A stretch of DNA of 64,000 nucleotides, from the NCBI RefSeq assembly GCF_001310815.1, contig NZ_BAZK01000008.1, forward strand, positions 186,001 through 250,000, read 5' to 3'. The DNA comes from Pseudovibrio denitrificans JCM 12308. Lineage in GTDB: Bacteria > Pseudomonadota > Alphaproteobacteria > Rhizobiales > Stappiaceae. Positions 1 through 64,000 of the stretch are shown piece after piece. The translations under genes and the position numbers were made by a program. Each line of letters starts with the position of its first letter. Position 1 is the stretch's first letter. The notes beneath the pieces are model-generated. The model was not told the DNA's origin. It was given only the letters and a program-made list of their open reading frames with translations, and ran no database searches.

Positions 1-189
1 CGCAAGATCGCGAAGGATGCAGGCAGTTATGCCGGTCTGGTGCTTATTCTGGATGTAGGGTTGGAGAAGTCTGTTTCTGAGCATTACCTCAGCATCATTC
101 AGGAAGTGCTGAATGAAACCAAGACTCCGGAGCAAGCCATGGGTGAAATCCGTGCGCGCGCTCAAAAGGCAAAAGAGCAACAGGGCTAA
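1..189 (+). CDS. ABC sugar transporter substrate-binding protein (C-terminal end only)
   Basis: The window opens inside this reading frame; the last 62 codons are visible and end in TAA at 187-189. The visible tail is helical and charged, ending KAKEQQG, like the C-termini of family 1 extracellular solute-binding proteins. It lies 32 bases before two MalF/MalG-type permeases and an ATPase, the usual place for the binding protein of a carbohydrate importer. In the cell it would capture a sugar in the periplasm and hand it to the permease pair. The identification rests mainly on position, since no ligand-binding motif is within the visible part. Confidence 0.7.
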   Translation, partial: RKIAKDAGSYAGLVLILDVGLEKSVSEHYLSIIQEVLNETKTPEQAMGEIRARAQKAKEQQG

Positions 190-221
190 CCCCCTCAACG
201 CTTTCAGCAGAGTCTTAGCGC

Positions 222-1148
222 ATGACAGTACTATTGGAACAGGAGAGCGCGGCCCGCCGCGCCACTCCATCCTCCATCTTCGGCACGAGTTCCATTTTCG
301 GATGGATCATGGTGTTACCGGCCCTCAGCCTGTTCGCCCTGTTCATCCTCGTGCCGTTTATCCAAACACTCGTTTACTCGCTTTACAAATTCGGGCTCAC
401 ATCGCCCACCAAACAGTTTGTTGGTTTCTCTCATTACCTTGAGATCGTGCAGGACGATGTGTTCTGGATCGCGTTTGAAAACAACATCATCATCGCCATC
501 ACAGGCATCATTTTACAGATTGGCGTGGGCCTTTTGCTAGCAGCCATTCTGGATCGCGGCATCAAACGCGGGAAGAGCGTGATCAGCGCAATCATCTTCA
601 TGCCCATCGTCATCTCCACCATTGCCATTGGTCTGTTGTGGCGACTGGTGTTTGATCCCAACACGGGCATGATTGAAGAGCTGTTCTTCAACATGGGTTG
701 GTCAACTCCTATGCGTGGTTGGCTGGGCGACCCGGATATCGCCCTTTACGCCATCATCTTCGTGGGCTTCTGGCAGTACACCGGCTTTATGATGATTATC
801 CTGCTCGCTGCCATGCAAGGCATCCCGCGGGAGCTTTATGAGGCCGCAAAGCTGGACGGGGCGGGGCCGATCCTAAGCTTCTTCAACGTCACATTGCCAG
901 AGCTGCGCAACGTATTGATCGTGTGTGTTCTCATCACCGTCATCAGTGCCTTCAAAGTGTTTGATCTTGTTTATGTTCTCACCTCAGGCGGCCCTGGCAA
1001 CTCAACGCAAGTGATGGGCTCCTACATCGTCCAGAATGCCTTCACCATTGGACGCATGGGATATGCGAATGCTGTCTCCGTTGTCCTGCTGGTGATCGCT
1101 CTTGGGCTCGGCATTGTTCAGTTACGCACAAGCCGGAGGGACAGATGA
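222..1148 (+). CDS. ABC sugar transporter permease, MalF/UgpA type
   Basis: This 308-residue inner-membrane protein has about six hydrophobic segments, the first at residues 30-55. The cytoplasmic EAA loop is visible at about residues 207-230 (EAAKLDGAGPILSFF), the contact site for the ATPase. The length is normal for the carbohydrate uptake transporter-1 permeases. It is the first of a permease pair, and its stop overlaps the start of the next gene by four bases (ATGA), which suggests translational coupling. The substrate cannot be read from the sequence, but the glycosidase-like gene at the end of the operon points to a glycan or oligosaccharide. Confidence 0.9.
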   Translation: MTVLLEQESAARRATPSSIFGTSSIFGWIMVLPALSLFALFILVPFIQTLVYSLYKFGLTSPTKQFVGFSHYLEIVQDDVFWIAFENNIIIAITGIILQIGVGLLLAAILDRGIKRGKSVISAIIFMPIVISTIAIGLLWRLVFDPNTGMIEELFFNMGWSTPMRGWLGDPDIALYAIIFVGFWQYTGFMMIILLAAMQGIPRELYEAAKLDGAGPILSFFNVTLPELRNVLIVCVLITVISAFKVFDLVYVLTSGGPGNSTQVMGSYIVQNAFTIGRMGYANAVSVVLLVIALGLGIVQLRTSRRDR

Positions 1149-1969
1149 TCAAAATGCCCTTCAAAACACTCCGGCTCATGATGTACGTCTTCATCGGCGG
1201 CTACTGCGTGTTCATTCTTACACCACTCAGTTGGATGGTGTTCACTGCCTTTAAGAAACGCGGCGAGATCTTCGCCAATCCATCGGGCCTACCGAATGAG
1301 CTTTACTTCGGCAATTTTGAGCGGGTGTTCTCGTCTGGAATTGGAACCTATTTCCTCAACTCGCTGATCACCTCCGTGTTCTCGGTGACGGGTATCGTCG
1401 CAATCTCCACACTGGCGGCTTATGCTCTGGCTCGCATTCCGTTTAAGGGCCGCATGTGGGTCTATATGCTCATCGTGGCCTCCTATGCCGTGCCGCTTCA
1501 TGCCGTGCTGGTGCCCATGTTCCAACTGCTGGACGGCTTCGGGTTGCTGAATACGCTGGCGGGTTTGATCCTGCCTTACATCGCGTTTGGTATCCCGTTC
1601 ACCGTCATCCTGCTTTACGCGTTCTTTCTGGAGTTTCCCAAAGACCTTGAAGAGGCTGCCAAGCTGGATGGATGCTCGCAGCTGCGCACGGTGTTTTTCA
1701 TCGTGTTGCCGCTCTCAAAACCAGCTCTGCTCAGCGCAGCGATCTTTCAGGTGGTATTTGTCTGGAACGAGTTCCTCATCGCCCTTTTGATCCTCACCTC
1801 CAAAGAGGTGAAGACACTGCCCCTTGGGCTGACATCCTTCCAGGGCCAGTACTCCAGCGACTGGGGCGCAATCATGGCCGCGGTGCTGCTTTCGGCCTTG
1901 CCCATCGTTGCCCTGTATCTGGCCATGCAAAAGCATTTTGTTCGTTCTCTTACAGGAATGGGAAAATAA
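1145..1969 (+). CDS. ABC sugar transporter permease, MalG/UgpE type
   Basis: This 274-residue membrane protein pairs with the preceding permease. It has six predicted hydrophobic segments and a clear EAA loop (EEAAKLDGCSQLRTVFF) at about residues 173-190, the ATPase docking site. The start ATG overlaps the stop of the upstream permease by four bases, and the ATPase gene begins on the base after this stop codon, so the genes are surely one transcript. Family assignment to the MalG group of carbohydrate uptake permeases is firm; the transported sugar is unknown. Confidence 0.9.
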   Translation: MIKMPFKTLRLMMYVFIGGYCVFILTPLSWMVFTAFKKRGEIFANPSGLPNELYFGNFERVFSSGIGTYFLNSLITSVFSVTGIVAISTLAAYALARIPFKGRMWVYMLIVASYAVPLHAVLVPMFQLLDGFGLLNTLAGLILPYIAFGIPFTVILLYAFFLEFPKDLEEAAKLDGCSQLRTVFFIVLPLSKPALLSAAIFQVVFVWNEFLIALLILTSKEVKTLPLGLTSFQGQYSSDWGAIMAAVLLSALPIVALYLAMQKHFVRSLTGMGK

Positions 1970-3079
1970 ATGACGACACTAACTATTTCTAATCTCTGTA
2001 AGAGTTTTGGCGATGTAGACGTGCTGCATGACATCAATCTGGCTGTGCAAAGCGGTGAGTTTGTCGTGCTTGTGGGACCAAGCGGCTGCGGAAAATCGAC
2101 TCTCCTGAGGCTGATTGCCGGCCTTGAAGACATCATTGATGGCACCATCCAGATTGGTGAGCGTGTCATCAATGATGTCGAGGCCGACAAACGCGGCATC
2201 GCTATGGTGTTCCAATCCTACGCGCTCTACCCGCATATGAGCGTTGAGCAAAACATCGGCTTCTGTTTGCGCGTGGCCCGGCAACCTTCCGCATTGATCC
2301 GTGAGAAAGTACAGGACGTTGCGCAGACTTTGCAGATTGAGCAGCTGCTGAAACGCAAACCGGGGGAGCTTTCCGGTGGGCAGCGTCAGCGTGTTGCCAT
2401 TGGCCGCGCGATTGTTCGCGATCCGGATGTGTTCCTGTTCGACGAACCACTCTCTAATCTGGACGCCGAACTGCGCGTGCAGATGCGATTGGAGCTGATG
2501 AAGCTGCATAACAGGCTCAAGGCCACAATGATCTACGTAACCCACGATCAAGTGGAAGCACTGACCATGGCCGACAAGATTGTGGTGATGCGTGACGGGG
2601 TGATTGAGCAGGAGGGCACGCCCATCGAGCTCTTCAACAACCCATGTAACAAGTTCGTCGCTGGCTTCATCGGCACGCCCAAGATGAACTTCCTGCATGG
2701 CCACATCACAACCGTTACTGAGCAAAGCTTGCATCTGGAACTGGGCGAGGGCGTGGAGCTTGAGATTCCAAACCGTTGGCGCGGCCATGACGCTGTTGGG
2801 CGTGGTCGAAAGGTCTGTGTGGGCATCCGTCCCAATGAGGTGGTGGAAGGTGAGAGTGGTGTTTCCACTCTGCGCGGCACCATCAGCGTTGTTGAGCAAC
2901 TGGGCCGTGAGACGCTCTCGCACATGGTGTTGCCCAACAAGCAATACATCTCCGTTTTGGAGAACGGGCAACATTTTCATGAGCCCGGAACACCATGGAC
3001 TGTCTCTTTAAAACCCGAAGCCATTTATCTGTTTGACGAGCACGAGCAAACCATCGCGCTCACCAAGGAATTTGCATAA
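1970..3079 (+). CDS. ABC sugar transporter ATP-binding protein, UgpC/MsmK type
   Basis: This 369-residue cytoplasmic ATPase powers the importer. It shows Walker A (GPSGCGKST, about residues 35-43), signature LSGGQRQR, Walker B (VFLFDEP) and the switch histidine (YVTHDQ). The last 130 residues form the regulatory TOBE/OB region typical of MalK and UgpC, which explains the length above 350. Its ATG starts directly after the TAA of the permease gene, and its TAA overlaps the next ATG (TAATG). Proteins of this family can serve several importers, but the tight packing argues that it works with the two permeases here. Confidence 0.93.
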   Translation: MTTLTISNLCKSFGDVDVLHDINLAVQSGEFVVLVGPSGCGKSTLLRLIAGLEDIIDGTIQIGERVINDVEADKRGIAMVFQSYALYPHMSVEQNIGFCLRVARQPSALIREKVQDVAQTLQIEQLLKRKPGELSGGQRQRVAIGRAIVRDPDVFLFDEPLSNLDAELRVQMRLELMKLHNRLKATMIYVTHDQVEALTMADKIVVMRDGVIEQEGTPIELFNNPCNKFVAGFIGTPKMNFLHGHITTVTEQSLHLELGEGVELEIPNRWRGHDAVGRGRKVCVGIRPNEVVEGESGVSTLRGTISVVEQLGRETLSHMVLPNKQYISVLENGQHFHEPGTPWTVSLKPEAIYLFDEHEQTIALTKEFA

Positions 3080-5105
3080 TGACGAGAAGAACGCTGAATG
3101 ATCCGCTGTTGCTGCGGCAGGTGCATCTGGATTTTCATACTGGCCCGCAAGTCCCTGATATCGGGCTGCATTTTGATGAAGACGAGTTTGGCGATACCTT
3201 GGTGAAGGCGGGCGTACAATCCATCACCCTCTTCGCCAAGTGTCATCACGGCTATTCCTACCATCCGACCAAGGTCGGCAAACCACACCCGAACCTGAAA
3301 ACCAACCTGCTGCGCCGACAGATAGATGCCTGCAAAGCCCGGGGCATTGCCACACCCATTTATCTGAGCTGCGCATGGGATGAGCTGGCCTGCCATGAGC
3401 ATCCGGAATGGCGCGTGGTAGACGAACACGGCAAATGGATCACCACCGGCGGGATTGACCATCTTCAAGGACCGAGCTGGGGTATTCTGGACTTCGGAAC
3501 CAGCTATCTGGATTACCTTTGTGCCCAGATTGAAGAGGTGGCCCGGCTGTTTCCAAAAAACGATGGCATCTTCCTCGACATCTGCCACCAGTATGTGAGC
3601 CTCAGCTCACAAAGCATGGATGCATTGAAGGCCAAAGGGCTGGATTGGCAGAACACCGAACACCTGGTGCGCCATGCAGCAGATATGCGCGATGAGTTTT
3701 TGCGCAGAACCACAGCTGCCGCACGTTGTGTTCATGCAGACTTGCCAGTCTTTCACAACCACGGCCATGTAACCCGTGGCGACAGACGTATCCTTGGTTT
3801 CGACAGTCACCTGGAGATTGAGAGCCTGCCCACGGGCGGTTGGGGCTATGAGCACTTTCCGGTCTCCGCTCGCTATGCCGAAACCATCGGTGCCAAGTAT
3901 CTGGGCATGACGGGCAAGTTCCACACATTCTGGGGCGAGTTTGGCACCTACAAACCCGGCGATGCTCTGGAGCAGGAAAGCGCGATGATGCTGGCCTTCG
4001 GAGCAGGCAGCTCGGTAGGCGATCAGTTGCATCCCTCAGGCATTATTGACCAGACCACTTACGAGCGGATCGGGCAGGCTTTCAAGCTGATTGAGGACCG
4101 TGAGGCGTATCACTCTGGCAGCGAAGGCCTTGCCGAGATCGGAGTCCTGTCCGCTGAAGCCATCAATGATCCTTACACCATCCGCACTTGGCCAAAACAC
4201 GTGCCGGGAGACGAAGGCGTTGTGCGTCTGTTGTTGGAATGTCAGATGCAGTTTGATGTTCTGGATCGGAACTGCGACCTCAGCCCTTACAAACTCCTGA
4301 TCCTGCCTGATGAGGTGCAGGTGGATACTGATCTCAAGGCCAAGCTGGATGCCTATTTGGCAGATGGCGGTAAGTTACTTCTTTCCGGCAAAAGTGGCCT
4401 TGGCGAAGATGGGTTCCTGTTTGATATCGGCGCTGAGTATTGCGGCACCAGCCCGTTTGACGTGGACTACGCTCTTTTATCGGCACCGGAGTTTGGAGAT
4501 TCACCGAAAACACCGGTGTGCCTCTATGAAGGGTCTCAGCGGATCAGGGTGACAGATGGCACGTCTCTCGGAGATGTCTATGAGCCGTACTTTGCCCGGT
4601 CCATCAAACACTTCTGCGGGCACCAGCATACGCCGAACAGACGCGAAAAGTCGGGCTATGCGGTTGGCGTCAGCAAAGGGCAGATCACCTATCTCGCGCA
4701 TTCGGTCTTTTCAATCTACATGCAGAAGGGGCCTGTAGTTTTACTGGAGGCCCTGCGCAATCTCATTGGCTCTTTGCTGGAGGAGCCAATGGTCACCACC
4801 ACCCATGAGCCATGCCCGGTCTCAGGGTGATCCTACGTCACCAGCCGGAGAACAAGCGCTATTTGCTGCATACCTTGTTCTCGACTCCACGGCTGCGTGG
4901 CCAAAACAAGAGCACCAACATTGAAGTCATTCAGGAGAAAGTCCGGCTGCGCGACATCTCGCTGGATCTCAAGCTTCCCCGATCAATCACAGGTGCCGAG
5001 AGTGTGGATGCGGGCGAGGTAACGCTCAGCACAGTGGGTGGTATCCAGCGCCTCCTGATTGGCGAACTCAACGGACATGCTGTCGTTCCATTGAGTTACG
5101 CCTGA
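3079..5105 (+). CDS. Putative glycoside hydrolase-like protein (GHL6 / beta-galactosidase trimerisation type), frameshifted
   Basis: The first frame gives 583 residues ending at 4830; the rest of the protein (about 97 residues) continues in the -1 frame to the TGA at 5103-5105. One missing base near 4805-4830 explains this, and restoring it gives about 675 residues, a normal length for the group. The N-terminal half resembles the hypothetical glycosyl hydrolase 6 TIM-barrel family (start RQVHLDFHTGPQVPDIG), and residues 350-550 fit a class I glutamine-amidotransferase-like beta-galactosidase trimerisation domain. No secretion signal is seen, so it probably acts in the cytoplasm on the sugar imported by the upstream ABC system. 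The true substrate is unknown, and the break could also be a real mutation. Confidence 0.75.
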
Positions 5106-5129
5106 CGGGATGATTGCATCCTCTTTCAA

Positions 5130-5162
5130 ACCGGGAGGCCGCAGGTCTCCCGGTCTTTTTTT
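5130..5162 (+). terminator. Rho-independent terminator of the sugar uptake operon
   Basis: An eight-base GC-rich stem, ACCGGGAG at 5130-5137 and CTCCCGGT at 5147-5154, is followed by a run of seven T at 5156-5162. It sits 25 bases after the last stop codon of the ABC/glycosidase operon, as expected for its end. It also separates this operon from the convergent minus-strand gene. Confidence 0.9.
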
Positions 5163-5170
5163 GTGAAAAG

Positions 5171-5608
5171 CTAAAGCCCACTGAGCACCATGTGAGGTTC
5201 GCCATCAGAGGTCCTCTCGCTGGTCATGCCATCTGCATTCAATGTGCAAGTCACGCGGTGACGGAAGGAGGAGAAACTATCAAAACTCACTACATCCACC
5301 GCCTCATCAAACTGCAGTGTCAACCGCACCCTGCAAGCTGCGACTGAGCCCTGCACACCAAGAACTTCAGCATCAAACCGCTGACCAAGGTACTTGCCCT
5401 GAACTCTATCTCCGGGGCGCAGGTACAGCACGGGCGGACGATTGCCAACAGCAGCGTAAAGGGTGTTCCAGTCCCGATAACCATGCTGGTGGGCAATGAG
5501 TTCCAGTGTCTGGGAGTGCGAAATGGGTTCGCCGCGTTTTTCCAGCGCAGCACGCAATTGCTTTGCCTGCGCTTTTAACGCGGAAAGGGAAGGAAGAGAT
5601 CCATTCAT
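5171..5608 (-). CDS. Glyoxalase_8-domain (glyoxalase superfamily) protein
   Basis: This 145-residue protein begins with a helical region LKAQAKQLRAALEKRGEPISHSQTLEL followed by HQHGYRDWNTL, the hallmark of the small family annotated as 'glyoxalase superfamily protein' (Glyoxalase_8). The second half is a beta-rich stretch (PGDRVQGKYLGQRF) of unknown role. No catalytic function has been established that I can cite for the family, and the metal ligands of true glyoxalases cannot be placed with confidence. The gene is convergent with the sugar operon and ends just after that operon's terminator. It is 190 bases downstream of the aldolase-like gene and may be expressed alone. Confidence 0.7.
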   Translation of the reverse strand: MNGSLPSLSALKAQAKQLRAALEKRGEPISHSQTLELIAHQHGYRDWNTLYAAVGNRPPVLYLRPGDRVQGKYLGQRFDAEVLGVQGSVAACRVRLTLQFDEAVDVVSFDSFSSFRHRVTCTLNADGMTSERTSDGEPHMVLSGL

Positions 5609-5719
5609 GTCATAGCCTCAAACTATGCGGGATCAACTTGATGGGGCTCGCATTGCCACCAACCCGCTTGTTTAGGCTGATGTCGTCTCTCTTGTTTCAG
5701 GCTTCACCATGAGCAACTG

Positions 5720-5766
5720 CTCTGCGAGCGGCAGGGACCTGAACCCTTGCCGCGCAACCTACAGAG
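5720..5766. other. Strong long hairpin in an intergenic region (possible structured RNA)
   Basis: Within the 190-base gap between two minus-strand genes, CTCTG (5720-5724) pairs with CAGAG (5762-5766), and inside it GCGGCAGGG pairs with CCCTTGCCGC with one bulge, around a small ACCTGAA loop. There is no T-run on either side, so it is not an ordinary terminator. It could be part of a small RNA, a leader of the Glyoxalase_8 gene, or a processing site. I could not match it to a known RNA family from memory. Confidence 0.4.
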
Positions 5767-5800
5767 GAAGCCGGAAACTGTCAAACACTGAGACGAGGGC

Positions 5801-6982
5801 CTAGTAGAACTTGCCGCGCGCAGTTACATGCCAGAGCGTTTCCACCACACCGCCGCGCACACCAACATACCAGTCGTGCAGGTTACAGGTCGGGTCACAA
5901 TGCCCCGGTACCAGCTTGATCTTGTCGTTGATTTTCAAAGTGTTCTGCGGATCTTTGAGAACACCGTGTTCATCTGAATAATCAAGGCTCTGCAGATCTG
6001 GTCGCTCGAATACCTCAGGTGGGCCTGTGTCGATGCTGTGCGCCTTCAGACCAGCATCACACACAGCCTGACCATCAATGTCGGTGGACATGATTGAGGT
6101 CAGCAGAAAGAGCGCATGTTCAAAGGCAGGCAGATACTGACCATCTTTGTCTTTCACGCGGCGATAGTCTGCATCCATGAACAAATAGGATCCACATTGC
6201 AGCTCATTGAACACACCTGAAGCCGCTTCAAACGGATAAGAGCCAGTGCCTCCACCACCAACGATATCGCAATGGATCTCCTTGCTTTCCAGCAGATCAA
6301 CCGCATCCTTGGTGATGGTAATAGCCGTATCCATTAGAGCCTTTCGATCCGCGTACTCATAGGCATGTTGAGCCGCCCCCTGATAGGACTGGATGCCTGC
6401 AAAACGCAGGTTCGGTGCTGCAATGATCGCGGTCGCCAACTCCAGCACCGCTGCGCTGTCTGCCACACCGCAACGGCTGCCGCCGCAGTCCAGCTCCACC
6501 AGAACCTCCAACTCCGTACCTTGCTTCACGGCAGCCTCAGAAAGGGCCGCGATGTTGGGTAGGTTATCCGTGCAGACAAGAATACGCACGCCCAGTTTTG
6601 GCAGTTGAGCCAGACGGTCAATTTTATAAGGATCGCAAACCTCGTTGGACACCATGATGTCCGTGATGCCTGCTCTTGCCAGCGTTTCGGCCTCGCTCAC
6701 CTTCTGGCAGCACACGCCGCAAGCGTGGCCTTGCTCCATCTGCAATTTCGCGATCTCAGCAGATTTGTGCATCTTGCAGTGTGCTCGATGGCGGACGCCG
6801 TATTTGGCGATTTCATCCCGCATCTTCAAAAGGTTATGGTCGAAGGCATCCAGATCCACGATCAGCGCGGGCGTTTGCACCTCCTCTACTTTCATCCCAG
6901 GCAAAGCGGGGATGTCATAGCCAAGCGTGTACTGGGAGAAATCTGAGGTCACGGCGAAATCCTTGCAGCAGGCAGCGTTCAT
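5801..6982 (-). CDS. 3-hydroxy-D-aspartate aldolase-like / D-threonine aldolase family PLP enzyme (BhcC-like)
   Basis: The protein has about 393 residues from the ATG at 6980-6982 (a GTG three codons upstream is possible). It carries the alanine-racemase-like N-terminal PLP barrel with the lysine in HCKMHKS (about residue 70), and the C-terminal metal-binding segment GHCDPTCNLHDWYVG near residue 370. From memory it closely resembles the Paracoccus 3-hydroxy-D-aspartate aldolase, including the N-terminal GYDIPALPGM. That enzyme (BhcC) condenses glycine and glyoxylate in the beta-hydroxyaspartate cycle. The BhcA, BhcB and BhcD partners are not nearby, so D-threonine aldolase or D-serine dehydratase activity remains possible. 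It follows the E1-like gene on the same strand after 60 bases and is probably in its operon. Confidence 0.78.
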   Translation of the reverse strand: MNAACCKDFAVTSDFSQYTLGYDIPALPGMKVEEVQTPALIVDLDAFDHNLLKMRDEIAKYGVRHRAHCKMHKSAEIAKLQMEQGHACGVCCQKVSEAETLARAGITDIMVSNEVCDPYKIDRLAQLPKLGVRILVCTDNLPNIAALSEAAVKQGTELEVLVELDCGGSRCGVADSAAVLELATAIIAAPNLRFAGIQSYQGAAQHAYEYADRKALMDTAITITKDAVDLLESKEIHCDIVGGGGTGSYPFEAASGVFNELQCGSYLFMDADYRRVKDKDGQYLPAFEHALFLLTSIMSTDIDGQAVCDAGLKAHSIDTGPPEVFERPDLQSLDYSDEHGVLKDPQNTLKINDKIKLVPGHCDPTCNLHDWYVGVRGGVVETLWHVTARGKFY

Positions 6983-7002
6983 TAAGCGCACTGATCAAAA
7001 CA

Positions 7003-7033
7003 GCAGAAGCAATGCACCACACATCGCTTCTGC
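7003..7033 (-). repeat. Intercistronic inverted repeat between the E1-like and aldolase genes
   Basis: GCAGAAGC at 7003-7010 and GCTTCTGC at 7026-7033 form a perfect eight-base stem around a 15-base loop. It lies in the 60-base gap between the stop of the E1-like gene and the start of the aldolase gene. No T-tract follows, so it may stabilise or tune the downstream message rather than end transcription. Confidence 0.45.
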
Positions 7034-7042
7034 CATGCAAGC

Positions 7043-9440
7043 CTAACTTGCTTTGATGTAGCGAATCTTGCCGCCTGTCGAAATCGTTTCAGCTGCACGT
7101 AAAATCGACTGGGTGTCGATTCCGTAATGCGCATAAAGGTCAGCGATGGTGCCTGTCTGCCCAAAGTGCTCCACACCAAGCGTGCGGATACTATTGCCTT
7201 TAACGGCGCCCAACCATGCAAGCGTTGCTGGGTGGCCATCCAGAACAGTGATCAGCGAGCAGTTATCCGGCACATCATCAAACAGGCGTTCAATATGACT
7301 GCGCGCATGCAATGCACCGCGATCTCTCGCACGCTGTGCAGCTGTCCAGCCTGCATTGAGGCGGTCAGCGGAGGTGATGGCAAGCAGCCCCACATCACGG
7401 CGATCCTCTGCCATCAGGCCAACGGCGTTGATCGCTTCAGGTGCAACAGCACCAGTATATGCAATCACGATCTCCGCATTCGGCCCCGGCTTGCGAAGCC
7501 AATAGGCGCCATCGACAATATCCTGCTCTTCTTCCGGCGTGAAAGTGCGCAGAGGTTGTTCCAGCGGACGAGTGGAAAGACGCAGATAGATGGAGCCTCC
7601 GGTCTGATCCCGCAGCCAGGTACGCTCATCCGGATCACCCTCACCATCTCGCTGCATATAGTCGAACCCAAAGCGCATAATAGTTGCCAACTCATCCACA
7701 AAGGCAGGTTCAAACGCAGCAAGTCCATCCTGCGCCATCCCAATCAACGGCGTGCTGATGGATTGGTGCGCACCACCTTCCGGCGCCAGCGTCACACCGG
7801 ACGGCGTCGCCACCAGCATGAAGCGGGCATCCTGATAGCAGGCATAGTTCAGCTGGTCTGCAGCTCGCAAAATGAATGGATCGTAGACCGTGCCAATCGG
7901 CAGCAGGCGCTGACCGTTAATGCTGTGAGACAGCCCCAATGCGGAAAGCAGCAGGAACAGGTTGGATTCAGCGATGCCCAGCTCAATGTGCTGTCCTTGC
8001 GGAGAGAACGCCCATTTGAACGTTGAAGGGATCCGTTCCGCTTTGAACGTATCGGCCAGCTCTTCCTTGGCAAACAGTCCACGTTGGTTGACCCATGGAC
8101 CAAGGTTTGTAGAGACCGTCACATCCGGTGCTGTGGTGACAATATGCTTTGCCAGCTCATCATCCTGCTTGGAGATTTCATGCAGGATCTGACCAAACCC
8201 CATCTGGTTGAGAGCATCTTCTCCGCAGCATTGGGTGCAGGCAGATGTGCGGGAACTGGCACAGTCTTAGCAGAATACCGGCGACTGCCTTTGGAGAAGA
8301 AGGGCGCTTCAGCAACAAACTTTTCCAAGTCCTGCGGATCGGTAGCACTCTCCCACTTGTCCCACTCATGTCCTTCGCGGATACCTTCCAGCTTACGGTA
8401 CTCTTCTATCTGCTTGGACGTCATCAACCTGCATGATTGTCCTTGTGTCCAGCAAGAGGAAGACCAAAGCCTTTGACCGTGTAGCATAGGAAAAGAACGG
8501 GCCGATCATGCTTACCAGCCTCCTCAAAAGCTTCAATCAAGGAGGGTAGGTCATGACCACCCAGATTGCACATGAGCTTTGAAAGCTCTTCATCACTGCG
8601 GCGTTCGATCAGTTCAGTGACTTCACCTTGATCTCCCAGATCATCCAGCAGACGTTTACGCCATGCTGCTCCGCCCTGATAGGCGAGGGCGCAGTAAAGC
8701 TGGTTGGGGCACAGATCGATCCAATCACGCAGCTTGTTGCCACCCGGCTCTTTGAAAGCCTCTTCCTGCAGACTGCCATACTTGAGGGTCACCACGTCCC
8801 AACCGAAGTTGCGGAAGATGCTTTCGAACTTCTCCCAAAGCCCCTCACGGATCACCGCATCCAGAGACTGGCGATTATAATCCACGATCCACCAGCAGTT
8901 GCGCAGCCCGTGCTTCCAGCCTTCCAGCAATGCCTCGTAGATGTTGCCTTCATCCATCTCCGCATCGCCAACCAAAGAGATCATGCGACCTTCCGGTGCT
9001 TTGTTAAGACCGCCATGGGCCTTCACATAGTCTTGCACCAGTGAGGAAAACAGCGTTTGTGCGACACCAAGACCAACGGAGCCGGTTGAGAAGTCAACGT
9101 CATCAACGTCCTTGGTGCGTGATGGATAAGACTGTGCGCCATGAAATCCACGGAAGTTCTGCAGCTTCTCCAGGCTCTGGTTCCCGGCCAGATACTGGAT
9201 TGCATGAAAGATTGGCCCGGCATGGGGTTTCACGGCCACCCGATCCTGTGGGCGCAGGCTATGAAAATAGAGCGCAGTCATGATGGTGCTGATGGAGGCG
9301 CAGGAAGCCTGATGGCCGCCAACTTTCACATCACCAACATCAGCCCCACGCAGATGGTTGGCATTGTGAATGGTCCAGGAGGCAAGCCATCGCACACGGC
9401 TTTCCAGTGTTCCCAAAGTTTCCAGTGAAGCTGCGCTCAT
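7043..9440 (-). CDS. AceE/MdeB-like 2-oxoacid dehydrogenase E1 (transketolase superfamily), two frameshifts
   Basis: Three consecutive frames (about 9440-8424, 8487-8205 and 8203-7043) together make one thiamine-diphosphate enzyme of about 799 residues. The first part ends GHKDNHAG, the middle begins LMTSKQIEEY after restoring one T near 8436, and the third begins MGFGQILHE after restoring one base near 8215. The ThDP-binding region is visible as LVGDAEMDEGNIYEALLEGWKHGL with NRQSLD downstream, and the pyrimidine-binding half follows in part three (HIELGIAESN). Start ATG at 9438-9440 has a GGGGAG ribosome site five bases upstream. Homologues act on pyruvate or on 2-oxobutyrate/2-oxoglutarate from methionine breakdown. 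No E2 or E3 gene is near. One transcript with the aldolase gene is likely. Confidence 0.82.
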
Positions 9441-9462
9441 TAAACTCCCCGTCGGTTTCATT

Positions 9463-9479
9463 GGAATAATTATTATTCC
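9463..9479. promoter_or_regulatory. Perfect palindrome upstream of the E1-like/aldolase operon (candidate operator)
   Basis: GGAATAAT (9463-9470), a central T, and ATTATTCC (9472-9479) form a 17-base perfect palindrome 22 bases upstream of the E1-like start codon. AT-rich dyads in this position often bind Lrp- or GntR-type repressors. No regulator gene is adjacent, so the protein that binds is unknown. Confidence 0.55.
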
Positions 9480-9633
9480 GCGAGGCTATCAGGTTGCCCT
9501 GAGAATTAATGTCTTGAGCCGATTGATATACCTTCATGAATAAGGGAAATTTTTGAGCTTTGGTCCAATTTGAGGAAAATACTTCCGCCTAACCTATTCG
9601 GAATGCATTTTTCAGCTCAACGCCTACGTAGAT

Positions 9634-10687
9634 TCACGCCTGATCATTGAGTGGGGCAGAGGACTTAGAGCGCCTCAGCAACAGCGGCACAAGGAAGGTC
9701 AGGAGCAGAAGGCGAAAGACGTGGTGGGCGGCGACGAAGGTGGGGTCTAGTCCGCTCTGCACGGCAATAGCTGCCATGCTTCTACACCGCCGGGAGCAAA
9801 GGCCACGAACAGCAGGCTCGGGTCCAAACCAACCAGTGGCATAGCTAGTACTACGCCGAGGATAGCCATGCCGACGGTGATGAGAGTAACAGCTACACCC
9901 GCACCAATGGCCTTTGCGAAAAGGTCTGGCTGATGCCTTTGAAGCGAGTGCCGATCAAAGCTCCCATAACCAGAAATGAGCTGAGGGTGGCCCAGTCCGG
10001 CATCTTGCCCGGAGTGAACTCCGTCAGGTGTCCAAGTGAGGACACCAGCATTCCACCGAGTAAGTAAGCGGCAGGTAGTTTCATCTTCAGGAAGATGGTT
10101 CCCACCACAGCAGCACCCAGCAGAAGATAAATTGCGGAGAGTGGGGTGATGTTCTGTGCTGGGAGGAAAGAGACGCCGGTTTCTTCAAAAAGTAGGGTGA
10201 TGAAGAGAGGCACGCAGATGGTGAGGAAGAGCACCCGTGTGCTCTGGGCAAGCCCGATACGCGTCACATCCGCTTTGGCATCTGCCGCCATGCTGAGAAT
10301 GTAGCTCAGGTGCCCCGGTGAAGAGGCTAGTGAAGCATTGTAGGCATCAAAACCAAAGAAGCGAACCAGAACCACTCGGCTGAGCAGCATACTCAGAATA
10401 AGACTGATACCCAGAGCGAGGAAGCTGGCAGGCCATGTTACGGCGGCATCAATGACGGCTGATGTAACGCCGGAGCCGATGCCTGTGCCGAGCACGATAA
10501 AGCACAGGGTCCGCAGCCAAAGGGGAACGGTAACCGGTGCGCCGAGCATACCTCCAATGGAAACAGCCAGAGCAGAACCGGTGAGGGGGGCAGCGGGGAA
10601 ACCGAGGAGAGAAAAAAGACTTGCTCCAGCGCCTGCAATTGCAAGCGTTATGGAAAGGTTGAAAAGGTCTTTTCTCTCAAATGTCAA
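9634..10687 (-). CDS. AbrB-family membrane protein (putative transporter), two frameshifts
   Basis: The first frame gives 264 residues ending at 9893. Adding one T near 9920 and one A near 9785 extends it through GVAVTLITVGMAILG and the conserved tail FAPGGVEAMAAIAVQSG to a TGA at 9634-9636. The repaired protein has about 351 residues, the family norm. It is almost wholly hydrophobic with two similar halves, as in the AbrB (ammonia monooxygenase-annotated) membrane family. The true function of this family is not settled; regulation or transport has been proposed. It starts 26 bases after the tctA stop, so it is the last gene of the tricarboxylate transporter operon and may act with it. Confidence 0.75.
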
Positions 10688-10713
10688 AACTCAGTTTCCC
10701 AGCTGCTGTGTCA

Positions 10714-12231
10714 TCAGTCGCTTTCAGCGGCCTGCAGTTCCTGTTTGCGTACGCGGCGCGCACGCAGGGTTGGCAGCACGACCAGAATAACCGCCAGAGC
10801 CAGCAGACCCATGGTCATTGGGCGTTCCAGAATAAAGCCAATGCCATCGTACAGCTGCATGGACCGAGAGAAATTATCTTCCAGCATGCTGCCCAGAATG
10901 AAGCCGATCAGCAGCGGTGCCAGCGGATAGTTGGCAAAGCGCAGAAGCGTTGCGCATATTCCGAAGCCCACGAGCATCAGAAGTTCCGTCGCGTTGTTCT
11001 GCCCAATATATGCACCCATAAGGGTGAAGAACAGAATGAACGGAATGAGATAATTGCGTGGAACAGCCAGCACCTTGGCGATGTAAGGGATCAGTGGCAG
11101 GTTCAGGATCAGCAGGATCACATTGCCCACATACATGGAGATGATCACGGACCAGAAGATCTCTGGCTGATCCACCATCAGGCGAGGGCCCGGCGAGACG
11201 TTCAGCGCGATGAGAGCACCGAGCAGGATCGCCGTGGTTCCAGACCCCGGGATGCCGAGGGTCAGCAGGGGAACGAAGGAACCGGTACACGCCGCGTTGT
11301 TGGCGGACTCAGGAGCGGCGAGGCCTTTGACGGAGCCTTTACCGAACTCAGCCTGTTCTTCTTTCGGCGCGATGTTTCGTTCAACGGCATAACCGAGGAA
11401 GGAAGCGATGGTCGCGCCAGCTCCCGGCAGAACACCGATGAGGAAGCCCTGAATGGATTGGCGCCCGATCACTGGAGTGATCTTCTTGGCTTCTTCCTTG
11501 GTGATGCGCAGGTCTTTGATGTCACCACCATTGCCACCGGAGTTGGAACGGGATGGGTCCAGCACGAGGAACAGTGCTTCTGGCAGAGCGAACATGGCCA
11601 TTGCTAATGTGATGAAACCGAAGCCAGACTGAAGGTCCAAAATGCCCATGGTGAAGCGTGGCTGATTGAACAGCGCACCCTCGCCAACGGTTGCCATCAT
11701 CAGGCCCACCAAAGTCATCAGCAGCGCTTTTGCCACCTGTCCGCTGCCTGCAAACGCGGCGATGGCTGAGAGGCCCACCACCATGAGTGCGAAGTACTCG
11801 GCGGAGTGGAAGAGCAGGGCGACAGAAGCCAGAGCCGGCGCGAAAATCATCAGCAGGATCGCGCCGATGCTACCACCTGCGAACGAAGCGATTGCCGCGA
11901 CTGTCAGCGCTTTACCAGCTTTGCCTTGACGAGCCAGCGGATAGCCATCGAAGCTTGTGGCAACGGTGGAAGCCACACCCGGCGCATTGATGAGGATGGA
12001 GGAGGTAGACCCACCGAAGATCGCACCGTAATACACGCCTGCGAGCAGGATCAGCGCGGCAGATGGATCACCGATGGAGATCGCCACCGGGATCATGATG
12101 GCGATGATGGACATGGGGCCGAGGCCGGGCAGCATCCCAATGAAGGTGCCGATCAGGCAGCCGCCAATCACCATTAGCAGATTAGAGAACGAGAAAGCCG
12201 TCGAGAGGCCAATCCAGATACCGTCTAACAT
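10714..12231 (-). CDS. tctA: Tripartite tricarboxylate transporter, large permease TctA
   Basis: This 505-residue protein with about 12 membrane segments is the large permease of a TTT uptake system. The conserved N-terminal signature GTFIGMLPGLGPMSIIA is at about residues 27-43, and a second similar motif GVLPGAGATIASFLG lies mid-protein, reflecting internal duplication. It works with the small permease TctB and the periplasmic binding protein TctC encoded just upstream, using an ion gradient to import a carboxylate. It starts nine bases after the tctB stop. The substrate (citrate-like or other dicarboxylate/aromatic acid) cannot be told from the sequence. Confidence 0.95.
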   Translation of the reverse strand: MLDGIWIGLSTAFSFSNLLMVIGGCLIGTFIGMLPGLGPMSIIAIMIPVAISIGDPSAALILLAGVYYGAIFGGSTSSILINAPGVASTVATSFDGYPLARQGKAGKALTVAAIASFAGGSIGAILLMIFAPALASVALLFHSAEYFALMVVGLSAIAAFAGSGQVAKALLMTLVGLMMATVGEGALFNQPRFTMGILDLQSGFGFITLAMAMFALPEALFLVLDPSRSNSGGNGGDIKDLRITKEEAKKITPVIGRQSIQGFLIGVLPGAGATIASFLGYAVERNIAPKEEQAEFGKGSVKGLAAPESANNAACTGSFVPLLTLGIPGSGTTAILLGALIALNVSPGPRLMVDQPEIFWSVIISMYVGNVILLILNLPLIPYIAKVLAVPRNYLIPFILFFTLMGAYIGQNNATELLMLVGFGICATLLRFANYPLAPLLIGFILGSMLEDNFSRSMQLYDGIGFILERPMTMGLLALAVILVVLPTLRARRVRKQELQAAESD

Positions 12232-12240
12232 TATGGCCTC

Positions 12241-12724
12241 CTAGTTGAGAAATGTCGGCAGCGGGCTGAGGTAGATACCCAGCGTTTGCTGAACCAGATA
12301 CCAGACGCCACCAGCGGCAACCGCGGCAACAGGCACGAGGATCGTAAAGCGTCGCTCGCCCAAGAGCTGCGCCAATCACGATGAAGAGCAGGGTGGAGAG
12401 CAGGAAGCCAGCAGGGCGCAATAACAAGGCGTAGGCCACCATCAAGGCCAGCAGAAAGACTGCCTGTCCGATATTATAGTCCCACAATCTGCTGAAATCG
12501 ATCTCGTCCGCATCGCTTTCGGCAGGCTTCTTTTCAAAGCCGAGCAGAATGGCAAGGCTGGTGATTGCGGCCAATACTGCAATGACTTTTGGAAACGTGC
12601 TTGGCCAGATCGGGTTAAACCGCATGAAAGGCGGCAGGCCTGCGTCCATCATAAAGAACGCCGTGTATCCGTAGCTGAGGCTCACTGCCAGAATGACAAG
12701 AGCAATCCATCGGTCCAGTGCCAT
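12241..12724 (-). CDS. tctB: Tripartite tricarboxylate transporter, small permease TctB, frameshifted
   Basis: The protein starts MALDRWIALVILAVSL from the second of two adjacent ATG codons, behind a GGGAGGGG ribosome site. It has four hydrophobic segments, as in other TctB proteins. Near 12365 one extra G (GGGCGAGCG) shifts the frame; removing it gives a natural end GIYLSPLPTFLN at the TAG 12241-12243 and about 160 residues. Without the correction the frame runs on into tctA with an odd Cys/Trp-rich tail. This is the only indel in the window that is an added base rather than a missing one. TctB is the accessory membrane subunit between TctC and TctA. Confidence 0.85.
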
Positions 12725-12790
12725 CATCCCCTCCCGTTGGCGTGGCAAGTGGATGCGCCCATTAGAGCGCATCCCATTATTTTTATTGGT

Positions 12791-13774
12791 TTAGAGGAAG
12801 CCCAGCTTCTTCATGAGATCGCCGATGGCCTTTTCCTGTCCTTCAAGGAAAGCCTGAAAGTCTTCGCCGGAGTTATGGATGTTGACCCAACCATTACGTG
12901 CACGCACTTCTTCCCACTCTGGAGTGGCGTACATCTTTGCAATTGCTTCCTGATAAGCGGTCAGCTGTGCTTCTGGCAGGCCAGGCGCCGCGAAGAAACC
13001 ACGCCAGTTGACGAAGGTGGTGTCGATGCCCTGTTCCTTCATGGTTGGTGCATCACCATAAGCTGCAACGCGCTCATCCGCGGTCACACCAATGATCTTC
13101 ACTTCACCTGCTTTTGCCAGTTCAACTGCTTCAGAGAAGCCTGTTGAAAGCGCGGCAATCTCACCAGAAAGAAGGGCTGCCATTGCTTTGCCGCCTGCGT
13201 CGTACGGGATGTACTTCACAGCAGTTGCGTCTTCGCCAGCTGCTTCCATCACCATGGCTGCAACGAGGTGGTCCATGCCGCCGGGAACGGAGCCGCCGCC
13301 GATAGCAGTGCCGCGCTTGTCAGCTTTGTAGGCTGCCAGCAGATCGCCCATGGAGTTGATGGAACTGTCTTTACCAACCACGATAGCTGCGTAGTCACCG
13401 ATTGTGCCGGAAACCAGTGTCAGGTCGCGGAAGTTATGCGGGAATACACCGGTCAGGGAACGGATCACGATCGGGGTGGAATTCACCATCAGCGTGCCGT
13501 GCTGGCTTGCTGCGTTCTCGATTAGATAACCGATGGCCTTACCGCCACCGCCACCGGACATGTTCTCATAAGATGCGTTGCCGACAAGACCGGATTTGGT
13601 CAGCGCTTCGCCTGTGCCGCGTGCGGTGCCATCCCAGCCGCCGCCAGCACCACCTGGAATGAGGAAGTGGATGCTTTCAACCACTGGCTCCGCAATTGAA
13701 GCTGCAGGTAGTGAGAAAGTCGCCGCGGCCATAGCCGCTGCCGCAACCAAGCGGCGCGCCCGAATAAAACTCAT
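12791..13774 (-). CDS. tctC: Tripartite tricarboxylate transporter substrate-binding protein TctC
   Basis: The ATG at 13772-13774 is preceded by GGGAGGAC, so I use it rather than an upstream start. The 327-residue product begins with a signal peptide (MSFIRARRLVAAAAMAAATFSLPAASIA) followed by the mature Bug-family domain. FLIPGGAGGGWDGTARGTGEAL and the later GGGSVPGGMDH are the typical ligand-binding loops. It binds a carboxylate in the periplasm and delivers it to TctAB. It is the first gene of the minus-strand operon tctC-tctB-tctA-abrB-like and faces a two-component system likely to control it. Confidence 0.94.
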   Translation of the reverse strand: MSFIRARRLVAAAAMAAATFSLPAASIAEPVVESIHFLIPGGAGGGWDGTARGTGEALTKSGLVGNASYENMSGGGGGKAIGYLIENAASQHGTLMVNSTPIVIRSLTGVFPHNFRDLTLVSGTIGDYAAIVVGKDSSINSMGDLLAAYKADKRGTAIGGGSVPGGMDHLVAAMVMEAAGEDATAVKYIPYDAGGKAMAALLSGEIAALSTGFSEAVELAKAGEVKIIGVTADERVAAYGDAPTMKEQGIDTTFVNWRGFFAAPGLPEAQLTAYQEAIAKMYATPEWEEVRARNGWVNIHNSGEDFQAFLEGQEKAIGDLMKKLGFL

Positions 13775-13820
13775 TTTGTCCTCCCATTTGACAGGGGCAG
13801 CATTTGTCGCCCATGACTTA

Positions 13821-13854
13821 CGTGAAAACACGGAAACCTGACACAAACCTGTCA
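13821..13854. promoter_or_regulatory. Two dyads in the tctC / two-component system intergenic region (candidate operators)
   Basis: CGTGAAAACACG (13821-13832) is a dyad and TGACA-N6-TGTCA (13839-13854) is a second inverted repeat, both within the 108-base divergent promoter region. They are plausible binding sites for the adjacent OmpR-type regulator, which would then control tctC and its own gene. No matching consensus is known to me, so this is positional inference. Confidence 0.45.
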
Positions 13855-13882
13855 CCTCCTTGATTTTTTGGGGAAGCTAAAG

Positions 13883-14548
13883 ATGAGATTTCTTCTCGTT
13901 GAAGATAACGCCAAACTGGCCACCTCCATCGCCGAACGTTTGACGCTGGACGGCCATGTAGTTGATCACGCAGCTGAAATTTCGACTGCTGAGGATTTTA
14001 TCTCAACGGCAGATTACGACATGATCCTGCTCGATATTATGCTTCCTGACGGCGATGGACGAGATTTTCTAAATGAACACCGAGGGCGACAGGATGACAC
14101 TCCGGTCATTGTTCTGACCGCGCGCTCGGAGGTTTCTGATCGGGTAGGGGTGCTTGATCTTGGAGCGGATGACTACATCACAAAACCCTTTGATTTCTCA
14201 GAGTTAGAAGCCCGCTGCCGGGCTGTGATGCGTCGTAAATCCGGCGGTGTGACCAACGCAAAACGATTCGGTGATCTGGTGTTCGATTCCTTAGCCGGAA
14301 CACTGAAAATCGGCAGCAAAACGGTGAGCCTGCGCAACAAAGAGCTGCGTCTTTTGGAGATTTTTTTCAGTGCCCCGGACGTTATTTTCTCAAAAACCAA
14401 GCTTGTAGACAGATTATTTTCGTATGACGAGGACGTCTCTGAAAACGCAATCGAGGTCTATGTGGCCCGTCTACGCAGGCATATATCATCTTCCTCCGTG
14501 CAGATCATCACCGTGCGCGGGCTGGGTTATCGGTTGAGCCTGACATGA
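13883..14548 (+). CDS. OmpR-family response regulator, TctD-like
   Basis: From ATG 13883, with GGGGAAG upstream, the product has 221 residues. The receiver domain shows the acidic pair E7/D8, the phosphorylation site D51 in ILLDIMLPDGDG, and the lysine of ITKPFD near residue 101. The C-terminal winged helix (about 125-220) ends with the typical TVRGLGYRL. It lies divergent to tctC and overlaps the sensor kinase gene by four bases, matching the TctD/TctE arrangement. It most likely activates the tricarboxylate transporter genes when the cognate acid is present. Confidence 0.92.
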   Translation: MRFLLVEDNAKLATSIAERLTLDGHVVDHAAEISTAEDFISTADYDMILLDIMLPDGDGRDFLNEHRGRQDDTPVIVLTARSEVSDRVGVLDLGADDYITKPFDFSELEARCRAVMRRKSGGVTNAKRFGDLVFDSLAGTLKIGSKTVSLRNKELRLLEIFFSAPDVIFSKTKLVDRLFSYDEDVSENAIEVYVARLRRHISSSSVQIITVRGLGYRLSLT

Positions 14549-15930
14549 CGTTAGAAGCCAACATCTCCGGCTCCATCCGCCGTCGTCTGACCCTACAGCT
14601 GCTCGGTATCGCTGCTGTGCTTGCGGCCCTGTTGTTTGTGATGGTGATGACCTACGCCAAGCAGGTGGCAGAAGAGTCGCAGGACAACATCCTGTCTGCA
14701 TCAGCAACCTCCATTCTGGACAGTGCCGCCATCCAGAGCGGGGAGGTCACCGTCGATATTCCATACTCCGCGCTTTCCATGCTGGGGAACGTGAGTGATG
14801 ACCGCGTGTTCTATCGCGTTATGGCTGATGGCAAGTACCTCACCGGTTATGAAAGCTTACCCGATGCCTATACGGCGAAAGGGCGGGAGAACCACCGCTT
14901 CATCACCTCCCATTATCTGGGCGAGAGCATCCGCATGGTGTCTGCCACCCGCCGACTTTCCAATGCATCAGGCCCTGTTGAAGTGACTGTTTCTGTTGCT
15001 CAAACCCTGAAGCGGCAGCGTGAAACTCTGGAGCGCATCTCCACCAACGCCGCTTATCTCGGCTTCGGCTTCTTCATCGCCGCGGCTGTGCTTGGCGTTT
15101 TGACAGCTCAATCCGCCGTTCGGCCTGTACAAACACTGGCAAATTCCGTTTCCAGAAGAGGCCCGCAAGACCTGCGTGCCGTGCAAGCCCCTGTGCCGGG
15201 AGAGATGGCACCACTGGTGGTCGCACTCAACCGTTTCATGGCTCGCCTGAAGAAATCACTGACCCGATCTGAAGAGTTCATCGCCGAAGCGGCCCACCGC
15301 ATCCGCACGCCACTGGCAGTGCTGCGCACACAAGCGGAAATCGCCCTGCGGCGCGTGGAACGCCCTGAAAACAGGGCGGCATTGAAAGAGATGATCCGCG
15401 CCATTGATGAAAGTTCGCGCGCGGCTGGCCAGTTGCTGGATCACGCCATGGTCTCTTTCCGCACAGACCATCTGGAAGTGAAGGAAATCAATCTGCTGGA
15501 GTTGGCCGATGAAACATTGGAACGCTTACGGCCTCTGGCAGAAATGCAGGACAAAACACTCAGCTTGCACGGAGAAGAACTGCCTTCCATCAAAGGTGAT
15601 GCAATCCTCATTCAAAACGCTCTGAGCAACATTCTGGACAACGCCATCAAGTACGCTCCACAAGGCGAAGATGTAAAAATAACCGTCACTCATGAAGACA
15701 AATGGGTGGTGCTCTCGGTCTATGATCAAGGCCCAGGCTTTGCACCAGAAGACATCGAGAAGCTCACAGAACGGTTCTCACGCGGCAAAAACGCTGAGGA
15801 CACCGTTGGCTCTGGTCTGGGACTTACTATTGCCGAAGAGGTAACACAGGCTCACGGCGGACACCTGAAACTTTCAAACAGAACAAATGTCAGAGGCGCA
15901 TGCGTATCCTTCTATTTCCCTCAGTCCTGA
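14545..15930 (+). CDS. Sensor histidine kinase, TctE-like
   Basis: This 461-residue membrane kinase has a first transmembrane segment at about residues 17-37, a periplasmic sensor region to about 165, and a second segment near 172-192. The phospho-acceptor histidine is in EAAHRIRTPLAVLRT (about residue 251). The ATPase domain follows with the N box (NILDNAIKYAP) and G box (GSGLGLTIAEE). It would sense an extracellytoplasmic carboxylate directly or through the binding protein encoded next and phosphorylate the upstream regulator. The 3' end overlaps the next gene by 31 bases in another frame. Confidence 0.92.
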   Translation: MTLEANISGSIRRRLTLQLLGIAAVLAALLFVMVMTYAKQVAEESQDNILSASATSILDSAAIQSGEVTVDIPYSALSMLGNVSDDRVFYRVMADGKYLTGYESLPDAYTAKGRENHRFITSHYLGESIRMVSATRRLSNASGPVEVTVSVAQTLKRQRETLERISTNAAYLGFGFFIAAAVLGVLTAQSAVRPVQTLANSVSRRGPQDLRAVQAPVPGEMAPLVVALNRFMARLKKSLTRSEEFIAEAAHRIRTPLAVLRTQAEIALRRVERPENRAALKEMIRAIDESSRAAGQLLDHAMVSFRTDHLEVKEINLLELADETLERLRPLAEMQDKTLSLHGEELPSIKGDAILIQNALSNILDNAIKYAPQGEDVKITVTHEDKWVVLSVYDQGPGFAPEDIEKLTERFSRGKNAEDTVGSGLGLTIAEEVTQAHGGHLKLSNRTNVRGACVSFYFPQS

Positions 15931-16937
15931 TTGTGTTGTTGGTGTCGCTGCTTTCAGCCCGCGCCTATGAGATTGAGCAGCACAAGGTCTTCCCAGCCTC
16001 ACAGGAGGCCCAGACCCTGCGCATCATCTCCAACTCCGACATCGATATCTTCGCCCCGATGGTGGAGGCCTTCCAGCGCAAGTATCCGAGCGTTTCCATT
16101 GATTACACCGTGGTCAGCAGCACCGAGCTGATGAAAGCGCTCTATGAGGAACGGCAGGTGTTTGACGTGGCCATCTCCTCAGCGATGGACCTACAGGTTA
16201 AGCTGGCTAATGATGGTTTCACAAAACCACACAGCTCCTCAGTTGCTGGCCTGATGCCGGACTGGGCCCGCTGGCGTGACCACGTGTTTGCCTTCACGCA
16301 GGAACCAGCCTCCGTGGTTTACTCCAAGTCCGCTTTTGAGGGACTGGAAGTGCCAACCTCTCGCCAGAACCTCATCTCAACTCTGCGCAACAATCCCGAC
16401 CGCTTCCTCAACAAAGTCGGCACCTACGACATTCGCCAGAGCGGGCTTGGCTTTCTGTTCGCCACGCAGGATGCACGCACCTCAGACACATTTTGGCGTC
16501 TCAATGAAGTGATGGGCAGCCTCAATGCTAAGCTTTATTGCTGCTCTGCGGATATGATCTCTGACATCACAACAGGCGATCTGGCCGTGGCCTACAACGT
16601 GCTCGGCTCCTATGCCTCGGCGCGGGCAGCAAAAGACCCTGATGTTGGCATTCTGGAACTGGAAGACTTCACCACATTGATGCTTCGCTCCGCCATTATT
16701 CCAGCAGGTGCAGAACAGCCAGAAATCGCAGGTGATTTCATTGATCACCTGATCACCGCCAGCTGGAGCGAGGAGGGCGCAGACTACTACCCTTACCCAA
16801 AGCTCAATCATAGCGAGGTGGCACCAAACCTGTCCTTGCGCGCTATTCGGTTAGGCCCCGGCCTGCTGGTCTATCAGGACAACCTCAAGCGTCAGCACTT
16901 CCTTCAGGAGTGGCAGAACGCGATCATTCAGCAGTGA
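15900..16937 (+). CDS. Periplasmic ABC-type substrate-binding protein linked to the TctDE-like system
   Basis: This 345-residue protein has a signal peptide (LLFPSVLIVLLVSLLSARA, cleavage near residue 22) and then an iron/spermidine-type bilobal binding domain (TLRIISNSDIDIFAPMVEAF; later AVAYNVLGSYA). It starts inside the kinase gene, overlapping by 31 bases, so the three genes are co-translated. No ABC permease follows, so it may act as a sensory partner of the kinase rather than as part of an importer. Three-gene sets of regulator, kinase and binding protein are known next to TctCBA systems, which supports this reading. Confidence 0.8.
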   Translation: MRILLFPSVLIVLLVSLLSARAYEIEQHKVFPASQEAQTLRIISNSDIDIFAPMVEAFQRKYPSVSIDYTVVSSTELMKALYEERQVFDVAISSAMDLQVKLANDGFTKPHSSSVAGLMPDWARWRDHVFAFTQEPASVVYSKSAFEGLEVPTSRQNLISTLRNNPDRFLNKVGTYDIRQSGLGFLFATQDARTSDTFWRLNEVMGSLNAKLYCCSADMISDITTGDLAVAYNVLGSYASARAAKDPDVGILELEDFTTLMLRSAIIPAGAEQPEIAGDFIDHLITASWSEEGADYYPYPKLNHSEVAPNLSLRAIRLGPGLLVYQDNLKRQHFLQEWQNAIIQQ

Positions 16938-17017
16938 CAAGAGATGAACCATTTTCTCTTTTCAGCTGACTGAGTTTGTGGCATGACACGCCTCCCAAAT
17001 TCAGATGAGTGAAGTCC

Positions 17018-17490
17018 ATGAGTGTTATGATCCGCCCGCTAGAAATCTCCGATGCCCCTCAATGCGCACAGATCTATTATGATGCGATCATGATCGGAGC
17101 GAAGGATTACTACACAACAGAACAGCTCAACGCATGGGCAGGTCCTCAACTCAACCCGGAAGGCTGACGAAAAATCTGGATGGAATGACAGGTTTTGTGG
17201 CTATCAAAGAAGATGCCGTCATCGGTTTCATGACCATCGATATGGAAGGCTACATCAAGTTTGCATTTGTAAGCCCGTTTGAGAGCCGCAAAGGCGTTGC
17301 AACAGCCATCTACAACGCTCTGCTGAACTGGGCAATTGAGCGCAACATCCCAACTCTGTCGTCAGATATCAGCCTTGCCGCCAGGCCCTTCTTCCTCCGT
17401 CAGGACTGGCAAGTGGTCCGCCAACAAGCTCCGGTGTGCAGAGGCATCACGCTGACAAACTTCCACATGACCAAAGCGCTGACTGCTTAG
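17018..17490 (+). CDS. GNAT-family N-acetyltransferase, frameshifted
   Basis: The N-terminal frame starts MSVMIRPLEISDAPQCAQIYYDAI and reaches LNAWAGPQLNPEG, where a TGA appears at about 17165. Restoring one G (GGCTGG) there continues as WTKNLDGMTGFVAIKEDAVIGF through the acetyl-CoA-binding segment VSPFESRKGVATAIYNALL to the stop at 17490. The repaired protein is about 157 residues, a full GNAT domain. Members acetylate amines on small molecules or proteins; the substrate here is unknown. It stands alone between the two-component operon and the MFS gene. Confidence 0.75.
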
Positions 17491-17646
17491 TCCGATCCAT
17501 TCAATCGGCCTATCACTATTGTCATTCGGGCTTAGCCTTGACCATCCAACCAGAATGGTCACTATGGAAGCGCTTAACCTGCGGCTTACTCATTCAGCAG
17601 GCTGCATTTTGCTTATTGATTTCATATATTTTCTTTAGAGGCCACA

Positions 17647-18879
17647 TTGTCAGACGCCACTTTAAAAGCCAGATGGGGGCAGATCAGCCTACTGTTTTCT
17701 GCAAATTTTCTGTCGCTTCTCGGCAATGGTTTGTCTGCAATTGCCATCCCGTGGTTCGTGTATGATTTGACGGGCAATGCTGTCATCACCGCAACAGTCG
17801 CCATTGCAGGGCAGTTGCCCAACATCATCGTGGGCCTCTTCAGCGGTCCGTTGATTGACCGTTACTCCGCCAGAACCGTGAGCATCTTCTGTGATGGTGT
17901 AAACGCTGTCGCAGTGCTGCTTATACCGCTGCTCTATGCCGTCGAGATGCTGGACGTGGCCTTGCTTGGCTTCTTCGTCTTTCTGTCTCAGGTGATTGAC
18001 GTTCCGGGGCAAACCTCCAAAGCTGTCATGATCCCGGCTTTGATCGACAAAGAAGGCTTGCCACGTGAACGGGTGAACGGGCTCAACTCTTTGCTGGAGA
18101 CTGGCGCCGATCTTTTGACGCCATCACTGGCGGGTATTCTCATCGCTGTTTTTGGTGCAACCACGGTTCTGCTTCTGGACTCCCTTAGCTTTCTGATGGC
18201 CCTGATGATCGTCTCCATGGGCATCAAAGCCAGCCATGTTAGCACTCCGCCCCAATCAGAACCGCAACCGACAAAAGAAGCGTGGAAGTGGATGTTCACC
18301 ACGCCTAGCATATTGAAACTGGGCATCTATGATCTGATCATCAACACCGTCGCTGTTTCCTTGTTGTCGCTGGTGCTGCCAGTGCTGGCAAACGCGAATG
18401 ATAAGCAGGCCATCTGGCTGGGTATCTGGCTCACCTGTTTCGCCTGCGGCACCACACTCACAACTATCGCCTACACGGTTCTGGGCCACCGCATCTCATC
18501 TCTCCGCCTTTTGCAGCTCACGCCAATCGGCCAGGCTATTGGCCTTGGCCTTCTGCTCTGGGTGTTTGCGGACATTACCAACATGAGCCTCACCCCAACG
18601 GCTGGCATCGTCGCAGCACTTGGAATGTTCCTCTACGGCCTTAACCTCGGCGTTGGCAGCGTGGTTGACGCAACCGTGCTCCAGAAACTTGTCCCCGAAG
18701 CCAAACGCGGCACCGTCTTCTCCACCTTCTCCTCCCTCCGCTACACCGGCGTCCCCCTAGGCCTCCTCCTCAGCGGCATCCTACTGGAGCAAAACAACCC
18801 AACAATGCTGTTCGGCACGTTCATAGGGCTGCTGCTGGTGAACGCTGTGATTTGGTTTTGGGGCAGATTGGAAGTGTGA
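17647..18879 (+). CDS. MFS transporter, EntS-like exporter
   Basis: This 410-residue protein starts at a TTG (17647) and has about 12 hydrophobic segments. The loop motif LFSGPLIDRYSARTVSIF between the second and third segments is the MFS signature region. Its closest style is the EntS/MFS_3 exporter group used for siderophores and drugs. It is convergent with the TauD-like gene of the natural-product cluster, 105 bases away, so it may be the cluster border or a second exporter for its product. The weak start leaves the first few residues uncertain. Confidence 0.85.
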   Translation: MSDATLKARWGQISLLFSANFLSLLGNGLSAIAIPWFVYDLTGNAVITATVAIAGQLPNIIVGLFSGPLIDRYSARTVSIFCDGVNAVAVLLIPLLYAVEMLDVALLGFFVFLSQVIDVPGQTSKAVMIPALIDKEGLPRERVNGLNSLLETGADLLTPSLAGILIAVFGATTVLLLDSLSFLMALMIVSMGIKASHVSTPPQSEPQPTKEAWKWMFTTPSILKLGIYDLIINTVAVSLLSLVLPVLANANDKQAIWLGIWLTCFACGTTLTTIAYTVLGHRISSLRLLQLTPIGQAIGLGLLLWVFADITNMSLTPTAGIVAALGMFLYGLNLGVGSVVDATVLQKLVPEAKRGTVFSTFSSLRYTGVPLGLLLSGILLEQNNPTMLFGTFIGLLLVNAVIWFWGRLEV

Positions 18880-18983
18880 GGAAGGTGGGTCTTAAAGCAG
18901 ATATATTCAAGTTCCATAATACATCTTATGTGCAACATATATTTAGCAACCTCGAGCTCCCACCTCACACATCCGTTTACAAG

Positions 18984-19895
18984 TTATTCCACCAACTCAG
19001 CCTCTTTCTGAGTTCGATTAACTTCAGCCGCCGTCGGCTGTGTGCCGAGAACGGTTACGCGTTCACCAAATCTGGAGTAAGGATAATAGTCCCAGACGGC
19101 ACGGTGTTGTGTACAGCGGTTATCCCAGAAAACCAATGTACCTGGTTCCCAACGGATGCGGCAGTTCAGAGCTTGCTCACGTTCGACAAATTGGAAGAGC
19201 ATGTTCAAAATGGCCGTACTCTCGTCCTCAGAAAGATCAGGAATGTGAGTTGTGAAACCTGAGTTTACGAAGAGCATTGGTCTGCCGGTATCAGGATGCT
19301 TCGCTACAATTGGGTGTTCTGTTTTGGGAAGCCCTTCAGGCGGAGTGAAGCCTTTCCAGGGCACTGCGCCATCATGAATGGCGGTCAGACCGAGCAGAAA
19401 CTCCCTCATTGCAGGAGATAACATTTCATAGGCGAGATGCATGTTTGCAAACAGAGTGTCTCCACCGCATCCAATCTCAGGCGTTTCGTGCATATACAGC
19501 ATTGAGCCGAGTGAAGGTGCCGGGTCAGCTGTGCCATCCGTATGCCAGACTTCTCCGGCTACAAAACGAGACTTTTCGCTGGCCCGAATTAAGACAATCT
19601 CCGGATCATCACCATCAATATCGCTTAATGGGAGCGCCCGCAGCTTTCCAAACTTTCGGGCAAATGCTTTCTGCTGATCCTTTGTCAGTGTCTGATTGCG
19701 AAATACCAGAACGTGGTTTTCCAGGAACGCACGGTGGATTTCATCGTGCTGTTCTTTGGAAGCTCCTTCGGAAAGATCTACGCCGCTGACTTCAGCTCCA
19801 ATTACTGGTGTGAGGCGATTAACTTCTATGTGGTGATAAGCCTCGCGAGGTTCTGCTGCGATGCGTTCAATAGCTTTCAATGCGTTCGGATGCAT
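18984..19895 (-). CDS. TauD/TfdA-family Fe(II)/2-oxoglutarate dioxygenase
   Basis: This 303-residue enzyme shows the iron-binding HxD in EVWHTDGTADPAPS (about residue 118) and the distal histidine in NRCTQHRAVWDYYPYSR (about 265), with the arginine for 2-oxoglutarate eleven or so residues later. A GAGGAAGGAA ribosome site precedes the ATG. Family members hydroxylate taurine, 2,4-D, or, in NRPS clusters, free or carrier-bound amino acids. It is the last gene of the minus-strand operon that faces the NRPS genes, so a tailoring hydroxylase for the peptide is the most economical role. Primary taurine use cannot be excluded, but no sulfonate transporter is near. Confidence 0.85.
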   Translation of the reverse strand: MHPNALKAIERIAAEPREAYHHIEVNRLTPVIGAEVSGVDLSEGASKEQHDEIHRAFLENHVLVFRNQTLTKDQQKAFARKFGKLRALPLSDIDGDDPEIVLIRASEKSRFVAGEVWHTDGTADPAPSLGSMLYMHETPEIGCGGDTLFANMHLAYEMLSPAMREFLLGLTAIHDGAVPWKGFTPPEGLPKTEHPIVAKHPDTGRPMLFVNSGFTTHIPDLSEDESTAILNMLFQFVEREQALNCRIRWEPGTLVFWDNRCTQHRAVWDYYPYSRFGERVTVLGTQPTAAEVNRTQKEAELVE

Positions 19896-19924
19896 GACGT
19901 TCCTTCCTCGGAAAACATAAGAAA

Positions 19925-20556
19925 TCAGATTACTGGCGTAAGAGTGAGATGCTGGAGCCCCTCGCAGTACCGCGCTTCCAACTCACCAAATGCATGAGCG
20001 GCGGCGAAAGCGTATGCGAAGGCTTTTAAAAGGCTGAGTAAAGCAACCTCGTCCAAGCTTGAGGGCTTTCAGAGGCAAACAATCGGGAGGCAATCTTTGA
20101 ATGAACCTGCGCATTTGCACGCGCAAAGGCCTGTGTGTTGGCTTCGCTGTTCAAGGTCCCATAGTAATCAGCATATGCCTCTGAAGAGCCAAACTCTTTC
20201 TCAATCATCTCTTTGTTGCCGGCAGCAAACTCAAGAGCACTCCTATGAGAAACGCGATAGGTTTTCTCGGCAATGAATGCTAAGCGAAATAGAACGACAA
20301 AGGCTTTCTCTGCTGCGTTGAGCCAATGCTCAAAAGGTATGCCCTCCCCTGCCACAGCTTTGCGATGCATGTTCTGGAGACTTTCTAACTCCCGACAGTT
20401 TTCACCTCGCATTTGAGCGGCTTCTATTCCCATAGGTAAAGCAGTCTCAGCCATGTACCTATGAAGTCGATGGCCTGTCTCATCGCGAGAGAACGAGGTT
20501 ATGCATGCGACCAAGGAGGTTTCCAGCTGAAGTCGCTTTAAGTCAGGCCGTGACAT
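19925..20556 (-). CDS. Unknown 210-residue protein in the NRPS-linked operon, frameshifted near its end
   Basis: I choose the ATG at 20554-20556, which has an AGAGGAC ribosome site and overlaps the upstream gene by 14 bases. The first frame ends RLLYSAF at 20026. One extra T or A in the TTTTAAAA run there would extend it by about 33 residues (KAFAYAFAAAHAFGELEARY) to a TGA at 19925-19927. The extension has normal codon use, and it closes the gap to the next gene to 29 bases. The product looks all-helical, soluble and charged, with no signal peptide. I do not recognise the family. Its position between an SGNH-like and a TauD-like gene suggests a role in making or handling the cluster's product. 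Confidence 0.65.
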
Positions 20557-21256
20557 GATTTGTCGTCCTCTGGCTGGTGAATGCATCTAGTAGGACCTGA
20601 CCAAACGCTACGTTCCCATGGATCGGGTCATTTTCCTGCGAAAAATCATCGAGTTGCAGGCCATCTCTACCAACTGTGCCTTGGCGAACATCCAGAGCCT
20701 TCAAACCCATACGATTTGCTTCTGCAATCAACACACTTTGTGCTGCGCGAAAGACATTGGGCTCTGAAGTTTCAGGTACTTTTTGAGGAGGAAGGACAGC
20801 CGTAACGTTAATGTCTTTTTCGATTAGTGATCGATAAAAATCTAAGGCACCTTGTGCCATAACGCAGATAAGGTCGTGAAATAGCTGGCTCTCAAGAAAA
20901 GATTGGGAAAGCGTGTGATCCGCTTCCCGGTATATCTCCCAGTTCTCAGAGGTCGCATAAAAGTGCAGCGCGAAGCCGAAAGTGCAGAGAAGCGGCAGTT
21001 TCACATCCAGCAAAGAGCTGGCATTCAACTCCTTTAGAAAGCTCTGGTACATTTCATCAGCGTAGCTGCTGCGAAACGTTAGCTTCTCAGCATCCCAGTC
21101 CACAAAAGGAGCAGTGAACTCCCGCCCTGCTCCCATTGGCCCGCCAACGAACGGAACACCAGTTTCTTTGGCAGCGCGTCCGATTGCACCGGCATGAGAA
21201 TCTCCAAGCAGCAAGAACTGCGGATCATTTGTAGTAGTCGAGCAGTTCTTCTTCAC
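20543..21256 (-). CDS. SGNH/GDSL-like hydrolase-fold protein
   Basis: The start is uncertain. A GTG at 21256 has GAGGA upstream, and a TTG at 21271 is also possible; both overlap the GSCFA gene end. The roughly 237-residue protein carries FLLLGDSHAGAIG, a block I serine motif, near its start and NDPIHGN, matching the catalytic DxxH, near its end. That pair fits an SGNH esterase or acyltransferase. There is no secretion signal. It follows a GSCFA-family gene, itself SGNH-like, so two related hydrolase folds sit side by side. The substrate is unknown; ester formation or cleavage on the peptide is a possibility. Confidence 0.65.
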   Translation of the reverse strand: MKKNCSTTTNDPQFLLLGDSHAGAIGRAAKETGVPFVGGPMGAGREFTAPFVDWDAEKLTFRSSYADEMYQSFLKELNASSLLDVKLPLLCTFGFALHFYATSENWEIYREADHTLSQSFLESQLFHDLICVMAQGALDFYRSLIEKDINVTAVLPPQKVPETSEPNVFRAAQSVLIAEANRMGLKALDVRQGTVGRDGLQLDDFSQENDPIHGNVAFGQVLLDAFTSQRTTNHVTA

Positions 21257-22271
21257 AGATGATATCCTCAAACGGCAATGATGATCGAATGCCTTCTTCA
21301 GCAGTTTTGTGTTGCGTCTGATCTCTGAGATAAATGCTGTTAAAGAAGTGGTTCATTACAAAGCGCACGCCAGTTGGCGTGATTGTGCGCTTGTTTGGAT
21401 TGTAGAATACGCCATTCATGGGAGGTGATGCAACCAACTCATAGGATGGAAAGTACTCAACGTTTTCATTACTTGCTTCCAACTGACCGGCGACAGCGCG
21501 CAGAACAGACTTTGTGTAGGTTGAGGCTGTCAGTACGTGATGCTGTGTGAAGGTCGCAGTGACCGGAACAGGCGAAACTGTAAAAACCAAACGCAAACGC
21601 GGATTGTATCGCCCCAAGAGATCAATGCACTCCTGAAAGTCAGTGTGAATCTCGTTGAACGTAAAGTTATGTGCTTTATGCAAACGTTCATCGAACCGGC
21701 CTTGCACCGTTCCGGGACACATCGGATACACCACATCCGTTGCAGTGTTTAGCCAGGCTTCAGTCAGCCCCATGGTGAACACGAATACATCAGCGGAAGA
21801 AACGGCTTGGCGGATTGCTTCTAAAGTAACCTCACGCGATGCCCACATTGCATGCGGACTATCGAAACCAACTGGTGTTATGTTGGGCCGAAACGGATCA
21901 AAATAGCGCTCTCCGTCATTCCAAACTTCCTTAGAGGGCGAGGTTTCCTCAAACGCCCACTTCAGCCATTGCAGCAGTAAACGAGCGGTGTAGATGTTCC
22001 CTGTCCGGAATGAGAAAACACCATAATTCAGCTCATGCGCTTCTTTTGCACCGAGCTCGCCTGCTGCCGTTTCAGCATTTAGCCAGTTCATTCCTCTGCG
22101 CTGTAGCTCTTTACCCATGTTCTGAGAGAAACAAGATCCAGCAGTAATGATCGCAGCATCTTTGGAGATCTGAAACTTTGGCTTCCAAACCTCTGAGATT
22201 GAAAAATAGTCTTTTTCAGCAACGGAGGGGCGCCAAAACTTATTGGGAGGTAAAGAACTGTATGGGTTCAT
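21225..22271 (-). CDS. GSCFA-domain protein
   Basis: This 348-residue protein is preceded by GGAGAGG and contains ITAGSCFSQNMGKEL (about residues 41-55), the motif for which the GSCFA family is named. FTMGLTEAWLN, VFTVSPVPVTATF and the C-terminal segment PNKRTITPTGVRFVMNHFF also fit the family. GSCFA proteins are distant SGNH-hydrolase relatives, often found near glycan or secondary-metabolite genes, with no well-defined reaction that I can cite. It lies 34 bases after the MFS exporter gene and overlaps the SGNH-like gene, so the three form one operon. Confidence 0.85.
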   Translation of the reverse strand: MNPYSSLPPNKFWRPSVAEKDYFSISEVWKPKFQISKDAAIITAGSCFSQNMGKELQRRGMNWLNAETAAGELGAKEAHELNYGVFSFRTGNIYTARLLLQWLKWAFEETSPSKEVWNDGERYFDPFRPNITPVGFDSPHAMWASREVTLEAIRQAVSSADVFVFTMGLTEAWLNTATDVVYPMCPGTVQGRFDERLHKAHNFTFNEIHTDFQECIDLLGRYNPRLRLVFTVSPVPVTATFTQHHVLTASTYTKSVLRAVAGQLEASNENVEYFPSYELVASPPMNGVFYNPNKRTITPTGVRFVMNHFFNSIYLRDQTQHKTAEEGIRSSLPFEDIICEEELLDYYK

Positions 22272-22305
22272 TTTACACCTCTCCTCACATGACCCGAACT
22301 AAATA

Positions 22306-23546
22306 TCATGCGACCTCCTCAGCAACTTTTTCTTTGATTTCGGTTGCACTTAACAACCTGAAACTCACGTAAGCCACGGGTAGGCACAGCATCGCAGAGG
22401 CCAGGAACAATGGTCCGCCGCCGAAGCGTTCAATCACGAGTGCAGCAACAAAAGGAACGGCTGCAGCTCCTGCATTGGACAGCATGTAGAGCCCCATATA
22501 ACTGTTCCTAAGACGGACCGGCGCCATACGGTCAACCACAGTGGCGAACAAAGGCATGGCGATGATTTCTGCGAGTGTCGCCAGTGCTATCGCGACAAGC
22601 CACAGCTCCATCATCTCAGCCCTATTGAAGGCAACGACCAATAGTCCGAGCATCAGGAAGAAGAACGCAACCAAAACAGCTTTCTGCTCCTCAAGAGCGA
22701 TAAGCCATTTCATCAAGAACAGGTGGACGATCAGAACAACGCTTGTGTTGGTCACGTTTATCGACGCAATGATCCCATTGATGTTTGCCGTCTCAAGGAA
22801 CAATAGGAAAAACGTGAGGGGCTCATCCATTTGTGCATACAGGATGACGAGAAAGAAGTTGGACACAAACAGTGTCATGAAAAGACGATCCGTTAAAGCT
22901 ACCTTCAGCAACCTGGGGATCGGGACTTCCTCTTCTCTGTTTGTTGCAATGATAGTCCGCGTGACGCTGGCTGAAATACAGGCCGCTAAGATGGCATAAG
23001 CTATTGCCCCGGCAAGAAAAGCCAAGTTTGAGTTATTACTAGCAAACCACACCCCGCATAAAGGCCCCAGCGCCCCTGCAATGTTGACTAGATAGTACCT
23101 CAAATGGAACAGCAGCGCGCGATCCTCATCTTTCGCCGCGCAATCTCCCAAGGCAGAGCGCAAAAGCGGCTCCAAGGCTCCATTTGCAACAGACATCGCG
23201 ATGATGACTGCAAAATATACCGGTTCACTGCTCCAGAGCACGAGTACGCAATAGAGCCCCATGATCACCAGTGTGCTTAGCAGCATGATCGCCTGGCGGT
23301 TCAGTTTGTCTGCAACAACTCCGCTTATTGGCGATGTCAAAATTGCTGCAAATGCCGATATGGAAAAAATCACTCCGAGCTCAGCAATTGAAGTTCCAAA
23401 TCGCCGTGCCATGAGCACTGCAAGAAGGGCCAGATCATAAAAGAAGCTAAGCGCGCACAAAAAGTACCGATCAGGATTGTTTTCGCAGACTTCGGAAGCA
23501 TCCGGAATTGACGCAGAAACGTTTCCCGCCCACGAGTTTCAGACAT
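22306..23546 (-). CDS. MFS transporter of the NRPS cluster, frameshifted near the N-terminus
   Basis: The N-terminal frame starts MSETRGRETFLRQFR at the ATG 23544-23546 and reads to SFMIWPFL. One missing C near 23410 (CCCTTCTTGCA for CCCTTCCTTGCA) shifts it into the long frame AVLMARRFGTSIAELGVIF, which runs to 22306. The repaired length is 413 residues with 12 predicted membrane helices and the loop SGVVADKLNRQAIML between helices 2 and 3. It is the first gene of the operon divergent from the NRPS genes and is the best candidate for export of the product. Confidence 0.85.
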
Positions 23547-23763
23547 GAACAAAACAACCTGAGATTAAATTAAAACTTGACTTTGTGATATATTAGAAAG
23601 AATGATTGGGCAATTAAAAAATCAATACCCGAGGCTTTGGTGAATTATTTTCATGTTTACTTACCTTCACTCAATCCATACCAATTATGTACTGAGCTTT
23701 AACGCCATTTACCCTCAGTAATGTAAAATTTTATTCAATTACTCAATCATCGGTAGTTGTTTT
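23547..23763. promoter_or_regulatory. AT-rich divergent promoter region of the NRPS cluster
   Basis: These 217 bases separate the minus-strand tailoring/export operon from the plus-strand megasynthase genes and are far richer in A and T than the flanking coding DNA. Both transcripts must start here. I cannot place -35/-10 boxes or an operator with confidence. No regulator gene is encoded in the cluster, so control must come from elsewhere. Confidence 0.6.
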
Positions 23764-26700
23764 ATGGGTGAGTTTAGTCTTTCTAACGTAGTTTCAACAT
23801 GCGCAGCGGGACACGAAAATGTCGTGACCCGAATAGAGCAAGTTGCAAGGATCCAGGCCAATAAAACGGCTTTGGTTGGACAAGCAGCAGCGCTCAGTTA
23901 TGGCGACATGATCTCTTCAGCAAACCGGCTTGCTGGCCTGTTGCAATCTAAAGGGATTGGGCCGGAAGTTGCTGTTGGAGTGTGTATCCCTCGCGGCCCT
24001 GACGCAATCATCGCATTTCTCGCTATTCTTAAAGCGGGCGGTGTTTATGTCCCACTGGACAGCAAACACCCTCACAAACGCCTTGAGTTTATGGTTCAGG
24101 ACAGTGAAGCTGCCGTTTTGATTTGCACCGACGAGACAGAAGCTTTCGTTGAGGGACTCGTTGCCAATGTTTCGCGCTCAACCAAGATCGTAAACTACTC
24201 CAGATTAAATCCATCAGGACCCGGCACCTTTGAAGATCAAGTGATCAGGCAAGATCAGCTCGCTTATATCATCTACACGTCAGGCTCTACTGGCCAACCT
24301 AAAGGTGTGATGGTCGAGCATCGCGGATTGATAAATCTTGCTGAAGAACAAGCGCGCCATTTTGAGTTGGACGGAAATGCACGTGTACTGCAGTTCGCAT
24401 CCCTGGGCTTCGACGCATCCATATTTGAAATTCTGATGGCCTTGTGCAGCGGTGCAGAGTTACATTTCACTCCCAATGAAACATTGCTTGCTGGAGATAC
24501 GCTAAGGGAAATTGTTCGAGAAAGAACTATTTCTCACCTGACGCTGCCACCATCTCTTGTCAGTCGAATGGATCCATCGGACTACCCAAGTTTAGAGACA
24601 TTAGTGGTTGCTGGCGAGGCAATGCCATGGACGATCACGGAGCGATGGTCTGAACATGTTAATCTTATAAATGCTTACGGACCAACCGAAAACACAGTTT
24701 GGGCGACTCTGCATAAATGCAGCAGTAAGACCATGTCAGCAAGTACGGTTCCAATTGGCAAGCCAATTGCCAATGTGGACGTCTACATTCTGGATACAGA
24801 CCTAAAACAAGTTCGAGATGGTGAAGACGGAACTCTCTGGCTAGGAGGGGTCGCACTGGCGCGTGGATATAAAAACCGCCCTGATCTCACCAATGAAATG
24901 TTTCGACCAGTTCCTGGGGTTTCGACAGAAAGACTTTACAACACTGGCGACCGTGTACGACGTCTTGCAGATGAAACACTGGAGTTCCTTGGCCGTCGGG
25001 ATGCCCAAGTCAAAGTACGAGGCCATCGGATAGAACTTCAGGAAGTAGAAAGAAACCTCTCTGCTCTTGAAGACATTGAACATGCTCATGTGGTCGTCTC
25101 ATCATCGCGATCAAAAGATCATGAAATCATTGCTTACTTCACTGTTCGCGCCAGCGAAATCACCCCTGGCATTCAGCAGTTAAAGACCAAACTACGCGCA
25201 GTTCTGCCTGACTACATGATGCCAAACGCATTTGTGCGTCTTGACGAGTTTCCGTTAACAGTCAACGGGAAGGTAGATAGCAAGGCACTTCCTGCGCCGG
25301 ACAGGAGTGCACGCGGCGGGTCTTCCCAAGAGCTGCCACACACAAACACAGAGCAGTCACTCGCAGGTTTTTGGAAAGAAGTGCTAGGTGTAAATCCCGT
25401 CTTTTGTGGCGACACGCTTCAAACTCTCGGAGGCTCCTCACTGGATGCCGTTCAGTTTCTCACACGATGCAGGGAAGAGTACGGCAACATTCTCTCATTA
25501 AAGGATGTATTCACGGGCAAAACGCTCCGTGAACTGGCAGAGAAGATCCAAACAGGAAAAGGTTCTGAAACGCCAGAAAAGCCCTTAAATGCCTACAGTA
25601 TTGAAAGTGACACATTCCCTGTTTCGCATCAGCAAAACGGGGTGTGCTTGCTGGAGAAGCTCACACCAGACTCTCTTGCCTACAACGCTCAATGCCTAAT
25701 CCGTATTGAGGGAAATGTAGATGTATTAGCCCTGCAGAGCGCTCTGGATCTGATTGTTCAGCGACATGAGATCTTTCGCAGCACTTTTCATGAGGACGCA
25801 ACCGGCAAAGCCTACCAGAAAGTTCACGGTCCCGTCCCTGCCCGTCTGGATCAGGTGGTGTTGGATGCTCCAATGGATAGCCCTGATCTCTGGCAAGCTG
25901 TAGACGATGAATCTCAAGGGCTTTCGACACCAGTCAATTGCCGCTCGCTCGCTGGGTTCTGTTCAAGTTAAACGATGAGACATCGGCTCTCCTACACATA
26001 GAACATCACCTTGTTCATGATGGCTGGAGCGCGAACATATTCCTCTCAGAGTTTCTGGAGGCTTATGGTGCTTTTGCACATGGAGAGGAGGTCACTCTGC
26101 CTCCCGTTCCAGCTCAATATCGCCATTATGTGGGATGGCAACAAAGTGCCGATGCAGAACGCACTTATGAAAAGCAACTTGCCTATTGGAAGGAGCAACT
26201 TTCAGAGGCTAGCTTCACTCTTGCTCTTCCAACAGATACCCCGCGCCCTGAAACAATGTCTTTCAAAGGCAAACAGTCACGTTTGGAACTCAAAGGGACG
26301 CTCCTTCAAAAACTAAACGAGTTCTGCGACAAGAGTGGCCACACTGATTACACCGTGTTGCTCGGCGTCTTCCACCTCCTGCTCTCACGCTATACGGGAC
26401 AGAAAGATCTGCTCACGGGCAGTGCGGTCGCCAACCGAAAAACAAGCGCTTCAGAGCATATGTTGGGTATGTTCGTGAACAGCGTCGCCATACGATCTGA
26501 TCTTTCCGATAGCCCAAGATTTACTGAGTATCTTGAGCGTTTAAGGAGCACCCTATCCAGCGCTTATGAGAATGAAGAAGTTCCGTTCGAACGCGTCGTA
26601 CGCGAGTTGCAGCCGGAGCGTGACCTCTCCAGAAATCCCATCTTTCAAGTGGGATTTAGCTATCATAACTCAAAGATTCCAGAGCTCTCACGCGATGATC

Positions 26701-29700
26701 TGAGTCTCTCACTCTATGAGGCCTACAGCAACAATTCTGCAAAGTTTGACATCGAAGTCGTCATTCTGCCGCGCTCATCAAATGAGAAAGATACACCAGC
26801 CCTCACTCTGTTGTGGAATTATGCAACCGACCTGTTTCAGCTCGAAACAATTGAACGCATGCAGGCCAACTTTTTTGCATTATTGGCGAACTGCCTATCT
26901 GAGCCTGAGTGTTCCGTTGAGGATTTCAGTTCTGTTTGCTTAACTGAGCGAGAGCAACTGCTTGCGATGGGAGCGCCAGCTCATCCAATTTCAGAAATCG
27001 GGCCGGTTCCTGTTGCAAACAGGATCGAGCAACTGGCCAGATCTCAACCAACATCTCCTGCAATCCTTCACGGAGAAACGACCCTCTCCTATGGCGAGCT
27101 CAATCGTCAGGCTTCACTTCTGGCAGGCCAACTTCGTGCACTCGGTGTGAGAAAGGAAAAGCTGGTTGGCGTTTGTATGGAACGCAATGCTGACCTTATT
27201 GTTGCTTTGCTGGCCATATGGAAAGCAGGTGGTGCTTATCTTCCGATTGATCCTTCACTGCCGGAAGTAAGGAAGGCGTTTATCATTGAAGATAGCGCAC
27301 CTGATTTAATCTTGTGCTCTCATGCGTCACACCACTCATTCAAGAGTTTGATGGGGCACAGCACGCTTCACATTTTTGAGGTGCTTGCGCATGCTGCTGA
27401 AGAAACAGCCGCAGATGAGAGCAAACTTGAACCCGTCAGCGGGCAGGATCTCGCCTATGTCATCTACACGTCAGGCTCCACTGGGCAGCCCAAAGGTGTG
27501 CAAATCGAACATCAGCAGATTGCCCGGTTGATAGACACATGTCAGCCTAGTTTCCAGTTTTCATCATCGGATGTCTGGTCTTTCTTCCACTCCTACGCCT
27601 TCGACTTCTCTGTTTGGGAAATATGGGGCGCGCTTTCTACCGGTGGCTCCGTCGCAATTGTGCCGGAAGACATCCGGCATGATCCTGCACAATTCTATGC
27701 CATGTGCTGCGATCAAGGCGTAACCATTCTCAGCCAAACACCCTCTGCTTTCCGCAGTTTCATGTCAGCGCAAGCGAGCTCATATAGACCTCACGCCATC
27801 AGAACAGTTGTATTTGGAGGTGAGGCTCTATCCCCGTCGATGCTCTCTGACTGGTTTGCACATCCGTGCAACACAGATTGCAAGATGGTGAACATGTACG
27901 GCATCACAGAGACCACCGTTCACGTTACCTACACAGAGCTAACACCTGAGAGTATTGATAGGTATTCTGAAGGGAGCCCGATCGGTAATCAGCTTGATGA
28001 CTTAAGCCTTTATCTGCTGGATGAGCACCTTGAACCCGTTCCCTTTGGCGCAGTTGGTGAACTCTATGTGGGTGGTGCGGGCGTAGCCCGCGGCTACCTA
28101 AATCGCCCAGAATTGAATGCAGAACGCTTCATCAAAAGCCCATTCTTGGCAAACGACCACCTTTATAAAACAGGCGATCTGGCGAGATATGCAGCTGATG
28201 ATACCCTGCTCTATCTGGGTCGCAACGATAGTCAGGTTAAAGTTCGCGGATACAGGATCGAACTGGGTGAGGTTGAAGCTGCTCTTTCAACGCATGAGGC
28301 CCTTCAACATGTGGTCGTGACATGCCAAAACCAAGCGACCAGCAATGCCATGCTGGTGGCCTACTATGTCTCAACTTCTGAAAATGCTGACCTGGACAGC
28401 TCCACATTGCAGTCCTTTGCAGCAGGTCTTCTGCCAGCCTACATGGTACCTGCAGCATTTATTGAACTGGACGCGCTGCCGTTAACCTCCAACGGGAAAC
28501 TGGACCGGAAAGCACTCGATAAACATAAGCCGACTTACACCAAGAATCGAGCCTTTGAGAGCCCTGAAGGGGAGCATGAAGAACTGCTCGCCAACGTATG
28601 GGCAGACATTCTTCAATTAGAAAAAGTGAGCCGCCTCGACAGCTTCTTTGAACTCGGAGGGCATTCACTTTTGGCCGCGCGGGTCCAAGCTGCCATGCGC
28701 GCAAAAGGTTTTCTTCTGGCTGCGGTGGATGTTTTGCGATGGCCAACATTGAAGGATCTGGCACAACGCATTCAACCTGTTGAACCGAAGAGTTTGAAAT
28801 CAAATCCCCCCGGAAGTGGTCGCGCGATGTCGCTCTCCGGTCTTTCGCAAACGCAGATCAAACATCTTGCGTCATCATTGCCGGGTGGTTTTGAAAACGT
28901 AGAAGACATCTATCCCCTTACACCTCTGCAGGAAGGTATTTACTTCCATCATCAGCTCTCGGAGGACGGAGATCCTTATCTGCTCTGGAGCCTGATGGCA
29001 TTTGAGACTTCCCAAGCCTTGCAGGACTATACGGTGGCCTTGCAAAAGGTGATGAATCGTCATGACATTCTGCGTACTGTATTTGTCTCTGAAGGGTTAG
29101 AAAAGCCGCAGCAGGTGGTCCTGAAAAACGTCAATCTGAAGACTGTTGAGCTGGATGCTGATACCCTGAAAGGGTCTGGAGATATTGCAGCGAGGCTTCT
29201 GGCACACTTTGACCCGCGCACCACTAAGATTGATCTGCAAGAACCATCCATTCTCCGGGTTTATTCTTGCTACGACACCAGCAGCAAATGCTGGTTGGCG
29301 CTCAAGCTCTTTCACCACATCATTGATGACAACACCTCACTCAAGCAGCTCAATGCTGAGGTCAAAGCTTTCATGGTGGGGGATGGCAATCGACTAGCGA
29401 AACCAGCGCAGTTCAAGGAATATGTCGCTTTTCAGCAAGAAGAGAGCACGAAAGGAGACGCGGGCAACTTCTTCAATGAACTGTTCAGAGGTTTTGAAGC
29501 TCCAAACAAACCTTTCGGTCTCAGTGTTGATTATGTTCATGGCGCTGATCTTGATACAGAGACAGCGCATACGGATACCGCACTGACATCGGGTCTGAGA
29601 GACGTTGCCAGTCAACTGGGCGTAAGCACCGCATCGATCTTTCACTTCGTTTGGGCATTGGTCATGGCAAAATGCTCTGGGCAGGAAGATGTTTGCTTTG

Positions 29701-32059
29701 CCACCGTGCTTCTTGGCCGATTACAGGGGCTTGAGAATGCTGAGCGGATTTTGGGGCCGTTCATCAACACCCTGCCCTTACGTGTCCAACTGACTGATCA
29801 GGATTGGAAAAGCGCGCTTCTCACTGTTCATCAGACCCTTCTTGACCTGATGGATCATGAGTACGCATCGCTTGCTGATGCGATTGGGGCCAGTGGAGTA
29901 GATCGCACAACTCCGCTCGTCTCTTCTCTGGTGAACTTCCGTCATGCCCAGCTCATGTCCGATGGCTCACAAGGTTCCTCGCACCGTGACTTACCAGGCG
30001 CGACTTATCTGGATGGCCATTATGGCACGAGCTACCCCTTCAACCTGACCATTGATGACTTCGGCTCATCCTTTAAAGTCCAGAGCCAGGCTCCACATGG
30101 CAGTTATGCCTCTGCGCTTTTGAATATGACGCTTGGATGCTTGCAGCGCCTCATCCAGTTGCATTCAAAGGCAGAACAGACGCCTGCACATCAACTGGTA
30201 CAGTTGGATACAGACCAGACAAGCAAACTCCTTGAGTTTGCAGAAGGCGCGGAGTTTGAAGAGACTTCAACTCCGCTTCATAGCGCTTTTGAAACTGTGG
30301 CAGCAGATCATGGAACGCGAGTTGCGTTGGTCGGCGAAGGAACGCAACTCACATATGGCCAACTGAACAGGCAGGCCAATCAGCTTGCCAGATATTTAGT
30401 TGCTCAAGGTGTTTCCAGCCAAAGTCGCGTCGCGGTGTGTCTGCAAAACTCAGCAGATGCTGTCGTCGCGCTGCTTGCCATACAAAAAGCTGGAGGGGCG
30501 TACGTTCCAATCGATCCCGCTTATCCATCAGAACGGATTTCGTATCTGATTGAGGACAGTACCCCAGTTCTGGTGCTTTGCGATACTGCGAGCCCTTCTG
30601 AGCTGAGCGAAGTCGTTCCTCCAGAAAAGCTGGTCGATTTGGGTCAATCGGATCCTGCTTGGCAAAATCTCGACGATGGGAACCTCAACAAGTCGGTCTC
30701 CAGTGAAGACACTGCCTATGTGATTTATACGTCCGGCACCACAGGCAAACCAAAAGGTGTTGTGGTGCCTCATAAAGGCCCCGCTAACCTCACAGCTTGG
30801 TTCCTACAGGAAGGCACCTTCACTCGGGAAGACAAAGTTCTGCTGTCGACGTCTCTCACCTTTGACATTTCAGTGGTGGAAGTGTTTGCCAGCCTTTCGT
30901 GTGGTGCAACTGTTGTTATCGCAGATCGGTCGCGCTTGCTTGAAGGCAATTATCTGGTTGAGCTGATAGCGGAACAACAGGTCACTGTTTGTCAGTTTGT
31001 CCCTTCACTGCTGGATTTCTTCCTTTCATGTGAAAACGTCAGCACCTGCACAAGCTTGCGATCAATCCTTTGCGGTGGTGAAGCATTCCCCTCTCGGCTT
31101 GCGGAACGCTGTTTCAAGGCTCTGGGTCGATACATTTGCAAAACCTTTATGGGCCCACAGAAGCAAGTGTTTATTGCACCAGGCAAGAGCTGGATCACCG
31201 TGCTGAGTACCCGCCTGTTGTCCCTATTGGGCAGCCCATCGCAGGTATGAAGATGTACATTTTGGATCGCCATCTGGACCTCGTCCCTGCAGGTGTTGCA
31301 GGCGATCTCTATGTGGCTGGTCCCGGTGTTGCCAAGGGGTATTTGAATCGTCCTGAACTAACAGAGGAACGCTTTGTTCCGAGCCCATTCAAAGCTGGGG
31401 AACGGCTCTATCAAACCGGAGATGTGGGGCGTTATCTGGAAGACGGTACAATCGAGTATCTGGGCAGAGACGACTTCCAGATCAAAGTGCGTGGTTATCG
31501 CATTGAGCCGGGCGAAATTGAGCACGCGCTATCTAAATTTGATGGCGTCTTGAATGCGGTTGTGGTCGCTCATGAAGATCAGGCGGGGTCATCTCAGCTG
31601 GTTGCTTATGTCTGCATGCAGCAAAATGCAGCAGCACTCGACACGACTGCTATGCGCAGTGCCCTTACCAATCAGCTACCGGATTATATGGTCCCAGCGC
31701 TTTATGTGCAGTTGGATGATTTGCCCTTAACATCAAACGGCAAAATTGACCGCAGCCAGCTTCCCATACCAACCGCAGACAGTATTCAACCGGTTCGAGA
31801 TTACGTGGCTCCTGAGACGCCATTGGAGGAGGAGCTTGCACGTATCTGGGCTGAGGTGCTGCAACTGGACCGCGTCGGTATCCGTGACAACTTCTTTGAG
31901 ATTGGCGGGCATTCCCTGCGAGCCACCCGCATTACAGCTCGCATGCAAGACGCACTGGGGGTGGAGGTGCCTCTTCGCATCTTCTTTGAGCGTCCCACCA
32001 TTGAGCAGACCCTCGACTACATTTTTGAAGAGCTGGAAGCAGCCGAAGAATTTTCCTGA
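23764..32059 (+). CDS. Nonribosomal peptide synthetase 1 (A-T / C-A-T / E/C-A-T), two frameshifts
   Basis: Three frames (23764-25971, 25938-31250, 31136-32059) form one 2765-residue enzyme after restoring one T near 25924 (GLFDTSQLPLARW) and one base near 31133 (LQNLYGPTEA). The order is A1 (about residues 30-525), T1 (LGGSSLDA, 555), C2 (HHLVHDGWS, 748), A2 (1085-1580), T2 (LGGHSLLA, 1634), C3 (1705-2140), A3 (2170-2660) and T3 (IGGHSLRA, 2714). C3 begins IYPLTPLQEGIYFHHQLSED with the extended HH-x5-GD motif of dual epimerisation/condensation domains, so residue 2 should become D. Hand-read codes are DAFTVAAVWK (Phe-like), DFWSVGMVHK (Thr-like) and DIVQLGLVYK (Gly-like). There is no condensation domain before A1, so this is a chain-initiating protein. 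Confidence 0.9.
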
Positions 32060-32095
32060 CGCAGAAGCAGGTCGTCAGCGTCTCTGGGAGGAACC

Positions 32096-35000
32096 ATGCA
32101 GGACGGACAAAACAAGCGAAAGATGCGCTCTCTGACACCGGAGCAGCTGTTAAAGCTACGCCAGCGCACCGCTCTCAAAAAAGCACCGCGAGATCAAGCA
32201 CCCCTGCCTTTATCTTTCGCACAAGAGAGGCTGTGGTTCCTTTCCCGCATGTCTGGAATAGGATCCGCCTATCACCTGACACTTGGCATACGCCTGCGAG
32301 GGGAGCTCGCCACGTGCTCTCTTCAAAACGCACTGGATCAATTGATCGCCCGCCACGAAGGCCTTCGTGCTTTTGTCTTCGAAGACGCTGGAGAGCCCGG
32401 GCTGCGGATTGCTCCTCCCACCTGCGGCTTACCTTTGCATCTGATCAACATTGAGGCTGAAGACGACTTAGAAGCTGCGATCCACCACGTGGCGAATGAG
32501 GAATGTACAAAACCGTTTGATCTGAAGACCGGCCCGCTTGCGCGTTGCTACCTTATCAGGGTGAGTGAGAGAGAGCATGTGTTGCTGCTTGTGCTGCATC
32601 ACTTCATTTCTGATGGTTGGTCCAATGGGCTGTTGCTCAAGGAGCTGAGTGAAAACTACACGCATCTGATCGAGACCGGACAACCGATTGAGCGCAACAC
32701 ACCTGAGCTCTCCTACGCAGACTATGCTTATTGGCAAAAACAGCCTGAGCAACAAAAGAGCTTTGAGAAACAGAAGGCCTATTGGGAGCAGCGCCTATCC
32801 GGAGCGCCAGAACGCTTGCTGTTGCCAACAGACCGCCAACGTCCGCTCCAACAAAGTTTTGAGGGGGACTTTCTACCTCTGGAGTTAGATGCTGAACTCA
32901 CAGAACAGGTAAGAGAGTTTGCCCGTGAGGCGGGGACAACTCCGTATCTGGTGCTTATGTGCGCGTTTGCAGTTGTGCTTGCGCGCATGTCTGGTCAGGA
33001 TGACATTGTCATTGGGACACCATCAGCTAACCGGGTTCGTAAAGATTTGGAAGAGATGGTGGGGCTGTTCGTCAACACGCTGGCACTCCGCTTCAACTTC
33101 GATGAAGGCATAACGGTGAGCCAGCTGCTGGCTCACACGCAAGATACATTCCTCGACAGTCAGGATAACCAATCTGTTCCCTTTGAGCAGGTGGTGGACG
33201 CGCTGAACCCTCAGCGATCACTTTCCCACACGCCGTTGTTTCAGATTATGTTTGCCTGGCAAAGTCTTGATGACGCAACACTTCGCTTTGCCGATTTGAA
33301 GCATGAACCATTTTCGGTTCCCCGCAGTGCATCGCAGTTCGATCTTACACTGGAGCTGGTGGACAACGGGATTAAGATTTCTGGTGGACTGGAGTACGCA
33401 ACAGCTCTCTTTGAACGGCAGTCCATCGAGCAACTCGCAGGTTATGTTCTTCAAGTGGTTCAAGGCATTTGCGAGGATCCAGAGCAATGTGTAGCTAGTC
33501 TGCCGATCATGGACGACACGGCACGTACCGAAACGCTAAAGACCTCCCTCTTGGCATCTAACAAGGCCTCCACTGCAGAGCCTATCCATCTTCCATTTGA
33601 AGACACAGCCGCCTCATATGGCGAACGGATTGCGATCATAGATGGTGAGGACGAACTCACATACGCTCAACTCAACGAGCGAGCGAACAAACTCGTCAGA
33701 TATCTGCGCTCACTTGGGGTTCAGAAACAGGACCACATAGCGATCTGCATGCAGAAGTCCGCAGATGCTGTCACTGCCTTGTTGGCTGTTCTGAAAGCAG
33801 GCGCAGCCTACATTCCTATTGATGCGAGTTACCCTCCTGCGCGGATCAACACGCTTGTTCAGGATTGCTCACCTAAGTGCATACTGGTTGATGCATATGG
33901 GGCAAAACAACTGGCCCATATGCCTGACCTCGCGGCGGAAGTTGTCCATATCGAAACCCAAGGAGATGAATGGGGTTTTCTGGATGGGCAGAACCTAACT
34001 GTTCCCATTGCCCCTGATGACCTCGCCTACATCATCTATACATCTGGTTCGACAGGACGACCTAAGGGCGTGATGGTGGATCATCGCGCAATCTGGACCG
34101 TCAGAGATGCCTGGAGCGAACTGTATCGTTTCGACGAGCCGCCACGTGTTTTGCAAATGGCTAACTTGTCATTTGACGTTTTCACGGCAGATCTTGTCCG
34201 CGCGCTTACGTTTGAAGGCACGCTTGTCCTTGTCAATCAGGATGAGCTGATCGATAGCGCAGCCTTGCTTGCTAAAATCACGCAGTATCATACGACCTTC
34301 GCAGATTTTGTTCCGGCAGTGCTGGATAGTTTGACAGCACACATACGGAAGAGTGGCGCAACTTCAACTCCCCTCAAAACCATCGTATGTGGATCCGACC
34401 GGTGGTCTTCAAAAGGTGCTGCTGAAGCGCGCAGTGTTTTCGGGCCTGACGCGCACATCATCCATGCCTATGGCTTAACTGAAACAGCGATTGATTGCCT
34501 TGCTCTCACCCTGCCTCAAACTTTCTCGCAGACTGACCGCCTCAGTTTAGGCGGGCCGATCAAAAATTACAGCGTCTTAGTTTTAGATCCTTCAGGCCAG
34601 CCTGTTCCTGAAGGCGTTGTCGGTGAAATCTGCGTTGCCGGAGCTGGACTAGCACAAGGGTATTGGAACGCACCTGAGCTAACCGAGCAAAAGTTCGCCA
34701 CTGTTGCGGGCCGTGATGATCCACGAGTTTTCAAAACAGGAGACCTTGGTCGATTGCTTCGCGATGGAACCATTGAGTTCCTGGGGCGCAATGACAGACA
34801 AGCTAAACTTCGCGGGTTTCGTGTAGAGCTGGGAGAGGTGGAAGCCGCGCTTGAAACCGATGAGCGCGTTCAAACTGCTATTTGCGTCGTAAACGAGAAG
34901 TCCGGAGAAGAACACCTGCTGGCCTATGTGGTTCTTTCCAGCGAAGACAATGGCGATGTGCTTGCTGAGCTCAAGGAAGGTTTGAGCCAAAAACTGCCTC

Positions 35001-38000
35001 ACTTCATGGTGCCTGCTGGCATTGCCGCAGTTCAGCAGATCCCCCTCACGCCAAATGGTAAGCTTGATCACAAGGCACTACCAGATGTTAATCCCTCAAC
35101 TCTTTCTCAGGCAGAGTTTGCCCCTCCACGGGAAGGGAAAGAAACAGAGTTAGCTCAGATCTGGTGTGATCTACTCGGCCTCAGCACTGTTGGACGCCAC
35201 GACAACTTCTTCACTCTTGGTGGTCACTCCCTACTGGCAGTGCGTTTAGCCCAACGTATCCGCGAAGTTTTCTCTGTAGATGTGGCGGCTACAATCGTAT
35301 TTACGGCACCAACACTTGCCACCCTTGCTGGAGCGATTGACTGGAGCTCCTCCAGTACAGGTACTCAGATTACTCCTGCTGACAGAACCAAGAAGCTTCC
35401 GCTTTCATCTTCACAGCAACGCCTGTGGTATCTGGCCGAGATGGAAGGGCAAAGCGAGGCTTATCACATGCCCCTTCTGCTCGAGCTGAAAGGCAAGTTG
35501 GAGGTCTTCGCCCTAGCTCAAGCCATCGAGACAATCGTAGCTCGTCATGAGACTTTGCGCACGCGGGTTAAGCAAAAAGACGGTACAGCCTATCTGGACA
35601 TTCAACCGGCAAATAAATGGCAGATGGAAGCACCAATACAGCTGGCTGAAGACGATAATCTGAAGGAGCAGGTTGCTCGGTTGATTGCAGAGCCTTTCGA
35701 TTTGGAGGCGGGACCACTCTTTCGGGCAATCTTGCTGCGTCGGGATGAGGCCCATCATGTGCTCGTGATTGTGATGCACCACAGCATCTCAGATGCCTGG
35801 TCCATGGGTGTCTTTAGCAAAGAGTTAAGCGAGCTCTATACAGCTCTGACCCAACAACAGAAGCCCAACCTCCCCGACCTGCAAATCCAGTATGCCGACT
35901 TTGCAGTTTGGCAGCGAGAAGAACTCAGCAAAGGCACATGGAACGAACAGAAGCACTACTGGGGTTCCAAGCTTGAAGACTCACCAGTACTCCTAGAGTT
36001 ACCGTTGGATCATCCGAGACCCAAGCGGCAGTCCTTCAAAGGGGCAGCAGTTCCGCTGGAACTGGATGCTTCCTTATCCCAGAGAACAAAAGAGTATTCA
36101 GCTGGGAACGGTGGCACTGTGTTCTCCACGCTTCTTGGGGCCTGGGCACTCACGCTTTCCAAACTTTCAGGTCAAACGGATCTTGTTGTTGGCAGTCCGG
36201 TTGCCAACAGAGACCACGCGCAGCTCGATAAGCTGATCGGCTTTTTTGCCAACACGCTTGCCTTGCGGGTGGGTGCAAACAAAGACCTGCTCCTGACCGA
36301 GTATCTTTCGCAAGTTCAGGAAACGGTGCTGGAAGCTCAGCAAAATCAGGACCTCCCCTTTGAACAGGTCATTGAGCACCTCAATCCGCCTCGAAGCCTT
36401 GCACACGCACCGCTCTTTCAGGTGATGTTTGCCTGGGAGGGCGAGAACAATGATCAGTTTGAGCTTCCCGGTCTCTCTGTTGAGCTGCTCCACCATCACT
36501 ATGGAGGAGCCAAGTTCGATTTGCTGCTGTCACTTCAGAACGTAAACGGCCAGTTGAAGGGAGCAATCGAGTTCGCAAGCGACTTGTTTGAACCAGAAAC
36601 AGCTGCTCGCATTGGACGTTACTTTGAGTATGTCCTCGCGCAACTGGTCGCGAACACCAACGCAAAACTCAGTGACATAAGCCTGCTGACTGAGTTGGAG
36701 CAAACTCAGGCATTGGAGGCTTGGCAACAACGCTCTGTGCCATATCCTGAATTAGAATGCATCAGCAGGCAGATTGAAAAACACGCGGCAGAAACGCCCG
36801 CTGCGACCGCTGTTATCCTCGGGCAAGAAACACTCAGTTATGGCGAGCTAAACAGGCAGGCCAATCAGCTTTCCCACACGCTCCGGCAGCAAGGTATTGG
36901 CGCCCAAGCTAACATTGCACTGTGTGTTGACCGTTCCACGCAGATGGTCGTCACACTGCTGGGCATATTGAAGGCGGGAGCCGCAGTAGTTCCGCTGGAT
37001 CCTGCTTACCCCCAAACGCGGCTTCAGGTTATCCTGCAGGATGTCCAGCCAGACCTCATCATCACAACAAAAGCATTAAGACCCAAACTCCCGCAAGAGT
37101 TTGCAGAAGCAATAGCATCCATCGAGGAGCTCAAAACAAGGTGTCAGTCGGCATCAGCGGATAATTTTGCGTATACGCCTGCCCCGCTTGATCCTGCCTA
37201 CGTGCTTTATACATCTGGCTCGACAGGGAAACCCAAAGGCGTTGCGCAAACACATCGCATGCTGCGTAACCTGGTGCACTGGCAGTTAAAGCAAGGCCCG
37301 ACGAATAACGGTCCGGCACGTGTTCTTCAGTTTGCGTCGCTCAACTTCGACGTGGCTTTTCAGGAAGTTTTCTGCACGCTGTGTCAAGGCTCAAGTCTCG
37401 TGCTGATGACGGATACGCAGCGCAAAGACATCGGCAATCTTGCTGGCTTCATCAAGTCCAACGGTGTTGAACGTGCCCACTTGCCCTTTGCAGTCCTTCA
37501 GCAGATGGCAGGCCTTTTTGAAGCCGGACACCTACCGGACGGGCCTGCTTGTGAGGTGATTACAGCGGGGGAAGCGCTGCTCGTCAATGATGGCCTCCGC
37601 AGGCTCCTTAAGGCACTGGGTGGGCGTCACTTTTACAATCAGTACGGCCCCACCGAAACGCACGTTGTGACCCAGCATATTCTGGACTGCGGGCACATGG
37701 AAGATTGGCCAGCTTCTCCTCCTATCGGTAAACCCATGGATAACACCAGTGTGTTCCTCCTGGACGATGGCATGCGACCTGTGCCTCCTGGAACCACCGG
37801 TGAAATCTACGTTTGCGGAGATAATCTAGCCTCTGGTTACTTCGGCAATGAGGATCTGACCGCTGACCGGTTCATCTCGCACACATTCGGATCACAGCCA
37901 CCTCTTCGCCTGTATCGTACTGGCGATCTGGCTGCGTATCTCCCGGATGGCACTCTGGTATTTCATGGGCGTGCTGATGATCAAGTGAAGTTTCGCGGGT

Positions 38001-41000
38001 TCCGCATCGAGCCTATGGAGATCACAAACTGCGTATTGCAGATCGCAGGTATTCAGGAAGCCTTTGTTATCTTTGATAGGTCCACAGATGCAGAGCATGC
38101 GCGGCTGATCTGTTATTTCGTTGGGACCTGTTCGGTCGAAGCATTGCGAGCAGAGCTTAAATCCCGTCTGCCCGATTACATGATCCCCACAGACTGGATG
38201 CAGCTTGACGAACTGCCCATCACGCCTAACGGCAAGGTCGACCGCAAAGCATTGCCTTCTCCAGTTCGGCTCACAGCCTCAGACTTCGAGGCACCTGCGG
38301 CAGGTCTTGAAGCGGACATCGCGAAGGTCTGGGAGGTTGTACTCAAGGTTGATCGGATTGGCCGCACAGACAACTTCTTCGATCTGGGCGGACATTCGCT
38401 GCTTGCAACGCGGCTCATTCATACTCTGAACAAGGACCTGTCACTCAGCCTGTCCCTCACTGATCTCATCGAGAATCCGGTACTTGCAGATCTCGCAGCC
38501 TCAGCCAATTCCGGAAACAGCCAGCCAGAGCAAACTGTGGTTCAGATCCATGCAGATGAAGCAAATCGATATGAACCGTTCCCGTTGACGGACATCCAGC
38601 AGGCCTATTGGGTTGGCAGAGATGACGGTTTGGGGCTGGGTGGTGTCAGTGCGCATGCCTATGAAGAAATTGAAATTCCTGATCTGGATCTCGAGCGTTT
38701 CAATGCAGCTTTGAATAAACTGATCCAGCGTCACGACATGCTGAGAGCTGTTTTTGCGAAAGACGGCACACAACGCATATTGCAGGATGTTCCTGATTAC
38801 ATCATCCAGACGGATGACGCCCGAGGGCGAAATGCACGTGTCGTAGAGCGTATGATCGCCAGAAACCGGGGGGCCATGTCTCATCAGGTGTTGGATGCTG
38901 GCACATGGCCACTGTTTGAGTTCAGAGCCTTGCAACTTGATAATGGTGTCACGCGCTTGCACATCTCCATGGATGCCCTGATCGTCGATGCTGCCAGCAG
39001 TCAGATTTTTTCCCGTGAGCTAGCCGCGTTCTATGAAGACCTTCAGGTCGAGCTCCCAGAGATCGCGATCACCTTCCGAGATTATGTGGTGCAAGAGTTG
39101 GCAATGCGGGATGGCTCACGCTATGAAACCTCGCTGAAGTATTGGCAGGACCGGCTTGCCACGCTGGCAGCAGCACCAGATTTGCCATTGGCAAAGCAGC
39201 CGGAAAGCATCAGCAATCCCCGGTTTACCCGCAGGCACCTTGTGTTGGATGCAGCCAAGTGGTCACAGATCAAAGCAAACGCACGTCAACACGGCGTAAC
39301 ACCCTCGGGCTGTTTGCTGACTGCCTTTGCCCAGGTTTTGGCCAAATGGAGCCAGTCGCCTCAGTTCACGCTGAGTTTGCCAGTATTCAATCGCCAGCCA
39401 CTTCACCCTCATATCAACCGCCTCATCGGTGACTTCACGTCGATCGTTCTGTTGGAGGTCGGCTTTGATGCCACAACCAATTTTGTTGCAAACGCAAAAT
39501 CAGCTCAGCGGCAACTTTGGAAAGATATGGATCATAGTGAGGTCAGCGGTGTGCGGGTTCTGCGCGAGCTGACCAAACAACGGGGCGAGCAGCAAACAGG
39601 CATGCCGATTGTCTTCAACAGTACTCTGGTTGAGATGATCCCGGATCAGGAGGAAATCACACTCTCCTCAGCCCTGAATGCACAAAACGTTCATACGATC
39701 ACCCAAACACCGCAAGTCTGGTTGGATCATACCATTCTGGAGATCGATGGCGAACTGTGCTTCAATTGGGACAGCATCGATGAACTGTTCCCTGAAGGCA
39801 TGATGCAGGAGATGTTTGAGGCTTACTGCGCATTGCTGGAAGAGCTGGTAGCACCGGACCGATGGCAGCAAACAGCACAGCAAACCTTCCCAAGCTGGGA
39901 TGCAGACAAAGCGCTTTCACAGCACTGGCCCTTGATGCATCAGCTTTTCGACACACAAGCTCTCAAGACACCTGATGCCCCAGCCCTTATATGCGATGCC
40001 CAAACACTCTCTTATCGCCAGACCCGGCAACGGGCGCACAACCTTGCAGCTCTTTTGCAGCAAAAGAGGTTGGAGAAGGGTGAGTTGGTTGCCATCAAGA
40101 TGCGCCCGGGTTGGGAGCAGACAGTAGCTGCACTTGCCATCCTGTATGCCGGAGGCGCGTATCTTCCGATAGATCCAGACCTGCCCGCCAATCGCATAGA
40201 AGGCATTTTGCGCCGGACCGGCTCCAAACTCATCTGCGTTAAAGCCGGCCAAGCGGACAAATTGAAGGGTGTTCCGGATTGTGCTCTGACCATTAACGTG
40301 GGTCCGGAGTTGGACGCCGCAAGCAACAACAATCTCAAAACTGCCGATACACAACCCGATGATCTGGCTTACGTGATCTTCACCTCCGGCTCTACTGGAG
40401 AACCGAAGGGCGTCATGATTGATCATCGCGGCGCGGTGAACACACTGTTGGACATCAACAAACGCTTGAATGTTCAGCCAGAAGACCGTGTATTTGCCAT
40501 CTCTGCATTGGGTTTTGACCTATCTGTCTATGATATTTTTGGTCTGCTGGCAGTGGGCGGCGCTGTTGTCATACCCAATGAAAACGAAGTGAAAGACCCT
40601 GCTCATTGGCTGGAGTGCCTGACACAACACAATGTGACCATCTGGAACTCCGCCCCAGCCCTTCTCGGCATGCTGGTGGATTATGCTGAAAGTGATCGTA
40701 AATCCCTAGGGACGTCCCTCCGCCAGATCATGTTGTCTGGTGACTGGATTCCGCTTTCACTTCCGAGCCGTGCACAAGCACTCGCACCTAATGCTGAGGT
40801 GTTAAGCTTAGGGGGAGCGACAGAAGCTTCCATCTGGTCCATTTGTTACCCGGTTCAGGATGTCTTGCCCCAATGGACGAGTATCCCCTATGGCAAGTCG
40901 TTGGAAAATCAGCAGTTCTATGTTCTGGATGAGGCTTTGGCAGTCCGCCCGTGCTGGGTCATCGGAGAGCTTTACATTGGTGGCCTTGGACTGGCCCAGG

Positions 41001-42499
41001 GCTATTGGCAGGATGAGGAGCAAACCAACTATCGTTTCATCACTCACCCAATAACCGGCGATCGCCTTTATCGCACTGGAGACCTTGGCCGTTATATGCC
41101 CGATGGAAACATTGAGTTCCTGGGCCGCATGGACACGCAGGTCAAAGTACAAGGCTTCCGGATCGAGCTAGGCGAGATTGAGACCGTCCTCAACGCCCAT
41201 GAGGCGGTGAAAGCTTCTGTCTTCAAAGTCTTTGGAGACGCACAAAGCGACAAGCAGCTTGTTGGCTATGTGGTGCCAGAAAGAACCGATATCGACACGG
41301 ACGCACTTCTAGAGCATTTGCGAGCGCACCTGCCCCACTACATGATCCCGTCTTCTCTTATCGAGATTGAACAGGTCCCAGTGTCTGCAAACGGCAAAAT
41401 AGATCGCAAAAAACTGCCACAGCCAAGCAGGTCATCGACAACTCAAGCCAGCTTTGAACCGAAAGGAAAGCAGGAAGAAAAGATCCGCGAGATTGTTTCG
41501 GATGTTTTGAAACTGAACCAGATTGCACCAGAGGAGAATTTGTTACAGTTGGGGGCAACATCAATCGATATTACACGCATCTCTAACGCTCTTTCCAGCG
41601 AGCTCTCTTTCCGTCCTCCGCTTGCAAAGTTTATGGGCAGCCCAAGCCTTGCAACGCTCTTCAAGATGTATCGGGAACAGTTCGGCCAAGCAGATGCTGA
41701 AACAGAGAGCACAGCGGCCAGTTCTGCGATTGCCACCATTGAAGACCCACAGGAGCGCCAGACCTTCAAGGATCGTAATGCAGGTTTACGTCGGTTTGGT
41801 CAGCAACACACCACGCACCAACTGGCGCACTCAAATCCTCGTGGATTTGATGAGTTTGATGCCTACCGATCTGTACGTCAGTTTATTCCCGATCCTTTAC
41901 CCATAAACCGATTGGAAGATCTGCTTTCAGCTTTGCGGCGCAATCAAAAACCAGATGCACCTAAACATCTGTTTGCCAGCGCAGGTGGGCTCTATCCGGT
42001 GCAGACGTACATCTACATTAAGCCTGACCGCGTGCAGGGACTGGATGGCGGGGCGTATTATTACGATCCGCAAAATCATGCTCTGATTTCAACGGCGGAT
42101 GGTAAGTCTCTCAGTCCCGACACCTATGACTACTTCGTCAATCGCCCGACTTTTGAAGAGGCCGCATTTGCCCTGTTTTTTGTGGCAGAGCGCAAAGCGA
42201 TAGAGCCGCTTTATGGTGAGATGAGCGACCAGTTCTGCCTGATTGAAACAGGCGCAATGGCGCAGCTGCTCACCATGCGTGCTCACGAAACTGGACTGGG
42301 ACTTTGCGGCATTGGCTCGGTTGATGAGAGGGCTCTGACTGATCTGTTTCAGCTCAGCTCTTCCCATAAGCTCATCTATTCCATGATTGGCGGCACGCGC
42401 ACAGCAGACCAGAACCGGCAACACACCATTGAAACGTTCGGCACCACACCAGCGCTCACACAGCAAGAAGAAGACGAAATGGAGGAGTTTGAAATATGA
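32096..42499 (+). CDS. Nonribosomal peptide synthetase 2 with thiazole-forming module (C-A-T / C-A-T / Cy-A-T-Ox)
   Basis: This intact 3467-residue enzyme has a GGGAGGA ribosome site 36 bases after NRPS1. The order is C4 (HHFISDGWS, residue 168), A4 (495-985), T4 (1044), C5 (HHSISDAWS, 1228), A5 (1558-2055), T5 (2099), Cy6 (DALIVDAAS, 2293), A6 (2612-3108), T6 (LGATSID, 3153) and a C-terminal McbC-like FMN oxidase (3230-3440; FASAGGLYPVQTYIY). Cy domains use DxxxxD in place of HHxxxDG and close a Cys side chain onto the backbone; Ox oxidises thiazoline to thiazole. Hand-read codes are DVADVGAIDK (Arg), DVQHIAQVVK (Pro-like, uncertain) and DLYNMSLIWK (Cys). C5 has Ala where the last Gly of HHxxxDG is expected. 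The stop overlaps the NRPS3 start by four bases. Confidence 0.95.
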   Translation: MQDGQNKRKMRSLTPEQLLKLRQRTALKKAPRDQAPLPLSFAQERLWFLSRMSGIGSAYHLTLGIRLRGELATCSLQNALDQLIARHEGLRAFVFEDAGEPGLRIAPPTCGLPLHLINIEAEDDLEAAIHHVANEECTKPFDLKTGPLARCYLIRVSEREHVLLLVLHHFISDGWSNGLLLKELSENYTHLIETGQPIERNTPELSYADYAYWQKQPEQQKSFEKQKAYWEQRLSGAPERLLLPTDRQRPLQQSFEGDFLPLELDAELTEQVREFAREAGTTPYLVLMCAFAVVLARMSGQDDIVIGTPSANRVRKDLEEMVGLFVNTLALRFNFDEGITVSQLLAHTQDTFLDSQDNQSVPFEQVVDALNPQRSLSHTPLFQIMFAWQSLDDATLRFADLKHEPFSVPRSASQFDLTLELVDNGIKISGGLEYATALFERQSIEQLAGYVLQVVQGICEDPEQCVASLPIMDDTARTETLKTSLLASNKASTAEPIHLPFEDTAASYGERIAIIDGEDELTYAQLNERANKLVRYLRSLGVQKQDHIAICMQKSADAVTALLAVLKAGAAYIPIDASYPPARINTLVQDCSPKCILVDAYGAKQLAHMPDLAAEVVHIETQGDEWGFLDGQNLTVPIAPDDLAYIIYTSGSTGRPKGVMVDHRAIWTVRDAWSELYRFDEPPRVLQMANLSFDVFTADLVRALTFEGTLVLVNQDELIDSAALLAKITQYHTTFADFVPAVLDSLTAHIRKSGATSTPLKTIVCGSDRWSSKGAAEARSVFGPDAHIIHAYGLTETAIDCLALTLPQTFSQTDRLSLGGPIKNYSVLVLDPSGQPVPEGVVGEICVAGAGLAQGYWNAPELTEQKFATVAGRDDPRVFKTGDLGRLLRDGTIEFLGRNDRQAKLRGFRVELGEVEAALETDERVQTAICVVNEKSGEEHLLAYVVLSSEDNGDVLAELKEGLSQKLPHFMVPAGIAAVQQIPLTPNGKLDHKALPDVNPSTLSQAEFAPPREGKETELAQIWCDLLGLSTVGRHDNFFTLGGHSLLAVRLAQRIREVFSVDVAATIVFTAPTLATLAGAIDWSSSSTGTQITPADRTKKLPLSSSQQRLWYLAEMEGQSEAYHMPLLLELKGKLEVFALAQAIETIVARHETLRTRVKQKDGTAYLDIQPANKWQMEAPIQLAEDDNLKEQVARLIAEPFDLEAGPLFRAILLRRDEAHHVLVIVMHHSISDAWSMGVFSKELSELYTALTQQQKPNLPDLQIQYADFAVWQREELSKGTWNEQKHYWGSKLEDSPVLLELPLDHPRPKRQSFKGAAVPLELDASLSQRTKEYSAGNGGTVFSTLLGAWALTLSKLSGQTDLVVGSPVANRDHAQLDKLIGFFANTLALRVGANKDLLLTEYLSQVQETVLEAQQNQDLPFEQVIEHLNPPRSLAHAPLFQVMFAWEGENNDQFELPGLSVELLHHHYGGAKFDLLLSLQNVNGQLKGAIEFASDLFEPETAARIGRYFEYVLAQLVANTNAKLSDISLLTELEQTQALEAWQQRSVPYPELECISRQIEKHAAETPAATAVILGQETLSYGELNRQANQLSHTLRQQGIGAQANIALCVDRSTQMVVTLLGILKAGAAVVPLDPAYPQTRLQVILQDVQPDLIITTKALRPKLPQEFAEAIASIEELKTRCQSASADNFAYTPAPLDPAYVLYTSGSTGKPKGVAQTHRMLRNLVHWQLKQGPTNNGPARVLQFASLNFDVAFQEVFCTLCQGSSLVLMTDTQRKDIGNLAGFIKSNGVERAHLPFAVLQQMAGLFEAGHLPDGPACEVITAGEALLVNDGLRRLLKALGGRHFYNQYGPTETHVVTQHILDCGHMEDWPASPPIGKPMDNTSVFLLDDGMRPVPPGTTGEIYVCGDNLASGYFGNEDLTADRFISHTFGSQPPLRLYRTGDLAAYLPDGTLVFHGRADDQVKFRGFRIEPMEITNCVLQIAGIQEAFVIFDRSTDAEHARLICYFVGTCSVEALRAELKSRLPDYMIPTDWMQLDELPITPNGKVDRKALPSPVRLTASDFEAPAAGLEADIAKVWEVVLKVDRIGRTDNFFDLGGHSLLATRLIHTLNKDLSLSLSLTDLIENPVLADLAASANSGNSQPEQTVVQIHADEANRYEPFPLTDIQQAYWVGRDDGLGLGGVSAHAYEEIEIPDLDLERFNAALNKLIQRHDMLRAVFAKDGTQRILQDVPDYIIQTDDARGRNARVVERMIARNRGAMSHQVLDAGTWPLFEFRALQLDNGVTRLHISMDALIVDAASSQIFSRELAAFYEDLQVELPEIAITFRDYVVQELAMRDGSRYETSLKYWQDRLATLAAAPDLPLAKQPESISNPRFTRRHLVLDAAKWSQIKANARQHGVTPSGCLLTAFAQVLAKWSQSPQFTLSLPVFNRQPLHPHINRLIGDFTSIVLLEVGFDATTNFVANAKSAQRQLWKDMDHSEVSGVRVLRELTKQRGEQQTGMPIVFNSTLVEMIPDQEEITLSSALNAQNVHTITQTPQVWLDHTILEIDGELCFNWDSIDELFPEGMMQEMFEAYCALLEELVAPDRWQQTAQQTFPSWDADKALSQHWPLMHQLFDTQALKTPDAPALICDAQTLSYRQTRQRAHNLAALLQQKRLEKGELVAIKMRPGWEQTVAALAILYAGGAYLPIDPDLPANRIEGILRRTGSKLICVKAGQADKLKGVPDCALTINVGPELDAASNNNLKTADTQPDDLAYVIFTSGSTGEPKGVMIDHRGAVNTLLDINKRLNVQPEDRVFAISALGFDLSVYDIFGLLAVGGAVVIPNENEVKDPAHWLECLTQHNVTIWNSAPALLGMLVDYAESDRKSLGTSLRQIMLSGDWIPLSLPSRAQALAPNAEVLSLGGATEASIWSICYPVQDVLPQWTSIPYGKSLENQQFYVLDEALAVRPCWVIGELYIGGLGLAQGYWQDEEQTNYRFITHPITGDRLYRTGDLGRYMPDGNIEFLGRMDTQVKVQGFRIELGEIETVLNAHEAVKASVFKVFGDAQSDKQLVGYVVPERTDIDTDALLEHLRAHLPHYMIPSSLIEIEQVPVSANGKIDRKKLPQPSRSSTTQASFEPKGKQEEKIREIVSDVLKLNQIAPEENLLQLGATSIDITRISNALSSELSFRPPLAKFMGSPSLATLFKMYREQFGQADAETESTAASSAIATIEDPQERQTFKDRNAGLRRFGQQHTTHQLAHSNPRGFDEFDAYRSVRQFIPDPLPINRLEDLLSALRRNQKPDAPKHLFASAGGLYPVQTYIYIKPDRVQGLDGGAYYYDPQNHALISTADGKSLSPDTYDYFVNRPTFEEAAFALFFVAERKAIEPLYGEMSDQFCLIETGAMAQLLTMRAHETGLGLCGIGSVDERALTDLFQLSSSHKLIYSMIGGTRTADQNRQHTIETFGTTPALTQQEEDEMEEFEI

Positions 42500-45400
42500 A
42501 CGTGCACCAACTGCTCAACCATTTCGCCAGTCACAATGTGAGCCTGCAAACAGATGGTGAAAAACTCCGTTTCAAGGCCCCAAAAGGATTTTTGGAGCCA
42601 CAACTGGCTGCTGCGCTGAAAGCGCAAAAATCTGAGTTAATTTCTTTATTGCAGCAGCAGGCGCAGGCCGAAAAATCAACAGGAGTTCCGCTTTCGGCTT
42701 CACAGCGTCATTTGTGGTACTTGCATCAGTTGGAGCCTGATAGTCCGTTCTACAACAACCCCATCGCGCTGAAGGTGAGCGGAGCGCTTAACGTTGAAAC
42801 ACTCCACCGTGCGGCGAATGCCGTTGTTGCTCGTCATGACATGCTCCGTGCACAGTTTGGTCTCTGCGATGGTGTTCCTCAGCAGACTTTTGCTGAACAT
42901 TCAGAGCTTCCACTTGAGGTTCTGGATGTGTCTCAGCTCAGCGATGAAGAGCAAAGTCTCGCACTGAACGATCATGTCCAGAAGGAAGCCAGCAAGCCGT
43001 TTAACCTGGAAGACGGGCCACTTGTCCGCTCCAGTTACGTGAAGCTCTCAGAAAGCGAATATGTCTGGCTGGTGAACCTGCACCATATTGCTGCTGATGG
43101 CTGGTCAATCGGATTGTTCTTCAACGAAGTAACCGCCCATTACAACGCGCTCAGGCAAGGCACGACGCCTGATGTTCCAACGCTCAAGATGCAGTATGAG
43201 GACTATGTGGTCCATAGCCAGCAATCGCCCTCTCGGGAACAAGAGCAAACCCAATATTGGACCGAGAAACTTGCCGGGTTGCCTGCCTTACTTGACCTGC
43301 CAACAGATAATCCCCGCCCCGCAGAGCAGACCCACAATGGCGCTCACTTTGAACTCGTGTTCGGGGATGATCTGAGTGACCGAGTGCGTTCTTTCTGCAA
43401 AAGCAGATCAATCACACCTTTTGCGCTGTTTCTTGCTGGGTTTGCCGTTGTTTTATGGCGCTATAGCAAACAAGAAGACATCTGCATCGGAACCTCTTTT
43501 GCCAACCGCCATACCGCTGAAGTGGAACCGTTGATTGGCCATTTCATCAATACCCTCGCCTTAAAAACACAGGTATCAGCGCACGGCACCTTTGCAGAGT
43601 TGGTGTCACAAGCGCAGACGATCATTTTAGAAGCTTTGGACAACCAAGACCTGCCTTTTGAGAAGGTAGTTGAAGCTGTGAACCCGGAGCGCTCACCAGC
43701 CCATTCGCCTCTATTTCAGGTCATGCTGATCTATCAAAACCTTCCAGCAGGTTCCACGCACATGGACGGGGTGGAGATAGAAGCGCTTGCGACGGACAGC
43801 CAAACTGCGAAGTTCGATATCACGCTGGAAGTGTTTGAGCGCGGGCCTTCGTTCAGCCTCGGCTTTGAATACAACAAAGACTTATTCACGCAGGCTCGCA
43901 TCGAGCGCATGGCCAGGCATCTTGAATGTTTGCTCTCAAACGCCATTGATGATCCGCATGGGCAAATCGATCAGATCGAGTACATCACGCCAGAAGAACG
44001 GCACCTTCTTACGCAAATCTGGCCTCATGGTGAAACGCACGCACTAAGCTCAACGTGCATTCATGAGGCATTCGAAGCACAGTGCCAGCGCTCCCCCGAT
44101 GCACCAGCTCTTGTCTGCGGTGAGGCGGTGTGGAGTTACGCCAAACTCAATGCCAAGGTAAATCAGCTTGCACGTCATTTGCAGGAATGCAGTGTCAAAG
44201 CAGGCAACCCCGTTGGTTTGCTCCTTGAACGTTCCACTGAACTGGTCATCACCACGCTGGCAACCCTCAAGGCCGGAGGGCATTTCATCCCACTCGAGCC
44301 CGGCCTGCCCTTGAAGCGCCTTGAGTATATGGTGCAAGACAGCCAGCCTAATCTGATAGTGACGCATCCGGCCACTGCCGATGTGATGGCCGGCCTAGCA
44401 ACCACCTGCGATGTAAACTCGCTGTCATTGGATAAAGAGTTGTTGGAGGAAATCACCCAATCCTACGACAACACAAATCTTCCTGCGAGCAGCAGGAATG
44501 CGGATGAGCTCGCCTATATCATCTACACCTCTGGCACCACCGGGGTTCCCAAAGGCACCAGGCTCACTCATCGCGGACTGGTCAACCTCGTAGACTGGAG
44601 CAATCGCACCTTCCCGACTAAGCCCGGAGATGCGCTCTTGCAAAAGACGCCGATGGGGTTTGATGCCGCTATCTGGGAGTTTTTCTGGCCGCTGTGTTCC
44701 GGTTCGTCACTGGTTTTGGCTCCCCCATCAGCTCATAGTTCGCCAGCTGGACTGGTGCAGCTCTGTGTCTCGCACAACATTGCAGCTGTTCAGTTTGTCC
44801 CGGCAATGCTGGATCTCTTTCTTGATGAACCTCTCGTCCCTCAATGCACGCACCTAAGAGACGTGTTCTGCGGTGGAGGTGAGTTGAATGGTGCATTGAT
44901 GCGTAAGTTCGCCGACAAGCTGCCATGGGCGACGTTGCACAATGTGTACGGTCCAACAGAATGCACCGTGGATACCACCTGGCACAGCATTTTGCCTGAA
45001 GACCACAACAAGTGGGCAGCTCCCGTTGGGCGCCCTATCAGCAATGCGAAAACCTATCTGCTCGACGAGAACATGTCGGTTGTACCAGTTGGGCTGGTGG
45101 GAGAGCTCTACATCGGTGGTTCTGGCCTCGCCTCCGGGTATCTGAATGCCCCGCAACAGAACGCATCTGCTTTCGTAGAAAGCCCGTTTGCTCCAGAAGA
45201 AACGCTCTACCGCACCGGTGATCTTGCCTTTTACGACGAACAGGGACAGCTGATTTTTGCAGGTCGCAAAGATAACCAGATCAAACTCAATGGCTTCCGC
45301 ATCGAACTCTCAGAGATTGAAGAGGTTTTGCTTGAACATGCCGATTGCCGCAGCTGCACAGCCATTCAGGTTCAGCGAGAGGGCGGCGATGCTCAACTGG

Positions 45401-46613
45401 CGCTGTGTTACACCTCCTCAACGGGCGAGCCCTTGCTTGAAAACGATCTGCGCCAGCACCTTTCCAGCAAGCTTCCTGATTACATGTTGCCTCACACTTT
45501 GCTGCACATGGATGCGATCCCGCTCACCAATAATGGCAAGATAGATTACCGCGCAGTTGAAGTTGCCGTGATGGCACATGAGGCCGTGTTTAAGGTCAAT
45601 CAGGAAAGTCCCCGCGACCATATCGAACTGCAGATCTATAACATCTGGCGAGAGGTGCTCCTGCACCCATCTATCGGCATCAGCGACAACTTCTTCCATG
45701 TGGCGGCTCATCCATTGCCGCGATCAAGGTCGCGCACCGTGTTGGCGAAGCGTTTAAGGTTCAAGTGCCTCCAAAGACCTTCATTTTAAATCCAACAATC
45801 GAAGCCCTGGCCAGTTGGATACGCGCCGGAGCACCTAAAGAAAATGCTCAAGACAACCTGATTACGTTCCGTGAAAGCCAAAACGGCGAGCACGTGGTGT
45901 GTGTTCATCCTGCCGGAGGTACTGCATTTTGCTACCTGTCTCTGGCAAAGATCCTGGCCGATGACATCGGTGTCTATGGCCTTCAGTCCCCGGGTCTGAA
46001 CAGTGGAGAAGACACGTTATCTTCCATCCCTACCATGGCAGAGGCTTACCTGAAACAGATCGAGCATATCGCGCAGGGCAAAATCGTACTGACAGGCTTG
46101 TCTTTTGGCGGTTATGTGGCGTTTGAAATGGCACGCCTCCTCAAAGCGCGCGGAAATGACAATGTGAGTGTCATTCTCCTCGATACTCAAGGGTTTGAAG
46201 AACATGAACGCGATAGCCTCGCGCCTGTGGACCTCGATGAGTTTCGTGACAAGCTGGTCAAGTTCAACGGGATGTACCCGGGCATCGACGATGCGCAAAT
46301 AGAGCGCTATCACCGGGTCTACAATCACAACCGGTCATGCGTTCCCAGCTATGAGTGCCAACCCCTAGAGGTTCGCGTGGTTTTTGTTCAGGCCCTCGGG
46401 TCTCTCAACAAAGACTTTTTGCATGAGTTACGCCAGTTCTGGATAGAACGGGTGACAGGCAGCTTCATGACCAGATTGGTTCGCGGAGACCATTGGGAAC
46501 TGCTGGAGTCGGAAGAAATCCAGCGCGTCAAAAAAGCAATCTCCTACGAGTTTCAGTTGTTTGAGCGGAAGAACTCCCACACTCTTTCCCCTGCTGTACC
46601 TAGTGTCGCTTAG
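42496..46613 (+). CDS. Nonribosomal peptide synthetase 3 (TubC docking-C-A-T-TE), one frameshift
   Basis: Two frames (42496-45789 and 45765-46613) join into 1372 residues after restoring one G near 45702, which recreates the carrier motif FFHVGGSSIAA. Residues 1-50 (LLNHFASHNVSLQTDGEKL) are a TubC-type N-terminal docking domain that receives the chain from another protein. C7 has HHIAADGWS at 196, A7 covers about 520-1015, T7 about 1045-1110, and the thioesterase has HPAGG, the nucleophile GLSFGG and the histidine in RGDHWELLE. The hand-read A code DAWQFGVVDK resembles Gln. This module ends the first line and releases the chain by hydrolysis or cyclisation. Confidence 0.92.
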
Positions 46614-46621
46614 AGGTCATC

Positions 46622-49600
46622 ATGAACAGCACTATCTCACATGACCATTCAGCCTCTGATTATGTTGACTTGAAGTTGGGTGAGGAAGGTCCGGTCCAGT
46701 CCTCACTGTTTGAGAGCATCAGTTATTATGCTGCACGTTTTCCAAAACTGACAGCCGTTCAGGACCATGACAGCACGCTCACCTATCTGGAACTCAACAC
46801 ACATTCTTCCCGGTCCGCAGCACTGCTGAGGCAGCATGGTGTGAAGCAAGGTAATGCTGTTGCTGTTTGCTTGCCGCGGTCTCAGGAACTCATTGTCCTC
46901 ATGCTTGCAATCCTGAAAGCAGGAGCGACTGTTGTCCCGCTGGATGCTGCAAGTCCACCAAACAGGCAAGCTGCTATTTTAGCTGATAGTCAGGCGCGCT
47001 TCCTGATCACATCACAAGAAGCACACTCCAGATCCGTTCCCTCGGCAACATACAAAACTCTCCATGTAGGCGAGTTGGTTGCTGGAAATTTGCCCGATGA
47101 CCAAGGCCAGTTCCAAGCCTCCTCAGTCGCCAGCACGGCTTTTCTTTTTTACACGTCCGGAACAACGGGAAGACCAAAGGGTGTGCAAGTTCCTCTGACG
47201 GCCATTGAGAGGCTCGCGCATCAGCCGCGTTTCGTTCCAATGTCCATTGGAGATCGCTACGCACACATTTCCAACCCGGCATTTGATGCCCTCAGCTTTG
47301 ATGTCTGGGTGCCGCTTTTAACAGGTGGCTGTATCGTTGTTTTCTCTGCAGAGGAAACAGCTGACTTTGAAGGTTTTGCGAGGAAGCTGGAAAAGCGCTC
47401 CATCAAAACTATGTTCATGACAGTCTCGCTGTTCAACGCCATGGTTGATTACGGGGCAACCTGTTTCACCACACTCGAACATCTGTTGATCGGTGGAGAG
47501 CAAATCAACCCGCACACCGTACAGGGCTGGTATGAGGCAAACCCACAAAGCACTTGCCAAATACACAACATCTATGGCCCTACAGAGTGCGCCACTTTTG
47601 CATTGAGCTACCCCATACCCCGCAGCTTTAGCGGTGATACTGTTCCAATCGGCAGACCCATTGCCAGCACAGACTGTCAGCTGCGGTCTTCCAATGGCGA
47701 GGAAGCCAACCCAACAGAGACAGCTGAACTCTACGTTGGCGGAGCTGGCGTAGCGCATGGCTATCTGAACAGAGAAGAGGAAACACAGCACAGCTTTGTC
47801 GAGCTTTCAGATGGCCGGAGGTGGTATCGCACCGGTGATCTGGTCCGCCTCAACAACAAAGGCTCATAGAATATGTTGGCCGCGTTGACAGGCAAGTTAA
47901 AGTCCGCGGGTTTCGAGTCGAACTGGAAGAAATTGAACAGGGGCTCCAGCAACTTTCCAAGGTGCGACAAGCGTGTGTACTCACGCGTCAGGAACCCGGA
48001 AAACCGCTCGAGCTACACGCGTATCTGACTGCAGATAAGCGCCTAAACTATGCCGATCTTGATGCCCACATGTCAGCGCATCTACCGGATTACATGCGCC
48101 CTCATCAGATCTTTTGCATTGACGAAATGCCCCTGAATGCAAACGGCAAAATTGATCGAGATGCCTTCCAGAAGATGGACTGCGCTCCACTCCGCCCTAC
48201 ACATTCTTCCGGTGGAGCTACAGATGAAATCCTCACGGATATTTTGAAGGCCGCAGAGTTGGTTTTGAGTGTGCCTTATTTGAATGGTGAGGACACGGTG
48301 CTGACCGCAGGCGGAGACTCCCTCAAGGCGATTAGTCTTGCAAATCGCCTGAACAAGACACTTGGCTATCGCTTAGTCCCGTCCCTGCTCCTAAATCTGA
48401 CTTTTTCTGAGCTTGCAGACACGATCAGAAAACAAGGCCCCCAGCTGAACGTCTTGCCTCCGGTTCCTTCTCCTTCAAACGTCACGAAAGCCCACGTCAC
48501 GTCTGAGCAGAAGCGTTTGTGGCTGCTGCAACAAAAGAACCCTTCTGACACCTCTTACAACACGCCCTTCACTTTCCGGTTCGCCGGAGAGCTCAATCCA
48601 GAAAAACTAGAGAGAGCGGCAGGAGCTCTCGTAAAACAACATCCGGCACTGCGCACCAGCTTCCACCTTACAGATGATGGAGTGGAGCAGCACATTGCAC
48701 AGAGTAATCCTGAGGTGTTTCATTACCACGGTGTCTTAGAGCAGAACGAGATCGCAGCGCTGCAAAACACGCTCTTCAGTCAACCGTTTGACCTTGAAGT
48801 GCCTCATTTGTTTCAGCTTCATCTTGCACATGAACCCGATGGTTCAAGTGTGCTGATCCTCCATGCGCATCACATCGTTTTGGATGGCTGGTCCCTCAAT
48901 ATCCTGTTTGAGGACCTTTCCCGAGTTTATCAGGCTAAACTCGACGAAGAGGTCTCCGAGCAGAAAAAGGTCTCCCTCACCCCGCTGGATTTTGCGGCTT
49001 GGCAGGCGCAAACTTGGGAAAGCGAGCATTACAAAACACAACGGGAACAACTCTTCAAAATCTACGAGGAAGCAGAGTTCTCTGCATGCTGGTCACCTGT
49101 GTTGAACTCAAAACATGCTGGTCAGGAAGGGCCGGCAGGCCGCACGCGTTTGATGCGCCTTGAAGACGCTCATAGGGCAAAGTTGATCGCAACTGCGCAT
49201 CAGTTTTCTCTGACACCTCATCAGGTTTTCCATTCTCTTTTCGCACATGCGCTTTATGCGCATTTGGGCAAATCAAGATTTACAATCGCGAGCCCAATAG
49301 CAAACCGCAACACAGCAGAGTTTGAGGCGACTGTTGGAATGTTCGCCAACACAATGCTGTTACCGGTGGTGATCGATCCTGCCCAAACCATTGGACAGAA
49401 CACAAGCGCATTGGCCGAATTTTCCAAACGCACACTTGCCTGTCAGGAGGTTGCTTTTGAACATGTCGTAGATCACTTGCAAAAGGCGAACCGTTTATCA
49501 GGTCTGCCTTTCGAGTTCATGTTTGCGACTGAAAACACGCGCTATGAAACGCTGAACCTGAACGGCGAATATTCGCCGCCATCTTTCCCGGAGCACATCA

Positions 49601-52600
49601 CTCCTAAGTGCCCGTTGTACCTTTCAGTTCTGGATGAGTTTGAGACCTACCAGTTCTATTGGGAGTATGATCTTGCTTACTTCAGCAGGGAGGACATTGC
49701 GCAGCTGGAACAAGCCATGCTCGCTGGGTTATCTCAAGTAGAACTGGAAGAACCCGCAGGCGATATTTTGAAGACCGACAAGCAGCAACGGGCATCTCAT
49801 CTCAAAGGGGGTGATTTAGCCCTGCCACATAAAACAGTGGCAGCCTGGTTCCAAGATCAGGTTCTGCAAACACCTCATGCCTCTGCTCTGGCGTGGAAAG
49901 ATAACACACTAACTTATCAAGAGCTTGGCAAACTGACAGATACGCTCGTAGCACACCTGCAGTCTACGGGCGTTGGTGCTGTCGATCCGGCAGAGCCATT
50001 GCGTATCGCGCTCTACATGGATGCCTCTGCCGAGTACATCATTGCGCTACTTGCTCTGACAAAGCTGGGCGTAACAGTCGTGCCGCTGGACCTCAGCTAT
50101 CCCCAAAAACTGCTGCAAGCCGTTGTCTCACAAGCCAAGCCAGTGGCAGTTCTCCATCAGGCAGGAGCACCCTACTCACCAGAGCTTCAACAGGGTGATC
50201 TCCTCCTAATTCCGGTGGAACTGGAAGACCTCAAAGCCCCTCAAGATGTAGCGGCTTGGGAACTCCCTGATAGCGGAAGACCGCTGTACACCCTGTTCAC
50301 CTCAGGTTCGACAGGCCACCCCAAAGGTGTAGACGTCTACAACGAAACACTCTGCAACTTGTTGCATTGGCAGCAAGAACAAGGAGAGCTACCCGCTGCA
50401 GAAAGAACCATGCAGTTCTCTAAGCTGGCCTTTGATGTTTCGTTTCAGGAGATATTTTCGACACTCTGCTCCGGTGGCTGTTTCCATGTCATTGATCCTG
50501 CCTGGCGGCAGGACATGCGATGCCTGCTGACATACATGTGCGACAACACCATTGAGCGCATCTATATGCCTTTTGTGGCTCTGGAGTTGTTCTGTGAAGC
50601 TGCTTTAACGTTCGAGATCTTCCCAGCTGCCTTAAAGAACGTGGTGACAGCGGGCGAACAACTTTATTGCACCAGAGCTCTGCGCGATTTCTTCACCAAA
50701 CTGCCTCAGGCTTCCTTGCACAATCACTACGGCCCAACAGAAACCCATGTGGTCTGCGTGCATAGCTACATGGTTCTCCCGCAAACTGGCCAACCCGTCC
50801 TCCTATTGGCAACCCTATAGCCAACACGGAGATCTTGCTTGTCGACGACAGCTACCAACCCCTTGCTCCTGACGAACCGGGCCATCTCCTCATTGGCGGC
50901 CAATGGGTCCGTCACTGCTATTTGCACAACGCAGAGTTAAACGAAGACCAGTTCGTTGAACTCCACCTAAATGGCAGCTCTGGCCGATCACAGCTTTACT
51001 ACAAAACAGGCGATATTGGCGTTCTAGATAAGACTGGCCGCCTGAACTATCAGGGCCGTCATGATCATCAGGTGAAAATCTCTGGCCATCGGGTCGAACT
51101 TGGCCAGCTGGAAATGTCTCTCATCGATCACGGTGCAGTTGAACAGGCGTCCGTTGTGTTCGATGGAGAGCACAAAAAATTGCACGCCTATGTCAGCCTT
51201 CGGGACAGTTCCATCAGTGCAGATGATCTTGACCGCCACCTTTCAACCCGGCTTCCAGATTACATCCGTATCGACGAGTTCAGGCAGATCGAAAACTGGC
51301 CGCGCACGCCAAGTGGCAAGATCGATCAGAGAGCGTTGAAGCTGTGTGATTGGACTCTGCTTGAAACGAAGAAACGCAAAAAACACGCAAAAAACGCAAA
51401 CCAACGTACAAACCAACTCATCACGGCATTTGAAGATGTTGTCGGCTCTCCAATCTCTGCAGATCAAACTTTCTTCGAAGCTGGTTGCTCATCTCTGCAG
51501 CTGATGCGTTACCAAATGCATCTGAGCAAGGAGTTAGGCGTGAAGGTGAGTATTGCTGAGCTGTTCCGCCACGTGACACCTGCTAAACTGGCGGAACACA
51601 TTGAAAAGGATGGTGAAACGGAGCAGTCGAGCAGCAAAGAGCAAGCACCTCAGAGCGCGGATAAAGTTGCCATCATCGGCATGGCACTCAGAGTTCCAGG
51701 CGCAGATAATCTTGCAGAGTTCTGGTCCATGATGCTCGAAAACCGAAGTGGTATCGAACATTTCACCCCGGATAATCCTGGTTTCGTTGGCGCCCGAAGC
51801 CAGATGAGCGAAATGCTGTCGTTTGATCCGGAGTACTTCTGCATCAGCCCCCGCGAAGCCGCGCTCATGGATCCGCAGCAACGCCATTTCATGATGAGCT
51901 GCGTACATGCTCTTGAAAACGCTGGTATTTCTCCTCACCACAACGACCAGAACATCGGCGTTATTGCAAGCTGTGGTGAAACAACCTACTACCACGCCGC
52001 CCTCCGTTCAGCCTCCTCTATCGCCCTTCCCGACAAGTTCCAAATGGCCTTGCACCACGAGAAAGACTTCCTCGCAACGAAGGTTGCCTTTCAGCTTGAT
52101 CTCAAAGGCCCAGCCATAACGTTACAAGCTGCTTGCGGTAGTTCACTGGTTGGCATTCACAGTGCTGCAGGTATGCTTAAAAATGGCGAATGCGATGTTA
52201 TGCTTGCAGGCGGTGTCCTTGTCGATCCCGACATGACAGAGGGCTATAAGTATCAGTCACAGCACATCTTTTCCAAGGACGGCAACTGCGCACCCTTCAG
52301 CGATAATGCCAGCGGAACCATTGGTGCAAGCGGTGTAGGTGTCATGGTCCTGAAGTGCCTGGACCGCGCTCTAGCCGACGGAGATCGCATTTACGCAGTT
52401 ATTGAAGGATCAGCCATCAACAACGATGGACGGTCCAAAATGAGCTATACTTCTCCGTCTGTTTCCGGTCAGGAGAAGGTCATCCGACAAGCTCTTGCAA
52501 ATGCTGGCTTAAGCGGCGATCAAATCGGTTACGTCGAAGCTCATGGAACAGGGACACAACTGGGCGATCCCATTGAAGTACAAGCACTTTCCAATGCCTA

Positions 52601-55596
52601 TGGCAAACTTACAGAAGGTTCCTGTGCACTTTCATCCGTTAAAAGCCAGATTGGACATCTAGGAGCCGGTGCCGGCGTTCTTGGCCTCATTAGAGCAGCG
52701 CTCTCGGTTTACCATGGATACTTGCCCCCAAATCTTGGTTTTGATCGTCCCAATCCAGAACTGGGTTTGGATGAAAAAGGCTTTTATGTTCCGCCTGTTG
52801 GCAAGCCCTGGGAAAGCCCTGAACCCCGTTATGCAGGCGTAAGCAGCTTTGGGATTGGCGGCACCAACACACATGTTGTCTTAGGTCAAGCCTCGCAACA
52901 ACCGGAGATTGAAGCAATTACTCCGCTACGTAACAACAGCTCGTCTCCCTCCAACACCGCTAACCGGCAAAGCACGCCGCCACCGTGGGATCATCCGGGC
53001 TATAGCTTCAACCTTCGACAGTTTACTGTTTTCGAACAGGATTTTTCCCAAACCCAAGAGAACATCAACCTCCCTAAGCGGCTTCCAGAAAGCGAATGCT
53101 CAGTCAAATGGTCTGGCAGCCAGTGTGCCGGATCGAAAGCAGCAAAGCTGGCAAAGTTCCAAGAACGGCAGTTGTATTACTGGACGCAAACAGCAACCCT
53201 GATGATCTATTGCCACTCAATGAAGTCTATAAACAGGTTGTTCCTGCCTTCATTGAAGGCCAAGCTTTTGCTTCAGTCTCAGGCAACCTGTCAGTAAATC
53301 CATTCTGCAAGAACTCCGTGGAGCAGCTTATGGAGCGGCTCTCAAATATGGATCTGGAAGAAGTAGACTGGATACATTCCCTTCCGCTCTTTTACAGGGG
53401 GACAGGAGATAAACTGGCTGACCTCCAGCAAGCTCAAAGCGTCTGCCTCGATAGCCTGACTTATCTTCTTCAAGCTCAGCAAGAATGCGATCTGAAAATT
53501 TCCAGAATATGCTTGCTCTCCAGTAGAGCTTTGCCGGTGTTCGGTACCGTCGAACAGCCTCTGCATGGCATGCTTGCAGGTCCATTATCAGTTATTCCTC
53601 AAGAGTTTGGTATTCAAACTCTGTGGTTGGACGTTGAAGATACTCCGCCCGATACAGGGTGGTCTGAAGTTGCCTTTGCACTCTCACTTCAAGAACAAGG
53701 CAAAGAGCGTCTTGCATTGCGAAATGGTTTTGCTTGGCAGTCCGAAACCTCTACTTTGCCCACAAACAACCAAACTACCGCCATTGCTGAAGTAGAAAAA
53801 GCAGGTCTCTTCGTGGTGACCGGTGGTAGTGGTGCGATCGGAACTCAGGTTTGCAAGAGTTTACTGTCTGACCCTCAATCTCAAGTCGCAATCGTTTCAC
53901 GCAATCCGAGTGTCCCAGCAGACTTATTGCAAGAGATCTCCAGAATACATCTGATCAAAGCAGACATAGGAAACCCTGATACTTGGGCAACGACTTTAGA
54001 TAGCATCGCAGAGATAAACTTACCCATTACCGAGATCATCCATGCATCAGGTGTCAGTGAAGGAAACCTGATCTCGTTTCGAGACCCTGCTGAAACTCAC
54101 AAGAAGATGCGTTCAAAGTACGAGGGAAGTATTTTTGTCGAGCACTTTATTGAGAGATTCCAGCCAACAAGGGCTATTTACTGCTCATCCATGTCTGCCG
54201 TTCTTGGTGGAGCTGGCCAGCTCGACTACGCCTCCTCTAACGCTTTGATGGACAGTTATGCGTATTTCAGGAATCGAGCAGCACCTCACACAGTGAGAAC
54301 GGCCATCAATTGGGAAATCTGGAATGAGAGCGGAATGGCTGTTTCTGCTGAGTTACACGATGAACGTCATCAGCAACATCTGAAGGTTGGGCTATCAAAT
54401 GACGAAGGACGGCGTATCTTCTCTCAGATACGGACGGCATCTCTCCCGCAAGTCCTGGTTAGCACTTGCAACATTGAAGACTCTCAATACTTCTATCGAT
54501 CTCTGATCGGATATAATCTTGAAAACACATCTGATAGTGCTGAGACAAAACTCACTTCCATTCAAAATCAAACAGAAACTCTTTTACTAGAGCAGCTTGG
54601 GCTTAATCAGATCGATCATGACGAGTGCTCCATGATCTGGGGATGGACTCCCTTACTCTTCTCGATCTTGTGGGTTTGCTTGAGAAATACGGCGTCCGGT
54701 TGTTACTTTCTCAAGTTCCTAGAAACTCCTCTCTAAGACAGATTATGGAGTTGGTTGAACAGCAGCTTGAGGTCAAGCCTAACTCCAACAAGACCACATG
54801 GTCTGATGCTATAGCTGTGCATGAATGGCAGGCTGGATATGATGACGAGACCGTTGTTCTCATACATCCGGTTGGTGGTGATGTGGAAGCCTATCGTGAA
54901 CTGGCGGCAAAACTTCCTGATACCGCTCAGATCCTTGTCATAACTGACCCTCACCACAGTAACCCCGACCTCACGGAAATCAGTCTAAAAGAAAGAGCAA
55001 GGGTTTACGCCGATGCCTTAATCAAAAACCTAGCAAAACAACGAGTTCATTTGATCGGCTGGTCATTTGGGGCATGGGTCGCACACGAAATTGCACTCTA
55101 TTTACATGACAAGTCAGGTATCTCTGGCCAGTTGACATTGATTGATCCGCCAGCCCCAAACTCAAGCGCAGATCTGCAGCAGCTAAGCGAACATGAAATT
55201 GAGCAGATATTCTTAAAGGAGCTGAGCGAAAAATGGGGAGCCGATAACGTCCAATCTAGCGAAGAGAGCATGCGCGGAGAACAACACGAGTATCGGGCAG
55301 CTCTTGTCCGCTGTACATCCTCTAACATCAAGGCGATGGTCAATCACCAAATGCGCCCGGTTCCTTCCTGGAAAGCGAATGTGATTTTGGCATCTGAAAC
55401 TGCCGAAGGGTTGAATGAAAACCAAAACACCAGCGCAAACAACCGGATAAGTTGGCTTGAAGTTCTTCCAAATCTACAGAACTGGAAGGTTATTGAGGCC
55501 GATCACTACTCCATAATGAGGGGTGAGGCGCTAGATGACGTGCTCAGTATCATGGACTTGCTCGATACACGCGAGTTGATAAGAATGGAAGGGTGA
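46622..55596 (+). CDS. Hybrid NRPS-PKS 4 (A-T / C-A-T / KS-KR-T-TE, no AT), four frameshifts
   Basis: Five frames (46622-47869, about 47870-50820, about 50800-53100, 53096-54736, 54625-55596) make one 2992-residue enzyme when one base is restored near each of 47867, 50798, 53097 (giving PESEWLSQMVWQPV) and 54632. The order is A8, T8 (AGGDSLKA), C9 (HHIVLDGWS), A9, T9 (AGCSSLQ), KS (51.66-52.90 kb; active Cys in QAACGSSL, His in EAHGTGTQLGD and KSQIGHLGAG), KR (GGSGAIG; catalytic SSMSAVLG...YASSN), T10 (LGMDSLT) and TE (GWSFGAW). No acyltransferase motif lies between KS and KR. Hand-read codes are DAFFLGITFK (Ile/Val) and DVQYVAHVVK (Pro). It starts eight bases after NRPS3, yet has its own initiating A-T and its own release domain. 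Its 3' end overlaps the convergent PPTase gene by 66 bases. Confidence 0.9.
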
Positions 55597-56298
55597 GAGA
55601 ACATCTATAACTGTAACACCTGGGTCAACAGCAAGAGTACAGCTGTAACCTTTCCAGCGAAGAGGAACATCAAACAGCGCCATGGATAGAGCTTCAGAAG
55701 TAATGGTCGGTTGGTGCTGAGATAACTTCACATCAAGCGAACGAAGATCATCTCGAAGCCCTTCACCGGTCGCCTTCAATACGGCTTCTTTACGGGTCCA
55801 GCAACGATAAAACATCTCATTTCGCTCCTGTTCGAAGCACCTTGCAAGCGCTCTACGCTCAGCCGGATGACAAACAGCAGCTATCAGATCAGTTGATTGA
55901 TTATCTGAGCGGATCAACTCGATATCAACGCCCAAAGGCTCCCTGCGAGCAAATGCAACAGCAACCAATCCGCCAGAGTGGCTTATGTTGAACGCTGGAT
56001 AGCCATTTATGTAGGGCTTGCCTCGATCTCTAATCGCAAAAGGCTCAAGAGGAATCGTAGCTTTGAGCGTAGTTCGAACAATAAAGCGGCCCAACTCATA
56101 TGCTCGCCTGTCTCGAATAAACCGATAGCGTGCACTTCTTTCTTTTTCTTCCTCGGTCAACATGCAGTCATCCGGAAATGGAAACTCTATCGGCACGAGA
56201 ACCAGCAACACCCTTTTGATCTCATAGCAATGTTGCCACTTCCACCTCAGAGTTTGAAACCATTCTTGAGCGCTTTTCGCAGAAATTGAAATGGGCAC
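55531..56298 (-). CDS. Sfp-type 4'-phosphopantetheinyl transferase
   Basis: This 255-residue enzyme moves phosphopantetheine from coenzyme A to the serine of each carrier domain, turning the megasynthases on. The magnesium-binding GVDIEL (about residue 130) and CWTRKEAVLKATGEGL (about 175-190) are clear, as is the N-terminal FNISHSGG. The start is a GTG at 56298, only six bases after the type II thioesterase stop, so the two are co-transcribed. The last 66 bases overlap the 3' end of the NRPS4 gene on the other strand. Ten carrier domains in the cluster are its likely clients. Confidence 0.93.
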   Translation of the reverse strand: MPISISAKSAQEWFQTLRWKWQHCYEIKRVLLVLVPIEFPFPDDCMLTEEEKERSARYRFIRDRRAYELGRFIVRTTLKATIPLEPFAIRDRGKPYINGYPAFNISHSGGLVAVAFARREPLGVDIELIRSDNQSTDLIAAVCHPAERRALARCFEQERNEMFYRCWTRKEAVLKATGEGLRDDLRSLDVKLSQHQPTITSEALSMALFDVPLRWKGYSCTLAVDPGVTVIDVLSPFHSYQLACIEQVHDTEHVI

Positions 56299-56304
56299 AG
56301 TATT

Positions 56305-57090
56305 TTACGCCAGCTGCAAGGTTGCGGGTTGAGACATCTGATGGACCACGTTTGCAGCGTGCTCTCTTATCTGATCAAGTACCTTGATCGGACATTCTTC
56401 AATAAAGAAATGTCCACCTTCCACGTCGTCAATAACTACGATTTCAGAGCTCAAAGTCGTCCAATCTTCCACTTTACTCCGCTCGACAATTTGGTCTTCA
56501 CATCCTGCAAAAGCAAAAATGGGGGACTTAACCTTCCAAGGGGCACGTGGCCGATAAGATTCGCAGAGCTTAAAATCACTGGTGATCGCAGGTAGCAATA
56601 AGCTCACCAACTCATCATGCTCAGCGATCTGCTTAAAGTCAGGATTAAACAAGATGAGCTCTTCAATCATTTCCTCTCGTGTACATCCTTCAAGGAACGG
56701 AAGGCTTCTTGGAGCAAACGGAGAGGCTGAAGCCAGCACAAACAGCGCTGTTGGTTTAAGATGATGTTGCTTGGCAAGACTGAGAGCCAACTCATAAGCA
56801 ATCCATCCGCCCATACTGGACCCAAGCAGCGCAAATGGAGCTTCACCGAACTGCTCAATCTCTTGAGCTAACTGATCGACAACCTCTTCCATACAATTGA
56901 TTGATGGGTCTCTAAATCGAACTCCACGGCCAGGAAACTTCGCTGGCATCACGTTCACCTGATCACCAAGCGGCACCTTCCATCGGTTGTACAAGCTCGT
57001 ATCGCCCCCTGCCTGAGGCAGGCAAACCAAGTTCAGCTTATTCGGATGGGCCTCTGCATCAAACCAAGGAGAAGGCATCAGAAAACTCAT
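56305..57090 (-). CDS. Type II thioesterase (NRPS editing)
   Basis: This 261-residue alpha/beta hydrolase starts with CLPQAGGDTSLYNRW, the typical N-terminus of GrsT/RifR-like thioesterases. The nucleophile elbow is GSSMGGWIAYELA (about residue 92) and the histidine is in EGGHFFIEE near 235. Such enzymes remove wrong or stalled acyl groups from carrier domains and raise product yield. It is transcribed first in a two-gene minus-strand operon with the phosphopantetheinyl transferase, at the right border of the cluster. It adds a third thioesterase to the two fused TE domains. Confidence 0.93.
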   Translation of the reverse strand: MSFLMPSPWFDAEAHPNKLNLVCLPQAGGDTSLYNRWKVPLGDQVNVMPAKFPGRGVRFRDPSINCMEEVVDQLAQEIEQFGEAPFALLGSSMGGWIAYELALSLAKQHHLKPTALFVLASASPFAPRSLPFLEGCTREEMIEELILFNPDFKQIAEHDELVSLLLPAITSDFKLCESYRPRAPWKVKSPIFAFAGCEDQIVERSKVEDWTTLSSEIVVIDDVEGGHFFIEECPIKVLDQIREHAANVVHQMSQPATLQLA

Positions 57091-57316
57091 TTAAAACCAT
57101 CAACCTAGTCAAACTCAATGCTTTGAGTATTGCGTGGTTTGATATGAGGTCGAGTGAATAATCACTTTAGGTCAACGAACTTGGTAACTGCCCAAATGCA
57201 CACGCAAGTTGAGCAACAAAACTGACTATGCTTAACAGTCCGCAACAACCCTCAACCCTCTTTAACACTTCTCCCCTACGCTTCCGGTTCAAATCAAATG
57301 CCCATAGGTGAAGAGA

Positions 57317-58150
57317 ATGTGTGATGCGTGTGTGATGGAGGTGGTGAAGGGGCGGTTGTCGCGGAGGGGGTTTTTGAGTGGGGCTGTGGCTTCTGCGGCA
57401 GGCGGGGCGGTGTTGAGTGCATCGGCGCTTTCTGCGACTGCGAATGTGTTGCCGGAGAGTGTTTCGTTTTCCAATGTGATTGACCTGACACAGACGCTGA
57501 CACCGGACTTTCCCACGTTTGAGGGCGGGCCTGCTTTTGGAGAGAGTTACGAGTATACCTTTGCTAAAGACGGGCTGAACCTGAAGACTTTGCACTACCA
57601 CGAGCATGTGGGCACGCACTTTGATGCGCCGATTCATTTCAGCAAGGATGGGCAGTCCATTGATGAGATTCCCATTGAAAAGTTCGTCTGCCCTCTGGCG
57701 GTGATTGATGTGCGGGATCAGGCGGCGAACAATGCTGACTACCGTGTTATGCCAGAAGATATTCTGAAGTATGAGCAACAGCATGGCCGCATTCCGGATA
57801 GGGCCTGCGTGGCGATGCTATCCGGCTGGCCGCAATATGTGGGAACGGAGAAGTATCGCGGGGAAGACAGCAAAGGTCTGCTTCATTTCTCTGGGTTTCA
57901 TGAGGAAACAGCTCAGTTCCTGATCAATGAGCGCAGTGTTTATGGGCTTGGGGTAGACACCCTCTCCATAGATTATGGACCGACAAAGGATTTTCCCGTG
58001 CACTATCTGTGGCTTGGGTCCGGGCGGTATGGCATTGAGAACCTCACCAATCTGGATCGGGTGCCCTTGGCAGGCGCGACGATCATTGCTGGAGCGCCGA
58101 AATTTAAAGGCGGGACCGGCGGTCCGGGGCGGGTTCTGGCCGTTTACTGA
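57317..58150 (+). CDS. Tat-exported cyclase-family (kynurenine formamidase-like) metal hydrolase
   Basis: From ATG 57317 (a GTG at 57308 is possible) the product has 277 residues. It begins MCDACVMEVVKGRLSRRGFL, with the twin-arginine SRRGFL followed by an Ala-rich stretch, so export in folded form is likely. The metal-binding signature HEHVGTHFDAPIHF (about residue 95) defines the cyclase family, whose members include arylformamidases and polyketide-type cyclases. The C-terminal GAPKFKGGTGGPGRVLAVY is also typical. It stands 218 bases from the cluster's thioesterase gene and is divergent from it. A link to the peptide is possible but unsupported; general amide or lactone hydrolysis is equally likely. 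Confidence 0.82.
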   Translation: MCDACVMEVVKGRLSRRGFLSGAVASAAGGAVLSASALSATANVLPESVSFSNVIDLTQTLTPDFPTFEGGPAFGESYEYTFAKDGLNLKTLHYHEHVGTHFDAPIHFSKDGQSIDEIPIEKFVCPLAVIDVRDQAANNADYRVMPEDILKYEQQHGRIPDRACVAMLSGWPQYVGTEKYRGEDSKGLLHFSGFHEETAQFLINERSVYGLGVDTLSIDYGPTKDFPVHYLWLGSGRYGIENLTNLDRVPLAGATIIAGAPKFKGGTGGPGRVLAVY

Positions 58151-58153
58151 TGC

Positions 58154-58186
58154 AAAAAAGGAGAGCGGCCCTCGCCTGCTCTCCTT
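58154..58186 (-). terminator. Rho-independent terminator of the metallo-hydrolase gene
   Basis: AAGGAGAGC (58158-58166) and GCTCTCCTT (58178-58186) form a perfect nine-base stem. On the minus strand it is followed by TTTTTT (58159-58154), right after the stop of the minus-strand gene at 58195. The same hairpin can serve the convergent plus-strand gene, though without a T-run on that side. Confidence 0.85.
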
Positions 58187-58194
58187 CTGAACTG

Positions 58195-59412
58195 TCAGTT
58201 TGACGGGCGAGAGGCCACTTGGGGCTCACCGCTGTTCATCTCTTTGGCACGTTTGACGATTTCTTCTACACGCGTTGCCCAGATTGGACGCTCTTCTGCG
58301 GTTTTCCATGGCACCTGAGGCCACCATGCTGTGTTGGAGACCACCTGCCCCGGCTCAACAGAACCACCCGGCAGCGGCACAGCCAGATCAACACCATATT
58401 TTTCAGCGGCAACCATCACCCGCTCAACAGGTTCTGTCCAGTTGTGGGAGGACAGGTCAAATAGGCCCCAGTGAACCGGCAGCATGGTTTTGCCCTTCAC
58501 CAGTTTGTGGGCCAGAACGGCTTGTTCCGGGCCGAGATGCGTGTCCTTCCAAAGTGGGTTGTAAGCGCCGGTCTCGATCACCGTCAGATCAAACGGGCCG
58601 AGGCGTTCGCCAATCTCCTCAAAGCGATCATGCATGCCGGTGTCACCGGAATAGAACACGGCGTGCTCAAGACCATTGAAGGCCCAGCCTGCCCAGAGCG
58701 TTGCGTTGACATCGCTGAAGGTGACAGAGCGACCAGAGCGGTGGCGGGAGGGTGTGGCGGTCACGGTGGTCTCTTCCACCTTTGTAGATTGCCACCAGTC
58801 CAGCTCGGTGATGTCAGCGCTCGCGACGCCCCAGTATTCCAGATGAGATCCTACTCCAAGCGGGACGATCCATTTCACCCGCTTTTGGGCCAGCTTTTGG
58901 ACGGTTGCCATGTCCAGATGGTCGTAGTGATCGTGAGAGATCACCACCGCATCAATCTCAGGCAGGTCTTCCAGTGCGATCAGCGGATCATAGAAGCGCT
59001 CTACCCCTGCCCACGGCAATGGAGAGGCGCGCTTGCTCCAGACCGGGTCGATCAGGATACGTGTCTCTTCAAGCTCCACCAGGAGTGTGGAGTGGCCGAA
59101 CCAAGTGACGCGGGCACCGGACTCAGGCGGCGTGTTCAGGCGGTCACCGATGGTCTCGGTTGGAACAGGTTGCTGCGGGCGGTTGTGATCGGTCGGTTCT
59201 AAAATGAACTGACGGAAAATCTCGCTCAGTGGTCCGCGAACCATGGGAAGCTTGTTTGCAAAGCTGCCATCGGCCCATTGGTCAGACTGGGCCAGCTGTG
59301 CCTTGTGTTCCTCATCTGGCTTCTGCCCCATATTGGTGTAGGCACTGGCGTAAATCGCGCCAACTCCAACCACCACAACGCCCAGCACTCCACCGGCAAT
59401 TTTCTTAATCAT
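58195..59412 (-). CDS. Membrane-anchored metallo-beta-lactamase-fold hydrolase, NAPE-PLD/UlaG-like
   Basis: This 405-residue protein has an N-terminal hydrophobic segment (residues 5-25), either an uncleaved anchor or a signal peptide. The core shows the metal site SHDHYDHLDMATV (about residue 160), VTWFGHSTLLVEL before it, YSGDTGMHDRF, and the late histidine in LPVHWGLFDLS. The WFGHST start and spacing match the bacterial NAPE-PLD-like group. Such enzymes cleave phosphodiester or other ester bonds; the substrate here is unknown. It is a single gene with its own terminator and is divergent from the coiled-coil gene. Confidence 0.85.
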   Translation of the reverse strand: MIKKIAGGVLGVVVVGVGAIYASAYTNMGQKPDEEHKAQLAQSDQWADGSFANKLPMVRGPLSEIFRQFILEPTDHNRPQQPVPTETIGDRLNTPPESGARVTWFGHSTLLVELEETRILIDPVWSKRASPLPWAGVERFYDPLIALEDLPEIDAVVISHDHYDHLDMATVQKLAQKRVKWIVPLGVGSHLEYWGVASADITELDWWQSTKVEETTVTATPSRHRSGRSVTFSDVNATLWAGWAFNGLEHAVFYSGDTGMHDRFEEIGERLGPFDLTVIETGAYNPLWKDTHLGPEQAVLAHKLVKGKTMLPVHWGLFDLSSHNWTEPVERVMVAAEKYGVDLAVPLPGGSVEPGQVVSNTAWWPQVPWKTAEERPIWATRVEEIVKRAKEMNSGEPQVASRPSN

Positions 59413-59759
59413 TCTCTTTTTGCAATCTCTTACAGCCGAGCTTTTGGCGCTTTGCCAGCTCTTGTTGCCCTTCTCTCGCTGCTTAAACTAGGAAGCACGA
59501 AGTGTACATACCAGACGCATTTTGTAAATTTTGCACCTTGCCCTGCAAAACTGTGACGTCCATCACAAAATGCGGGTGCTGCAAGATGCGTTGATCACTC
59601 TAATACTCTTAGAGAAAATTCGCAGCAAAACATCGTGCATGGCTCAAGCTGCAGTTAACCGAACTGCTCATTTGACTGTATCTCCCTTAAGAATGCTCAG
59701 TATTTTGGCCTTATAGATGGTGAAAAGCCAAAGTATGCGCAGTCGTTTGGAGCATCTCG
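59413..59759. other. Divergent intergenic region
   Basis: These 347 bases carry no credible gene. They hold the promoters of the minus-strand metallo-hydrolase and the plus-strand coiled-coil gene, plus one CRP-like palindrome (annotated separately). The stretch is AT-rich around 59505-59540 and 59600-59710. Confidence 0.7.
59552..59567. promoter_or_regulatory. CRP/FNR-like palindrome TGTGA-N6-TCACA
   Basis: TGTGA at 59552-59556 and TCACA at 59563-59567, with a six-base spacer, match the full classical CRP half-sites and spacing. The site lies 140 bases upstream of the metallo-hydrolase start and 193 bases upstream of the coiled-coil gene start. A CRP/FNR-family regulator may act on either gene. 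Confidence 0.55.
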
Positions 59760-61379
59760 ATGCCGAAGTCTAACCTCACCCCCGAGCAGGAACAGTGGAC
59801 CGAACTGGTCCTCAAACACTTGAACTTGAAGAACGTGGATGAGGTGCAACTGGACGAGAGCAATGCGGGCCACACGCAGCCCAACGAGGTTAATCCGGGT
59901 AAACGCGCATCCCGCCGCGCGCGCGTGCTGGTTTCCAAAGACAGCCCCGCAGCCTATCAACAACAGTCTGAACAGGTGGCAGAGCAGTTCAAGGCTGAGA
60001 TCACGCAACTCTCCAACCGATATCAGACATTGGCCACCAACGCCCAGAAGCTGGACGCGCAGGCCCGTAAACAGCTGGTCACCAAAGAGCATATCGAGGC
60101 GTTCAAGGTGCAGGTTGAGAAGATCAGCAACACCTTCAAGCAGTTCAATAAGAATTTTTCTGGCCAGCAGCGCCCGGATGCGGGAACTATCAGCCTGCTG
60201 AAAACCTTACTGGATAAGGTGCAGTATCACATCAGCGAAGGCAAAAAGGTTCTGCAGCAGGGCTGCAAGCACGCGGACGAGATGATCGCCAAGGAAATGC
60301 CTGCTGTTGAGGCCTACAAGAACACCGTTGAAGATACCTACAAACACCGCGATGAACTGGTGCAGTGGGGCGTTGAGACGGCCGCCTTCGACAAAGCACA
60401 CCGCATCGCCAACCTTCCCCTTCTTCGCATGCAAAAGGCGATTGCAGATCACAGCTATCCAGGCCTGAAGTTCATGCTTGGCAAAATCAAAGGCAAGAAG
60501 GAAGGTTTCGTCAAAGCCTATGAGGATGCCAAGGAGCAGATTGAGAAGAACCGGGAGGATGCGCAGCAGCGGCTGGATAAGACCCTTGCCGATGCCACCG
60601 CCTTGAACAAACGTTCCTCAGAACTGGAGCATGCGCCTGAGGCACTCGCCCAGTTTACCTCTGCCTTTGACAAGGTGGCCGCTGCCACTCCAAAGGGTCT
60701 GCAAGCTCTTTCTGGCGGAGATTATCAAGGTGCCATAGCAGTGGTGCATGAGAATGAAAGCGCGTTGTTTGATATGCAGCAGATCTGGTTTGCCAGTGCC
60801 TCAACATCAGAAGACGAAGCAGATGGTCCAGTTGAGAAGGGCAAGCCCATCCCAACCCGCAAGAAGATTGAGAACCTGCGCAATGCCTTGGATCAGGCGT
60901 ATGAGCGGCTGCCTTTCATCAAAGACTGTCTGCCAAATGCACACCAGTATGAGGCAGAGTGCAAGTCTTTGAAGACATTGCTCACTTCAGCTCAGTCTGA
61001 CCTGATTTCCGGCAGGGTTGAAGAAGCGGAAGAAAAGGTACTTCCACTCAGGAAAATCCGCTTCCAACTCTACAGCATGACCCATAAAGCCAAGGGACAG
61101 CTGGAGTGGGTTGAAAAACAGCTCATTCAGCTGAAAGACGAAGCAAAGTCATGGCTGGATCAGCACAAAGACCTCAAGTTCATCAGCCAGTCTGACGAGA
61201 ACGCCAAGCAAAGCTTTGATGCCTATGTGAAAGAGGCGGATGTGGTGAAAAGCCACTTCGACAATGCCCAAGGCCACCTTGAGAACGGGAAGGCCATTCA
61301 GGCCCAAAAGTCCGTCGATGAAGGCACCAACAGCCTGAAACGCCTCATCTCACACGCCACCGATATTGAGCTGGATTAG
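59760..61379 (+). CDS. Large coiled-coil protein of unknown function
   Basis: This 539-residue protein starts at ATG 59760 behind GGAG. It is rich in Lys, Gln, Glu and Ala and looks almost fully helical, with heptad-like stretches over about residues 60-140, 240-300 and 390-539. It has no signal peptide and no hydrophobic segment, so it is probably cytoplasmic. I see no nucleotide-binding or catalytic motif. A scaffold, cytoskeletal or chromosome-associated role would fit its composition, but I do not recognise the family. It is a single gene, with a CRP-like site in its upstream region. Confidence 0.75.
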   Translation: MPKSNLTPEQEQWTELVLKHLNLKNVDEVQLDESNAGHTQPNEVNPGKRASRRARVLVSKDSPAAYQQQSEQVAEQFKAEITQLSNRYQTLATNAQKLDAQARKQLVTKEHIEAFKVQVEKISNTFKQFNKNFSGQQRPDAGTISLLKTLLDKVQYHISEGKKVLQQGCKHADEMIAKEMPAVEAYKNTVEDTYKHRDELVQWGVETAAFDKAHRIANLPLLRMQKAIADHSYPGLKFMLGKIKGKKEGFVKAYEDAKEQIEKNREDAQQRLDKTLADATALNKRSSELEHAPEALAQFTSAFDKVAAATPKGLQALSGGDYQGAIAVVHENESALFDMQQIWFASASTSEDEADGPVEKGKPIPTRKKIENLRNALDQAYERLPFIKDCLPNAHQYEAECKSLKTLLTSAQSDLISGRVEEAEEKVLPLRKIRFQLYSMTHKAKGQLEWVEKQLIQLKDEAKSWLDQHKDLKFISQSDENAKQSFDAYVKEADVVKSHFDNAQGHLENGKAIQAQKSVDEGTNSLKRLISHATDIELD

Positions 61380-61391
61380 ACCCCTCTTCCC

Positions 61392-61985
61392 TTAAGGCTG
61401 TAGAAGTTTTTTGATGCTTTTTGCAAGGGCCTGCTTGGTTTCCTCACCGCTGACTTTATCGGTCATCAGCCAGCGGGTGAGCAGGCGGTGGGCCATGCCC
61501 ATGATGGCCTGTCCCAGCAGCTCAGCGGATGTTTCATCCCATACGGTTCCCTCACTCTGGCCATCTGCGATGATGCGCGTGGTTTCATCATGCAAAGCAA
61601 CGTGCGTGAACTGGGTTTGCCCCATCCAATAGGCCTGCGGAATGTTGAGGAACACAATGCGGGCGATGCTTGGGTTGGCGAAATAGAACTCGCACCAGAT
61701 ATCCAGAAAGGTAAGGCATTTATCGACCGTGCTCTCAGCCTCTCGGGCCGCTTGCATCGCTTCTGCATAAAGGTTTTCAAGATCCCCTTTGATGCAAGCG
61801 TAGAGCATCTCTTCCTTGTTGCCAAAGTACTTGTAAACCGTTTGTGGGCTCACACGCGCCTGCTGGCAGATCTGCCGGATTCCCACGTCCTGATACATTC
61901 CGGAGGAGAAGATCTCCAGAATGGTTTTACGAAGTGTTTCAAGCGCTTCCGGCTTTATTGTTCTACGGTCTACGTCCACGGTCAT
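61392..61985 (-). CDS. TetR-family transcriptional regulator
   Basis: I use the ATG at 61983-61985, with GGGGGA upstream, giving 197 residues; an open frame runs farther upstream but has no family match. The helix-turn-helix is clear: SSGMYQDVGIRQICQQARVSPQTVYKYFGNKEEML (about residues 28-62, given here by its start and end because TVYKYFGNKEEM is the recognition part). The C-terminal ligand domain is variable. It is divergent from a three-gene operon for a membrane protein, a PhyH dioxygenase and an Mpo1-like protein, and a perfect palindrome lies between, so it probably represses that operon until a fatty or hydrophobic ligand binds. Confidence 0.9.
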   Translation of the reverse strand: MTVDVDRRTIKPEALETLRKTILEIFSSGMYQDVGIRQICQQARVSPQTVYKYFGNKEEMLYACIKGDLENLYAEAMQAAREAESTVDKCLTFLDIWCEFYFANPSIARIVFLNIPQAYWMGQTQFTHVALHDETTRIIADGQSEGTVWDETSAELLGQAIMGMAHRLLTRWLMTDKVSGEETKQALAKSIKKLLQP

Positions 61986-62077
61986 TCTTATTGGCTCCCC
62001 CCAACTTCTCCCATTGTATCCAGTTTTCATTTGTCTCCTAGCCGCCTTGTCCGAAGATGTACCGAAAAACACTCCGG

Positions 62078-62126
62078 AATTGATCGAGATCAATTAACTT
62101 GACACATCAACAAGACTCGGTAACGC
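62078..62126 (+). promoter_or_regulatory. Palindromic operator and promoter between tetR-type gene and PhyH operon
   Basis: AATTGATC (62078-62085) and GATCAATT (62088-62095) form a perfect inverted repeat with a GA centre, a typical TetR-family operator shape. A TTGACA box follows at 62099-62104, with a weak -10 candidate TAACGC at 62121-62126. Binding at the palindrome would block RNA polymerase at the plus-strand operon. Confidence 0.6.
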
Positions 62127-62153
62127 TGTTTCCACAATTTGGGAGGGAGAACT

Positions 62154-62516
62154 TTGGAGGAGTTTCAAACTTATCTGCCAATTTACGCAATTGTTCTCGC
62201 AGCAATACTCTGCGTGGGCGAAACACTCATTTTGGTCAGAACCAACAAATATTGGCCGCTATCCATTGATGACTATTTGGCTTGCGGCGCGCTCATCATT
62301 TCTGCTTTGATTTTTGAAAGTGCAGCCGGCGTTGTTCTTATGCTTTGCGCATGGGCGTTCATGACCGGCAATCTTTACGCCATGCTGTTTACGCGGTTGG
62401 ACCCGCACACCGGCACACGCGAACGCATACCGGCACTTTCAGTTCTTCTTGGCGCAGCCTCACTCGGTCTTGTTGCAACCTTCGCAACGCTTATTTCAAG
62501 GATGGTTCCAGCATGA
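62154..62516 (+). CDS. Small integral membrane protein of unknown function
   Basis: The best start is the TTG at 62154, eight bases after GGGAGGG, giving 120 residues (MEEFQTYLPIYAIVLAAIL). Three to four hydrophobic segments fill most of the chain, with a charged loop around RLDPHTGTRERIP. I do not recognise the family. The ATGA overlap of four bases with the PhyH-like gene suggests coupled translation and a shared role, perhaps at the membrane where hydrophobic substrates enter. Confidence 0.7.
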   Translation: MEEFQTYLPIYAIVLAAILCVGETLILVRTNKYWPLSIDDYLACGALIISALIFESAAGVVLMLCAWAFMTGNLYAMLFTRLDPHTGTRERIPALSVLLGAASLGLVATFATLISRMVPA

Positions 62517-63418
62517 CATTGACAGACACCGCCAACACAATCGATACAGGCCAATACCAAAGCGAGGGATTTTTATTCCCAATCAAGGTTTTGGGATCAG
62601 ACGACGCCATCCGCATGCGTGCAGAGCTGGAGGCCGTTGAGAAGCTTCAAGGCCATCCGCTCGACAAGGCCCAGTGTAACAAATCCTACCTGCTGTATGA
62701 CTGGGCGGACGAGTTGGTGCACCATCCGGTTATTCTGGATGCAGTTGAACAGCTGATCGGCCCGGACATCCTGTGCCTGATGACCAACCTGTTCACCAAG
62801 GAAGCGGGCAGCAAATCCTATGTCTCCATGCATCAGGATGCTGCGTATTGGGGCGTAGATGCGGACGATGTGGTCACGGCTTGGGTTGCGCTCAGTCCTG
62901 CGACGGCTCAGTCTGGCGTGATGAAGGTGGAACCGGGCAGCCACAAATCCATCCGCACACAAATCAACACCTACGCCAAAGACAACCTGCTCACCCGCGG
63001 ACAGGAAATTCCGGTTGAGGAGCTGGAGCCGGAACGTCAGATCTATATGGAGCTGAAGCCCGGAGAGATGTCTTTGCATCACTTCCAGCTGGTGCATGGC
63101 TCTGACGCCAACACCACGGACGATCGTCGCATCGGCTTTGCCATTCGCTATGTGGCAGCCAAAAGCAATGTGCGGGCCGACAACCAGTCCGCTTTGCTGG
63201 TGCGCGGTCAAAACCACACCAACATCACCATGGAACAGCGCGGCAAGGGCCAGAACCCGACACAGCGCTACCGCGAGCATGCCCGCGCCATGCGTAGATT
63301 GGTCAGGTCTATGCTTCTTCCGGAAAAAGAGGCAGGATTGGGAGAACGCGCGCGATTGTTCATCACGCGTCAGGCCGCAGTGCTGTTAACGTACTATCGG
63401 CAGATTAAGGGGGGATAA
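62513..63418 (+). CDS. Phytanoyl-CoA dioxygenase (PhyH) family Fe(II)/2-oxoglutarate enzyme
   Basis: The ATG at 62513 overlaps the upstream stop and gives 301 residues. Iron ligands are visible as HQDAAYWG (about residue 105), where His and Asp are spaced HxD, and the distal His in LVHGSDANTTDDRRIGFAIRY (about 195), with the 2-oxoglutarate arginine beyond it. Members hydroxylate the alpha carbon of branched acyl-CoA or small metabolites. The neighbouring Mpo1-like gene, four bases away, also belongs to alpha-oxidation of fatty acids in eukaryotes, so 2-hydroxylation of a fatty acyl chain is a reasonable hypothesis. Confidence 0.87.
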   Translation: MTLTDTANTIDTGQYQSEGFLFPIKVLGSDDAIRMRAELEAVEKLQGHPLDKAQCNKSYLLYDWADELVHHPVILDAVEQLIGPDILCLMTNLFTKEAGSKSYVSMHQDAAYWGVDADDVVTAWVALSPATAQSGVMKVEPGSHKSIRTQINTYAKDNLLTRGQEIPVEELEPERQIYMELKPGEMSLHHFQLVHGSDANTTDDRRIGFAIRYVAAKSNVRADNQSALLVRGQNHTNITMEQRGKGQNPTQRYREHARAMRRLVRSMLLPEKEAGLGERARLFITRQAAVLLTYYRQIKGG

Positions 63419-63422
63419 TGCA

Positions 63423-63755
63423 ATGAGTGAAGCCAACAACAGCCATAACCAGCAGTTTGGCAGTTTCAAAGAGTTCTATCCGTTTTATCTGGCAGAGCAC
63501 CAGAACGTGGTCAGCCGCCGCCTGCATTTCACCGGGACGGCCCTTGTACTTGGTCTGGTCGCCTACATCATCACCTTCAGCCTCTGGACATGGCTGCTCG
63601 CCGTGCCTGTGGTTGGCTATGGCTTTGCATGGATTGGGCATTTCTTTTTTGAAAAGAACAAGCCAGCCACATTCAAGTTCCCGTTTTACAGCCTTCTCGG
63701 CGATTTCGTGATGTTCTTCGACATCCTGCGCGGCAAGGTTTCCATCCTCCGGTGA
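63423..63755 (+). CDS. Mpo1-like (DUF962) membrane protein, putative 2-hydroxy fatty acid dioxygenase
   Basis: This 110-residue protein shows the family signature FYPFYLAEHQNVVSRRLHFTGT near the start and WIGHFFFEKNKPATF later, with hydrophobic helices between and after. The paired histidines are the iron ligands known from yeast Mpo1, which shortens 2-hydroxy fatty acids by one carbon. The gene follows the PhyH-like gene by four bases. Together they could 2-hydroxylate an acyl chain and then remove one carbon. Most bacterial members are uncharacterised. Confidence 0.85.
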   Translation: MSEANNSHNQQFGSFKEFYPFYLAEHQNVVSRRLHFTGTALVLGLVAYIITFSLWTWLLAVPVVGYGFAWIGHFFFEKNKPATFKFPFYSLLGDFVMFFDILRGKVSILR

Positions 63756-63763
63756 GGTTACGG

Positions 63764-63790
63764 CACCTTCTTTGGGACGGAGAGAAGGTG
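63764..63790 (+). terminator. Hairpin after the PhyH-Mpo1 operon (possible weak terminator)
   Basis: CACCTTCT (63764-63771) and AGAAGGTG (63783-63790) form an eight-base stem just after the Mpo1-like stop codon. There is no T-run, so it may act as a message-stabilising end rather than an intrinsic terminator. Confidence 0.45.
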
Positions 63791-63921
63791 AATAAGGATA
63801 ATGGCGGAAGTACGCGGAACATGGCGAAACCCTGAGGGTAAAGCCAGCAGATCTTGGTGATTGTGTTGGTCATGTCAGCAACTCAAAATGCTCGTGTGAC
63901 CAATACAAACTTGAGTCTGCG

Positions 63922-64000
63922 ATGAAAAACCTATGCCTTGCTGCTTCACTTCTGCTTGCCTCATCCAGCGTCGCAACTGCGGGAATGACCTCTGATCTCA
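63922..64000 (+). CDS. Secreted protein, N-terminal fragment cut by the window end
   Basis: From ATG 63922 the frame reads MKNLCLAASLLLASSSVATAG, a good signal peptide with a likely cleavage after ATA or ATAG near residue 20. Only 26 codons are visible and there is no stop, so the family cannot be told. The ribosome site is weak. Confidence 0.5.
   Translation, partial: MKNLCLAASLLLASSSVATAGMTSDL

What the first reader, a model, noticed from the sequence alone, without database searches (positions are those of the whole stretch)
23764..57090. Large NRPS-PKS cluster with a predicted thiazole peptide and no recognised product
Four megasynthase genes carry ten carrier domains, nine adenylation domains, one Cy-A-T-Ox module and one ketide module, with PPTase, type II thioesterase, exporter and tailoring genes around them. 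Hand-read specificity codes give Phe / D-Thr / Gly / Arg / Pro-like / thiazole(Cys) / Gln on one line. I know no compound from this group of bacteria with that order. Domain content is seen in the sequence; residue predictions are inference from the GrsA-based code.
Basis: partly seen in the sequence, partly recalled or inferred. Interest (0 to 1): 0.88.

Follow-up and report, generated by a model that had tools for sequence, protein, structure and literature searches.

The report
Known pseudovibriamide gene cluster, one pocket changed
This is the already described gene cluster by which the sponge bacterium Pseudovibrio makes pseudovibriamide signalling peptides, so the finding is largely ordinary, although the enzyme pocket that picks the first building block has changed and the product may start with a different amino acid.

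Summary
But its product family is known. The host is a Pseudovibrio and the genes match the published ppp cluster that makes pseudovibriamides. A 92%-identical copy with four open genes lies on a 421-kb RepC replicon of a sister species. The frame breaks look like sequence errors: single-base losses are at least as frequent elsewhere on the contig and in three chromosomal stretches. One new point: the loading A domain has code DAFTVAAVWK where the four relatives examined have DASTVAAVCK; the other eight codes match. Pseudovibriamides carry Tyr1, so this cluster probably loads Phe, as in pseudobulbiferamides, or another hydrophobic residue. New member of a known kind; low interest. In passing: in one sister species a fresh tandem duplication has added a C-A-T module to the line.

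The parts
18984..19895 (-). pppK: Fe(II)/alpha-ketoglutarate dioxygenase (TauD family), published proline hydroxylase
   Evidence: Pfam TauD E 3.4e-58; 95% aa identity to the G009 copy; role from PMC11796379 section 6
20026..20586 (-). pppJ: accessory protein of unknown fold, required for the pppD arm in Ab134; C-terminal end altered by a frame break near 20.06 kb
   Evidence: 86% identity to G009 over 168 aa; break; role from PMC11796379 section 5; single-sequence model all helix but only pLDDT 54
20543..21271 (-). pppI: SGNH-like hydrolase/acyltransferase candidate (GDSH and DPIH motifs), required for the pppD arm in Ab134
   Evidence: motifs invariant in 4 of 4 aligned orthologues; weak Pfam SGNH hit E 0.0078, below its cut-off; PMC11796379 section 5
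21225..22271 (-). pppH: GSCFA-family protein, published as SGNH-hydrolase-like, required for the pppD arm in Ab134
   Evidence: Pfam GSCFA E 6.1e-50; 95% identity to G009; PMC11796379 section 5
22306..23460 (-). pppG: MFS transporter (N-terminal end altered by a frame break near 23.4 kb)
   Evidence: Pfam MFS_1 E 3.4e-29; 95% identity to G009 over 371 aa
23764..32059 (+). pppA: A1-T-C-A2-T-C-A3-T (modules 1-3: ureido starter, Thr to Dhb, Gly/Ala); cut by frame breaks near 25.9 and 31.1 kb
   Evidence: Pfam; breaks; codes
24409..25275 (+). Loading A domain A1, stretch from motif A4 to motif A10, code DAFTVAAVWK: the only one of nine codes that departs from the ppp relatives
32096..42499 (+). 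pppB: C-A4(Arg)-T-C-A5(Pro)-T-Cy-A6(Cys)-T-Ox (modules 4-6; thiazole); whole frame
   Evidence: Pfam; Cy motif; codes; no gap against G009 in this gene
42496..46613 (+). pppC: TubC_N docking-C-A7(Gln)-T-TE (module 7); frame break near 45.7 kb
   Evidence: Pfam; break; code
46622..55596 (+). pppD: A8(Val/Ile/Leu)-T-C-A9(Pro)-T-KS-KR-ACP-TE, no AT found; modules 8-10; frame breaks near 47.9, 50.8, 53.1 and 54.6 kb
   Evidence: Pfam; breaks; codes
55531..56298 (-). pppE: 4'-phosphopantetheinyl transferase
   Evidence: Pfam ACPS E 1.5e-18; PMC11796379 section 5
56305..57090 (-). pppF: type II (proofreading) thioesterase
   Evidence: Pfam Thioesterase E 1.2e-28; PMC11796379 section 5

Best explanation
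The locus is the ppp biosynthetic cluster of a Pseudovibrio species, on a large RepC-type replicon. PppA-B-C (modules 1-7) build a ureido-linked heptapeptide X-CO-Dhb-[Gly/Ala]-Arg-Pro-thiazole-Gln: the A1 residue is turned round by a ureido-forming C domain, Thr is dehydrated to Dhb, Cys is cyclised by the Cy domain and oxidised by Ox. The thioesterase of PppC releases it with water (pseudovibriamide A type) or onto the hydroxyl of the Val/Ile/Leu-Pro-ketide made by the AT-less PppD and finished by PppH-K (pseudovibriamide B type). PppE activates the carriers and PppF clears misloaded ones. Shown here: genes, domains, order, codes, conservation. Taken from the published Ab134 genetics and proposals: product, release and accessory roles. 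Inferred from the code alone: that X here is not Tyr but probably Phe, so the linear product would equal a pseudobulbiferamide and the depsipeptide would be a new congener. The frame breaks are read as sequence errors, not decay.
For: Named close relatives are Pseudovibrio (P. axinellae and two Pseudovibrio sp. at 73-75% over pppC; the other five loci, 23-37%, are in other genera). Window 13176-57154 aligns to G009:C3 over 43,980 bases at 91.6% with 14 gaps. Gene set and domains match the published description: pppABC NRPS, pppD NRPS-PKS without AT, PPTase E, TEII F, transporter G, SGNH-like H, I and J of unassigned families, dioxygenase K. Eight of nine codes equal that of at least one of four ppp relatives. 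RepC and a type III PKS, which the paper places on the ppp plasmid, are on the same contig in both genomes. Mismatches against G009 fall mostly on third codon positions in every megasynthase gene, e.g. pppD 174/113/475, i.e. the proteins are under selection. Single-base losses: 12 in the 43.98-kb cluster alignment, against 94 in 246.8 kb of the contig (80 of them in the 199.3 kb outside the aligned block that holds the cluster) and 18 in 54.6 kb of chromosome.
Against: A1 departs from the code of the relatives at two of ten positions, so 'makes pseudovibriamide' in the strict Tyr1 sense is not supported. Three of four megasynthase genes, pppJ and pppG are broken as read; without raw reads, real lesions cannot be excluded, and the gap counts include intergenic sequence, where real indels are common. 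rpoB and the main dnaE are whole in this genome, so errors do not hit every gene.
Confidence: 0.95

Rival explanations
1. A decayed, silent ppp cluster: the frame breaks are real and the strain makes nothing, or only part of the product.
For: Seven frame breaks in three megasynthase genes plus two in accessory genes.
Against: All nine are losses of a single base; such gaps are as common or commoner outside the cluster (0.27 per kb in the cluster alignment, 0.40 per kb in the rest of the aligned contig, 0.33 per kb in three chromosomal stretches). Losses outnumber single-base extras 94 to 35 and 18 to 6, which points to the assembly. Third-position bias is kept in every 1.2-kb segment of pppA-D. 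Genome completeness is 94.9% against 99-100% for the 15 other genomes of the genus.
Confidence: 0.05
2. A different, new NRPS-PKS pathway that only resembles ppp.
For: The loading A domain code differs at two of ten positions, and A1 is the most diverged of six A domains compared with G009 (69 of 490 aa against 35-55 of 505-522).
Against: Collinear 44-kb DNA match at 91.6% to a ppp-type cluster with open frames, same accessory genes, eight of nine codes the same.
Confidence: 0.02
3. A ppp cluster that still loads Tyr: the A1 pocket changes are neutral or include sequence errors, and the product is ordinary pseudovibriamide.
For: S239F and C331W are one-base changes each against G009 and the assembly has many errors, though the errors recognised are losses, not substitutions.
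Against: A third pocket-lining change (V243M) and neighbouring changes lie in the same segment, and the four relatives examined are invariant at 239, 243 and 331. F239 and W331 should fill the space that S239 leaves for the Tyr hydroxyl (recalled structural knowledge).
Confidence: 0.25

Closest known systems
ppp cluster of Pseudovibrio brasiliensis Ab134 (pseudovibriamides A, B, C); PMC11796379: abstract, sections 3, 5, 6, 7, 14 and passages read; the first report (its reference 10) not seen
   Same: Genes A-D, E, F, G-K; NRPS and NRPS-PKS architecture with Cy and Ox, TE in modules 7 and 10, missing AT; plasmid with a type III PKS; eight of nine codes as in ppp relatives of the genus
   Different: A1 pocket code DAFTVAAVWK instead of DASTVAAVCK in four ppp relatives; frame breaks in the present assembly; pppL-P (published as not required and not in all strains) not traced
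mbp cluster of Microbulbifer sp. MKSA007 (pseudobulbiferamides); PMC10616845: abstract and section 2 read
   Same: Same assembly-line logic; Phe-ureido-Dhb-Gly/Ala-Arg-Pro-Thz-Gln, the order predicted here
Detoxins, rimosamides, chitinimides (named in PMC11796379 section 3 and PMC12911931 passages and discussion)
   Different: Their clusters were not compared here

Membership tests
ppp / pseudovibriamide cluster family | Gene set and order K-J-I-H-G / A-B-C-D / E-F | tested here: met
   (against G009; gene names from PMC11796379)
ppp / pseudovibriamide cluster family | Seven-module NRPS ending in TE, with Cy and Ox in module 6 | tested here: met
ppp / pseudovibriamide cluster family | PppD: two NRPS modules and a KS-KR-ACP-TE module without AT | tested here: met
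   no AT domain in window pieces at E 0.001 or in the open G009 copy at E 0.01
ppp / pseudovibriamide cluster family | A-domain codes of modules 2-9 | tested here: met
   8 of 8 equal to at least one of four relatives; A3, A8 and A9 read from two pieces each beside a frame break
ppp / pseudovibriamide cluster family | Loading A domain code as in the relatives (DASTVAAVCK; product Tyr1) | tested here: not met
   DAFTVAAVWK; so the Tyr1 product is not claimed, only the cluster family
ppp / pseudovibriamide cluster family | Location on a plasmid with a type III PKS | tested here: met
   RepC and a chalcone/stilbene-type synthase on the same contig in G000 (C8) and G009 (C3)
ppp / pseudovibriamide cluster family | Whole reading frames | tested here: inconclusive
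   broken as read, but by the gap type seen over the rest of the contig and in chromosomal stretches
ppp / pseudovibriamide cluster family | Ureido-forming and dehydrating C-domain subtypes | not tested
   C subtypes other than Cy were not classified
ppp / pseudovibriamide cluster family | Ureido linkage, Dhb, thiazole, depsipeptide in the product; effect on swarming | not testable with these tools
   needs LC-MS and mutants
mbp / pseudobulbiferamide cluster | Phe at position 1 | tested here: inconclusive
   code points to a hydrophobic non-Tyr residue; no mbpA sequence to compare

The most novel reading that the evidence does not exclude
The A1 pocket of this Pseudovibrio ppp line has been recoded (S239F, V243M, C331W) from Tyr to Phe or a smaller hydrophobic residue while the rest of the line kept its codes, so one genus makes two versions of a motility signal that differ only in the capping residue, including a Phe1 depsipeptide that none of the papers I read reports; with the fresh module duplication in sister species G005, the family looks to be diversifying at its first half, perhaps into species-specific signal dialects.
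Probability: 0.45. Interest if true: 0.4.

Novelty: new member of a known kind. Interest (0 to 1): 0.22.

Why it matters
The cluster itself is known, which settles the 'orphan' claim. Its value is as a natural variant: a closely related cluster in which only the starter pocket has a changed code lets one ask what the capping residue of a ureido signal does for motility or antidote activity, and whether position 1 is where the family diversifies. It also shows that a tool-free hand reading of specificity codes gave the residue order of a published peptide.

Tried and rejected
Plasmid collection searches with pppC and with most of pppB found only matches under 60% identity (2790 and 719 records, at E limits 1e-5 and 1e-100; records near the window's genome may be left out), so no named plasmid copy. 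The Pseudomonas loci found with pppC (36-37%) and the A1 search in their three genomes (at most 41% identity) gave only generic NRPS similarity; I did not treat them as the published Pseudomonas ppp clusters. Looking for the A1 codes of the window, of the relatives and of one in-between form in papers gave 0 papers, and a survey of codes (PMC12283262, passages only) holds its tables in a form that could not be read; so the Tyr and Phe meaning of the codes rests on the published products and on recall. PppI and PppJ profiles against the PDB gave nothing convincing (best E 0.1 and 0.045), and single-sequence models were poor (pLDDT 38 and 54), so no fold search was run. I considered a swap of the A1 domain from elsewhere; the differences from G009 are spread over the A domain without a sharp block, so point changes are likelier. 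D-Thr and an epimerase were rejected. PMC12016493 was seen in passages only; the other papers of the listings were seen as listings only.

Rows dropped: only alignments of at least 1500 bases and 85% identity, not overlapping a longer one, were counted; A-domain pieces scoring 15 bits or less were left out; G004 was not fetched at length, so codes come from four of the five ppp relatives found (G002, G005, G006, G009). The pppI alignment has no G005 row, because the fetched stretch ends before it. In one search, 8 of 16 genomes pass E 1e-60, but two of them (G003, G010) only with generic NRPS matches of 34-41% identity; I count 6 of 16 as ppp carriers.

Full report

What it is. A scan of named genomes with the pppC frame found P. 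axinellae DSM 24994, Pseudovibrio sp. Alg231-02 and Pseudovibrio sp. Ad37 at 73-75% identity over 1071 residues; the other five of eight loci (23-37%) are in other genera. Contig lengths 72,693 and 61,364 tie the first two to G006 and G002. Among 16 genomes of the genus (one per species, this one included), the pppA start is found at 61-87% identity in five others: G009, G002, G004, G006, G005, and the same five hold pppC at 66-92%. In G009 a 43,980-base collinear stretch at 91.6% identity covers window 13176-57154 with four open frames of 2779, 3479, 1373 and 2998 aa. This is the published ppp cluster: pppABC NRPS, pppD hybrid without AT, pppE PPTase, pppF type II TE, pppG transporter, pppH-J accessory proteins, pppK hydroxylase acting on proline (PMC11796379, sections 3, 5, 6, 7, 14). 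The paper speaks of a type III PKS on the same plasmid as ppp (passage); both G000:C8 (421,911 b) and G009:C3 (420,747 b) carry RepC and such a synthase. The paper gives ppp in two-thirds of sequenced Pseudovibrio genomes; here it is 6 of 16 species-level genomes.

Specificity codes. Aligned to GrsA (ruler checked), the nine codes are DAFTVAAVWK, DFWSVGMVHK, DIVQLGLVYK, DVADVGAIDK, DVQHIAQVVK, DLYNMSLIWK, DAWQFGVVDK, DAFFLGITFK, DVQYVAHVVK (the third, eighth and ninth are read from two pieces beside frame breaks). Codes 2 to 9 each equal that of at least one of four relatives. Only code 1 differs: DASTVAAVCK in the four relatives against DAFTVAAVWK here, with a third pocket change at 243. A1 is also the most diverged of six A domains compared with G009 (69 of 490 residues; others 35-55 of 505-522; A3, A8 and A9, which straddle breaks, were not compared). 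I read this as a change away from Tyr, most likely to Phe; because F239 and W331 should both shrink the pocket, a smaller residue such as Leu is possible. This is inference from the code (meaning of codes recalled; no paper in the library holds either code).

Frame breaks. Against G009 the window lacks single bases at 12 places in the 44-kb alignment (nine of them inside ppp genes), and has two extra stretches (11 and 2 bases) upstream of the cluster; pppB has no gap. If this were decay of one cluster, the rest of the replicon should be cleaner. It is not: 94 single-base losses against 35 single-base extras over 246.8 kb aligned on the contig (80 of the losses in the 199.3 kb outside the block that holds the cluster), and 18 against 6 over 54.6 kb of three chromosomal stretches. 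These counts include intergenic gaps and real differences. rpoB and the main dnaE are whole, while a second dnaE-type gene is split in this genome and not in the three others searched (one of those others, G002, has its rpoB match in two pieces). Mismatches fall mostly on third codon positions in each of pppA-D, in every 1.2-kb segment. The plain reading is sequence error in a working cluster.

How it works. As published or proposed for Ab134: PppABC makes the heptapeptide; the PppC thioesterase frees it with water or passes it to the hydroxyl of the PppD product; PppK hydroxylates proline; PppH, I and J are all needed for the PppD arm and may propionylate it or load the AT-less module. Nothing here tests these steps. 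One small addition: PppI has invariant GDSH and DPIH motifs in 4 of 4 orthologues aligned with a sub-threshold Pfam SGNH hit (E 0.0078), so both PppH (GSCFA) and PppI look SGNH-like, as would suit an acyl-transfer pair; PDB profiles and models gave no support.

Masses. Pseudovibriamide A1 is reported at m/z 844.2 and B1 at 1156.3; Tyr1 with one extra CH2 over pseudobulbiferamide A computes to 844.34, and the Phe1 counterpart to 828.35, a direct test.

A variant seen in passing. In G005 a gene of 1103 codons between pppA and pppB has the domains C-A-T. Its last 1779 bases are 99.94% identical to the A3-T end of pppA and its first 500 residues are identical to those of pppB; the repeat is 3318 bases apart, about 3.4 kb long with 4 mismatches, and the switch lies in a sequence shared by the starts of the A3 and A4 domains. 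This looks like a fresh tandem duplication that adds one Gly/Ala module (predicted octapeptide), unless it is an assembly fault.

Verdict. The recoded starter pocket is the only new element in the window.

Noticed in passing
L023 8039-11347 (-), genome G005, between its pppA and pppB: An extra C-A-T gene of 1103 codons: C part identical to the start of pppB (500 of 500 aa), A-T part 99.94% identical to module 3 of pppA (1779 bases), repeat spacing 3318 bases. A fresh tandem duplication that should add a Gly/Ala module to the peptide, or an assembly fault.
   Followed up: partly
window 5801-9461: Minus-strand alanine-racemase-fold/D-serine-dehydratase-like gene next to two genes matching the two parts of transketolase.
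   Followed up: no
window 10714-15930: Tripartite tricarboxylate transporter TctA/B/C genes beside a TctD-like response regulator and a 2CSK_N sensor kinase.
   Followed up: no
window 222-4830: ABC transporter permease and ATPase genes followed by a GHL6/beta-galactosidase-trimerisation-type protein.
   Followed up: no
window 62345-63418: Phytanoyl-CoA dioxygenase family gene beside a TetR-type regulator.
   Followed up: no
contigs C33, C31 and C55 of G000: 8 of the 16 condensation-domain matches lie outside contig C8, on C33, C31 and C55, so the genome has other NRPS genes; one of those domains is split between two frames.
   Followed up: no
G010 (same genus), contig C1: A sister species without ppp-like pppA has very long megasynthase frames of 11849 and 9903 aa.
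   Followed up: no
window 57154 onward against G009:C3: Synteny with G009 breaks just after pppF: the next window match lies about 11 kb further along in G009, perhaps where the dispensable pppL-P genes sit there; the one check of those genes failed.
   Followed up: partly
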